A DNA stretch of 64,000 bases. Origin: Antennarius striatus (lineage: Eukaryota > Chordata > Actinopteri > Lophiiformes > Antennariidae). Positions 1 to 64,000 of this stretch are shown piece by piece. The notes under the pieces were generated by a model. It was not told the origin of the DNA and searched no databases. It saw only the letters and a list, made by a program, of their open reading frames with translations. The DNA lies in contig NC_090785.1 in the NCBI RefSeq assembly GCF_040054535.1, forward strand, positions 15,174,501-15,238,500, written 5' to 3'. The stretch's first letter is position 1, and each line of letters opens with the position of its first letter. The translations under genes and the position numbers were made by a program.

Positions 1-1800
1 TTATTCATGCAGAGCTGTGGCTCTGGTTATCTGTTCATGATTGTGCTGCCGAGATAATTCAAGTGTTTGAGATACACTCTGCTCCGTGACTTTGTATTTT
101 GTCCTTCACTAAAAAAGAAACAAGAGAAAATTATGAAAAATGCCTTAATGTGGCCAGAGTAGAAGTTAAAGTACGAAAACTACAGACAGTCTTCAAAGTG
201 TACATACATGCTGTGTGTTGCTTAGAAATGAGCTTGTGACCTTACGGAGCAGTGACCTTATCTCAACCTGGTAGCGGGAGCCTGCCAGACCAATGGCTTC
301 TTGTGGTTCAGTTTAACAGAGGAGGACAAAGCAGCTTTTATAGCTTATGCATGCAGCAGGCTGCACATTTATTCTTTGAGAGGTAGCTCACCTCTCATCT
401 CCTATCGGGGAATTTCAACTCAACTAATCCCTCCTGGCATCTACTTCTGTGGTCAGGAGGCGAGTGTTGAAGAACCTTTGACCAAATTTAAAGCTCAGAC
501 CTCCTATCAATAGGAAGTCTGGTTAAGAAACCGTTTTCACAGGATCCACAAAGTAATGCTCAAGTAAATAATGGCGATAAATAATGCAAGTTGATTACTG
601 GAAGCATAATCATGAATGTGTTATTCAAGGATGTCCACTGTGCAATTAAGATTCATCTTGTATACAGTCTTAAAAACATACAAACAAACATTGCTGTTGT
701 GCACAAAACTTCACAAACGCAATTTAAACAAGAGGAAAGGGATTTGAATCTGACTTTCTGACGGTAATTTCATTAAGTAGATACACAAGTTCTTTACCTT
801 GTCTTTAGTCCCATGAGTGATTTGTAAAAACAGCGCACTGAGGCAAAAAATACCCAACGTATTGACTCAGATGAAGGAAACTAGATTTCTTCTACAATAT
901 ATACAAGAGCTGCCTGTGCGGCCCTCCCACTCAATGGAATTACTTACAAAGTGTCCTTTCTGGCCCTTCAGCAGTTTGGATCATAATACACTCATTATAG
1001 AATGTAAGCCACAGGGTGAGAGTCGTGAACAGAAAATCCTATTCAGAATGTCAAAAATGCTTTTGTGTTCACTTTAATTGTTGTTTGTTTTTGCTTTCAA
1101 ACTTTTTTTTTGCTGTGAGGCAACAATTTATTCAATAAAATACAAAGATAAAGAACTTACAAGGAGAAATATGGAGCTAATAGAGCCCTTGATTATTTGA
1201 ACTGACTGATTAATAGAATATTGGTAGAATGCACAAATAATAACACAAAACATTTTCTCATCACCTGCAATGCATTTCCAAAACAGAGGAGGTCAGTATG
1301 CAACAGTTATGTCATATACTGTATTTATGTATGTACTGTATTTATTCCTGGACAGCACCGCTGAGACAAGATTAATTACTGCCCCTGTTTCCTATTCCCG
1401 TACTGTATTAGTACCTCTGTAATCCACTCCCCCCTCTCCCCCAACCTATCTCTATCTCTTCAACCCCCTCCCTTTACTGGAACTCATGCCTGAAAGGACA
1501 GAAATAGACACAAGCTCTCCTAACATTTGAACTCTGTCATGACAAACTTCTGGCAAGAACTGAACGTGAAAGTTGTGTGTTGCTGCTACTGATGCCTTTT
1601 TAAAGACATTTAAATTGCTTTTAAATGTTTTTACAAATTTATTCAAGGGCTCATAAAATATACAACTACAAAGTGTGAGCACGCGTTCATAACTAGTGAG
1701 AACCATCCTGCCCTAGTAAACTATAAATAAAGCCGAAGCACGGCCAAAAAAGGAAGAAAAAAAAGGAAAACGCTTTTTCAAATTGGGCAGAAAGAGTCAT
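1..1800. other. Intergenic sequence left of anxa6
   Basis: I see no supported gene here. The short open frames have no recognisable protein signature and no splice-consistent neighbours. Positions 1380-1470 are pyrimidine-rich, and several AATAAA-like words occur in AT-rich sequence near 1130. In mammals the gene beyond ANXA6 on this side is CCDC69, but none of its exons could be recognised. Confidence 0.5.
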
Positions 1801-1804
1801 TTGT

Positions 1805-1905
1805 CTGTTTATGTTGAATCTGTGTGTTAATCTTTGTGTTAATTTGTGTGTTTGTGTTTAATCTGTGTGTTTGTGTTTAATCTGTTTGTTTGTGTTTAAT
1901 CTATT
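1805..1905. repeat. Short GT-rich minisatellite upstream of the anxa6 promoter
   Basis: Four to five imperfect tandem copies of a unit of about 19 bases, roughly AATCTGTGTGTTTGTGTTT, lie about 150 bases upstream of the CpG-rich anxa6 promoter segment. It is called by eye from the repeated phrase. Confidence 0.6.
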
Positions 1906-1974
1906 GAGTGTGATTTTATGTTTGAACAGCTGTCAAAGAAAACAGGATTTGCGTAAATCTGTGTTCGCAAAGAC

Positions 1975-2156
1975 CTGATGTCAGCGGTGACGCGCCTCGT
2001 ATCTCCACTGTGGGACGGAGCGCTGCTGCTGTCAGACGCTCCCTGTGACGTAGTGACGTCACGAGCGACGCACAACGGGACGGCAGACAGTTCGGGGCCG
2101 CCGCTGAGACAGCAGGAGCACTCTCACCGGACACCGTTACTTTCTGCGCAGGGACG
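1975..2156 (+). promoter_or_regulatory. anxa6: anxa6 promoter and first non-coding exon, with a CRE
   Basis: A CpG-rich stretch contrasts with the AT-rich flanks. It contains a full palindromic cAMP-response element, TGACGTCA, at 2054-2061. The first exon appears to end at 2156 with a consensus donor (GTAAGC). The next exon (about 3041-3096) carries the start codon. The transcription start itself cannot be placed from sequence alone. Confidence 0.6.
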
Positions 2157-3093
2157 GTAAGCCCCTTACTGTCACCTTCTCTCTGACGCCAAACTGAGAA
2201 CTTTTTTTAAAATCTATACGTCACTATCATTCAGTGGGTCACGTGATGCATGGAGAGAAATTGGGTTTTGTTAATATAAAGTGGAATTCTTTCCTCCACT
2301 GTCTTTGTTCCGTCAGAGAAATGTGTATTTCTTGCCTAATGAAGTGAAATACAGTAGGTCCTAAGTGAAAACCGTTGTTCCGGATGTGTGGCTCAGAGGG
2401 TGTTGGCTCCTAGAGGCCCCCTTGACTTTGATTCTAACGTGACATTAAGTTCAACTCTGTGCCTATTTTAGGAGAGACCCCCTTTTAAACAAACAGTACA
2501 GCGTTAAAACCACAGTAGAAAAGCTGTGTCTGTAATTCTAGTCTTTTTAAAGAATATTACATGACTCTAAAGTCAGACTTGTAAACAGGAGGAGATGTTT
2601 TAGGTTTTATTTTAATAGTGTTCTGTTGTACCGATGCTCCTGTCCAGCACCAGGGTCTCAACAAGTCTTAAACTTCACCATCGAAATGACTGCATTATAA
2701 GATATAGTATGACTGTGTGGAAAATGTGAGTAAATCATTTCCAGACCAATGGCCTTAATGCATTTCCATTCACCGATCAGCCATTTAAGGCGATGGGGAA
2801 GACAGACCTAACAGAAACTCTCTGCTGTGTTTCTTGTGCTGCTTGGTAGAGCTCTAACTCACAATTACTACAAGCTGGGATCATTTCAGACGCAGCACAG
2901 TGAACAGAATCAATAGATTGGATTTGGTTTATCATCATGCACAGTGTCTCTTTGCAACGCTATTTCCCTCAGACTGTAGGGGAATGACACGTTCACAAGG
3001 TTTTGAAATACCTCCACATCAGCGTTTCTCTCTCCAGCAGGCCCAGAATTATTGATTCCTACTCAGTGTTGACACTGAAGACCACATAAAGAC

Positions 3094-6000
3094 ATGGTAA
3101 GCAGACTGAATGTGAATCATCTTGAAAAATATCGAACCGTGTTGTGCATTCCACATTATACTAGTATTGTCTGTGTAATGTGGATAGTTGTAGTTCTTTC
3201 ACCACTCACACCATGCGAGTCGGCCCCGTCATAAAGGCAGCAGTGTAGGGTGACCCCAGCATGTCTAATAGACACACCTGGCAGCTTCTTCCTGAAGACA
3301 AATGCTTTGTAGAATTATTTAAGAGTTGCAGCAGATGTCCAACTTTATTGTCCAGCCTGTAAGTCAGTGCCCTGTTGTCACTTCTTATATTACTTACTAA
3401 AACACATTGGTGCTCAGTTATACTTGAAAAAAGAAAGGTAATCTGGATGGAGGAAGGGAATAGAGGATGTTAAGCTAATTACATTAAATTATGTTTCCAT
3501 AAAAGACAGATCACTAATAGTGTGACTGTTACAGTTAAGCACAGTTGCTTTAGTTTGTGGTCCTGTTGCTATGTGGGTGTAGCTCCCCAGCTGTCCTGAG
3601 GAATGATGGCTGCTGAAGTAAAGCCGGGGGTTGGAGTATGTGGAGCAGGGCGGACAGCACATTTTGGCTGCATGCCTCAATGCAGCAGTGATCCTGACGG
3701 CAGCAGCTGCTGTTAGAGAACTTAGAAAAGCCTTGTGACCACTGACAGGAAAGTGAGCAATTATTTCATTCTAAATAATATGCACCAATCTATATGGGTC
3801 TTTACTTTTCCATTTGTTTGTATGTACCGTGGTCTGACAGACCCCCCCTGCAAAGGGGAAAGCTGTGCAGTGCAACATGACCCATGCTACTTGCGCACAC
3901 ACAGAGTATTTGCCAGATGCCATTGCTTCATTGACAAGTAGCCTCACCTGAAAAGACTCGACCAACCTCACCTCTGACATTGCATCTAACAATCTTTCAG
4001 GTATTCAGAGGTACAGTAGCAGACGCTGTGGACTTCGATCCCAGCGCTGATGCAGAGACCCTGTACAATGCTATGAAAGGAATAGGTGAGTATCTCACAA
4101 CTACATTAATTTTGGTCACAGAGACATACAAAACCTGCCACAACAGTCATTGTTTGTGTTCTGCAGGTAGTGATAAAGAAGCCATATTGGACTTGGTCAC
4201 CTCACGAAGCAATGCACAACGACATGAAATCATTGCAGCGTACAAACGCAGCTTTGGCAAGGTTACCATTTCATTTCATATTTTTGTTTTAAAAAATAGA
4301 AAAGTGTTTTCCAGAAATACTTTAAATATTGTGTCTTAAGTAATTTATCACTCATAATGATGTGATTCTGATTTATTATGTTAATGTTGCTTCAACAGGA
4401 TCTGATTGATGATTTAAAGTATGAACTGACGGGTAAATTTGAGCGTCTCATCGTTAGTCTGATGAGAACCCCAGCCTACCACGATGCCAAAGAAATCAAC
4501 GATGCAGTGAAAGTAAGGCTTCAGTCTTCAACATACTTTGTTCAGACCTCATGCGGCTAAAGATACTTCATATTTAACTCTTTGTTTGAAGGGAGTTGGA
4601 ACAAATGAGAAATGCCTTATTGAAATCCTGGCATCTAGAAACAATAGACAGACTCATGAGATGGTTGCTGCATACAAGGACGGTAAGAAGCATTAAACAA
4701 AATGTAATTATGAATCAATATTTATAATATAAAGAAAAGTTAGCTTCGCATTTTTAAATTAATATCTGTGTCTCCAGCGTATGGCAGAGACATGGAGGAG
4801 GATATAATCCAGGACACTTCAGGTCACTTCAAAAAGATGCTGATTGTTTTACTTCAGGTGAGTTTACTGAGGATTTGGGCTGGTCACTAGACAGGTATCC
4901 ACTCTACTGTGAAGTTGTAGCCACAATACCTTCAACCATTAAATGACCTTCATTTTGCTTTGCTTGATGGTTCTAGGGGACCAGAGATGAGTCAGGAGTG
5001 GTGGATGCTGACTTGGTGCAGCAGGATGCACAAGTGAGAATGTGAACATTTTACCGTTGGTAGAGAAGCGTAGCAAGCTTTGTCTTACTGACCTTGATTT
5101 AAGGAGGGATTACAATTTTGCCGTTTTTTTTTTTTGCTTTGTATGTTTTATTTTCTCTGCTTAAGTAATAGTTTAAAATAACGATAATACAGTCCATTGT
5201 TGAAACAACAGAAGCATGTGAAGAAGGCTGAACATCTACAGCCGTGCCAGTAGCTGCAGTTAGACATAAAGGTAGTTTGAGTTAATGGATAACAGAGTGC
5301 TAACAGAAACGAATTGACACTAAACTTAAAGATTTTTTATAATTATCCTTTATTAAACCAGGAGAAAACCTCATTGAGATAAAAAATAGGCCTCTCAATA
5401 GTGCCCTGGCAAAGACAGCAGACAGCAGCAAACAGTTTCAGATGTACAAAACACATTCATACACAAATATCATAATACAAAATATATAGTTCATGTGCAT
5501 CAAAGTCTATAACAATATAAGCAGCAACTATTTCCCAGAATCAACCATATCGGTGAATTAGTCAAAGCATCTGCAGCCAGACGTGTTTTGTTCTAGTGCT
5601 TTCAACTTTTTAAAAAAAGTGTTCAAAGAATTTATTCACTGAGTTTAACTCTTCTGGTAACTCATGCCAGTGAGAATGAGCAGCAAATTTAAACCCTTTC
5701 TTTCAGTTCAATCCAGTTCTGACCTTTGGGACAGAGAGCAAGTAAATATCCTTGGAACAGAGATATTAAATTAAAACCGAGCCCTGAGGCACACCTCAAG
5801 ATGTGCCTCAGGGCACAAGCATCTGCTTAAACACATTGGTTTCTACCTGTAAAGTAGCTGCTGAACCAGTTTAATGTCTGGTTGGACAGTCCTGACACAG
5901 TTTTAGTTTTAGAATTGATTGGTCCAGTAAAAGGGCTGCACAGTGCTTCTTATTTTATTGTAAAGCATAGGAAGATGATGGGGTCTTAGTTTTAGCAAAG

Positions 6001-8568
6001 TAAAGACTTCATCCTCTGCAGTACATGAATGTTGTGCCACTAAACATCTGGCTGACACTGCTATCACTAAAACCAGTGGTTCTTAACCTTGTTGGAGGTA
6101 CTGAACCCTTTCTGCTTTCATATGCTCACTCACCGAAACCTCCTTCAGTAAATGTTTTCAATTTTTTTTTCAAATTTAAGACATAATTACAGTATTTTCT
6201 GCACTATAAGGTGCACTGGATTATAAGGCGCACCTTTAATGAATGACCTATTTTTAATAAAAATGTTCATACATAAGGCACACTGGATTATAAAGCGCAC
6301 TGGATTATAAAACGCACCTGAGAACTCATTTTCAATGAATGGTCCATTTAAAAAAAAAAGTCATTTATAAAGCACATTGGATAATACGAAATTGAGAAAA
6401 TGGCTTTTGGGTGTACCGTATAATGCGGAAAATACTGTACAGTGGTACCTCTACTTATGAAATTAATTGGTTCCGGAAGAAATTCCGTATGTAGAAAATT
6501 ACTTAAGTAGAGACGCGTTTTCCATGCAAATGCCCTAATCCGTTCCAAGCCCACAAAAATTCAGACGTTTTATAAAGCATTAAAATGCATCAAAACATGT
6601 TACAAATACATGTTACGATTAGATTATTACACAAGAAATGAGAGTTATGCATAATGTAAAAAACAAAGAATAGAGTAAAGAATAATAATGACGGTCATTT
6701 ACCTTTTAACAGCTGTCCCCATTGTTTTTTGCCCTTTTTGGTTCATGTGCTCCTATCACGATGCCGAAAAACAGTGAATTCCAATCCTCCTTTTGAACTT
6801 CTCCAACCACCCACGGGATGCCTTAAACTCCTTAAACTTCCTTTTGTTTTAATAACGTGTCGATTGTAGATTTTTGGCCATATTCTTTGGCGAGATCAAC
6901 CAAACGCATCCCTTTCTCATGCTTTTCTATTATCTCTTGCTTTGTTTGTATTGACAAAAAAACTCTTTTCTCCGTCACTTTCTTGGGGTCCATAGCGAAT
7001 ACGTACTGAAAAAGTTATTATATTTGCGCAAAACTATCAGACTACCTCACGGGTGCCGAATGCCGCGACACTCTATAAACACTGTTCTAGCTCCACACAG
7101 AGGTGGAGTGGCATTCCTCTTAGCCAATGGGATGCCAGGAAGATAAGTACGTAATAGGTAATAGCCAATGGCAGAGGAGCTATGAGAATGTTGCGTTCAG
7201 TAACCTTTGGGAGATTTGACTATCAGCCGATACTGTGTTTTTGCATTACATAAGTTGAAATTTCTTTCATAAGTAGAGGTAATATTTTCCTGTTGAGAAA
7301 TTTTGTAAGTAGAAAATTTCGTAAGTAGAGGTATCACTGTATATGTTTTACTGGTGTATTTAATGAATTGTGCATTAATGTCACCTTTTTCAAAGAACAA
7401 AACCAAGACAATGCATGAACTCACATGAAATGACCTACCTGCAAATCAGTGTGACTTCTGCTGCTGTTATTGAGAGACCAGTTCAGATATGCGTGGCTTC
7501 ACCTTGGCAAGTGTTACTCTTATGTCATTTTCACAGCAAAGTCTGTTTCTTTTGTTTTCCACGCAGCTTAAGGAAGTGTTCCTTTATTTTTGCCAGTGCG
7601 AGACTAGAGTTGCTCCACTTGACATTGCAAATCGTGCAGAACGCTGACTCCCATCACGTTCCGTTATACAATACATATAAATTCACGTTGCACATATTCG
7701 TCCGACCATTTTCTTTTTGTTCTGGACATAGTTACCATGAATTAAAATATTAACAAAGTAATCAGATGATGTACCATCATGACAGGCATAAATCGACTAC
7801 TGAGTGCGCAAAATCCCATGTAGCACAGGTAGGCTAATGGATGTAGCGTGATCACCTGCAGCCAGTGATGGCTAAGGGGGGCGTGTCACCACGAATTGAC
7901 ACGATGTGTCAAACGTACACAGTGATTCGTGCATGTTCGGCAAAAAGACCTGACACTTTGTGTGTCACTTTTGTCTTTTTGCTGACACATCGTGTGTTTT
8001 TGCTGACAAAACACCCGACACACCGAACCCCTAGAGTTCGATCGAACCCAGGTTAAGAACCACTGACTAAAACTAAATAACTGAATATTTAGTTTTTGAA
8101 TTTCATTAAGTCATTATGTGCTGACGTATCTGTGCACAGGACCTGTATGCTGCTGGAGAAGAGCAGTGGGGGACAGATGAGGCCAAATTCATCATGATCC
8201 TGGGAAACCGAAGTGTGACACACCTCCGCATGGGTGAGAACAGCTCTCAGGGAAATTATCACAACAGTGAGACTTTCACCTCAGGCTTCCAACTGGTTTC
8301 TTGAATTTGATTATTTTAAAATTTTTAAGCATATTTGATCTTTGATTTTCAGTCATTTTGGTCTCGTTCATGGTGTTTTCCAAAGTGGGAGAATCTGTGT
8401 CCATGAATGTAAATTTCTTGGTAGTTTTTTTCTCTTTATTCCAGTATTTATTAGAATAATTAAGTAAGTAAAAATTATAACATTAAATTCCATGTACAAC
8501 CTATTATCATTTGTGAATACGGGCTCCTCTTGATGGACTTAGTGGAATATAAAATAGGGGTAATAATG

Positions 8569-8659
<91 letters not shown>

Positions 8660-11600
8660 TGTGTGTGTGCTAAAATTAGAATTAGTTAGTGAACAACATT
8701 AACTGCTGTTGCAGCATTCTTTATCTAAACAAATTCTTGCTTTAAAAGAAATACATCATCATTATCACTTTCCGGCATGTAATCATAATGTGTATTTGGC
8801 AAAGGCATGACTCAGATCTGGCACAATCATTAAGGGGCTCCATGAAAAGTTAGACACCACTGTCATTATCAGAATTCATCCTATCAGGGCCTTGAACGTA
8901 TCGTGCAAATTTAATGGCAAGAGGTGAAAAAGTTAAAACCAACTTGAATGGACTTTGATTTCCTGTACCACAAACAGCACATTAGATATAATGTGACATT
9001 AAAAACACTGATTTGTGAATTCTTCTATTATCTTCAGTTTTTGATGCGTACGAGAAGATTGCAGAGCTGTCCATTGAGGACAGCATAAAGAACGAGCTGT
9101 CTGGGGACTTTGAGAGGCTGATGCTTGCAGTTGGTAAGAAACACTGAATGCAGACTCATCCTTGTAGGATGACATGTCACTTCAGGCTGTCTCAGGACTT
9201 TCTCCTTGATTTTTCACATAGTCCAGAGCATAAGGAGTATTCCCATGTTTTTTGCCAAGCGTCTGTACAAGTCAATGAAGGTAAAAATAACATTTCATTG
9301 TGGGTCCAAACTGTCTGTGTATACTGCTGTTATTTAGCACCAGTCATCATGGCTTGTTTAATTCTTACTGGCAGATTGTAGCTTACTTTTTAATGTGGAA
9401 TTTAACATTGAATGAAATACTTATAGTTCCCTTTGTATTCTCTGTTATTTCCAGGGTCTGGGGACAGCTGACAACACGCTCATCAGGATCATGATTTCTC
9501 GCTCTGAAATAGACATGCTGGACATTCGAGAGTGTTTCCGTTTAAAATACGAGAAGTCGCTTTACAACATGATTAAGGTTAGCACACGCTAATAAGACTT
9601 CAATGACTCACTTATAAATAAACAATATCATGACTGTACATCTGATGATGCACTTGTTTAAATCAGGATGACACATCGGGGGACTACAAGAGGACTCTGC
9701 TTAACCTGTGTGGAGGAGATGATGAGTAAGTTACAGTTTAGTGTCTGACAATGACATCAACCAGATGGGGGCGATAGAGCTCCACTTTATAGCATTTATT
9801 CTGCCTGTGAGGAACAAAGCTCCCAAAAATGTTTCAACACTTACAAGGAGAGACTTGCAGGAGTAGTAGATATATCTGGGGAGAAATTTAGGTTGAAAAC
9901 AAGCAGTTGATTGAATGTCTGGGTGTTGCTGAGTGTGTTGTCCTGTGTTGAACTGATCATTACAGTTTAGCTGGAGAGTTCTTCCCTGAAGCGGCTCAGA
10001 TAGCCTACAAGATGTGGGAAATAAGTGCCATGACCAAAGTCCAGGTTTGGCCTCCATCTGCTCCCACTTTTGATGTGCCTGCATGTTTAGCTTTGCAGTG
10101 GAACGCATTCTGATTATCTGCTGCCCTGCAGTGACCTGTTTCTTGATGACATGGCTGTGTCCGCACAATGAAGGCCTTGCGCTGATGTGATAAGAATGCT
10201 GTTCATTCACATACAAGTATTGTAGTTGTTATACTACGTTCTCCAAATTACTGCGTGTCCCAGGAGTGAATGTCAGAATGTCTCACATTTTGATCAACAA
10301 TAGCTTGTCTCACTAACACACCATAAAAAAATCTTTCAGCCTACACCTTTTCACTGTTATGTCGTGGCCTCTAGCCTCAAGAGTGCACACCCCCTCTAAA
10401 ATGTCAGAAGATTATTATCACATCTTTGTGGGCTGTTTTCGGAATCAGACAAACGCCTCTCCTTTACTCTGTTTTAGATTTCTGCATGTTCACAGCTTTA
10501 AGCATTAACATCTAAAGCCTCATTTATAAAACATGCTTTTGATCTTAAAACCATGGATTAATGATTAAAACAACTTTAAGTTTCACTGAAATCTGGACTA
10601 GATCTAAATTATTTGCCTGGTTTTGTATACAGAAGTTGGAGTTTTGGGGACTATTGAAGCTTTGCTTGAGGAAAATGATATAAATGATCAATGAAGATGT
10701 GAGGAATTATTTGCTAGAATAGAAGAAGAAACATCATGTCTTAATCCCTCTTGGTGGAATTTTTTTAAAGAACATTTTTTATATTCTTTCTAATTTTGTG
10801 TTCATGACCCACTTTGTTCTTTGCAGCAGTTACCCACTGCATTTCCACGTTTTAGCGTCAGCCCACTAGTTAATTCACCAAATAATGCATGTTGCCTGGT
10901 TTTAGTATCCTAACCGTCACTACGGCGTTCTCCTTTGGTCAATTGCTTTTTCTTGTAAGATTTTTTTTATAAATGAGGCCCCATTAATTATTATGCTATA
11001 TCATTTTTATTTGAAATTTAATTCAGACTTTCAGTTTAATTATATTGTTTTTCCTCTCCTCGTATAAATATGTCCTCTGTTCATATAAACCTTTTAAATC
11101 TAACAACTTCTTTACATAAACTCTACCACCTCAGCTAAGGCCAACAGTCCGTCCTGCAGCCAACTTTGATCCTGCTGCTGATGCACAAGCTCTGAGGAAA
11201 GCCATGAAGGGATTCGGTAAGCTAATGGACATTTATGCCAATCCAATCCTAGAAAACAACCTTCACATTTCACAAACAACGTTATCATCTGTTATCACCT
11301 ACAGGAACAGATGAAGATGCAATCATAGACATTGTTGCACAGAGAAGCAACGCTCAGAGGCAAGAGATCAGACAGACCTTCAAATCCCTCCTGGGAAGGG
11401 TGAGAGAAGTTTATGATATCTACTGATGGCAAATTTGTGTCAACCACTGGATATGCTGAACTCAATGTCTCCTGGGGTTCCTGTCAGGAATTTATGAACC
11501 CTTATTGTATTAAATCTGTCCTCAGGATCTAATGAAGGACCTTAAATCTGAATTGTCAAAAAACTTAGAGAGACTGATCATTGGACTCATGTTAACCCCT

Positions 11601-14297
11601 GCAGAGTTTGATGCCAAGATGATGAGGAAGGCAATGGAGGTACAGTTGATTGATATCACTTGATAAATAAATCAATAAGATGAATGGAAAAGTAAAATGG
11701 AGGCTTTTTTAAAAAAAAATACAGATTTTGACAGAAAAACAATATGAGGAATAATGCTTCATGCTTCATTAGTATTTATCCTGTCTTGGATTTGGATATT
11801 TCTGGTCCTGCATCCTAACAGGGTGCTGGGACAGACGAACATGCTCTGATTGAGACCCTGGTCACCAGGAACAATGAACAAATGCATGCCATGGCTGCTG
11901 CCTATCAGACTGGTGAGTTTGCTCCCAGAAAGTGTTTTAAAATACATCTGTAAAAGTTCTACATGTAATGCCATGTGCTCAATCTTTACAGCCTATAAGA
12001 AGTCTCTGGAGGAAGCCATTCAGTCAGACACATCAGGCCACTTTTGCCGTATCCTTGTTTCTCTTGTTCAGGTAAGATTACTCATTGTGAGAACCAAGAC
12101 TGTGTTGAATTTCCACTCCCATTCACTGGGAGCATTGTCTCTGAGAACCAAAAATATTTATCTAATCAGCTGCCCTGTTTTCTATCTAAGCTACTAAAGA
12201 CCAAAGAAAATTCACAAGACACAGTAAAATGTTTCTGATGAACTACTGATAGTTTCATCACTGGTCATTTCAATTCTTGCTCTTCTTAGGGTGGAAGAGA
12301 GGAGGGACCTGCAGATGAGGAGAGAGCTAATGCAGATGCTCAGGTCATTTGGGTTTGGGTGTATGTAGTGGGTAGTGTAACTTTAGCATACTGCACTGGT
12401 TTGCTTTCTGAGAATATGAAAAGTAGGAATGGTTAATTGTTCCTTCCTCCTCAACTATCAGGAACTTGCAAATGCATGCAATGCAGACTCTGATGACATG
12501 GAAATGAAGTTCATGAGTATTCTGTGCACTAAAAGCTTCCCACATCTGAGGAAAGGTAAAAATAGATCCCAGTGATCAATTGACACCAACTGATTCACTT
12601 ATAGCTGATCATGCTTCCTGCTATTACAGTGTTCCAAGAGTTTGTCAGATACACCAACAAGGACATTGAACAGATTATTAAGAAGCACATGTCCGGAGAT
12701 GTGAAAAATGCCTTTTATGCAATAGGTAACAACTATCTAATGTTAAGTATCATACTTTTTTACATTTATTCTTTGACTCATAAACACTTCTTTGTTCTTC
12801 CTTTGTTTTGTAGTTCGAAGTGTGAAGAACCAGCCCTCTTATTTTGCAGAACGCTTGTACAAAGCCATGAAGGTAATTATTCACAGTGGCTTAGATGCAT
12901 TCATGTTGTTGCACAATTCCAGGTGCAGATATGCAGCACGAAAACTGGGCCTTGGACATCATGTGCAGTTTGTGATAAGGTCGCATTTGTTGATGCATGT
13001 AATCTATTAAGTGTGTTTTTCTGTCCCAGCTCTTATGACTGAGTCGGAATAAACAAAAGATCTCCTGATTTTCTCTGCAGGGCCTCGGTACAGACGACAG
13101 AGCGCTGATCCGCATCATGGTGTCACGGTCTGAAATTGACCTTTTCAACATTCGTAAAGAATTCAAGGAGACACAGGATGTGTCCCTCCATGAATTCATC
13201 CAGGTAGAAACCATGATTGTAAGTCAGAGTCTATGTCTACTAACACTTGGGTGGTGTGCTGTGTTATCATCTCATCTCGACATCATTGTGGACTTTTTTA
13301 ATCTCATGACCTTGTCCCCGTCTGTGTGAGTGTGTAACACACAACCTTCTTCTGCTGCTGTGGTAGGGGATGTAGTCTACAGCTTTGTGTGGTGGCCTGG
13401 GTCTTTGGCCAAAGACAGCTGTTTAGGAATTTCCCTTGCATGCTTATTAACTTCCTCTCTCTGTTTGCTGTTATTGGCTGACAGCGGCAAAGACAGGAAG
13501 TCTTCTGTGACACCGATATAGACAAGCAAGTAGCTTGCCCTGCTTTGACTCTTCCACAGATATTATCAGATTCTGTCATAGGAAGGATAGGGGTACGTTG
13601 TCAATTTGTCTAGCTTGTATTTTGTTAAGATTAATGACATAAGTTGTAATTTTCCATTGAAAAACGGTTTTTGACTCAATCTACAGTTATTGTTAAATGT
13701 CAAGTTTCTATCACTATTTATCTTATTTCATTTGAACTAATTTACAAAAACAAATTGCTTCACTGTCATTAAAATATGAACAGGTGTATTAATAATGTTT
13801 GACAGTGTGGGTTATTACTGACCTTATGCTAAATTACATAACGAGATCCTTACAAAGACCTATTTCTGTACAGTAAGCCAAGCCACCAGCTCCAACTGTA
13901 GAGATGCTGTCATGTGGTTCTTTTTAAAAATGAACAGAACCACATTGACCTTTTCTTCTGAACATTTTGTATTTTTAATGTTTTTATCTAACAAAAATGT
14001 TCGTAATACCCAAAAGGAGAAATATTCCTGAAGGGTACAGATCTATTTTAGTGAAGGAAACAGAAACTGGGAAAGTAAATGGCAATTCAACTTTAAACTC
14101 CATTCATTCATTAGCATCAACATAAAAGGGTAAACAGAGTTTTGCCAAACAGTAAAAAAAATCAGTAGAAATACACAAAGAAAAGAATAATTTCCTTTAA
14201 CTGTGGCTCCTTCTGTGTGTTTTCAATCCTTATTCAGGGTGATACCTCAGGAGACTACCGTAAAACACTTCTGGTGCTCTGTGGAGGGGAAGATTGA
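3094..14297 (+). CDS. anxa6: Annexin A6 (eight annexin repeats), complete, 24 coding exons
   Basis: Annexin A6 is a cytosolic Ca2+-dependent phospholipid-binding protein acting at the plasma membrane and endosomes. Coding exons: 3094-3096, 4001-4085, 4167-4261, 4399-4512, 4592-4682, 4778-4857, 4977-5033, 8140-8233, 9038-9133, 9222-9280, 9455-9577, 9667-9725, 9966-10044, 11135-11216, 11305-11399, 11526-11639, 11822-11912, 11992-12071, 12290-12343, 12462-12555, 12630-12725, 12814-12872, 13081-13203, 14238-14297. They total 1983 nt (660 residues; human 673). All junctions are GT-AG and in phase. Type-II Ca2+ loops are visible, such as GVGTNE (repeat 2), WGTDE (3), GLGTAD (4), GFGTDE (5), GAGTDE (6) and GLGTDD (8). 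Repeat 7 lacks a GxGTD loop. The ATG is the last three bases of its exon, so the protein starts M|VFRGTV. Exon 12290-12343 has a weak donor (GTCATT). The protein ends CGGED, as annexin A6 does. Confidence 0.97.
5340..5765 (-). mobile_element. Non-LTR (LINE) retrotransposon 3' fragment
   Basis: On the minus strand, 5705-5581 reads as a degenerate reverse-transcriptase C-terminal tail with the motif [11 protein letters not shown], resembling the WNSLP-type ending common in vertebrate LINEs. It is followed by a 3' terminus containing a GCCAGGGCAC block and TTTAATAAAGG near 5345-5400. It is interrupted by stops and lies in anxa6 intron 8. The exact family (L2/CR1-like or other) is inferred, not proven. 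Confidence 0.6.
6190..6437. mobile_element. TIR MITE with internal TATAAGGCGCAC-type repeats, nested in hAT
   Basis: The termini are inverted (CAGTATTTTCTGCACTATA at left; complement CAGTATTTTCCGCATTATA at right) and bounded by TA dinucleotides at 6188-6189 and 6438-6439. Internally the phrase 'ctggattataaggcgcac' recurs several times. This is a common vertebrate repeat type. No coding remnant is seen. The superfamily is not assigned. Confidence 0.75.
6440..7339 (-). mobile_element. Tigger/pogo-like DNA transposon, internally deleted
   Basis: Inverted termini CAGTGGTACCTCTACTTA and, from the right end, CAGTGATACCTCTACTTA are flanked by TA. A minus-strand frame starting at 6993 reads [10 protein letters not shown], then [14 protein letters not shown] and LVDLAKEYG. 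After a break near 6845 comes a second helix-turn-helix remnant, [13 protein letters not shown]. This is the CENP-B-like DNA-binding N-terminus of Tigger transposases. The catalytic DDE part is absent. The left end abuts the MITE at 6437, sharing the same TA. Confidence 0.85.
8570..8669. repeat. (GT)n microsatellite
   Basis: About 50 GT units with a single TT interruption near the 3' end, in anxa6 intron 9 (after exon 8140-8233). Confidence 0.97.
10517..10979. mobile_element. MITE with GCCTCATTTATAAAA inverted termini
   Basis: The left end GCCTCATTTATAAAA and the right end, whose complement is GCCTCATTTATAAAA, form matching inverted repeats about 460 bases apart in the intron before anxa6 exon 11135-11216. 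There is no coding content. A target duplication is not clear, so the superfamily is left open. Confidence 0.7.
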
Positions 14298-14626
14298 ACT
14301 CTCACGTCTGTGGTTCTCCCGTCAACATTCAAAAGAAAGTCTATGAGAACTGTGGAGATTATCATCCATAGCTGTTGTCACTATCCTTACACTGCTGCCT
14401 CTGCTCAGATAGAACCGGTGACCCACACCTCCCAGCCATTTGTTACCTGTCCATCAGCATCGTATCGGTCATTTTTTCTTTTTTACAGAGTCATATGTAA
14501 CAAAATGAGTCACTAGTGAGGAAAAGTGTTCAGGTGATTGTAAACACAAAGGTGGCATAGTGCCTTCAGGCCTACCAGTATTCCTGCAACTTTAAGGTGT
14601 CACATATATATATGTATATATATATG

Positions 14627-14632
14627 AATAAA
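14627..14632 (+). terminator. anxa6: anxa6 polyadenylation signal
   Basis: A canonical AATAAA lies 330 bases after the stop codon, following an alternating (TA)n stretch. It is the first such signal downstream of the stop, giving a short 3' UTR. Confidence 0.7.
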
Positions 14633-14783
14633 ATTGTTATAAACACAAATTAGTTGTCTTTAATCTTTCTCCTTTCATAGATGCAGAAATATCAGTTTAA
14701 AAATGAACCCCAAGTTGTCCCTCGTTCTGGGTTGGTTTGGCCTGGTTTGTATTTTGCCAAGGTGTTGGATTATATAAAAACAA

Positions 14784-14814
<31 letters not shown>

Positions 14815-16650
14815 GTGCAGCTGTTGTTAGGCAATCTATGTTAATATATGAAAGAAGAAAAAAGTGCAGTAAGCCAAAATCCAGGCGACAAATAAAATCT
14901 ACAGCAGCGAGTCACACTTCTGTTTAATAGACTAGACCAGAAATCGCCCCATTTGATAATCAATGAAAGATCAAGACACTGCTTTAGTGAAACACCGTTA
15001 ATACGCACCAGTTGCCAAAATACACAATGCTCTTGAATTCCCCTTTGATAGCTGGGGAAGTTTACGCAGTGTTGTACCGTGTGTTGCTCAGAAAGACTGA
15101 TATAATTTAAATTAGAAGATCCTTACATATTTCAAAATCATCACGTCCTCCCAGAGACAAAGTCGTTCACTTTGCCTTGACTTTGTTATTTAGAGCTGTG
15201 ATTATGTTGGCATTGTGATTTCAAGAAGTTCCATGCTGAACTGTCCGTAATACAGACTACTGTATATAGACTAAATTCTACATCTGGTGCCATTCTTGCT
15301 GTGTTTTGTGTCATTTTTTCGACCTCATCTATTCACTCTGCTTCATTAATGCTCATTCATGAATGCAGTGCAGTGTTTGCTGCAGACTACTGTACAATGA
15401 TGAAACAAACTCATTCGGCATTTTTGTTGCTCGGTAAAGACAGGCCACACAGCTGGACACACACCAGGTTCTGTTCAAGATGAACAGAAGAGCAGAGGGT
15501 TATGGGAATTCCTCAAGTTTCAAAGTGAAACTGCTTTTGCCTGTATTCACCACAGTCCTTTAAAGGTGCGACTGTCAAAATTCATCTAGGAATCTGGGTT
15601 GCATGTTGTGTTTGCTTCTCCATGTTTCTCTGTTTCTACACTGGGAAGAAACATGCTTCTCGCCCAGTCAGCTGGGATAGGCTGCAACTCCCTACTGACG
15701 CAACTGGAAAAGGAGCATTATTGTAATTTTAATGAATCTGGGTATCTATGGATGTCCAATCAATTTCGGTTTGTTTGCTTTACTTCATCATCCATTCTTA
15801 AAACATTTTTCCCTTCATTTTTGAATTCCTGTTGTGTAAATGTGAAGAGAAGAAGAAACACATGAGTGGTGCACAAATCATCTTACCCTTTAGAAGTTGG
15901 ACAGAGGATTAGGAGGATGAAGGTCTTCCCCAGCAGGTAAACAGATTTGTCAGTTGTTCTCCCAGTATGCAGAATGCTGCTCATTCTTTCTTGCTCCTTC
16001 TCTATATAAGCAGCTGTTCACAACCTGGAATTTAGAAAAGGTGTGGGTGTGCAGCAAACAATGGCGATACCAGTTTCATACCCAGTTTTAGTATTATTAT
16101 CACACCCTCTCATAATGGTCAGTATAGGTATCCTGTTGAGAGGAAGCGCAACAAAGGAAATTAATTCCTGTTTTTAGAGCATCCTATCTATTTTCAGATA
16201 CATTAAATAGGGCCATCTGTGGCTCTGGAGGTAAGACCATTGTGCAATCATCAAAAGGTCAATGGTTTGAGCTCCAGTTCCCCCAGTCTATATGCTAATG
16301 TATCCTGGAATAAGAGATTTAACTGCAAGGGTCTTCTTGTTTTAATTACATGTAGCCATGAAGTTATACCGTATATATGACCATCTTTTCTTATACTGTA
16401 AACCAATAAAGGTGAATTTAAAAAAAATGTGAATCTCTAAAATAAGCACTACTGTATATTCAATTGTACAGCAGTGCTGTAGAATTACTGCAAACATTTT
16501 TTTTTTTGCTCTAGTTGTGGACCTTGATTCGAAATTTGCTTTTGAGCCTTAGCAGGGCCGCCACAAAGAAGTTTTCTCATAAACCAGTAAGGACACAAAT
16601 ATTTGTCGTGCATGACAATGATGCCTTTGTGCTATTGTTGAGTCTGTGAA
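14633..16650. other. Intergenic sequence between anxa6 and tnip1, left part
   Basis: No gene is supported. It contains an (AC)n microsatellite at 14786-14814. A fragment of the conserved SINE body ('cagctgggataggctgcaac') lies at about 15660-15690. A degenerate tRNA-derived SINE lies on the + strand at about 16205-16320, with an A-box-like tggctctggaggtaagacc and a B-box-like ggtttgagctcc. Confidence 0.55.
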
Positions 16651-16659
16651 TGCATAAAG

Positions 16660-17731
16660 TGCTGTCAGGCAATTTAAAAAAAATCTAATTAATTACAGGA
16701 TTTGTAATTAATTAATCTAAATAATCTCATTTTAATCTCATACCTGCTAAAGGCCCCCAAATAAAGAATTAGAATTCTTGGACATTACAAAATTGTAGTG
16801 CATGACTAATCAATAGATAACACCAAGAAGAGAAGATTTGAAATCCACATTTTTGTTGGTTAAGTGTGCTTTATAACTGAAATTCAAAAGAAAAAAAGCC
16901 ACGCACATCAGGAAAAACCCATTAGGCCAGGTGCATTTCTCAAAAATGCAATACAAATACAGATAAATAAAATAAAATTCAGAAATTAAATAAGGCTGAG
17001 TCTCAAATAGGCACATAAGCAGACTCAATCAAAATGAATACTAAAGCTGACTCAACGCAGCAATTCAAAATGAATAGTATAACATGCCTCTGAATAAGGC
17101 AACGTCAGTAGTAAGATGCCAACAGGGCAGGCATTTCCTTTAAAAGGGTAAGCTAACGTTCAACTCTGTGTCCGTGACATGTTTTACATTTAAATGATAC
17201 GTTAGACTGGAGCTGCTTCGGTGACATGAAAATTATCTTTTACAAAAGGTACAAATAATAATAATAATTATAATAATAATAATGTCTAATAATAATAGCA
17301 CTTTTCTGGACACTCAGAGACGCTTTATAGCGGATCCATTATTCATTCACTCCTCATTCGTACTTGGTGTTGGTAACTACGTGTGTAGCCACAGCTGCCC
17401 TGGGGCAGACTGACGGAGGCGTCTACAGCGCAGAATCACTGCGTTTTTGTTGATAGTCCCGTCTTTGTTCTTTTTAGAAATAAACTTTCCGCCCAAAGGT
17501 CCGAGTGGGCTTGCCCCGCTCTCCTGTGTCGCGTCCATCTCTGCTATCTGTCACCCTGCTTTTGACTAGTGGCGCAGGTAGGAAGTGCCGTCACTGCAGC
17601 CTACGGGTCCCTCAATGGGCCAAATTTAAAATTCTTCGACTTGCCACTCGCGATTGCGTTAATTTTTATAGCGCGTTAATTTGCATCGTAATTAATTAAT
17701 CTTATTAACGCGTTAAAGTGACAGCCCTAGT
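16660..17731. mobile_element. Probable hAT-like element, degenerate
   Basis: The right end reads TTAACGCGTTAAAGTGACAGCCCTAG. Its complement (CTAGGGCTGTCACTTTAACG) is a familiar hAT-type terminus. The left end is a diverged partner (GTGCTGTCAGGCAATTTAAA), followed by repeated ATTAATTA blocks. No matching 8-bp duplication could be found, so the left boundary is tentative. An (AAT)n-rich tract lies at about 17255-17298. Confidence 0.5.
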
Positions 17732-18209
17732 ATCCATGAATTAATGATAAAAATTGAAGTTCAATATTTATCATGCCAGATTCCTGAATAGCCTTGCATG
17801 CAAAGCTTTCTGAATTGGCAGACAGCATTAATGAGTGATGGACGCACTTTGCAACAACTTATCTATCTGGGTTTTTAGATTTATCTGTTATGAAGACAAA
17901 AGACATAAAAGGGCTATGAGTAGAATAGTAATCACAAATTTGAATCCACATTGTAAAATAATGTTAGACGATATAAGTTCATTCCATTCATTTATCTGTC
18001 GTGTGGAGAAACATTCTGTAGTGAAGTTTAATTTGACCAGCTGACATCCTGTAGCAGAGTTATGTTGCCAACTCTATTGAGCTGCACTCTTTCCATCCTT
18101 CTCAAGACAATGACCTGAATGAAGCAAGACACAGCCACATACATGACACTTACATCGTAACCAGAACCTACCAGATTTATGGGCTTAATATTCTTTAACC
18201 CATTTTTCT

Positions 18210-18530
<321 letters not shown>

Positions 18531-19384
18531 TCTGTCGCTGTCCATCCATCCATATTTTCTTTCCTATTCTATTCTATTCTATTCTTTTTCTTTCTATCTA
18601 ATCATATTCTATGGAACCAAGGTTCTTTGAGTAGAGACAGAAGTAATTTAAAGTTTTTAAATTCCAAAATCTCTTCCCTTTTGCACATATACGATTCTAT
18701 ATTACGAGTTGTAAATATTGTAACCCAGTTGTCTATAGAAGAAACTTGTTGTTTCTAGCAATGCCTTGGCAGGTTACCTGATAACTTTATAAGTAGCTGT
18801 TGAAAGATTAAATTGTTGGTCAGTGACATTTGATTTCCATCACAAGGATAAACTATTGTAATGTTTTGTAGATAGTGCAGATGTGCCTTGTCTCCAGTCA
18901 AAGCACTGCAACTGTCCACATTACATAATAAATATGGCGAAAGAAAGTGAAGTGAGTTTATTTTTGTAAACCATATACAATAATTTTTTAACTGACTATT
19001 TCCAATGTTAAATTCTATCAATTTGAATTAGGTAACAAGCTGAGTTGCACTACTTCACCAAAGAATGGCCCTTGTTACTCCCTGTGGAAGGAATTTGACC
19101 ACATATTATCTCTTTGTCAATTCCCACAAGATGTCAGTGTTGCTGTCAATTATCTTTTAAATTAAAAAAAAAAAAAGTACAGTAGGTCAGATATCAAGTT
19201 CTGATATCAAGTTTTTTTAGTATTCATAGTACAGTACTTAAGGTGGTGTAATACTCCTAAAAGAAACCTTTTCAATTGTGGTATTATTGAAAAAATATTT
19301 TCTCAATCAGAGCTGAAACAAAATGTTGATCAGTCAGTTAGTCTAATTAATCAAGTCTGATGACTAAATTTCTGTGCTACATTC

Positions 19385-19560
19385 AGATTCCTGTTGAGAT
19401 TCTCAGTCATCCAGATTATGGTATGTCCCTCTATTGAATAGAGTCCACTAGACTTGTAGGAAAAGCTTGAAGATGTTTCCCCTCTCATTCAAGAGGTGAA
19501 AAATCAGTTCTGTAGTTCTGCAAATCAAGTCCAGCTGACTTTATTCAACATAGAGATCTA
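19385..19560. mobile_element. Interspersed retroelement-like fragment
   Basis: The phrases 'gttgagattctcagtcatcc' and 'ttgtaggaaaagcttgaaga', followed by tttcccctctcattcaagagg, match a repeat I recognise as very common in teleost genomes. I suspect a Penelope-like retroelement end but cannot confirm it. No intact coding frame is seen. Confidence 0.4.
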
Positions 19561-20239
19561 TGATTGTCTGTCATTTTCTATTCTCGTCTGCCTCTTGAGC
19601 TTCCCTTGGAATTGATCTGTCTGTCCATCCATCCATCCATGCGACCAAGGTGCGGTAGCTTAGTGCTTGAATGGTGCTGCCTAAACTCTATATATTTTAT
19701 CAAGCTGACATATGGAGAACCTGCAGTGCTTGGACTGAAGAGATGCTGTGCCCCCCCCCCCCACACACACACACAAACTGACTGGCAAGTGAACTTGAAG
19801 GGCTTCAAATCAAGGTGAATGGACTTGGCAGAACAGTCCATGTGGTCCACACAGTGATCCATGAAGACCTCATAAACTTCTGGAGAACAATGTGAACTCA
19901 AGATTGCAGCAAGACTTACACCGGATACTGAAATTAACAACAGCTTTTCAGTACAACTTGAGAGACAGGAACATCAGAGAAAATGTGGTGTATGTGATGC
20001 AATTACAGAAAACCCCACCAATCCCTTTTCTAAAATTATCAATGAATAAACAGTCAAACGGGTTTGTCTCTGAAAACCTCGCATGAGCTTCAAGACTTCC
20101 TAAGAAACTTGATACGATTTAAATACAAATAAAGTTAACGCCCTTTGGTTCGGAAAAAAGGTGTAATTGCTTTTTTAAAGCGATATCAGTTTTACTCACT
20201 ATGCTATCACAAGAGCACGTTTAGAATCACATGAGCTAT

Positions 20240-20895
20240 TTTGATCGCATTATTTCTTTATTTTCCCGACGTAGACGTACGCAAAATGTGGAGCTACGCT
20301 GTTTACATTACAGACAGATGCTGCTCATGGTGCTCAGCTGACAGAGAACGGAGTTCTGATTGGTCCGCAGACCTGTCAATCATCGCTGTTTACATCAAAC
20401 GGTGCGAGGTGGAATTTCCCAGGCTACAGAACGCGATGTGACGAATTATACTATGGCGAAGACTAATCCCGCCCTGCTCTGCCTCGGATAGGCTTGGCGG
20501 CAACGTCTTCTCTGAAGTTCCTACACTGAGGAGTGGCGTAAAGATATCGTCGTCATATTAGACCTATCAGATGCCGAATAGGGCGGGCGTCTGCATCGCC
20601 ATAGTAGTAGTCTTCGTCTTCCAGTAGACCACTTCCGCAATCGATGTCTGGGCAGATAGACAAGAGGCCACTGGCTGTTGAAAGGTATCCAGACAAAAGA
20701 CACCGTTTTTCTTTCATTTGCCGTTCAACCCAACTTTTCGAACGGCTTACTGCATCGATAAATGAATCTTTAGAGTGTAAGCAAGATGAACTGGCGGCGT
20801 CTTCTTCCGTATTGTCATTAGACTGTATTAGCCAGCCGACAGCTATCGAGAATGTTGCTAGCAATTTGCATGACAACAGCGAAAACTAATATTAG
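20240..20895. other. CpG-richer block with overlapping open frames on both strands, unassigned
   Basis: This block upstream of tnip1 is richer in CpG than its surroundings. It is open on the minus strand (20876-20553, 107 codons, acidic stretch LLEDEDYYYGDADARP) and on the plus strand (20644-20889, 81 codons). Neither product is recognised. Direct phrases such as tgtttacat recur. It could be a tnip1 promoter CpG island with a non-coding first exon, the end of a mobile element, or part of an unknown small gene. Confidence 0.35.
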
Positions 20896-21559
20896 CCTTC
20901 TTCAGCCAATCAAGGTAGCTATCATTAGCTAGATTGTGATGCATTTGATTCTCGTCTACTGGGTTAATGTTTGTCAACAAGATTCACGTAGCAGTTAGTA
21001 TTTTTTCTTCTGCCTGTATCCTTTTTCCTTTCGATGTGAACATTGTAGCTGTCATATTTAGCCACCACAAATCTTCAGCAGATTTGCACCCTACGTTTGC
21101 ATCTGTTAGAGTGGTATTATGGTGGGATTGTAGAGGGTTTTGTTGTCATTTGGTGTAGATTTTCTAAAATGGCTCAACTTATCGTTTAAACTTGTCCTTT
21201 CAGGCACTGAACAGAGAAGGGACGAAAATGTTTTCTGGACAGTTGACTTACAGGTTGTCGTGTAGTTACTGTATAAGTTGTTCAAGACTTCGGTGTCGAG
21301 TTATTATTATTTTCGTACACTGTACCACTACTTTTAAATTGCATTCGTTACCAGCAATATTTTAGCATCGTTAATATAATTCAAAATATTACAAATGTTG
21401 TTTGGCTGCTTCTGCTACTGTCATACCTAGAGGACCGTGTAGAAACAGTAAACTAATTTTATGTAAAGAATAGCTGTGCCACTAAGATTACAGTTTCTAA
21501 TGAGTTTGTAATGACATAGAAAGTTAAAAGTTTGATTTCTTTTCAAAGTTCAGGGGACC

Positions 21560-21574
21560 ATGTTTAGGAAGTGA
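21560..21574 (+). promoter_or_regulatory. tnip1: Tiny upstream ORF in the tnip1 5' leader
   Basis: A five-codon upstream frame (ATG TTT AGG AAG TGA) ends nine bases before the tnip1 start codon in the same exon, whose acceptor CAG ends at 21553. It could damp initiation at the main ATG if the leader is used as drawn. Confidence 0.55.
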
Positions 21575-21583
21575 GCCAAAGCA

Positions 21584-24500
21584 ATGGAAGGGAAAGGACC
21601 ATACCGCATCTATGATCCAGGTGGGAGTGAGGTCAAGACCAGGGAAGAGACAGGAGGAGGAAGCAGCTATCGACAGCTGCTAGAGGAGAACAGCATACTG
21701 CGAGAACGGATGAAGGGACTAAAGAGCTTAGGTAGGTTCCTAAAGACAGAATGGCTATTTTTCATGTGAATGGAGCTATCATGACACTTGCTTTTTGGTG
21801 TCACACATTTTTCTTCTTGTCTCTTGATACCTGAGAATTGCATGTCTTTTTAAAAAAAAAGTATTATTGTTGCTACCTTTAGCATCCTCTGTGTAGCTGC
21901 ACTAAATGGATTACTAATATGAATGCACCTATAAACACATTGTGTGTCTTCTATAATGAATATATTTAGTTTAGTTAAACTAATTCTGGAAGTGAGTTAT
22001 AATGCAACAATTGTGGTGGAATGTAGTATAACCTGATTACCGGTAGTTGTTTTTAAAGTTGTTGTAAACCTTGCGTGTCATTTTGTGACTCACGACCAAC
22101 TGCTTGTACAAAAATTCTCAATTAAATCCTTTCAGTCTATTCAATTATTGTAAATGCTGAACATATTGACCCTCATAAGTATTGAAGAGATTAAAATATG
22201 TCTCTGAAATGTGCAGGTGATTTATTGGAAGAGTCCCAGTCTGAGGCATCAAGGCTTCGACAACGAGTGGAGGAACTCGTGAGAGACAATGAGGCCCTCA
22301 AGTCTTCCAGCTTTGCGACAAGTCTGTGTATGGGAGGACACATTCAGAATGAAACACAAAGTAGGTCTCATGGAATTTAATCACGAGTTAAATCTAGTGG
22401 AGATATTAATTTTAATTTTTTATTTATGTGGACAGTTTGTTGACTATATGTTTCATTATTGTAGGTAAGCCCTGTTTACATCCTACTGCAGAGCGGGAGG
22501 AGGAACAAACAAGTTGTTTAGGGAAGACCCTTCAGCCAGAGAAGCCCAGTGTAAGTAACCTGTACAGGCATCATGAGGGTTTTGAATATTATTGGCTATT
22601 TAACGGTGGCCACTTCGAAGACTAATTTAGTTTTAGTTTGATGACAGACATATACTACAGTGCTACTTACTTTATGGTCTTTATAGGAGGCCTCACCAGA
22701 GTTTGAGGTCATGAATATGGATGAGAAGACAACAGATGCCTTGACTGTACGTACCTAATGTTTTGTATCACAAACTTAGAAGAGTAATTAATATGATAAA
22801 CAAAGTAACTCCCAGAAGGATTATTTTGTTCAATTTATTTTTGTTATTTTTGACATTAAGTTTTCACAGCTATTTCCTTAATATTAGGAGCACATCCTTG
22901 ATGTGGTGACTCACCAAAAAACTCAACTCTGGTCGCTCTGGCCTGAGTCAGCCTGGGGAAAGTCCAGGATTGTTACTTACTTGAATTGCAAAGATGACTC
23001 ATTCACACATTACATCCTAGGGAATGTGTTAATAGGACACTGTTCCAGAATATCTCCGGCACAAATGTTAAAACTAATGCCACTGAGTCAATACCAGTCA
23101 GTCAAAATTATAAACAAGCTTATCACATAATGGAAAATTTTTTGAACTAACTTGGGACAGTTTCCTTACTTGAACTGAATTTAAAATCTTGTCACAGCAA
23201 CTGTTTTGGTATGGACTAGTTCCAACAGGAAAAACTAGTTGAACTTTCCTGATGACTCAGTTTATGTTCATCATTTACTGATTAGCACAATGACTATTAC
23301 AGGATGATTAAATTTCATTCTTGTGCTCGCTTAAGTACTTGTGTAATTGTTAGCTCATAAGCGACGTCAGATTGAGAGGTGTAACTGGTTTCTTCACCTG
23401 TGTGTGCTTCTCCAGGCCGGGTCAGCGGCAGGAGCGATCCCCCTCCTTCCCCAGGAGAACATTGAGCTGGCCAGTCAGCTGAAGAGGCTAGAGAGCTCCT
23501 TTAGTATATTTGCAGAGGAATCCAACCCCAACCAGCTGTTGGCTCACCTCGGTCGAATGGCTGTGGAGTTTCACCATCTTTCCTCTAAGGTTCAAAAGAA
23601 TGAACAGAGGACCTCCCTTCTACAGGTATGCGACATAATGACTGAATGAAAAAAAAAAGTGAAAAATAAAATAGAAGCAGAGCAACCACGACACTTTTTA
23701 AAAAAAAATTGAATAATTGTTTTTGCAGTTTAGAAAATATCAAGCTGTTTCCCAACAATGCTGGAGAGAACCTTGGAGGTTTTTTTAAAATTATGATTAT
23801 GCAATGGATGTAAATGTTTATACAGAATTATTTGTCATGAAAAGTTTTGTTTTCTTCTCTCAAAAAATGGAGGCCCATTTATTGAGGTTTTTGTCAGTTT
23901 CTGTTGCCTGTTGTCCCGTACCAAAAGAAGATTTGTCTTCGTTTGTTATATTTAAAGAGAGACTCAAATTGCTCAATGCAGCAATGACTTGTGTGGGTTG
24001 CACTGTTCATGATGGAACATTCATATTTCACCCTGCTTATAGGAATGTTGAACACTCTCTTGTCTTCGGTCTCCATGGCTGTGCCTTTCCTTTCCTTACC
24101 ACCTGTAATTTGGTTTCTTTGTAAAGTTTCTGATAAAAAATACTTCTTTGCTTGCCCTCCCCTATCTTTGGCTTCTCTTTAACTTAGTGGGAATGGTCAA
24201 TGTCTTTACGTCATGGGAGACATTGAAACTCTGTAGGAGTTTGGAGTCGCCTGGCAGTTGTTTTGGACGATGGTTGTGATGTCCAGAATGAGACCTGAGC
24301 TTTTCAACTTAATGACCTCGACCACTCCCACTAGGTTAAATATCTGGAACCCCCCACCAGCCATTCAGAGCTGAAAGAGCCTTTTAGGTGAGACGGGAAG
24401 GTATTCTAGCTTTTCCTATGTATCCAGTTGATTTTTTTCAACACAGAGTTATACCATAACCTGGATCACTGAGAATCTTACAGACATAACATTAATTTGT

Positions 24501-27500
24501 AATAATGAGAGACTGAAAACAAGTCCATCATTATGGCATACTGCAGCAGGCCTTGTAATCCCAGTTTTTTTACTAGTTGGTGACTGAGTTATCCTTAAAG
24601 ACAGAGCTGTAAGTGGTGGTGAACTTTTCAGAACAGAGGCTGCAAAACTCAAAACAATTACTTTCCAGTGAATGAATATTTGGCATATTAAAAAATGTTT
24701 TAGTTTTAGTTTGTAATGTAATGATACAGTTAGGGGAGGAAGTTAATGTAGTTTGATAACTCCAATAGTAGTCCTGGTGTTGTACACAGTTTTTCATATG
24801 AGCTGGGAACTTTTATGTGCACGATAAATAGCATCAGCTTTTGGATCAAACGTGCAATTAAGACAATGTTTCAGAAAGAAAGTCATTATATGCATTAGAA
24901 ATGTAAAGCATTTCCTAATGAGTTCTCACACAGCTAAATATTTTGATTTTTGTGTGTTTTGGTTCACAGACTCTCTGTGAGCAGCTCAGACAGGAAAACA
25001 ATGAGTTACGAAAGAAAATGGAAGAGGATCATCATATCAGGAATCGGGATTTGGAACAGCTGAGGTAATGATTTTTTTTTTAGTTTGAATTTGGGTGTCT
25101 TCTGGATTATTACCATTGTTGTTGTATTATATTTATGTATTTACTATTTTAAGTTATTTTTTTATTTTCTGTAGAATTTTTATTTCCCATTTCATTTGAA
25201 TTTTAAGTGAATGAGCCACCCGTTCCTGTTTTAATTACATAACAGAATTGTTAACTGTTGACCATGCTTTCGGTTTTGCTAAGTGAATTACTCCACTGCT
25301 TTCTGTTGACACCATAGCTTCCAGTGGTATTGTAGGGCCTTCCCAAAGGACAAAATAAAGCTGGAGAAAAAAGTCAACTGTGTGACTTACAACTGCTGCC
25401 AATTTCATTTTCTTGAAAACGATAGACAGGAGAATCAGAAACTGAAGGAGTTGGTCACAGGAGGAGCAACAGCGGTAGGATCATCAGCAGCGGCATCTGA
25501 CACCGAAGCTCCTGAAGCCAAAGAAGGAGCCGTGAAGGAAGAACTAGTGGCTGTAAGACCGAAGATGGAAGCCAGTACACCCCAGAAGGTAGTTAAAATG
25601 ATATAGGAATAAACCTGTATCACTTACATACGATTTTGATTTTATTTTAAATATTTTTCTCCTTTTTGGAATTACTTTGAATTAATGATTTTGGAAGGAC
25701 TTGACAAAAAACTTCCCCTCTGAAAAGTGCTCATTATGTCGGGTTAGAGTAATGGTTGGAATGCTGGGGATTCAGGAATATTTTTTGCGCCCCCAGAGTG
25801 GAAAAGCTGCAGAGAAAACCCCAACTAAACCTTGTGATGTCGAGGTGTATGAAAAGAAGATCAAGCTTTTGGAGAAGCAGAGAAAGGATGTGAGTCTTTT
25901 TTTTTATTTTTTACTCTTACCGCTCATCCTCTTTTGCCATTGGGGAAAGTCTGTGTATTTTGTTTCCTATATGTTTAATGTTTCACTTTCTGAAACTGCT
26001 CACAGGTACTGGAGGTGAACAAGCAGTGGGACATTCAGTGGAACTCCATGAAGTCACAGTTTGAACAGAAGGTACAGTAATGACTTTACAGCTGTTATAG
26101 AAAGTGTAGGAAGACATTTCTGCATCCTCAACATTTAATACCGTAGCTCTTCAAGGGACACTCATGTCAGTTGTTTCAAAGCTCAATTTTAACATGTTTT
26201 GACATATTTTCTCACATTAAATAAAAATCCCATCAGTTCAAAAGAATCCACAAATTATTTTTTTTTAATTTCTAATTTACTTTATGTACACTTTTCATTA
26301 CTTTATTCAGAATTCATTTTTCTTGCCAGAATTCTTTATGATAAATTGCAAAACACCCATAAAATGTACAAGAATTCTTCTATATATCAGGTCAAGTATT
26401 TCATTTCAAATATTTAGCAAAGACATAAACCTGATTTCTACATAATAAATCAGTTCTATTTGTATGTGTGAACTTGGAATGGATGTTTTTTAATGTGTTG
26501 GCCTTGTTTGAAAACTAATTGTTCAACTGTCTCATCATAATACTCCTATAGTAACAGAACACAAAAATGGTAGCAATTTAGTTTGAATGTTTCCAACAAA
26601 AGTTAGCTGGGTCCTAAAACAGGTGGATCGTACTGAACACTGTAGAGACAGTGGGTTACAGCAATGTGTTGTTAAATTGTGACACCAGTTGTCATATTTG
26701 GCAATAAATGCTTTTGTTATTCTTACTATTACGTGTTTTCGAAAGGGTTGAAATCACATATTAAAAGGGATTTTAATAATTAGGAAATATTAGGAACAAA
26801 CGACTGTCATGTTTGGCTACAACAGCTGAGAGTGAAACGTGTGTGTGTTTGTGTGTGTGTGTGCGTGTGTGTGTGTGTTTCAGTAAGTGCTTCCAGTGGA
26901 AAAGGTGCAATCTTGCAATAGTTTGCTATCTGAGAACATATTTACCACAAGCCCTGTTACACTTCAGTAAGAATTTCCCTCACCCCTCTGGTACTCGCTG
27001 ATTTCCTGCTGTGGTGCTGTCAGAGGCCAGCAAATACACACATATGTACACACTGTCACACTCAGTTACACACACCCGCACTTCTGCACACACAGTCATA
27101 ATTAAAGCTGCAGTCACATTGTTGAGATGATGACACTGTGCAGCTTTGGGTTTAAACCGCATTTTCCTAGATATATTCTTGTGCGTCACAAGGTTTAATC
27201 TTATTTTGAACAAAGACAACTTTGTGTGTTCGTGTGTCCTTGTTGCTGTGTTTGTGACTTGATGACACAAATTTTTTTGTAATACAAGCATGTTTAATCA
27301 GACAATTGACATAGATGAAACAGTGTTTTTTCATTCTTATATTTATGAGTATTGTGTCTTACATCGTGCAATAAATGGACTAACATAAACGCCTGATTGT
27401 CCCTCAGATCACAGACCTTAGGCAACGGCTTGCGGAGTCCCAAAAAACTGTGCTTGAGCTTGAGGCTGAGCGTGAGCAAAGGCAGCGTGACTACGACAAG

Positions 27501-30394
27501 AAGCTTCTGCTGGCCAAGTCCAAGATTGAAAATGTGCAGGTGAACATAGGAGGAAGCAAAATTTAGACGATGTTGGCTCTAACAAAACAGTGATGCTGAA
27601 CCAATGTTTCAGGATACAGCAATCCCTCGTTACTCGTGGTTAATGCATTCGAGGACCAACCACAAATAATGCAATTCCGAGATATTGCAACAAACTATTT
27701 TATTAGTTACGGTAATTTAAATGTTTATGAACCCTCCCCATATTGATATTAATCCACCTTATATCTGTATTACCTTTTCCCACACTCTTGTAGATAGTTT
27801 AAAGCGCTTTTAAGGGTTTCTGTAATACTTGAAAGTGTGCTGCCTTTTGTGAGTCTGGGAATGCAGCGCACTTCCGGATGCTGTCAGCAAGTAGAATGCG
27901 CGTCCGATATCATGTGACTGACTATCTACAAAAAATCCTTGATGAGGTGAAGCGTGAATGTACGAGGGATTATTGTACTTTCAGAAACATGTGACTGTAT
28001 GTTGGCTGTGTACATTTCAGGGTGAGAAGGAATGCCTCAATTCTGAGACCACTGAGCTAAAGCAGAAGATTCGCTACCTGCAAGATCAGCTGCTTCCCCT
28101 CAGCAAACAGAGAGAATACCAGGAGAAGGAGATTCAACGCCTCAACAGGGTCAGTGTGGGACATATGTGAAGAGAGGGAAGAACAGAAGAGAAATTAATA
28201 CTTACACTTTGTCCTGCTTCAGGCTTTAGAGGAAGCCTTAAACCTGCATACGCCTTCATCTTCCCAACAACCACCAGGCCAGGGTAACTTTGCAGAAGCA
28301 GCCAACAACCTGAAAAAACAGGAACTGCTCACCCAAATTGCTGTTCTAAAGGAACAGGTTAGATATGGAATAAAAAATAGACGTTAACTGTTTGATTGCA
28401 ATTATGGATGCGTTTCCTCAACTCCTCTTAATTGTTCTGTTCATCAGGTGAAGATCTTTGAAGAAGACTTCAGGAAAGAGAGGAGTGACAGGGAGCGAAT
28501 GAATGAGGAGAAAGAGGACTTGAGACGGCAAGTCGAGAGACTTCAGGGTCAGATTACTAATTTGACCAATCAGGTGGGGTATATGTTAACAGGATATTCT
28601 CCTCTGTGATATGCATGCTTTTGAATTGAGTAGTAGATTTAACTCTGTGTCCGTAATTCAGCTCCACCAGGCACAGAATGAGTGTCAGAGAGAACGTACA
28701 GAGAGATGCAAGCTGGAGAGACTGCAGATGCAGCATCACAAACAGGTACTGGCTCCAGCTCAGGTCTGGGTCGTGAAGCGTTCTTGGCATGTTCGACTCT
28801 TGTACCTAATGATTGTCAGGACAGTCAGATGGTGTGATTGGTGTTTTGGTCATATACAAAAATTTGCTATACAAGCCCTCCGGAATGCAGTAGGAGTTTG
28901 ACAAGTCTTGCAGACTAGCGCCCCCTTGTGATGGAGTTGAGCCCCAACATAGATATTTTCTGGAACAGATTCATAATGGACTAAACAGTACTTCAGGACA
29001 GTAGCCTCACTCCATCTAGTTGGTTTTTTTTTTTGTCAGTGAATTCAAGATTAATAATTGAGACGATCTTTAGTGGGAGGAGACTGCAGCAGGGCAGAAG
29101 TTCAGCGTTGACCCCTGAAATGACTGGGTCACTGCGCTCGCTGAGAGCAGTAGCTGTGCGCTGATTAGGGATCACATGTGCACTTGTGATCCCTCATAGG
29201 GGCAGCAGCAGGAAAGACGTACCTCAGACCCCACATCAGGCTCAGTGAACGGGCCGCTGAGCCCTCCCTACTGTGGTCCCTTTGTGCAGGTGGGACCGCA
29301 GGGCCTTGAGGGGTGGCCCATACACTTCCCTCCCCGGATGCCCAATGCAGCAGGCACCGCAGCCGCAGCCGCCGCAGCACCGCCCCCCGTACGAGACTTC
29401 CAGCCCGTCACTCCGGTAAGGGGCTCTAGTAACTCAGTCAGTTAGAAGATGAGGCTCCTCTTTCTCTTCTACTTGCTTCATTATTTGAGAGCAACAAGCT
29501 GATGTAATTCAGAACAGCCTCGCCGTGCTTACACTCAGTATGTCGCTAGCATTTGTCTCTTTGTGGTTTGATGCATGAGTATATTTGAGTGATGTGAGCT
29601 ACAATGAAGTTGTCTCTTTGGCCAGGGTTTCCCTTGGCAGTCATCATTCCCACAGCCCAGAGGGGCCAGGGCTGTAGGAGAGAGTTCAAGACCACCACCA
29701 GAGAATGCAGGTATGGTTGATCCAGCTCACAACATTTTGATGCATTCCACTGTATCACCTCCCATTCGTTTCATTAGCGGTTCAGTATGGCTCAACAACT
29801 GTAGAATGTGTTTTAACCCAACTGTATACAAGTAACTCTACAAATAATATAGCAAATTTTAAAATTATGATTTATTATATCTATGGATGGATGCTTTTTT
29901 TTATGTCTAATTATATCCAGAGCAAACCTGAAAAAATGTCAGTCTGTTTTTCTTGAAACCTTGCAAACATGCCATGTATGTACTAAATAGGCCTGCTCCT
30001 TTTGGAAATGTATATATATTTTTTGCTTTTTATGCAGATTATGAAAAGTAATTGACCTTGAATCTCAGATTACAAAGCATATAGATTGCAAAATAATATA
30101 TGCAAATCAATATTTGATCTGTTTCATGTAACCATTTACAATTTTGGGATGTATTGTGGAATGTATGAAATTCTGATTGGCTCCTTTGTGTATGTAAAGA
30201 CAATGTTTGTCAAAATGTTGCCAGCATTGTCTCTTGATGCAACTCTTGTTTCCTGGTTGGAATTGTGTAGCAGTTTGTTTGCAACTCATTCAGTTTTTCC
30301 TCCTGTGTCTGTAGATCAGACCACAGCACCAACAGGAGCAGGAGGAGGATTTGGGAAAAGGGAGAGACAGAACATTGACCCTGGAAAGCACTAA
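21584..30394 (+). CDS. tnip1: TNIP1/ABIN-1, TNFAIP3-interacting protein 1, complete, 17 coding exons
   Basis: TNIP1 is a cytosolic coiled-coil adaptor that binds A20 and ubiquitin chains and restrains NF-kB signalling. Exons: 21584-21731, 22217-22360, 22465-22550, 22687-22746, 23416-23625, 24970-25064, 25426-25588, 25797-25889, 26006-26071, 27408-27539, 28021-28149, 28223-28357, 28448-28573, 28662-28745, 29290-29415, 29626-29710, 30315-30394. They total 1962 nt, 653 residues (human 636), with all junctions GT-AG and in phase. Diagnostic segments are the N-terminus MEGKGPYRIYDPGG, the block LGRMAVEFHHLSSKVQKNEQ (about residues 185-205), YQEKEIQRLNR, and the ubiquitin-binding UBAN core ERSDRERMNEEKEDLR (about residues 500-515). 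The C-terminal tail, with an alanine run and Pro-rich segments, is poorly conserved. Exon 25426-25588 uses the first of two close acceptors, chosen by frame. A tail exon between 28746 and 29289 could have been missed. Confidence 0.96.
26839..26880. repeat. (GT)n microsatellite
   Basis: An imperfect GT run in the long tnip1 intron between exons 26006-26071 and 27408-27539. The intron is otherwise AT-rich, with nothing else recognised. Confidence 0.9.
27617..27975. mobile_element. TA-flanked MITE in tnip1 intron 10, next to the exon 11 acceptor
   Basis: The inverted termini are CAGCAATCCCTCGT at left and, by complement from the right end, CAATAATCCCTCGT. They are flanked by TA at 27615-27616 and 27976-27977. 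The ends resemble Tigger/pogo-derived MITEs. The right end lies only 45 bases upstream of tnip1 exon 28021-28149. Confidence 0.8.
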
Positions 30395-31784
30395 ATCATC
30401 ACAGTACCCACCTAAAGGGGAATGTGGGTAGTAGCATGAAATCAGTTTGTTTTTGATTTGAGGTGTGATTTGATCTATAATTTTCCTACTGAACTGTAGA
30501 TATCCTCTTGTAATGTTGTTTATACTTGCGTTTTATAAGCCTATTTGTGAAACACTTCGCTCTTCTGAATATATATACATGAAATATTATTTTGTTTTTT
30601 AATCAGGAACTGAAGTCATTTGTTTAATGGGTTGGAAAAACCAACACCTTTTTTTCAGAAACTATACCTGTTTAATTTGATGCAACAACCTGACAGTTTG
30701 GTTTTGCTACTTGTAGGATTGCAGGAAGCCATTCCCCAATAGGAATGAATACTCATTCCAGCAGTGAATGATTATATAGATCCACTGAATCAGAATTTAC
30801 AATGTGAATGTTAATTGATTTTTGAAGATTTCTTCAGTATCATCGTTGTTTTAGAAATGTCCTGTGTGTTACTGTTTAAAAGTGGTTGTTGAAATACAAA
30901 AATTTGGGGAAATGAATTCCGACAGTATCACACCAAAAACATGATTGTGATTATTGATAATTTATTTATAACCTGTTTTGATGGTTGCATTGCCTATGTG
31001 TAAATCATTGTCTTTAGTATTGCTGTTCTTTCTGTTAGCGTAACCCCCAATATTGTATTGTTGCTATTGACATTGTATGTTACACACAACACACAGTACA
31101 CACAGTCTTTTTTTCCCCATGATGATGGACCTAATCTCATTAAACACAACAATTCCACTTCTAATCAGTTTGATTTGATCACTCATACTGATTTCCATAT
31201 TAATGCATCTTGTGTTATTATCCAGTTTAGCCCCAAACATTACAGCATGAACAGCCTCAGGAGCAGCGATGACAGACTGACTTCATCCAGATTAATATAT
31301 ACTGAGGGTGATTCAGTGCAACAGTTAACATCTAGCGCTGAGAGTTTAGTTCTGCTCAATCTATAAATCATCAGTGCCTGAAGGCCCTAGATCCAGTGTT
31401 TCAATACCATCACTCCTCAGAGGAGGACCTCTGTGTTGACAGTGCTGTGAACTGCTTTAACAAAGTCCAGACATCAGACACAGGATCCACATCGAGATAG
31501 TTACTGTTTTGAATGCAAATCTCTCAAAAAACCCAACCACTGTTTAACTCAACACACAAACCCAGAATATATTATACCAGGCAGACAGATGAAGGATTTA
31601 CAATGCACAGGTGAATCTGGAAAACAATCCCAATGAGATTACAAAGTAGTGGAGTTGCACTTTGATAAGGAATGCTGTAATTACTAGCAGTTGTATTTTC
31701 TTGGTTTATAGCCCTTTTCCTTTTTTTTTTGCTGTAGGCAAAAGCACATGTGGGACCTTTTGTATTTGACTGGCTTAATAAATC
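30395..31784 (+). other. tnip1: tnip1 3' UTR (inferred) with AATAAA
   Basis: The sequence after the tnip1 stop is AT-rich and non-coding. The first clear AATAAA I could find is at 31778-31783, which would give a 3' UTR of about 1.4 kb. The short open frames inside have no supporting features. Confidence 0.5.
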
Positions 31785-31984
31785 TATTCTAAATGTCTTC
31801 TGTCTTTCTCTCTGTTTATTCACGGTGTTTTGATTTTTGCATCCAGACATCAGTGGAGACGGGATGTGGTCGTAACAGTACAATTGAGCAACATCATTTT
31901 TTTTAAAGTATCCCGTGTCTGTGCACTAGAAACATCCACAGTTCAAAACCCTGCAAGAACATCACACGCATCATGACAGCCCTT

Positions 31985-32155
31985 CAGAGTTTGGGTCCTG
32001 CCTGGAGTTTCTTCCTCAACAAGAGAGTTTTTCCCCGCCACCGTTGCTTATGCTCGCTCTGGAGGGCTGTGTTGGCTTTCTGTCTCTTAAAGCGCTTTGA
32101 AAGGTTTGATGATGTGATGAAGCGCTATATAAATAAAGGTTGGTTGATTGATCAT
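31985..32155 (+). mobile_element. Teleost interspersed repeat tail
   Basis: The phrases 'ctggagtttcttcctcaaca', 'gagagtttttccccgccacc' and 'gcgctatataaataaaggtt', followed by a short (GATT)n end, match a repeat seen throughout teleost genomes. There is no coding frame. The classification is not settled here. Confidence 0.6.
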
Positions 32156-32803
32156 GAGTGGATGTCAAATGAAGGGTGTGACAGTCTGACCTGCGACCAG
32201 GGTAGGTTGTGGATGTAAAAGAGGTTTATTGAAGTGTGTGTCTGTAAAAGCTTTCCTCTCCGGAAAGATGTACGTACAGAGTCCCAACACTGCAAAGCCA
32301 CTTTCATAATTGTGTACATTTTCCTTTGCTCTTTAAAACTCCAACATTTTCAGGGACAGACTTATGAGCATTATTGTTGACATTATTGCTAGACCAATGT
32401 TCAGCAGACACAGGTGTGCTCAGGCAATAAGAGTATGAGTCGACAGTTTGTGTAGCAACTAATGAATTATTTTTACATGTATACTGGAATTTTAAAGAGG
32501 AAGAAGGAACTTCACAATAAAAATGTGTATCTCAGTACATTTGGCACATACGCATGAGTCTTCATGCACCTTTTCCAAGCTGCATCAACCAGCATGTGGT
32601 ATCAGGAAGGGAGTAGGTAAGTCTTGAAATTATTAAATGATTCATGTCTTCTGTGGATGGTGGAATTGGTCGTTCTTAAAACTGTTCTTGTGTTAGATAT
32701 GTATCCAGGTTCCCCTAATGCTAATATTTTATGTTCAGATCATGACAACCACAGTATAACAGTTATTGCAAAGATTGATAGATCAACATGTTGCTCAGCA
32801 GGA

Positions 32804-32809
32804 TTTATT
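32804..32809 (-). terminator. gpx3: gpx3 copy A polyadenylation signal
   Basis: The complement of the tttatt at this position is AATAAA, about 280 bases past the copy A stop. The same block recurs downstream of copies B (39092-39097) and C (46172-46177). Confidence 0.75.
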
Positions 32810-32904
32810 TGAATGAATCAACACACAGGCTGTAATGACCGACAGGTCCTGAAGTGGGAAGTTGACGTGATGCTTGGGGTTCCAGGGCAGCCTGAATGCA
32901 CTGA

Positions 32905-32985
32905 AGAACTGTCCTGAACCTCAGACTCAAAGGAGACACCACAGAGTAACTGTTTTCAAGCCTCCTCTTCATTAAACAGGTCATC
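32905..32985 (-). promoter_or_regulatory. gpx3: SECIS element of gpx3 copy A (form 2)
   Basis: SECIS hairpins recruit SBP2 and the selenocysteine elongation factor. On the minus strand the quartet sides are ATGA (32972-32969) and TGAG (32929-32926). Between them is a nine-pair helix (AGAGGAGGC with GTCTCCTTT). An unpaired AAAA-containing apical region follows, then a small extra stem ACAG/CTGT closing a five-base loop. The extra stem makes it a form-2 SECIS. It lies about 116 bases after the stop codon. Confidence 0.88.
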
Positions 32986-33087
32986 TTCATGGATCAGAAA
33001 CTGTTGGCATTATTTTCTACATTGGCACATTAACAATGACGTCTGCAATATTGCAAATTAATCAGATTAATTAAAAAGGTCATTTCT

Positions 33088-36053
33088 TTAGAGCTGGAGG
33101 AGGAATCTGAGGATGTCAGACTGGACCTGAGAGACATTGACAGATGGATGCCACCTCATCACAGCCTTCCCATCTGGCCCCACCAGAAACTTTTCAAAAT
33201 TCCACTTCACGTCAGTGACCTTCAGTGGAGTCCAGAACAGACCAGAGGGGTCTCCCAGATTTACTCCGACTGGAGGACACGAGTTCTGTAGAAATAGGAA
33301 ACAGCTAGATCAGACACAAATGAACAACCCTCACCTTAAAGATGTGTGACTAAAATAAACGTTGATCTGCAGCATGTTTTTGAGGAAACAATTGTCAGTA
33401 ATGATCAATAGTAACTCAGTCTATTTAAACGACACAGCAGTCTTCCTGTGTTAACATGCATTATAAATGGAATCACTTGTTACATACCTTGAGGAATGTA
33501 TAAACCTCCTGCTCATTACCTCCGTTCACGTCACCCTTCTCAAACAGCTGGAAGTTTGGAACATAACCATTTCCTGGTCTAACATACCTGTGATCCAGAA
33601 AGAAGACAGTTTATCAGTGATGTGTCTCTGAACACTTTGTGTCTTGGCAGCTTCCATTAATTCACCACAGGTCTTAATAAAAAAACAGTTGTCTAGATAC
33701 AAGACCACAGAATGAACCTGAGGACTCAGCATGTATGAGCGGCCAGAGACAAGAACTGATTTTGTTGTAACAGGATCCCTCTTCTCATTAAATGAACACG
33801 TTGATTGACTGGACTTACCGGTATCGCAAACATCCAGGCTCTTACATTCCAGAACATTATTATATTTATAGATGTGACTCAAGATCAGGAGATTCTCACA
33901 TGTTCAGATCTTCTGTATGATTACCGAAATAATTTTGGAAACTCTAGAGCTTCAAGTATGAAGCACATCGATCAAAAAAACAATTATTTTCACCCTGACT
34001 GTTTTGATCCATGGATTTCAGGTTCTGACTGGTTTTCTTCATTAATTTTATTCTGTGAGATAAAGCTTCTGAACTGATAATAGTATTAATAGTCACAATA
34101 ATAATTCAATCATTTCTCACTTTAAACCCGGCAGAATTTCATGATTTTGTCCTGGTTCCTGTTTCCCAAACTGGTTGGAGGGGAAGCCGAGAACGACGAG
34201 CCCCAGAGGTTTCAGCTTCTCCTGTAGTGCATTCAATTCTGATAACAGAAAATCACAAGTTGACCATTAAACGTCTTTAAACTGAGAATCTCCAAGACTG
34301 CATCACACAATAATGGCATTCATATGACCGTTTCTTACCCACATACTGAATGGTGAGCCCTCAGAATGTGGCTGTATTGACGAAGAGGACAGTCTGACCT
34401 CTGTAGTCACTGAAGTTCACAGTGTGGCTCCCATCCAGAGTCTTTGCATTGTATTTATAAATGGTGTCACCTGTGGACGGCTGGCACAGCTGAGGGTAAA
34501 GAAACAGTTCAAGCAGGTGACAAACTGTTATTGCAGGGGTACAAAACATGGTAAGTACAACCAATCATTTTAAATTTAAACCAATATGGGATGCATGGTA
34601 CAGGATAATAAAAGCACCATGAGTATTATGAGTATTATGCTGTGCAGCGGTGACAATGTCTGCAATTTCACGGAAATATCGATGTCGTTTTTCAGTTCTG
34701 TTCACAACAGCTGGTGATGTGTCACCTTGTTTCCTATGAGAATGTTCGACCCCTGCAGCATCACACAGCAGCTGTCTTTAAGAGTGCACATTCAACAACT
34801 GTTGTAGCTGAATGGAAAGGAAATCACTTCTCTGTTACACATCCTCACAGGTCAGCTGGTGCAGACCTCAGGAGCCGGATACATATAATAAAAAAATGGT
34901 ATTGATGTCCAACCCTTGACATGAATGAGCCTATTGACTCAGTTCCTGAAAAATCTTTTCATGCAGACTAATTCTATACAGACTCAAAAACTACAATACT
35001 ACGCTATTCTCAATCTAAAGTAGCCTCAGTCAAAACACAGATGACCAAAAAAACAACCTGCTATCAGAACACAAAGACCAAAGATGGAGGCTGGCGAACA
35101 AACCGATCAGCTGAATGGTGAGGAAGTCAGTCCCGTGCACAGCAGCAGCATGAGAAGAAACTAAAACAGAGCATTCAAACAGCATCTTTAAAAGTGATCA
35201 AGAAAAGTGTGTGGAAATCTGTCCAGCATGTAAGGGCAGATGAACGGACGTACAGATGGACTGACAAGTGTAACCCAGTATTTATTTACCTTTGGTGTGA
35301 TCACTCACTGTATTTTCTGCCCCCCCCCCCCCCAAAAAAAAAAATAGGTCAATCAGAATTTCCTTAATCCAATTACTTGGCAAAATATACCTCTGGGTGA
35401 AAAGTTAAAAATTATATCAGAGAAATAATTCCCATGAAATAATATTTGTATTGAACGAGCAGATTAAGTGCAGGTAAATTTCAAAACAATGATAACAAAT
35501 ACATCTATTTGTTCAATCCTCTCTTCCAGAGCAAACATCAGTTTATTTACCAAACGAGGGCTATAACTATTAATCAAACATCAGCCCAAACATGGACTGT
35601 GTTATCATGTTGGATGACATTTTATTATTATTATTAAATTATAGTAATAAAGTAATATTTTCTTATTATTTTATGACTAATATTTTATAATAATAATAAT
35701 TATTATTATTAATAATAATAAATCCTTTTATACAATGTCTCACGATGGATGCATTGTCCAGTGTTCAACTAGTAGTTAAATCACACGTCATGTCACACAG
35801 CTGAGACACGTTGCTGAACGTGTTGCACTGACGGCCTGTGAATTCCCGCTTCATCCCAACACCTGACAGGGAAATTAGAGAACAGAGCGATTTTAAACGC
35901 TCTCAAATTGATTTATTTATCCCGTAACGAACGGGTTGTGTGCCGGTCGACCATTACCTGTGTGAGTCCGTTGGAGCAGGCGGAACCGGGCTGCAGCAGA
36001 CCGAAAAGCAGGAGCGACAGTAGAGGGAACATGTTACCATCCGTCTCCGCCAT
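33088..36053 (-). CDS. gpx3: Glutathione peroxidase 3, copy A (selenoprotein), complete
   Basis: A secreted selenoperoxidase that reduces hydroperoxides with thiols. Exons (transcript order): 36053-35958, 34489-34339, 34238-34121, 33587-33488, 33285-33088. They total 663 nt, 220 residues, with GT-AG junctions and phases matching copies B and C. The N-terminus [20 protein letters not shown] is a likely signal peptide. The in-frame TGA at 34363-34361, in the context NTATF-U-GLTIQYV, is read as selenocysteine. The other catalytic residues are Gln in [11 protein letters not shown] and Trp/Asn in [13 protein letters not shown] form-2 SECIS follows. The C-terminus (FLLQL) is about 12 residues shorter than in B and C, and exon 1 is unlike theirs. 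The gene lies tail-to-tail with tnip1, as GPX3 does in mammals. Residue 1 could instead be Met-8. Confidence 0.95.
34361..34363 (-). other. gpx3: Selenocysteine TGA codon, gpx3 copy A
   Basis: The TGA falls where glutathione peroxidases carry the catalytic Sec, followed by GLT and preceded by Phe (not the Tyr of B and C). Coding similarity continues on both sides and across the next three exons. Confidence 0.95.
35322..35725. repeat. Homopolymer C/A tract and AT-rich trinucleotide block in gpx3 A intron 1
   Basis: A run of C followed by a run of A lies at about 35322-35344. An AT-only (ATT)n/(AAT)n mixture lies at about 35625-35725. The rest of this 1.5-kb intron shows no recognised feature. 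Confidence 0.8.
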
Positions 36054-36172
36054 AGCGACAGCGACCTGCGTCTGTGTGTGACCGCCTCCCCCTCATCAAG
36101 AGCGGCCTGGGTCGAGCAGCGAGCTCCGTGGGGTGAGGTAACGCCCACTGCTGACGTAACAGAACTCACAGT

Positions 36173-36262
36173 AAATATTACAACAGCAATCACAACAACA
36201 ACACCACCAACAACTACAACAACTACTACTACTACTACTATTACTACTCTTACTGTTACTAC
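36173..36262. repeat. (AAC)n/(ACT)n trinucleotide array just upstream of gpx3 copy A
   Basis: Imperfect triplet repeats, first caacaa-type then actact-type, start about 120 bases upstream of the copy A start codon. They may lie inside its proximal promoter. The other copies lack the array. Confidence 0.85.
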
Positions 36263-36462
36263 TACTGTACTATGTCAGGGCTCAGGAGACCAGAACACAA
36301 GCGTGTTTGTTTATTCCAGAAATGACAAAGATGTCAGATTTCAGCAAATCCCAAAGTTCACTGAACTGAACTGAACTGAATGACAAACTCTGCAAAGGGT
36401 TCATTTAATGTCACAGGATTTTACCAAGAGGAAGGTTAATCATCAAAGAAGAGCGTAGAAAC

Positions 36463-36728
36463 CAGGCATGGGCAAACAATGTGCCACGGGCCATGTTAGG
36501 CTTTACAATCGTGCCCACTTATTTTTTTATACTATATAAATACTTTTATGAAATAAACTAAAAATATTTCTTTGCTGTTGGTTAAATGCCAAATCCTTTT
36601 ATACAATGGTGTTTACATAATTTGCAAAAGTAGAAATCAACACTTCATCCACCTGCTCCTCAGCTGGCCCATCTGTTAAATTTTAGAACTCTGTGTAGCC
36701 CACCAGTCATAAAGTTTGCCCACCCCCG
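36463..36728. mobile_element. Short hAT-type MITE (CAGG...GGGCAAAC termini)
   Basis: The left end CAGGCATGGGCAAACAAT and the right end, complement CGGGGGTGGGCAAACTTT, are inverted repeats of the type seen in hAT MITEs. The flanking octamers GTAGAAAC and GTCTAAAC agree at six of eight positions, consistent with an aged 8-bp target duplication. Confidence 0.7.
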
Positions 36729-37023
36729 GTCTAAACGTTGATGAGAACTTTATATTCTTTCTGGAAGGCTCGTTTCGGCTAAATCTTTCCAGAATTACCC
36801 TGGAATCTTTTGACTATCTACTGGGTGGTTTCTGCTATCTGGTCTGAACACTCTGACAATCCAGACCTACATTTTATCACCCAGACCTTGACTGCATAAG
36901 GAATGGGACATTCAGAATTAAACACACAAGACAATGTGCAGACCTGTAAGTTTAAGTGAACTGACTCTATTACACAACTTTAACAGTGAATTAACTTTTA
37001 AAGCCTTGTTAAAATATAGAGTA

Positions 37024-37440
37024 CAGTAGTATCTTGACATACGAGCAACTGGACATACGAGGTTTTTGAGATATTAGCCATTGCCTCTTCCACATTTTTG
37101 TTCGACATATAAGCGAAAATCTGAGGTAACAGTTTTGCTCTGGGACACCACCGCTAGTTGGTGGATGGATACAACATCAGCTGAGACCGCATCTCATTGT
37201 TTCCCATGTGTTGAGTTTTGCATTTCTTTTCATACTTTGTTTATGTAACTTACATATAAATAATAACTCACAGGAAACATGTCTAGTGGTTGATAAAAAT
37301 ATATTTTTTTCATAATTTAGGGGATTTGGGGCTGTTTTACAATGGTGGGACAGATTAAAATAATTTTAGTTAATTTAAATGGTGAAAATTTGTTTGAGTT
37401 AGAAGCACATTCACTTACGAGATCAGTTATGAGCAAGCAA
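37024..37440. mobile_element. Truncated Tigger-like element end
   Basis: It starts at a TA with CAGTAGTATCTTGACATACGA, the usual 'CAGTRGTACCTCGACATACGAG' kind of Tigger terminus. It later shows internal 'cacttacgagatcagttatg'. The matching right terminus is not found, so the end coordinate is approximate. Confidence 0.55.
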
Positions 37441-37686
37441 AGAGAAATGGGTTTCCATTCCATTTCTCAGTTAACTCCACCAATAGTTAACACCAAATAG
37501 CAAAACCTTCAGAGGTCAGCATTCAGCGGTCAAAAAACTTTTAATGCTTCGGGGCAGAAATCTAACCCGGCGAACATTGGTTCCTTCTTATACCTGAGCA
37601 CCAACTATCCCCAGGAGACCCCGTACATCATTTAGCTCCTAAAGGGGGATAACCCGTCAATAATTTAAAAAGCATTATCCATGGTC

Positions 37687-38040
37687 ATTCATTCATTCAT
37701 TCATTCATTCATTCATTCATTCATTCATCTTCTTACCGCTTCATCCGCTGTAGCTGGTCACGATGAGCTGGAGCCTATCCCAGCTAACTGAGGGCGTGAG
37801 GCAGGGATAACTCTCGGCACGAAACCAGTGCACCACATAGACATACGCAGACAACACGCACACACACTCACACCTATGAACACTTTGAGCCAGCCAATTA
37901 ACCTGAAATGCATTTTGGTGGTGGGAGGAAGCCAGAGAATCCGGAGAGAACCCATGCAAACTCCGCACAGAGCGGGACTCGAACCTGGAACCGCCTTGTT
38001 GTGCAGCGACAGCCCTACCCACTGCGCCACCGTGCCTCCC
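37687..38040 (-). mobile_element. tRNA-derived SINE with (GAAT)n tail
   Basis: On the minus strand the head reads GGGAGGCACGGTGGCGCAGT (A-box region), then GGTTCGAGTCC (B box). The body has 'ggagtttgcatgggttctct' and 'cttcctcccaccacc'. It ends in a (GAAT)n tail at 37687-37727. Two open frames across it are coincidental. Similar but damaged copies lie at 45815-46035 and 55085-55395. Confidence 0.85.
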
Positions 38041-39091
38041 TGTTATCCAGCTGAAATTAAACTGAGTATTAAACAAAAGTAAATGTGTTACAGAGTGTAA
38101 TATTGTGTGTACAGAAACCTCCAACCATCTATGAAGGCTCATATCACCAGTCAAAGCAGCCAGAAAATGTTTCAAAGAATCACAAAAGAGGTGACATATG
38201 CATTTAAATCCAGAGCCAAATGTCAGAGGCAAATGTTTCAGATTTCACTGGGGGAACCGATTAAAGACTAACACCATGTAGGAGCACATAGAGAGCTCTG
38301 TTGGCTGTCTGAACATGGAGAGGGATTGTCAGATGTGCTCAGAGACCCTTTTGTAGGCTGTGGAATGAGAGTAGCCAGAAAAGGCTCCTGACAGAGGATA
38401 ATGTGACATTGAAGTATTAGAGATAATCATATATATGAAGACAGCTGCAAAGGTGCAGGTGAGCTGTAAAAGGGACATACAGAGACATTCTTTGTATACG
38501 ATGTAAATTCTATATAAACATACTGATAAAGATGGCATTTTTTTGTGATTTTTTTTGTGGTTGTTCAGCTGAAAACATGAATGACATGGATTTGGATGAA
38601 GACAATTAAAGTGAGGCTGTTTAATTCATTGTCTATTGAACCAGTCTCCACGCAGTTATTCTACCCCTGTGGGAGGTATGGTGTGCACATTTTTCGCCAG
38701 AGTTTTTGGACATCTTATGACAACAGTGACCTTATGGAAAACAAAAGCATTTAGATTTTACTAAATTTGAAGTTTTATGTTTCTGTTCATCTCCAGCATA
38801 GTGTAGATCCTGCTGTGCAGCCATCAATTAATTATTTTGCTCCCCTAGGAGAATGACTGACATTCATTTACTGTATATACTTTACTATATGTACTAAAAA
38901 AAAACCCCCAAAAAACCAAAAACCCATTCCCCTCTGTTTTATTTATTTATTTATTTCGAAAAAATAGCATCCTTTAATTAACTGTAAGTAATTCTTAATG
39001 AATAGGGAAATGTGCATGACCTTATTCTGACCCATGGCGTAACAGATTCTGGTAAAGAAAGGTCTGGACATCAACATGTTGCTCACCAAGA

Positions 39092-39097
39092 TTTATT
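39092..39097 (-). terminator. gpx3: gpx3 copy B polyadenylation signal
   Basis: AATAAA on the minus strand, about 245 bases past the stop, inside a block shared with the 3' ends of copies A and C. Confidence 0.75.
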
Positions 39098-39194
39098 GTT
39101 ATGAAGTAACACACAGGCTGTAATGACCAACAGGTCCTGAAGTGGGAAGTTGACGTGATGCTTTGGGGTTCCGGGGCAGCCTGAATGCACTGAA

Positions 39195-39275
39195 GAACTG
39201 TCCTGAACCCCAGACTCAAAGGAGACACCACAGACTTCCTGTTTTCAAGCCTCCTCTTCATTTAACAGGTCAACT
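39195..39275 (-). promoter_or_regulatory. gpx3: SECIS element of gpx3 copy B (form 2)
   Basis: The quartet sides are ATGA (39261-39258) and TGAG (39218-39215), with the same main helix as copy A. The apical ministem is ACAG/CTGT, here with loop GAAGT. It lies about 80 bases after the stop. The stem is kept while the loop differs from copy A. Confidence 0.88.
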
Positions 39276-39339
39276 TCATGGATCAGAAACTGTTGGCATT
39301 ACATTGTACGTTAGCACGTTATCAGTTACTTCATCAGAT

Positions 39340-41201
39340 CTAAACTGCTGAAAGGGATTCACATTCCTTAGCCTTTAGTTCTGTCTGGTATGCCAGGATA
39401 CCATCTCGGACCTCAGAAATTTCGACATGTGGATGCCACCTCCTCACCGGCTTCCCATCTGGTCCCACCAGGAACTTTTCAAAGTTCCATTTGATATCGT
39501 TTATTTTCACCGGCTCCCAGAATATTCTGCCTGAGGGTTTTCCAAAAGTTTCTCCAACTGGAGGGCATGCGTTCTGCATAATAGAATAAACATCTGTACG
39601 CAAGGCAACAACCTACAAATTTTAGATGTGTGAGTATAAGATTAGCAAACTGTCTTTTGAAATCATTGCCAGTCACATGTTTTTGAGGAAACAATTGTCA
39701 TTAACATTCTCTGAGTTTGTGTACAGTCATTAGTACACAAACTCAGTCTATTTAAACTACACAGCAGTGTTAACATGCATTATAAATGGAATCACTTGTT
39801 ACATACCTTGAGGAACGTGAAAACCTTCTGCTCTTTAGCTCCATTCACGTCACCCTTTTCAAACAGCTGGAAGTTTGGAACAAATCCGTTTCCTGGTCGT
39901 ACATACCTGTGATCGGGAAAGAAGACAGTTTATCAGTGGATGTGTCTGTAAAATTTCCATTAATTCACTCCTGGTTTTAATAAATTCACAGTTGTCTCCA
40001 ATGGATACCAGGCCACAGAATGAGCCTGAGGACATTTTGAATGTATGAGCAGCCGCAGACAAGAACTTGTTTTATTGTAACAGGATCCTTCCCCTGATTA
40101 AATGATCACATGTTGATTGACTGGATTTACCAAACTGCAAAAAGGCATGTTTGAGAAGCTTTTGTTTTCAGTTCAAGAGATCTTTTTTTTCCAGATTTTT
40201 TTACACTCTAGAAGTCCTTTGCAATATCTTGTTTTTCAAGACTGAAGTGCTTTTATTCTTATATTGATACACAGCTTTGGCATTACTGGTTGTTTTTATA
40301 TGTTCAGTTAGTATATAATAATAATAATAATAATAATAATGTAATTATTATTATTATTATTATTCATAGAAAATCCCCTCTTACTTTAGTCCTGGCAGAA
40401 TTTCATGTCTTTGTCCTGGTTCCTGTTTCCCAAACTGGTTGGAGGGGAAACCGAGAACGATGAGTCCCGTCGGTTTCAACTCCTCCTGTAGTGCATTCAA
40501 TTCTGATAACAGAAAAAGAAAAGATGGAAAAGCATGGCTTTTTAAAAAATCTTACAACATAATGATATCTGAAGCCCTTTCTTACCCAGATACTGAATGG
40601 TGAGCCCTCAGTATGTGGCTGTATTGACGAAGAGGACAGTCTGACCTCTGTAGTCACTGAAGTTCACAGTGTGGGTCCCGTTTAGAGTCTTTGCACTGTA
40701 TTTATAAATGGTTTCATTTGTGGATGGCTGGCACATCTGAGGGTAAAGACACAGTTCAAGCAGGTTTGTTTCTCCTTCATACTTTTACAAACAAATAAGG
40801 GAATTCTTCAATTGATCCAATGACTCTGAAACACATGCATCTTCAGGATACTTTTTCCTAGTTAAAGGAGTGAGACCGTGAGCTAATGCTTTGAATTTTT
40901 AGGTCAAAACATACATAAGTGAGGTTCATTATCTATTGTATAAACAGGTCTTGATGTGACGTTATTAAACTTCTGGGAGCATAGTTATATGAACAGTTCA
41001 TTATTGGAGAACATGGTGATAACATCTGATATCAAGTTGATTTATTCCTCTCTAGACCCATGAAGCTACTGAATGGATGTCAAAACATACCTCTGAGAAT
41101 GGAGGTGCATAGCCGCAGTCCGTGCAGGCGGTATTGGGTCGCAGCAGACCGAAGAGTAGTAAAGGTAAAAAGCACCACGGTGCCCCATCCTTCCCCACCA
41201 T
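39340..41201 (-). CDS. gpx3: Glutathione peroxidase 3-like, copy B (selenoprotein), complete
   Basis: Secreted selenoperoxidase, tandem paralogue of copy A. Exons (transcript order): 41201-41091, 40736-40586, 40502-40385, 39906-39807, 39573-39340. They total 714 nt, 237 residues. The start is chosen by a strong Kozak context (GTCACCATGG). An ATG 15 bases upstream is out of frame. The N-terminus [20 protein letters not shown] looks like a signal peptide. Sec is the TGA at 40610-40608 in [24 protein letters not shown] and [15 protein letters not shown] carry the remaining catalytic residues. The C-terminal tail ends ECESLSAV, an extension shared with copy C but missing in A. Its introns match A and C in position and phase. 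Confidence 0.95.
40313..40366. repeat. (AAT)n-(ATT)n inverted array in gpx3 B intron 3
   Basis: About eight AAT units are followed after a few bases by about seven ATT units, so a transcript of either strand can fold into a long AU hairpin. It sits close to the donor of exon 40502-40385. Confidence 0.9.
40608..40610 (-). other. gpx3: Selenocysteine TGA codon, gpx3 copy B
   Basis: In-frame TGA in the context ATY-U-GLT, the standard glutathione-peroxidase active site, with conserved coding sequence on both sides and a downstream SECIS. Confidence 0.95.
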
Positions 41202-43724
41202 GGTGACGGCTCACCATGGGTGTCTGGCTGCTTCTCCCTCAGGGTGAATTTAAAACAGCTTCAACTGGGGGCGGAGGGAAGCACTGCAGAGATGACGCCC
41301 CCTTCTGACATAACAGCATCCACAATGATCGACCAATGAATGAATGAGTGCAACTTGCATTATCTAAAACAGAGTGGATTAGTGATTTCTATATGACATG
41401 CCTTGGTTATGCCTCAATATGTTATCAAAATGTAAATAATTTGACCACTACAACAAAGAAAGTATCTGCAGTAATGTTTATTTCTATTATTATTATGACA
41501 ATTATTTCAGTATGGTGTAACAAAATATTCAAGTAGATTCATCTTTCATTAATCTTTCTAGGTAATCATTCATAGTTCAGGCTTTTTCAATGCTTAAGAT
41601 AACATCTTGATTCCTATGGACAACATTTGAGATGACTGCATTTCAGAAACAAGAAGCAAATGTTGTTTCTTGTTTTAAGAGATGTCAGATTGGTGGAACT
41701 ACCAATAAAAAATAAAAGAGCTGATTATAATATTATTAATGTCTGCTTTCAATCTACAAAAACATTTTTTTAACACAAGAGATGGCTTTTGTTTAAGTGA
41801 CAACCTGATGTAGGCATAAAAAAATGAAATAGCGGACACATTTATTGTACAAATACATATGCCGCCTCTATATTTAAAATTACTTTCTTTAATTTGATCA
41901 ACAAATGCGTATTCATGAGCACCAAACGTGAACTAGAATTTCTAAAAACATCTCTTTCTGGTGTAAAACAATAAAACACCACACAGAGAGTCCACAAGAG
42001 AAACTGTTGGTTGAGAGTTGCTGTTATTTCTACAGGAAAGATGTGAAACTATGACTGAAAGTCAGCGGATATAACTTGTAACAAAGCTAGCTTATACTTT
42101 GTAGTTGTCATAGCAGAAAATGCAGTGAGAGTTGTGCCTTTGTTTTAATTAATTCGACTGTATTTCTAAGGGTTTTTACCATTGAAAGGGATTAAATTGT
42201 AAGGAATTTTTGATCACTTCAAATTTTCATCACACACTGTGATTTAGGCCGATAGTACAAACAGTTCAGTAATAACAGAGACAAATCTAACACACACGGT
42301 CACACACTGAACTGAACTCATATTCATTGTTAACAATCTGTCTGATACAGAGATACAATTCTGGAAATTCGTACTCTACTTTTATATCTACTCCCACAGT
42401 GGCACTTTGTCCTTGTCAGAGAATTTATAAATGGGTTTTCTGCTGAGTTTAACCTAACAGGAGGGTTTTGTTTTCAGTGTTACATATTCTGAAAGTTTGT
42501 ATGATTTATTTTTGATATAATATACTGAAAGGAACAGAAAGACTTTGCTGAGTTTGTTGACCTGATAAAAAAATGCAGCCAAGCTGTTCTCTCCTTTTGA
42601 AAGATTGGGCTACAAAATGTCACAGAGACTGACAAGTTAAAGGTGAGCTTATGGGTTGCCTTAGGAAAATGACCCAAATCACAAATGGACTTTGACATTT
42701 ATGCTACTGCTGCTGGGCTCTGGCATCTGAACCCATCAATGAAATGAAAACATGACAGAAGATATAACATATGCTAAAGTTGACAAAGTGAAATAATAAT
42801 CTTTATAAATATTTAAATACAATACTGCAGATGTTAAATGGTCGAAGTTTTTAAATGCTTGATGAATGTTTCGATTTGGGTGAGGTTGAAGTGTACACAT
42901 GATACTCAGCTATGGTATCAAACTTATAAAAGTCATTTTCTGGAGCTCTTCATTAGGGCTGATACTGAAATTGTTTGCAAAACAAGTGTACTGGCACACA
43001 ATGACACAGACACAGAACAAAACTTCTATTTGCTTCCCAAAATTATAGTTATAAGACTGACGAGTAACTGCCAAACACAGCCTGAATACTATTCTGCATA
43101 TGAAAACCTGAAACTTAAAACTAACAAAGACTCATTTAAATGTCAAGTATACTAAGACTTCAGACCTTGAGTGCAATTTTTTGGATATGTAGAGAGGATG
43201 GGTAATCTAATGTTTTGAAAATCCAAACATTTGTCTTACAAATATCTGTGTCAACTCAGTTTGGGCAAAGTAAGACTATTTGTAAAATAAAACTAGAAAA
43301 AGTGGTAAAATAAGAATAAAAATATTATGGATATAACTAAAAGAGATAATGCTACATGGAGCTGGTAGCTTGGGACAAGTGAAAAGAATGAATGAGTAAA
43401 ATGCTATGAGAAAAATGATGTAGGGCTAGAATGTAGGGCAACTGAGTGAACCATTCACCCTATCATTAAGGGTCAGTCATTACCCAGAACTCATGACCAT
43501 AAGTGAGGGTAGAACTAGATTTACTGAAAAATCAAGAGCTTCACCTTAGAGGTAGGTCTCTCACTTTTTTCAGCAGACTAGTACAACACCTGTATTGTCA
43601 CAGATATACCCAGATCCATCTTCACCATCTCCCACTCTTTGGGAATTTGTTTATTCTGTTGTTTTATTTTTTTGTTCCCACATTTTGTTTGTTTGTTGTC
43701 AATGCAAACCAAGCTCTCATTTCA
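41202..43724. other. gpx3 B upstream region and B-C intergenic sequence, left part
   Basis: The first 90 bases upstream of the copy B ATG (gcttctccctcagggtgaat..., then a G-rich 'ctgggggcggaggg') are shared with the upstream flanks of copies C (48053-48125) and D (53537-53615). This marks a duplicated proximal promoter or leader. Beyond that the sequence is AT-rich, with no recognised gene. A weak match to the copy C flank occurs near 42290. Confidence 0.55.
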
Positions 43725-43732
43725 GTCATGTC

Positions 43733-44722
43733 CTGGGGTGGACAGTAACGGAGTAAATTTACTGAAGTACTGTACTTAAGTACAGATTCTGAGGATTTTT
43801 ACTTTACTCAAATACTAGAATTCTTTCATACCTATTACTCTTACTCGAATACATTTCCGAGGCTAAGATTTTTACTCTTACTCGAGTTAATTTCTGAGAA
43901 GGCTCATTAATACTTTTAGGTTTGCCTGTTGTTGTTTTGTCCCCCCCCCCCAAAAAAAGCAATTGGCCACACGCAGTGTTTGTCAAAGAAGGAAACCTAT
44001 TACAGTACACGTTCTCAACTGGGATTGACGTAAAAGCTGAAATACGTCAGGGGGGGGGGGGAGACAGACAGACTGGTGGGGGGAAACAGACAGTCTGGGG
44101 GAGACAAATATTGTGGTACTGGGATATGTCCTTCCTGTAAACATTGAGTTGTTGAAAGCAGAGATTTAGTTTGTTGTAAAGCAGTGGTTCTCAACCAGTA
44201 GTCCACCAGTGAGTCCTTCAGGGGTTCCAGTTGGTCCCCAGTTAAACGAGTTGGTTGGGCCCGTATGGCTCCATTTGGTCTTGTGTGTGTATGGAAGGGG
44301 GGAATTGTTTAATAAAATGTGAAAATGACATAATTGTCCTCTTTGGGGAAGGCTTGGTACAGTATAACATAATGGTTCTACAGACAAGCACATCAGTTCA
44401 GGTGGTTTCAAAGAGTTTTCTCTGAAACAAGAGATACAAGGTACTACTGTATATATAAAATTGTAAAATGACAGTAATTCAGTCAGGTCCATTCTCATCA
44501 AAGATAAATAAAAATAGGAATTTACTCTTACTATTTTACTTATAGTACATTTAAAAGCATTTACTCTTGAATACTTAAGTACATTTAAAAGCAAGTACTT
44601 TTTTTACCCTTACTCAATTAATGTATTTACTGGGCTACTCTTACTTGTAGCAGAATAAATTTTGACCAGAAGTATTTGTACTCTTACTCAAGTACTGGGG
44701 TCAAGTACTCTGTCCATCTCTG
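43733..44722. mobile_element. hAT element with perfect 8-bp target duplication, between gpx3 B and C
   Basis: The left terminus TGGGGTGGACAGTAAC and the right terminus (complement AGAGATGGACAGAGTAC) are inverted repeats, with arrays of 'tactcaagta/acttaagta' words inside. Identical octamers GTCATGTC flank it at 43725-43732 and 44723-44730. It has no transposase remnant I can read. It contains poly-C and poly-G runs and, at about 44182, a second hAT-like start (CAGTGGTTCTCAACC). Confidence 0.88.
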
Positions 44723-45329
44723 GTCATGTCACACGAACAACTCATTCATTGTTCGCCATCCCTCAAAATCCTTTCTTGTTACTGACAAAGTTTGTTATAC
44801 GTTATGTTTACAAAAACAAACAAAAACAAAAACCCAACAAAAATCTGGGGTAAGTGTCGTTTATTCGTCAGATTGAGAAGATTTGCACTACTTAAATCTG
44901 TGGAGAATGTGTCTCCATCCTCAAAAGCTCTCAGACAAATTCTTTCCAGGTGGTGGTGACAACCAGAACAGTCCTCAAAGTCAAGAGCACAAAACAACTA
45001 CTGCTCTCCTTCCTTGTTCGCCAAACTTAAGTCTCAGCAGACGGATAATGTCTTTAGCAGAAGTATTTATTATTATAATTAGTACTAGCATTTATTATTA
45101 CCAGTATTATTTAAAGAGCAGGTACATTATGCATAATTATGGACAATCAGTACATGTGTCTTGAAGTGAGCACTCTTCCTGGACAGGGTGTATGTAGCGC
45201 CTCACAGTAACTGCACTCTGGACATAACATTCATGCATGCTAGGTCCACTGAGTGCCTATAGCAAAACTTGGTACACACCTTTATGAAGTCATGCCTTGT
45301 CCTCTCTGCCAACATGGATTGTTCTTAAG

Positions 45330-45720
45330 TGGAGTTTTTGTCATTCAGTCAAATGAGGTGAACAACATCACCTGAAACTTCGACACACGGTCAAATTAAT
45401 TGCTTTGAATAGACCGACTGTCACATCACCATCTGAAGAACAAATTCAGTCTCATGGAGAATTCTTCCACACTTAGCAAACTGCTTTGGGCAAATTTAAA
45501 GTTACACAGTGACAACCAGTTAGGTCATCTGCTTGTGAAGAAAAGGCTCAGTCACACTGCAATTATTTCACAGCAAAATAAAAGACACTAACAAAGAAAG
45601 CACAAATATGATCAGCTAAAAGAAACTAAAGTAAAGAAAGACACCTTAGACGAAATAATTGTCAATTGCCATGAGCTGACAAGATTACTAAAAAATATGT
45701 AATCAATGTAACAAAATAAC
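45330..45720. repeat. Duplicated intergenic segment, copy 1
   Basis: Phrases such as 'gactgtcacatca', 'gaagaaaaggct' and 'aacaaagaaa', in the same order, reappear at about 49900-50290. This shows that the tandem duplication that produced the gpx3 copies included several kilobases of flank. Confidence 0.7.
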
Positions 45721-45814
45721 GTTAAGGAAATTATTGTCATGTTATGAATGATGATTTATGAATGATGATTTATGAATTGATAATATAATATAAAATAATA
45801 TCAGCAAGACGGTT

Positions 45815-46035
45815 CCGGGTTTGTGTCCTGCTCTTTGCGGAGTTTGCATGCTCTCCCCATGTCTTCGTGGGTTCTTTCCGGGTTTTCCAGTTTCCTCCCA
45901 CCTCCCAAAACATGCAACGAATGTTGAATTGAGTCCAAACTGCCTGTAGGTGTGAGTGCACGTGTGAGTGGTTGTTTGTTTTTCATGTGTCTCTGCAGTG
46001 CACTGGTGTCGTGCTCGGAGTATACAAGCACGACA
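45815..46035 (+). mobile_element. Damaged tRNA-derived SINE body
   Basis: It shows the 'gcggagtttgcatgctctcc', 'gggttctttccgggttttcc' and 'tttcctcccacctcccaaaa' blocks of the same family as the element at 37687-38040, here on the plus strand. It is truncated at both ends. Confidence 0.7.
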
Positions 46036-46171
46036 CGATTTTTAAAAATTTATTTAGCTTGTCCTCAAAGCAAAACTTTGCCAGGATGTGTGGCTTTGGT
46101 CTTGTTCTGACCCATGGTGTAACAGATTCTGTGCAAGAAAGGTCTGGACATCAACATGTTGCTCAGCAAGA

Positions 46172-46177
46172 TTTATT
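46172..46177 (-). terminator. gpx3: gpx3 copy C polyadenylation signal
   Basis: AATAAA on the minus strand, about 235 bases past the stop, in the 3' block shared by all three intact copies. Confidence 0.75.
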
Positions 46178-46274
46178 TGAATGAATCAACACAGAGGCTG
46201 TAATGACCAACAGGTCCAGAAGGTGGAAGGTGACATGAAACTTTGGGGTTCCAGGGCAGCCTGAATGCACTGAA

Positions 46275-46355
46275 GAACTGTCCTGAACCCCAGACTCAAA
46301 GGAGACACCACAGACTTCCTGTTTTCAAGCCTCCTCTTCATTAAACAGGTCATCT
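46275..46355 (-). promoter_or_regulatory. gpx3: SECIS element of gpx3 copy C (form 2)
   Basis: The quartet sides are ATGA (46341-46338) and TGAG (46298-46295). The helix and apical AAAA region are the same, and the ministem ACAG/CTGT with loop GAAGT is identical to copy B. Confidence 0.88.
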
Positions 46356-46411
46356 TCATGGATCAGAAACTGTTGGCATTACTTTCTACATTATTTGTCA
46401 TTTCATCAGAT

Positions 46412-48052
46412 CTACACTGCTGAAGAAGATTCAGATTCCTTATTTTTTAGTTGGAGCAGATATGCCCGGATGTCAGGCTGGATGGTGGTGACATTAATAG
46501 ATGAATGCCACCTCATCACAGGCTTCCCGTCTGGCCCCACCAGAAACTTTTCAAAGTTCCACTTGATGTCATTGACCTGGAATGGACTCCAGAACAGACG
46601 AGAGGGGTCTCCAAAGTCATGTCCAGCTGGAGGGCATGAGTTCTGTAGAAAGTAGAAAGAAGAAAGAGCTAGATAATAGAGAATGAACACAAGTTAACAA
46701 TACTCACCTTAAAGATGTGTGTGAATAACATTGACTTTAATGTGCAGCATGTTTTTGAGGAAACCATTGTCCGTCACCGAGTTTTTTAACTATCATTATA
46801 GCTGAATCTTTTTAAACTACTCAGCAGTCTTCCTGTGTTAACATGCATTATAAATGGAATCACTTGTTACATACCTTGAGGAACGTATAAAGCTTCTGCT
46901 CATTATCTCCATTCACCTCACTCCTTTCAAACAGCTGGAAGTTTGGAACGTACCCATTTCCTGGTCTAACATGCCTGTGATCCAGAAAGAAGACAGTTTA
47001 TGTGTCTCTGAACACTTAGTGTTTTGGCAGCTTCCATTAATTCACCACAGGTCTTAATAAAACAACAGTTGTCTCCAATGGATACAAGGCTACAGAATGA
47101 ACCCGAGGACTCTCTGCATGTATGAGTGGCCACAGACAAGAAGTGATTTTGTTGTAACAGGATCCCTCTTCTCATTAAATGAACACGTTGATTGACTGGG
47201 TTTAGCAGTAATGCAAATTCCTCCCAACATGAAGGTTCTTTTGTTTCAGAACATTATTATATTTATGGATTTGGCTCAAAATCATGAGATTTTTATGTTA
47301 TCAGATCTTCTACAAGATTAGGGGAACCCCCCCCCCCCGTGATTCAAATATGAAGCACTTAAAGAGAAAAATCGTTTTCAGTTTGTATTGACATGTCGCT
47401 TTAAAATTCCTGATTGTCTTCAGTTTTTTTCAGTCAGTGAGTTTGGCTTCAGGTCTTTCATTGAATGTATTTTCAGAGAATGATTTCTCACTTTAAACCT
47501 GGTAGAATTTCATGGTTTTTTCCTGGTTCCTGTTTCCCAAACTGGTTGGTTGGAAAGGCAAGAACAGTGAGTCCCAGATCTTTCAGCTCATCAAGTAGTG
47601 CATTCAATTCTGAGAAGAAAATGTAAAGTTGATTAGATGGAAAAGAGTGTTCTGCTTATGATACTGCATCCCAAAATAATGATATATGGAGCCGTTTCTT
47701 ACCCACGTACTGATAGTTATACCCTCAGTATGTGGCTGTATTGACGAAGAGGACAGTCTGACCTCTGTAGTCACTGAAGCTCACAGTGCGGCTCCCATCT
47801 AGAGTCGTTGCACTGTAATTGTAAATGGTGTCATCTGTAGAGGGGTGGCACACCTGAGGGTAAAGACACAGTTTACCAGACAAAATATAAACTCTTTATA
47901 TACCCAGACTATAAATATATTGTGTGAATACCAAAAAGTACCTGTGATAATGAAATTCCAAAAGTGTTGTCTCCGCCGGTGGGGCTGAGTTGCAGCAGAC
48001 TGAGAAGCAGTAACGGTAAGAAGGGCCATGGCGGCCCGTCCTTCTCCACCAT
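46412..48052 (-). CDS. gpx3: Glutathione peroxidase 3-like, copy C (selenoprotein), complete
   Basis: Secreted selenoperoxidase, third intact tandem copy. Exons (transcript order): 48052-47942, 47853-47703, 47609-47492, 46974-46875, 46642-46412. They total 711 nt, 236 residues, all GT-AG. The start ATG has a strong Kozak context (GTCACCATGG). The N-terminus [20 protein letters not shown] is signal-like. Sec is the TGA at 47727-47725. The downstream active-site sequence is U-GYNYQYV, not the GLTIQY of A and B. Gln lies in [11 protein letters not shown] and Trp/Asn in [15 protein letters not shown]. Exon 4 begins HVRPGNG (YVRPGNG in A and B). Intron 1 is only 88 bases, against 354 (B) and 1468 (A). 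Confidence 0.95.
47725..47727 (-). other. gpx3: Selenocysteine TGA codon, gpx3 copy C
   Basis: In-frame TGA preceded by NTATY and followed by GYNYQYV. The reading frame continues through three further exons, and a SECIS is present. Confidence 0.94.
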
Positions 48053-48689
48053 GGTGACGGCTCACCACGGCTGTTTGACAGCTTCTCACTCAAGTTGAAT
48101 TTAAACTGCTCTGACTTGGGGAGGAGGGATGCACAGTTGATATATAACACCCTCTACTGACGTAAATGCATAGTTTTCCCTCCTTCAGCAGTATATTTGT
48201 TTTGTCATATTGGAACTAAAGGTATTGTTCAGCTGTATCACTGTTCTCCTCATTTACCCTGAATTTTAAATGCGAGTTTATTAACATGTCATCTTGTGGT
48301 CTTTCATGGACTTAACTGTCATACGGATTTGATGCAAATCTGGTTAATCTCTCCCACTGACGATGTAAAATGCTATATGGGCAAAAAGGGTCTGAGAGCA
48401 CCATTCTAAAACATAAAATTACAAATTAACAATTTTTAAAAAAAAGATAAAAGTATATATGTGTAAAGAACATCAACTCAACACCAACAACAGAGAGTAA
48501 AAGAGAAAACAGTTTTATTCACAAACTCTTAAACAGGCACATTGTATCAGAATCTTTTAATAACTATTTTAGAAATGCAGAAACCTACTGTAAAAGTAAT
48601 TAAATATGAGCAGTATAAACTCCAATGAGTTTTTCATTGCTACATGTTGCCACTCTCTTCAAAATAATTGATTTTTAATAATAATTGAG

Positions 48690-48880
48690 CATCCTCGTGG
48701 GGCGTCCCAATGAGCAACTTGCAAGGAGATGCTGCCTTCCTTAAGGGCCCCTCAGCAACTAGCACCTCTCCACTGCCAGTACACACTCCAAACAGTTTTG
48801 TTCCACATGGGTCTTGAGCTGGCCACCCTCTGGTCCCCAGCCCAGGACCCTATGGACTGAACTAATGCCACCCTGACAAT
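48690..48880 (-). mobile_element. tRNA-derived SINE
   Basis: On the minus strand it reads TGGCATTAGTTCAGTCCATA, then GGTGGCCAGCTCAAGACC (A- and B-box-like). These are followed by a unique body containing 'gtgtgtactggcagtggaga'. It looks complete at the head and degraded at the tail. Confidence 0.65.
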
Positions 48881-49899
48881 ATGGTCAACAAAGTTAAGTT
48901 CAAGAGGTCCAGCATTAACTTGTAGTTAAACTGTGTGGTACTTTCTGTAAGAAATGAACATCACACACGGTTTCACACTGAATACATTCATAAGCCTACA
49001 AACAAAGCTGTAAAGAAGTGTCAGGTCTAGGATTTCTCTAAACCAGGAACCTAAAAGTGACCTAACTTTTGCACAGAGGGGCCAAACACATGTCCAGCAC
49101 ATCTGAACATTTTCCCTGTTGAATAAAAGATCTATACATTTCACCAGTTATTCTTCTATTCTGTTTGCTGTTGGCTCTGTAGCTTTAAGCAAAGACACAC
49201 ATACCTAATATAACAAACTGCAAATTCTGCATTGTTCATGCACTTTGTGTTCTTCAAAAAAACCTGACATAAAAACTCTCAATTTTCATATTTATTGAAT
49301 TTGAAAAATGGGATGCAAAAAAGTCACATTGCTTAAGGCGTGTTTCTAAATGTGTATCCTATCTCAAGTGATGTAAACGCAATATGGGTTTTGTGACATA
49401 TTTCAAGAGTAAAGAAATGAAAGAAGAGAATAGGAAGAAAAGGAAGAAAGGAACAAAATGGTCTGCTCTAGGATATTTAAGACTAATTTCATAAAATACA
49501 GTATAATAGAAAGTTACCTGTCACTAAACCACATTTCTATTTTAGGTAATATTCCGGGGTGAAATTGAAGTCTCTACAGGTCGCACCGGAGGAATAATGA
49601 TACACACAAATAACTAAACACCAGATTGTTAGCGTGATTGTTATAAAACTGTAAAGAAAGTAGCAAATATGCTGAATAATACTTGGCATCTGAAAACTGA
49701 AATTTATGAAGACTAATTCATGCTATATTTTACATTGCAGAGAAGATAGATAGATAGATAGATAGATAGATAAAAGAAAAAACACTAGGTAAACATTAGG
49801 TACTTATATCAAAACACCAGACATATTTAAATGCTCGTTCATCTCTATTTGCATGGAGTTTGTTCTAAAGTGAAGCCAGCTTTGTCACTCAGATGATTC

Positions 49900-50290
49900 T
49901 ACAGCGGTGAGGAACACATCTTGTCTTGGCTCCTCTATCTGACACACAGCTTATTTTGTATTTAAAAGACATTCAATAGCCAGACTGTCACATCAGCGTC
50001 TGAGCAAAAGATATGATGTAATAGAAGGCAATTCATTCACGCATAGCAAACAGCTTCAGGCTAATATAAAGTAAAATACTTGTTGACAGCGAGTTAAGTC
50101 ATCTACTTCTGAAGAAAAGGCTAAGTCACATTATAATAATGGAGAGTAACAAAGAAATAAACAAATACCATATCTGTAAAACAATTAATGTACAGAAAAG
50201 GATATTACAGGAAATAATAATCAATTTGCATGAACTGAAAAGGTAACTAAGACAAAATATCTCATCAGTGTAAAGAAAATAGCCCAACAC
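49900..50290. repeat. Duplicated intergenic segment, copy 2
   Basis: The partner of 45330-45720. Shared ordered words include 'gactgtcacatcagc', 'gaagaaaaggcta' and 'gcatgaactga'. It lies upstream of copy C, just as its partner lies upstream of copy B. Confidence 0.7.
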
Positions 50291-52387
50291 AGTATTACTT
50301 TTGCTTGCATAAGGATAAAAATTGTTAATAAAGAAAACATAAATGACCTCAAAAATGTGAAATTTATTTCAAACAAACTATCAAAAGAAATAGCAGTAAC
50401 TATGGTTTAATTGAAAATCAAAACTGAATTTAATATTTATGGGATGAAGTAGAAACAGAACTAAATTGCAAATTGATCAAGTTCAAGAAATGATTATGTT
50501 TTAATTCATGTGAGTAAAATGTACTGTACTTGTGAAAGTCTATACTGCTTCTATAACTTTTTTATTCATCAGTCCATAGGTTGGATAAGAGTCATATGCT
50601 CTACTGCTTTAGGAACATGTCTATAAGAATAGTGCAATTTAAATCACTGAACTGTTCAGGGCTTCTGGAGAGGAGATCCACACTCATTATAAAACCCACA
50701 GCAGTTGTAAGTAATCAGGTCAGGAGAGTAAAAGTGGTTGCAGAATTTATTACAATCTATCCTCCATTTCACAGAAGATCATGTCGGTGTTTGTAGAACA
50801 CCTGAATACGTTGACTATAAATAAGGGTTGTGTCTGTACAGAACTGTATTGATCTTCTACTAGCATGTCAAAATATTACCTACTAAGTCAGTGTCAGTGG
50901 TAAGTATTTCAGAGCTGTGAAATACAAATTACAGTATTACATATTCTTGCAGAAGCTGTTTTATACATTTATTAAAGCATTTTTTCTCTCTGTTTCTGAA
51001 TAAGCTGCTATTTTGGTTTCTTGTTTTCTCAAGGTTTCGGAAATCGGTCTTCATTTGATTGTTTCACTTTCAATAAAATATATATGAATGAATGATAACA
51101 AATATGTTGACTGCTGTATTTTACTTTGGTGAAACAATAAAGTTTAGTTTTTCCTTCTGTTTCTTTTCCTCTAATTTATTTTCTGAAGCTTTTAATCAAA
51201 ATTTTGAGTTCCGTCCTCAAAAAGTAATGGATTACTTTTTGACAGAAAGACAGAATTAGCTTACAACATATATATATGCCTGAAGTAAAAACTTAAAGGG
51301 TATGAGAAAGAAAGAGAAAGAAAAGAAATCTGATTTGAATGAAACTACTGTACTATTTTTCCCTGCAGCCACAAGTAAAGGCAACAGCAATAAACAACAA
51401 TAAATGCTCCATGTGGAGCTCAATGATTCAATCGCTGGCAAAATTAAAGACTTCATGGCTGAATTTGAAAGACTTCCCATCTTGCATCGGATTAGACATT
51501 TAAAAAAAACTATGATGTATAATATAGCGAGTGATAAATTTAAGAAAAGATGTGGAGTCAATAAACATGAGGGTATCAGAGCTGGAAACCAGTGTGAGTG
51601 AGTAGGCACTAGGGATGGAGACCCATTCTCCACAAAATCCATGTACCGAACACATGACTCTAGGTGTAAGAGTGTCTGTCACACTCATGCCTAACAGTAG
51701 ATCGATGGCCTGCACCTTAAGCTTTAGTGTTATCACCCACTTGTTAAACCATGAAATGTTAAAAAAAAACCTGCCCTAGGGCCTACTAATGTTTTTTTTA
51801 TATTTTATGAGCTGGCTCAAGGACATTAGGAATGTTTAACAAAAAAGTACTGGCCTTCTGCTACAACGTGGTGGTCTCCACCTTAGTAGTCGGGGGACAG
51901 AACCTTTGTTAGCAGTGACCTACAGAGGTACCTGTTTCATCACCTTAGACAGGAAAATGGATGGTTGGGTATTGACTTCATCACACCTATTAATGACTGT
52001 GAAGTGCTTTACAAGCTCATGGCTGCATTGACTTAGGACTTGATAAAACACAGTGATTCAAAACCAGCAGGAGACATAGCGCGTGGAATCATCGTTGGTT
52101 GTGCTCACTTCACACTGGACTTCAAGTAACTTATATTTTACAATATCATTATTTATGTAATTAAATAAAATTGAAAGTACAAAATTAGATTGGACTTAAA
52201 CTTAAATTGGATTGGACTTGGAATTGGATTTAAACTTCCAATTGATGTAAGCAGTTGTATTTATTTTGGTATCCCTTTTTGCCGTAGGCATAGTCACGTA
52301 TACACCGTTAGTATCTGACTTCTTGAAACTTTTCTTTAGCATTCACTGGCTTCTTCTTGTCCCGCTTATTCATGACACTCTGGTCAC

Positions 52388-53536
52388 TGAAGTGTCAGAA
52401 CTCCTGTTTTCAAGCCTCCTCTTTATTTAACAAGTCATCTCATGGATCACCTATTGGCATTATTTTCTACATTGGCACATTATTAACAATGTGATCTGCA
52501 ATATTGCAAATGAATCAGGTTAATTAAAAAGGTCATTTCTTTAGAGCTGGAGGGAGAATCTGAGGATGTCAGACTGGACCTCAGAGACGTTGATACATGA
52601 TTTAATTCCTTGTGAGTATAATGATGACTCATGTGAAAAAGTGCATGTATTAAGCAGTGATTTATGCACATCTGTTAAAGTTTTGCCTACTGATTGCATT
52701 TCCAGAGCATAATTAGTCACTTTAAATCTGGCAGAACTTCGTGATTTTCTCCTGGTTCCTGTCTCCCAAACTGGGTGGAAGGGAAGGCGAGAACGATGAG
52801 CCCCAGAGGTTTCAGCTTCTCCTGTAGTTCAATTCTGATAACAGAAAAGGACAAGTTTGCGTCATTTTCAAGTTTGTGTCAATGTCTTTAAACTGAGAAT
52901 CTTTAAGACTGCATCACACAATCATGATATCCATATGATTGTTTGTCACCCACATGTGGCTGTATTGATGAAGAGGACAGTCTGACCTCTGTTGTCACTG
53001 AAGGTCACAGTGTGGATCCCATCTAGAGTCTTTGCACTGTATTTATAAATGTCTCTTCATACATTTTTTGATGGTGGCAGTCATCCACTCAACTGAGTAC
53101 GTTTTTTTGGAATAACTCCTGTTTATATGTGCAGTTCTACATCGACAAATGATTTAAGGGAATAAAATAAGGTAGGCCTGTCCCAAATAACTCTGCACTT
53201 GATGGTTGTAGCTGATCTGCATGTAACTTAATTTACTATGCCCGAACTGTTAGAGTGGGACTGGGATTAAATGTTTCAAATTAAAATCTAATATTTTATA
53301 TGAATGTTACCTTCGCACAAAGTGATCAAATTAATTACCCCACTTTATTACCTAAACACTTTATTATTAGAGAACATGGTGATAACATTCCTCTCCAGAC
53401 TCATGAAGGTACTGGATGAATGTCAAAATGTAACTCTGTGTATGCAGCTGCAGTTCAAGCAGGTGGTATTGGGTCGCAGCAGACTTAAAAGCAGCAAAGG
53501 TCAGAAGAGCCACGGTGACTCATCCTTCCCAACCAT
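52388..53536 (-). pseudogene. gpx3 copy D pseudogene
   Basis: A degenerate fourth gpx3 copy. Exon 1 (from ATG 53536-53534) matches copy B but has a TGA at codon 12 (53503-53501) inside the signal peptide, and its donor has lost GTATG (now GTTACA). Exon 2 (about 53048-52956) lacks its 5' end. It also lacks a 23-base segment removing the Tyr and Sec codons and GLTIQ. Exon 3 (about 52838-52721) has lost four bases (frameshift). Exon 4 is absent. Exon 5 keeps only its last part, near 52540-52600, without WNFEKF. The 3' flank keeps half a SECIS, with ATGA changed to ATAA at 52426-52423. It cannot encode a peroxidase. The 5' part and intron 1 resemble copy B. Intron 2 and the 3' part resemble copy A. 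Confidence 0.93.
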
Positions 53537-54239
53537 GGTGTTGACTCACTGTGGGCGCCTGTTTGCTTCTCCTTCAGGGTGAATTTAGGCAGCTCTGACT
53601 GGGGGCAGAGGGAGACACAGCAGTCTGAAATGGTGAGATTATATAAAAGTTTGGTGGTTATATGTTTTTTTCCCCGTATTTCTTGTTTGAGCCTGTTATT
53701 TCACCAGAAAAATAAATGATTGTTTGCTTCTTTGTGATTCCCAAATGTGAAAGTCTGCCAAAATGAAACAACCTGTGCATCTTGATAAAAAACATTCATT
53801 CCAAAACAAAGGAAAACAAATGAGAGTTGAAGGAGTATCAAACTGAATTTGGCTCAAGTAAATACAAAACTGAGAGTGTCATCTTTCTTTATCGTGTGGA
53901 GAAGCACTTGTTTTTGTTTTATTTGTAATCATCACTCTTCACTGGGATCACATGTTGCCATGGTGAGCTGGTGCCTGGCCATATGCTCTCAGGTTCTCTT
54001 TTTGCAGCAAGACAATATCATGAGCCAACAAATTTAAAGTAAAGAATCATATTTTAGTTAATTCCTCTGCAGTATGTAATGTCTATGCCTCAGTCTCAAA
54101 AATGTAGTTTTATATAAACTTATCAAAGAACTCTTCTTGTTCACATCTTTACCCACTTGATTGCATGAATTATAAAAATAATTATTCTGTATGCACAATA
54201 TAATTATGAAAATTTGTGAAAGAAAATAATTATTTGAAT

Positions 54240-54377
<138 letters not shown>

Positions 54378-55084
54378 AAAATCATTCTATTTTATTAGGG
54401 CAGCATGGTGTCACAGCGGGTCTTGCTGATGCCTCATAGCAAGAATATACTTGGTTAAAATCTGCTTTTTCTGTTGAACCTTTTTAGTGATCCTAAACGA
54501 AATAAGCTGTTAAAGGAATGAATACATTTTATTTTGGTCCCACGAGATATTAGTTTTTATGCACAAGATAAAACATTTCCCATTACGGTACTTCAGGGGT
54601 TCCGTGCTTTGGAATAAAATTTAGAAACCGTTAAATGAAACATAGAATTTTTATGAAAATTGTATTTTTTCTAAAGTGATTCTACGCAACTCCAAAATCT
54701 GCGCTTTGAAGAGGGTTCAGCAGCAGACCCTGAACAAAATAAAATAAAACAAAATAATGATTTAAAACATTCAAAGGGAAAAACCTAGATAACAACACTT
54801 TAAAATCACATTGTAAGCCATTGGATGACTGTTTGTCAAGCATTAATGGATGAGAATCAGGTCGCTCACGTTTTAGATCTACCACTATCAACTGAAGTAT
54901 AAATTCATTACCAAATGTTTTGCTACTCCAATTGTTGTGAAATACCACTACTTAAGCGGTAGCCTTGGTGGATTCACAAGCCACTTCATGGCATTGTACT
55001 TTCCAGTACGTATTACTCAACAGTGGAATACCTTTGATATTACATCAAGCCCTATTTCCCATAAAAAATTTGGGTTCTCCTTTA

Positions 55085-55395
55085 GGGTGACAAGATGACA
55101 CAAGAAGGTTCCAGGTTCGATTCCTTTCTGTGTGTAGTTTGTATATTCACCCTGTGTCTCTGTGGGTTTTCTGTGGATTTTCTGGCTTTGTCCCACCTCC
55201 ACACACATGCAGCTCTGATGAACAGGTAACTCTGAAGTGTGAGTAGGTGTGCTTCTGTGTTTGATTGTCATTCTTGTGGCTCTGCGCTGAGCTGATGTAT
55301 TATCCAGGGTGTACTCCACTTTCCCCCCATAGCCAGCTGGGATAGGTTCCAGCAGGTGGATAAGCGGCTATAGGCAACTGTGATCACCTCATCTC
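55085..55395 (+). mobile_element. tRNA-derived SINE, degraded
   Basis: A B-box-like GGTTCGATTCC is followed by the family body ('gtgggttttctgtggatttt', 'tcccacctcc') and the end block 'agccagctgggataggttcc'. It belongs to the same family as the element at 37687-38040. Confidence 0.75.
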
Positions 55396-55732
55396 CAAGA
55401 AAATAGCTGCATGGTCCTCCTTTAGATACCTTAATTTTTATCTGTTATCTGTTTTAATGTAACTTCTAACATATAATCAAGATTTTATTTTTCACAAACA
55501 AAGATAGAATTTGGGTTACTTTCTAGATAAAAAAAATAATTAAGTAAAATTCTATAAACCTTTTTGATTTTCTTGTTTGCATTTCACTTTGTATCATCTT
55601 GGATTTTAATGACAGAAATTGCTAAACAGTACAGTACAAGTAAACCTAACCCTAACACTAACCCAAACATACTCAGATGGCAATTATGTAAATAATTGCC
55701 ATACTTTATAGCAAATATCATGGCTATAATGG

Positions 55733-56020
55733 GGGCGGCAGTGGCTCAGTGGCAAAGCAGGCGGTAGAGCAGGTCGTCCAATGCTCTGAGATCAGCGGTT
55801 CGATTCCCGCTCCAGCCCAAAAAGCAAAAAAACAACAACAAAAAACATGTAGTGGGAGGTGTCAGCTCACTGTACCTCCCCTGCATGCTTACAGGCCCCC
55901 CTGTGTGTGATTGTCTGTATTACAGGCACCTGTACACAGTAATATGCATGCTTGTGATTGACTAACAAAAACTAGAGTGTGCATTCTTAATTTCCCTTTG
56001 GGGATTATAACAGTAAAGAA
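55733..56020 (+). mobile_element. tRNA-derived SINE
   Basis: The head GGCGGCAGTGGCTCAGTGGC contains an A box and GGTTCGATTCC is the B box. An A-rich linker and a body follow, then the 3' phrase 'aatttccctttggggattat'. Fragments of this tail type also lie at 57074-57117 (plus) and 62012-62060 (minus). Confidence 0.85.
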
Positions 56021-56311
56021 AAAAAAATTATGCTGTGAGTTTAGCTACTTATCTAACACTTATCCAATTTTCCACTTTGCTAACAAAATGTATCCCAAAA
56101 CACACAAGCCAGGACAATGGTGACCTCCGTGACCTCAGTGGACGTTCTGGCCTCCAGAGTCTCTTACAACAAGCCACGAGTGTACTTGTGGAGTTGGTAA
56201 TTCTACTTTCCACCACATGGGGTCGACAGTGAGCGCTATGTTCCCTCAAAGGCCAGACAACGAGCAGTGACGAGCACAGTGCTGCCACGGACTTGTCTGC
56301 TTCAGCCAGAG

Positions 56312-59300
56312 ATGGCGTCCCTCCTGCAGCCGGATAGAGTCATCTATCTGGTCCGTGGAGAGAAAAAGATCAGAGCTCCGTTATCCCAACTGTATTTCTG
56401 TCGGTATTGTAGTGAGCTACGATCATTGGAATGTGTCTCTCACGAGGTACGTGGACCTTTTCTCTGACTGGGTTTAACAAGCTAGCTTTAGCTTAAATTA
56501 CACAGCGGCTACTTTAGTTGTTAGCTGTTTGCTAGCCTTGACATGTAGGCGGGATTAGTTCACGTACCTCGTTCATCTATTGGCTGAAGTACCTGTCAAT
56601 GTAGGCCCTTTCTCACACTCTCGTCATCTCATTGGCTTCAAACGTCGTTTACCTTCCGCTTGAGCTAGCAGAATTCCTAGCACTTTGCAAATGGTTGAAG
56701 GAGCTGTAAGAGCCCACTATACTTATACTTTGAGTAAAACGCCAAGCCCTGTTAGCACATAAATGAAATATTTAGCGTCATAGTCGACATGTAAACAAAC
56801 ATTTGCTTCAGCGGTCCCATTCCTGCTACCGTCTTCAATGCCGACATTCAACTTGTACATGTTCTCAAATGTGAACACCACACCCAGACTTACAGATTTT
56901 TCATGATTGTATCTGCAGATAGCTAGATTGATATGTCCTCAAGAAAACACTCGGCTCCCATTTATGTCATTGTGACGCGTTCTACAAATAAATCAGAACA
57001 ATATTCAAAAGTATTTGTTAGTTTATGTAGAAATTATTTAATTATGTAGTAATTATTTCATTATTTAATTAAGTATGTGCAATTTCCTCCGGGATTATTA
57101 AAGTATATCTATCTAATTATCCACCATTGATGTACTGTAATCCAACATGTAGAAAAACAGTGCAAAGACAATCCTAGACATATGTAAAGCACAGATTGGC
57201 TGACTTCTTTCTTTTTTTACTCCTGCTTTTGGTGATTAGGTGGACTCCCACTATTGTCCGAGCTGTCTGGAGAATATGCCATCTGCAGAGGCAAAGCTTA
57301 AAAAGAACAGGTGAGACCGATTTAAGGAGGCAGAGAGAAAGATGCACATCAAGAAAAGAGAAAGGCCTGTCACTTTGATCCCTTGCTTCGTCATATTCAT
57401 GCCTTTTCATTTGTTATTTATCTGTACTCCACTTTAGATGCGCAAATTGTTTTGATTGCCCGTGTTGCATGCACACACTGTCAACTCGGGCCACCAACAT
57501 CCCAGCTCCTCTGCCCGACGACCCTACCAAGACAGCCATGAAGAAGGCCTACTACCTGGCCTGCGGCTTCTGTCGTTGGACCTCCAGGGACGTGGGAATG
57601 GCTGACAAATCTGTTGGTGTGTGCTTATATGATTTAATTAAGACAAAAAGGATGTGGTCATATTTACAGTATATGTGCTCCTTAAATTTAAGATGGTAGT
57701 ATGAAACATCAGGAATAAAACACCGTCATATGTCGAAGTCCTGTCGTAGTGGATTGTTGGTTATTGATTCAGCCAGTGCGTGAAGCTATTATTTATTGTA
57801 TGCTTATCTTTTGGATGAAAGTCTTATGTATTTTTTTCATTTTATTTTTTTTGTCACTGCAGCCAGTGGTGGGTGGCAAGAGCCAGAGAACCCTCATAGT
57901 CAGCGGGTAAGTTTTTTCTGTAGTCATTTGAAGGCACAGTAAAGTCAAAATGAACCCGAGATATTATTTGAAGTACATAATTAAACAAATGTTATAGTGG
58001 CATTATTATTATTTTATCATCATTGGGGACCTTGGACAAACAAAATATATCATAAGTTGTGATGTGCTAGCCCCAGAAATAAAATAATCATCCACCAAAC
58101 CTTGGAAATTCAGAATAAATACTATGGGTCGTCCGAAAATGATCTTACCTTCAGATCTCTTTCAAAATCATCCGGGGTGAAGTGCTCATGGCAGATTTTA
58201 TGGAACTTTGGTCATTTTGACCCAGTTTATACTTGTGGTCCATTGCTCTTTCCAGAAGGTATTTTGAAGAAACATAGGTTCCTTTCTTTGTGTCTAACTC
58301 CTGTGGTGTTGTATTATGCTGCAATGGCTGCCCTGACTTATGAAACGACAGGTGTCGCCAATGGCGCATGACCCCACATGACGGTCCTGCTGCAACGCAG
58401 ATTTTAAGGTTTTCTGACCTTTTAAGGTTTTCTGACCGGGATGATGCCAGACATCTGCAAAAAAGTTTTTCATGATGATGAACAAGATATAGATGACTTT
58501 AAAATGAGTTTACTGTCCCTTTAAGTTCTTTTTAGGTAGGAATACGGCATATCAGATTGTAATTAAAATTGTTTTCACCAACCATTTGCTTTGTGGTATT
58601 ATTTTTCTGTAACTCTTTATTGGATTACATTTGTCTTTCAAGTGGCCACACAATCTTGTATAGTTCAAAGTGGTTTCCAGTAATATGTAAGATACAAGAA
58701 GATGCCCAGTTTGTACAAGAAATCTTTATTCTTTCAGATCAACAAGCTGATTGAGTATTACCAGCAGCTGGCACACAGAGAGAAGCAGGAGCGAGACCGG
58801 AAGAAGCTGGCCAGGAGACGACAGTGCATGCCTCTGGCTTTCTCGGTACTCTTCTTTTTCTTATTCTATTTCTGCCTTTTCAAAATTTTCATACCTGCTC
58901 TGCATATGTTTCTTTTTCCGAAAATATCAAACATCTATTTTGTCACTTGAAATTGTTACAAAATGTTCTGTCATAGTCAAGGGAAAAACTACATTCCAAT
59001 AATAAATACAATAATGGACATCTAAGTGTTATTTAACACTGCAGTTCTGCTCAGCACTAAAAAATATAACCTGAAGGCTTGAAGCATAGATCTTAAAATG
59101 TGTGCTATTGAGCATTTTAATGAGCACTATTGACACCATGTCTATTTTGATGGAAACATCACAAACATCTATCCATTTAAATTCGGAAACACATAAAATA
59201 CTGTTTTGCTGTGGTGAAACGAGTACAGTTAAAAGTATATTTTCAGATGTAGCCACCTTAGTATGGACATGGTCCTCATGCTTGTTGAGTTTGTTGGTAG

Positions 59301-62300
59301 ATTACTTTTATGGTAACGATTTAAAATAATGCAAAACAATATTTCCTATTGCATATTGAAACAATTTGACAAATGCCTGGTGATGTTCTGCTGCTGTTTT
59401 CTATCACTAATGCATTTCTGTTGCTGTTGCATGTCACCTAATGCCACTAAATTTTCCTAAACTGCTCGGTTTTCACCTGGTTCTTTGTCCTCTCTTTTTT
59501 CCTTTTTTTGCTTATGCACTCTGATATTTTGGTTTTTACCCCCCAGCAACACACTATTCATGTGGTGGTGAGTTCTCATTCTAATAACTTAGGTAGTCTC
59601 ATCCTTAAAATAGTGCTGCATTCACTTCATGTTGATGACTGAGTGACCTCACAGATCACATGAAATTCTCTGTGGGTAGATAAGATGAACACAGTGGGGG
59701 CCTTTATGCTGAATAGAGAAGAAATGGATTTCCTGACGTCTTTTTAACTGGATGACAGTCTCAGATGATTTTATGTTTTTCTATTATTAAGGGCAAAAAG
59801 GCTCCTGTTAGTGTATCTTATCAGAAGACCAATAAAATGTCTGTTTATGTTTTTTTATGTATTTTTTATTTGAATGTCAAATATGATTTCTCTGTTTTTT
59901 GATAACTATCCTAGCTGTCAGGACATTGTGATTGAAGTAGAAATAAGTAGTAGTTAATAGTGGTACTTAATATATTTGAAGAAAAGAACTTCAGAAACTG
60001 CCCATACAATTGACTAATTGTGTCCCCTAAATTCAATCAGGAAAAATATGGCCTTGGAACAAGACTACAGAGACAGAGGCCTGGAGCTCCCATATCAAGC
60101 CTGGCCGGCCTTTCGTGAGTATTGCGTCACACATTATACCCCTGCTTCTGACTTCACATTGAAAAGTTATTTTTCCTTAAATTTGTGTAAGTGTTGATGG
60201 ACAGCTAGTGTGATTTTCCATGTTTACATCCAGTGGCATCATTTATGATTGGATTTATTTGATTTAAAGTGACAACTGTTTTATTCATTTCAGTCTTACA
60301 TCAATATAAATTTGAAAAGCTGTCTCTTTTTGCTTGAGATGCATATGCTGTGAACACTGTCACTTTACATTAAGTGCTCTGGGAAACGTCACCACCCAGT
60401 AGTGTATACTGAAGACCAGTTTTAAATTTCAGGCCTTTCTTGAGTTCAAGGTCCCTGCTTAACATCTGAAAATGAGTCACTGACAAAAGGGTGTATCGAC
60501 AGTAGCTGTCAGATGCTGTTGATGAATTTGAAGCAGGTTAGGACTCCATCAAAAAAGTTAAATGAAAGAGTCGAGTGGATTAGTTGGTCGATGTGCACAT
60601 TAAGACACTAACAATGAAAGTTACTTTTCTAAAAGTCTAAAACTTTCCTTGAAAAGTGCTCAGTGGCATTGCATGATGTCCGGAGGTTATTTGGAGTTGA
60701 TTTGCAAAAGCCTGCCAAACCAACTGTACTATTAGGAAATGTGTGTGTGATGAGTGGCGCAGACATTAGAACTGTCCTTATGCCTTACAGTGTAGCCAGC
60801 TTTTACTTTCCATTAAATGCTGTCTTTAAGTGATACAACAGATTGTTGATAGCAGTATGTGTGTATCGACACTAGCCTGAAGGAGGGTGAGGACCAGAAG
60901 GAGATCACTATTGAACCTGCCCAAGCACTTGATGAAGTGGAACCACTGCCTGAAGACTGTTACACCAGACCCATCAGTTTACCAGAGGGTTGGTCCAGCC
61001 CTGAATGCTTATCATATTTGTCTGAAAACTGACCTGATAAGTTAAGTGTCATGCTTGCTGCGTCCTCTCAGTGACCACATTGCGCCAGCGGCTCCTGCAG
61101 CCTGACTTTCAACCTGCAGGGGCGTCTCAGCTCCACCCTAGACACAAACACCTCCTGATGAAGCGCTCGCTACGCTGTAGGGTGAGTACGGCACTGGGGA
61201 TTTACTCCCCATATCAATTAAAGGTCCTTGTTTTTAGTTAGATGCACATTCAGATAAAAAACTTGTCCTCTCTCACTTTCCTCTAGAAATGTGAGCACAA
61301 CTTGAGCAAGCCTGAGTTTAATCCCACATCAATTAAGTTTAAAATCCAGCTGGTGGCTGTGTGAGTATTGCTCATTCGATCCTGCTTCCAAAATATTTTC
61401 TTTATGATTTTGGTCATATTGCAATTAATATAAAACATGAATCAGCCTTAAACTCGATATAGTTGAATTGGAATCCTGGAGTTTCTTTACAGTCTCGTTC
61501 ACTTATATGCACTTGCCACAAGGAATTATGCATGTAAACAGATCTAAGAAGTAAATAGGTTTTCTGTAAAATTGAAATGGTATAACAGACAAAATCATAG
61601 ATGGAAAATACACCCGGTTGTCTTTCTTGACATGTTCTGTGGATAATCCATTACAAATAGTTTCTGCTTTTTTAGAATTGATTTTACCAATGCCATCAAA
61701 GAGAACCTCTTTTGTCGTATCATAATGATCATTAGTGAATGCTTCCTTCTATACTGTCTCTGTTTGATCAATTAAAGACTTGACCCTCTTTCTCTATTCG
61801 ATCTGCAGGAGTTACATCCCTGAAGTGAGAATTATGTCCATTCCAAACCTCCGGTACATGAAGGTCAGTACTTGAACTAGTTGCAGAATATTGAATATTT
61901 GTGGTTATTCATGCTGTTCGAAACTTCAAAGTGGAGTTTGTAACATGCTGGTAACATCTAGTATTCAGCTTTATCAGCAGTGCTTGTCGTCACTACAATA
62001 ACACAATAATAACAATAGATATAGATATATACTTTATTAATCCAGAAGGAAATTCAGTAACAATAATAACAATAACAACAATAATAACAGCAATAAAAAC
62101 GATAAAATAAAAAAGTAAAGCTAAAATCAAGACACTTAGAAGCTATAGGAGTCAAAACATGAAATATTTGGTTCGATTTAGAAATTAAACAGATTAAGAA
62201 AATAGTAAATAACACAACATAATAATTTATCTTGTGTCCTCAAAGCAAAGATTCTGCAAATGTTGGACCAATTTCAATGAATCCCTGATTCTGAGATTGG

Positions 62301-62455
62301 CACTGCTTTTTCAAATGGTTAATTTTTTTGCTACCTTGTCGGTTTAGGAGAGCCAAGTGCTGCTGACCCTGACCAATCCAGTGGAGAACATCACTCATGT
62401 GACACTGGCCGCTTGTGAGGAGGAAGATCCAGATGACATTAACAGCACTGCTAAG
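56312..62455 (+). CDS. dctn4: Dynactin subunit 4 (p62), 5' part; gene runs off the window
   Basis: DCTN4 is a subunit of the dynactin pointed-end complex, which links dynein to cargo and cortex. Exons: 56312-56446, 57240-57310, 57438-57616, 57863-57906, 58738-58845, (59547-59567), 60041-60114, 60876-60988, 61072-61181, 61287-61360, 61809-61863, 62348-62455. Without the microexon this is 357 codons (human 460), so about 100 C-terminal residues lie beyond 64000. The start [19 protein letters not shown] matches the family. Cysteine pairs [25 protein letters not shown] and CGFCRW form the N-terminal RING-like zinc region (about residues 28-120). Later segments are [29 protein letters not shown] and [20 protein letters not shown]. 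All introns are GT-AG, but donors at 60989 (GTTGGT) and 62456 (GTTTCG) are weak. Confidence 0.95.
59547..59567 (+). other. dctn4: Alternative 21-base microexon of dctn4
   Basis: The sequence encodes QHTIHVV. It has an AG acceptor after a pyrimidine/C-rich tract and a GTGAGT donor, and it keeps the frame between exons 58738-58845 and 60041-60114. I recall a human DCTN4 isoform with this seven-residue insertion at the same place, which would make it a conserved alternative exon. Confidence 0.85.
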
Positions 62456-64000
62456 GTTTCGAACTGTACTTTGTGCTTAAAATGTTTCAAAATACAACTG
62501 AAGCCACAGACAGTGTCAAATCATGACTTTGTTTTCCAGCTTTTCCCCAAAAGAGAACTTGATTTAAACTGTTCAGGATTCCATTTCAGGGCCGACATTT
62601 ATGATGGATAACCAGGTTTTGTGTCTGAGCCCGTGTCTCTTTAATTAGGCTCCAAATTGAAATATTTCCTCATTTTAATACTGAATCTAAAGAATGTTAG
62701 ATTTGAAAAGAGTCAGCCCATTGTATACAGGCTGTCCAAGATGTGACAGCAGCGACTTTTTACCATAGAAACGCATCAAAGCTGTAATGTGTGTATTCTG
62801 CTTTTGTGATGACAGCAGAGGTTGTAACCTGATGCAACAAGACAGGACAGGGGTGTGAGCTGTATATTCTGTATTGTTGTTAATGTTTACCCCAGAATTG
62901 ATTGTGTGTGCACATGTGTGCGTGTGTGTGTGCTTTACAACTAGAAGATTTCAAAAGCAGTTAGCAGCTGATTCAAAAGAAAACTGACCCAGAAAATTCT
63001 TCAATGACTTCATCGAAAACAGTTTTCACTGCGGTGTTGTTGTGAGATTTCTCCTATCGAGCTGCTTGTGCCCTTTTATTTTTATTATTATTATTTAATC
63101 TTTTAAGGACATCTGTGATATGATGTCATGCAATACCATCTTGGTTTAGATTGGTATGTCATGTCGGTAACAATGTGGAGTGGAGAGAGACTGTAATTGC
63201 TGAGTACTGCAATAAAGATTAATGGAATTATATGAAATAAGAAGTGGGGCATTAAGTTAGAATAATTAAATATGATGCTGTTTTTTTCTGTCTGCCTAAC
63301 AGTTCACTAAAACAGCTTTGCAAGATAACGTGATGTCAGAGCTGTGAAAATCTCCTGGCCCACATGGTGTCCAAACATGAGTAGAGCTCAATCTGCTGTC
63401 AGCAAGCATCATGGAATAAATAAGGAGCAACAATAAAAACGTCAGTCATTGTTAGCTGTTTTTTACGACCAGACTGAACTTCACTGAGCACATTTATCTT
63501 AAAGTCTTGCTAAGCAGCTTCAGAAATCTTTTCACACTGTGCTCATCATGGAGTTGGTAGCTTTGTCGTAATCTCATATGTAAGTGGTTGTGTCTCGTTT
63601 TTTGGCTACCATTTGTTAGTTGTCATGGATAAGGCTCAAAGTAGTGTGTTTCTGCAGCTCCTCGGCTTCTTGCTGCCAGGAGCTGCTGCAACACCTCCTG
63701 CCTGCAGGCCATTTCCTTGGCCTGTTTATTCATGGGCCAGACTGCACAAGGAAGAGCTAATGGTCAAAATACAGGATCAGCATGAGCAAATTGTGTTCAC
63801 AGGAAGGTAAAACAGTGTACTCGTTCAGCTGGATATGATGTTTAAACACCTGCAGGGCAGTGCTGGCTGCAGGAAGCTACACCTGGCTGATTTCAACCTG
63901 TGCTTTCCAAGGAAGGCTTCATTCATTTTATGCTTTGAGATGCTGCTGCTTGTAGACATTATATGAAGGACATTTGAATACAACTAATACAAAGAGAAAT
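62456..64000. other. dctn4: dctn4 intron to the right edge
   Basis: No sequence matching the remaining dctn4 exons was found. The open frames at 62357-62611 (reading on past the exon) and 63613-63810 show no dynactin similarity. An imperfect GT run lies near 62908-62930. Confidence 0.6.

Follow-up and report, generated by a model that had tools for sequence, protein, structure and literature searches.

Mammals carry a single GPX3 gene, sited between TNIP1 and DCTN4, and the human gene has five exons. Tandem duplication of GPX3 gave rise to GPX5 and GPX6 in placental mammals, and the GPx3b of bony fish, an additional GPX3-like selenocysteine (Sec) gene, stems from the fish genome duplication, according to the excerpted text of PMC3316567. 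Fish selenoproteins number 28 to 55 in the excerpted text of PMC12822975. Here we analyzed a 64,000-nt window of Antennarius striatus contig NC_090785.1 (all coordinates are positions within this window), in which three intact gpx3 genes (A, B and C) and a broken copy (D) lie in tandem, all four on the minus strand. We suggest, with a probability of about 0.78, that this is a tandem-expanded ray-finned fish gpx3 locus, in which three Sec genes would have been kept, D would have decayed, DNA would have been exchanged between copies and expression would have been divided among them.

The cluster is flanked by anxa6, tnip1 and dctn4, and is thus the gpx3 locus (Table 1); tnip1 adjoins it on the copy A side and dctn4 on the copy D side. 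The ORF at 3935-4339 had annexin VI as its top PDB match (4e-35), and the annexin ORF at 12605-13042 reached 23.7 bits with Pfam Annexin, below the 25-bit cut-off. The tnip1 exons were located using a human TNIP1 sequence as the query, and none of three ORFs scanned with Pfam in this region was identified. Between the gpx3 copies, a candidate duplicated regulatory element and its partner are 69% alike and gave two matches in the assembly. A repeat is present in the window at 45802-46009.

Table 1. Positions of the gpx3 copies, their elements and neighboring genes within the 64,000-nt window
Feature	Position	Strand	Details
anxa6 (annexin A6) exons	3935..13042	+	ORFs scanned 3935-4339, 12605-13042; Pfam Annexin
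tnip1 exons	21584..28570	+	tblastn, 8 matches, E 0.002 to 9e-19
AATAAA of copy A	32804..32809	-	sequence
candidate SECIS of copy A	32918..32981	-	SECIS_1 25.6 bits, E 0.013, below cut-off; fold
gpx3 copy A	33088..36053	-	exons 36053-35958, 34489-34339, 34238-34121, 33587-33488, 33285-33088
TGA (Sec codon) of copy A	34361..34363	-	codon 75
AATAAA of copy B	39092..39097	-	sequence
candidate SECIS of copy B	39206..39271	-	SECIS_1 18.3 bits, E 0.75, below cut-off; fold
gpx3 copy B	39340..41201	-	exons 41201-41091, 40736-40586, 40502-40385, 39906-39807, 39573-39340
TGA (Sec codon) of copy B	40608..40610	-	codon 80
partner element	45405..45718		between C and B, ~4.3 kb before ATG of B, ~0.5 kb after AATAAA of C
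AATAAA of copy C	46172..46177	-	sequence
candidate SECIS of copy C	46286..46350	-	SECIS_1 19.1 bits, E 0.43, below cut-off; fold
gpx3 copy C	46412..48052	-	exons 48052-47942, 47853-47703, 47609-47492, 46974-46875, 46642-46412
TGA (Sec codon) of copy C	47725..47727	-	codon 80
candidate duplicated regulatory element	49972..50281		between D and C, ~2 kb before ATG of C
gpx3 pseudogene D	53536 to about 52396	-	broken exons, half a SECIS
dctn4 exon	57379..57699	+	Pfam Dynactin_p62 1.1e-9; dynactin subunit 4 2.9e-33

An initial annotation of this DNA had described three complete five-exon genes with identical intron phases, and the gene models bear this out: each of A, B and C is split into five exons by GT-AG introns with phases 0,1,2,0. 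Copy A has 663 nt of coding sequence and 220 residues with Sec as residue 75, copy B 714 nt and 237 residues, and copy C 711 nt and 236 residues, the latter two with Sec as residue 80. All three encode a Pfam GSHPx domain (PF00255; A 4e-40, B 4.3e-39, C 1.7e-36), copy A matches the human GPX3 structure 2r37 (7.2e-80), and the three proteins are 52-59% identical to a human GPX3 sequence. Sec, Gln, Trp and Asn, the catalytic tetrad of glutathione peroxidase, are all present in A, B and C. By hydropathy, each intact copy also has a hydrophobic N-terminal stretch (maximum mean hydropathy 2.3-2.6). The proteins are unlike one another in their N-termini, C-termini and N-glycosylation motifs; after Sec, copy C reads G-Y-N, and A and B read G-L-T.

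The in-frame TGA ascribed earlier to the active site of each intact gene was found in all three, once per gene and always 126 nt into exon 2, and an AATAAA likewise follows each gene. The SECIS attributed to each gene stood in part. Minimum-free-energy folds of A, B and C have the shape of a SECIS, carry the core motif and lie in the 3' UTR, but the matches to Rfam SECIS_1, obtained in narrow scans of the 3' UTR, all fall below the 35-bit cut-off, and for copy C two snoRNA families outrank SECIS_1 by E-value (0.17 and 0.32 versus 0.43). A scan of the whole window at the curated Rfam cut-offs gave no matches. Folding energies were ordinary, being no better than those of shuffled sequences (z -0.73 for A, -0.58 for B and -0.38 for C), so that it is the shape, the core motif and the position that support the SECIS call.

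Copy D, previously called a broken copy beside the three intact ones, is indeed a pseudogene. Its exon 1 is B-like and has a TGA at codon 12, its exon 2 has lost the Sec codon through a deletion, and exon 3 is interrupted by a 4-nt deletion. Exon 4 gave no match, exon 5 persists as its end alone, and half of the SECIS remains; a SECIS scan of D returned no match up to E 10.

In a tree of 13 rows, A, B and C join GPX3/5/6, apart from GPX1/2 and GPX4 (joint branch 99/98), and make up a separate clade (95/94) next to the GPX3/5/6 clade of mammals (98/97), with no settled branch order among the three. A protein search of the assembly with one query, of which the best 26 candidates were scored, yielded 24 exon matches. 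Of these, 14 lie in the cluster and the remaining 10 belong to four further gpx genes, not one of which the tree placed inside the A/B/C group. GPX4, GPX7 and GPX8 types were absent among these best 26 candidates. We also considered a separate canonical gpx3 elsewhere in the assembly; the protein-search matches outside the cluster belonged to the four other gpx genes, none of them inside that group. Synteny, the single clade and the position of the other gpx genes outside it agree with the proposal of the initial annotation that the repertoire of secreted-type GPX3 has expanded at its home locus. The expansion might in turn raise selenium demand or split expression between tissues, as that annotation further proposed.

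That annotation had also raised the possibility that a single gene appears here several times, as haplotype or assembly duplicates, and assembly errors are known from tandem arrays. However, the A, B and C proteins are pairwise only 65-73% identical, with dS of 0.41-0.48, and haplotypes diverge far less than this. Moreover, the intergenic DNA mostly gave no matches from gap to gap, the cluster sits in a 24.8 Mb contig, and a query of 401 bases taken from the end of A had just four DNA matches in the 548 Mb assembly, all of them in the cluster. Because of the divergence, the contig and the match count, duplication in the assembly is very unlikely, to the point that we regard it as ruled out so far as sequence alone permits. 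A different question is whether all three genes are being kept. Copy A, which adjoins tnip1 and is the least changed, could be the real gpx3, with B and C heading for loss: where four mammalian GPX sequences are invariant, C has six changes of its own, B two and A one, D has already decayed, and dN/dS among A, B and C is 0.37-0.47 (NG86) or 0.41-0.66 (YN00), a range that leaves room for relaxation in one copy; pairwise tests cannot pin constraint on a single copy. We consider such loss improbable, as all three genes retain intact reading frames, splice sites and Sec codons, together with the SECIS fold, at the dS given above, and pN (0.16-0.19) is lower than pS (0.32-0.36) in all three pairs (Fisher P 5.5e-7, 6.5e-5 and 4.5e-5), the last value being that of the B-C pair. 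In a neutral simulation (substitutions only, 20,000 runs), the open frame and TGA survived in 8.6% (A), 4.2% (B) and 5.3% (C) of runs at 0.1 substitutions per site, and in 0.8%, 0.3% and 0.4%, respectively, at 0.2 per site.

In pattern, the copies are also mosaics rather than plain duplicates. In its promoter plus exon 1, D has 7 states common to A alone and 17 common to B alone, and from exon 2 to the start of the UTR 43 and 3, respectively, a contrast (Fisher 3.3e-8) to be read in light of segments picked after the alignment was viewed and of neighboring sites that are not independent; exon 1 of A is unaligned in the four-copy alignment, so its 5' rows were unused for A. D is thus B-like at its 5' end and A-like in the remainder. 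For A-C, the best fragment of the exchange test spans intron 3/exon 4, with the lowest permutation P that 5000 shuffles can give (0.0002), and the pair gave P 0.0002 on non-coding sites, 0.006 on introns 3 and 4 and 0.024 on intron 3 alone; A-B and B-C were not significant on introns 3 and 4 (P 0.42 and 0.23), and their best fragments lay in intron 2/exon 3 (A-B, P 0.004) and intron 2 (B-C, P 0.001). Exon 2, which holds the Sec codon, shows the least synonymous change: A-B dS is 0.09 there, as against 1.0 for exon 5 (P 1.3e-5 from synonymous counts), and the same contrast for A-C is not significant (P 0.13). The total-base likeness of exons 3 and 4 nearly equals that of exon 2, which is therefore distinct at synonymous sites only. 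The 3' UTR is 87-100% alike from AATGCCAACAG to AATAAA and 58-77% just before AATGCCAACAG. Old tandem copies that diverged plainly, with exon 2 and the SECIS-bearing UTR kept alike by strong selection on RNA and protein, might account for this likeness, since these parts have the clearest role in Sec insertion and the SECIS stem-loop is 93-98% alike; in addition, exon 2 did not stand out in the permutation test for any pair, a point against exchange. Yet the ~106 nt past the SECIS are 87-93% alike too, A and C agree at 88-94% over the 3' part of intron 3, as compared with 78-85% for A-B and B-C, and D resembles B at one end and A at the other. As expected of gene conversion or unequal exchange, states shared between copies are grouped between sharp borders, also in DNA free of coding constraint, in the A-C tract and the D chimaera, and we regard divergence without exchange as unlikely, though a serious competitor.

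We therefore favor a tandem expansion with exchange between copies. Old duplications would have produced four tandem units at the gpx3 locus, of which A, B and C were kept as predicted secreted Sec glutathione peroxidases and D decayed. In each mRNA, the gene's own SECIS would enable the UGA to be read as Sec, and the proteins would be secreted enzymes that reduce peroxides through a Sec-Gln-Trp-Asn site. Ongoing DNA exchange after duplication, through gene conversion or unequal crossing over, would explain both the B/A chimaera of D and the intron 3 tract in which A and C are alike. Exchange, selection or both may have preserved the likeness of exon 2 and of the 3' UTR with the SECIS, as promoters, putative signal peptides and C-termini diverged. 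The likeliest reason for having three genes would be divided expression, A having its own 5' end and B and C a common type. Copy C may also catalyze a changed reaction. More tentatively, the locus might have two layers, with exchange and selection holding the UGA exon and SECIS UTR alike and with diversification in promoters, signal peptides and C-termini, such that one recoding module would serve three differently deployed enzymes and C (UGYN, six changes at conserved sites) would be moving toward a new function; this extension is possible, if doubtful.

Among titles and the opening lines of abstracts in a literature search, a scope outside which the 2025 vertebrate selenoproteome survey falls, there was no report of a fish gpx3 tandem cluster. 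Tico and Mariotti (2025, cited in PMC12822975) reportedly described selenoprotein expansions in ray-finned fishes, by the title of that work a like kind of event. With three Sec copies beside D, which is left with half a SECIS and no Sec codon, nature offers a test of the RNA parts that have to stay. The cluster can likewise test whether exchange between copies protects these parts, and whether additional secreted GPX3 genes take on different tissues or a different substrate.

In its position by tnip1, five exons, Sec active site, N-terminal hydrophobic stretch and (candidate) SECIS, the locus resembles vertebrate GPX3, the plasma enzyme. It differs in having three intact copies and a pseudogene, and the FPCNQF motif of GPX3 is FPSNQF or FPTNQF in the fish copies. 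A divergent gene on contig C21, outside the cluster, is the candidate for GPx3b in this assembly and probably represents it. Selenoprotein number varies widely among fish, as the excerpted text of PMC12822975 has it. Tandem gpx3 expansion is a kind of event already known: as with placental GPX5/GPX6 in the excerpted text of PMC3316567, GPX3 expanded in tandem and the copies then diverged. The fish expansion is, however, a separate event from that of GPX5/GPX6, its copies grouping together in a clade beside the mammalian one, and, unlike in the mammalian GPX3/5/6 expansion, of which the cluster is the fish counterpart, Sec has been kept in every intact copy.

Four gpx3 copies (A to D) occupy the minus strand in the order anxa6, tnip1, A, B, C, D, dctn4, with annexin A6, tnip1 and dctn4 all on the plus strand; anxa6-tnip1-gpx3-dctn4 is also the GPX3 setting in mammals. 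The tnip1 gene was identified with a human TNIP1 sequence as query, a Pfam scan of three ORFs in its region giving no identification. Each of the copies A, B and C is made up of five exons, with GT-AG introns in phases 0, 1, 2 and 0, lengths of 151, 118 and 100 nt for exons 2, 3 and 4, and an in-frame TGA 126 nt into exon 2; these gene models agree with the initial annotation of three complete five-exon genes with identical phases. All three proteins contain a GSHPx domain and keep the active-site Sec, Gln, Trp and Asn, the GPX tetrad; the best PDB matches of the A protein are GPX6, GPX3 and epididymal GPX. D is indeed the broken copy described there: its ATG at 53536 is kept and followed by TGA at codon 12, the Sec codon and neighbouring bases are deleted from exon 2, exon 3 has lost 4 nt, no exon 4 match was found, and the end alone of exon 5 survives.

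Features of the gpx3 cluster and the divergent GPX gene (window positions unless stated)
Feature	Position	Strand	Remarks
gpx3 A, coding region	36053-33088	minus	
gpx3 B, coding region	41201-39340	minus	
gpx3 C, coding region	48052-46412	minus	
gpx3 pseudogene D	53536 to about 52396	minus	
SECIS_1 match of A	32918-32981		Rfam 25.6 bits, E 0.013 in small search
SECIS_1 match of B	39206-39271		Rfam 18.3 bits, E 0.75 in small search
SECIS_1 match of C	46286-46350		Rfam 19.1 bits, E 0.43 in small search
310-bp non-coding element, gap D-C	49972-50281		69% alike to partner copy
310-bp non-coding element, gap C-B	45405-45718		69% alike to partner copy
Divergent Sec GPX gene	about 1832-3261 of stretch L030, contig C21	minus	five coding exons read by eye

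A SECIS had also been assigned to each intact gene. The predicted folds of the A, B and C elements have SECIS shape, with AUGA, AA and UGA (the core motif) in place, and sit in the 3' UTR of genes with an in-frame TGA. The Rfam scores, on the other hand, are all under the SECIS_1 cut-off of 35 bits, and the fold energies are ordinary, no better than those of shuffles. The scores by themselves are weak, because they fall below the cut-off, their E-values come from small searches, and two snoRNA families have better E-values in the same scan of C. An Rfam SECIS scan of D gave no match; its remnant reads AUAA in place of AUGA and lacks the 3' half.

The possibility that the copies are haplotype or assembly duplicates was rejected, as far as sequence can tell, on their pairwise protein identity (65–73%) and dS (0.41–0.48 by NG86; 0.36–0.43 by YN00), on a self-search of 30000-57000 with few matches outside genes, the gaps being mostly without matches, and on a search of the assembly with 401 bases taken at the end of A, in which four of four candidates match, all inside the cluster. 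The window spans bases 15174501 to 15238500 of the 24.8-Mb contig C10, in an assembly of 548 Mb in 42 contigs.

Among the copies, pN is about half of pS (0.157/0.356, 0.161/0.316 and 0.194/0.352 for the three pairs; P 5.5e-7 to 6.5e-5). In neutral simulations (substitutions alone, 20,000 runs each), the open frame and TGA were kept in <1% of runs at 0.2 per site for each of A, B and C, and in 4–9% at 0.1 per site. Values of dN/dS between copies (0.37–0.47 by NG86, 0.41–0.66 by YN00) allow relaxation in one copy. At sites invariant in mammalian GPX1, GPX3, GPX5 and GPX6, private changes number six in C, two in B and one in A, and six further changes are common to all three, including replacement of the Cys of FPCNQF, present in all four mammalian sequences. 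This site (34185-34168 in A, with its counterparts in B, C and D) encodes Ser in A, B and D and Thr in C; the replacement, common to all four copies, probably preceded the duplications.

A protein search of the assembly with A gave 24 exon matches among the best 26 candidates scored: 14 in the cluster, two in each of two genes on contig C5, two in a C17 gene and four in the C21 gene. The C5 pair and the C17 gene are GPX1/2-like, the latter closest to GPX2; both GPx1 and GPx1b are reported from bony fishes in PMC3316567. The gene set, with the C5 pair as part of it, suggests a ray-finned fish. In a 13-row tree, A, B and C form one branch (support 95/94) of unsettled internal order, next to mammalian GPX3/5/6 (98/97; joint support 99/98). 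The C21 gene adjoins this GPX3 group, outside the joint branch; read by eye from the nearest ATG, its protein starts MANKSIYDF, with no evident signal peptide. It is possibly fish GPx3b or gpx9. Among the 26 candidates scored, no GPX3/5/6-type locus was found by sequence outside the cluster.

Proximal promoter and exon 1 are 73% identical between B and C, 74% between B and D and 65% between C and D, while A is 48–52% alike to each; A, B and C have a box in common (TTACGTCAG, TTATGTCAG and TTACGTCAG, respectively). The 310-bp element has two matches only in the assembly: one copy sits about 2 kb behind D and about 2 kb ahead of C, the other about 0.5 kb behind C and 4.3 kb ahead of B. It is a candidate regulatory element and, at these distances, could serve either neighbour. 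A repeat of about 200 bp recurs in three gaps around the copies (37817-38001, 45802-46014 and 55101-55298; 67–69% alike, one inverted) and possibly helps unequal crossing over. Long tetranucleotide microsatellites lie at 54268-54383 and 18200-18600, the latter reading as long artificial ORFs.

Divergence is uneven along the genes. From exon 2 to exon 5, NG86 dS for A-B/A-C/B-C is 0.09/0.20/0.21, 0.31/0.39/0.49, 0.52/0.30/0.36 and 1.0/0.50/0.77, and comparison of synonymous change in exon 2 with that in exon 5 gave P 1.3e-5 (A-B), 0.13 (A-C) and 0.006 (B-C). Total-base identity in exon 2 (92/87/85%) barely exceeds that in exons 3 (89/84/81%) and 4 (87/88/85%), and far exceeds that in exons 1 (60–68%) and 5 (69–79%); most intron comparisons (53–83%) are well below it. 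Identity in the 3' UTR climbs from 58–77% to 87–100% at AATGCCAACAG and holds past the SECIS to AATAAA. Towards the 3' end of intron 3, A and C are 88–94% alike, and likeness in A-B and B-C is 78–85%.

Permutation tests on variable sites between pairs gave, for A-C, P 0.0002 (all sites; non-coding sites), 0.006 (introns 3 and 4) and 0.024 (intron 3 alone); for A-B, 0.004 (all sites; intron 2/exon 3) and 0.018 (non-coding; UTR); and for B-C, 0.001 (all sites; intron 2) and 0.0008 (non-coding; intron 2). A-B and B-C had no significant fragment when introns 3 and 4 were taken by themselves, and exon 2 was not singled out. D shares 17 states with B alone and seven with A alone in promoter and exon 1, against three and 43 between exon 2 and the UTR start (P 3.3e-8 for the switch, with segment limits picked after viewing the alignment); C-terminus and UTR start are of one type in A and D and another in B and C. 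Exchange between copies would best account, on these alignments, for the chimaeric D and the intron 3 tract; the likeness of exon 2 and UTR may be owed partly or wholly to selection.

A literature search at the level of titles and abstract openings, with a 2025 vertebrate selenoproteome survey outside it, turned up no description of gpx3 genes clustered in tandem. According to PMC3316567, genome duplication gave fish a further GPX3-like gene, while GPX5 and GPX6 arose by tandem duplication in placental mammals. The mosaic history is the part of this cluster worth following.
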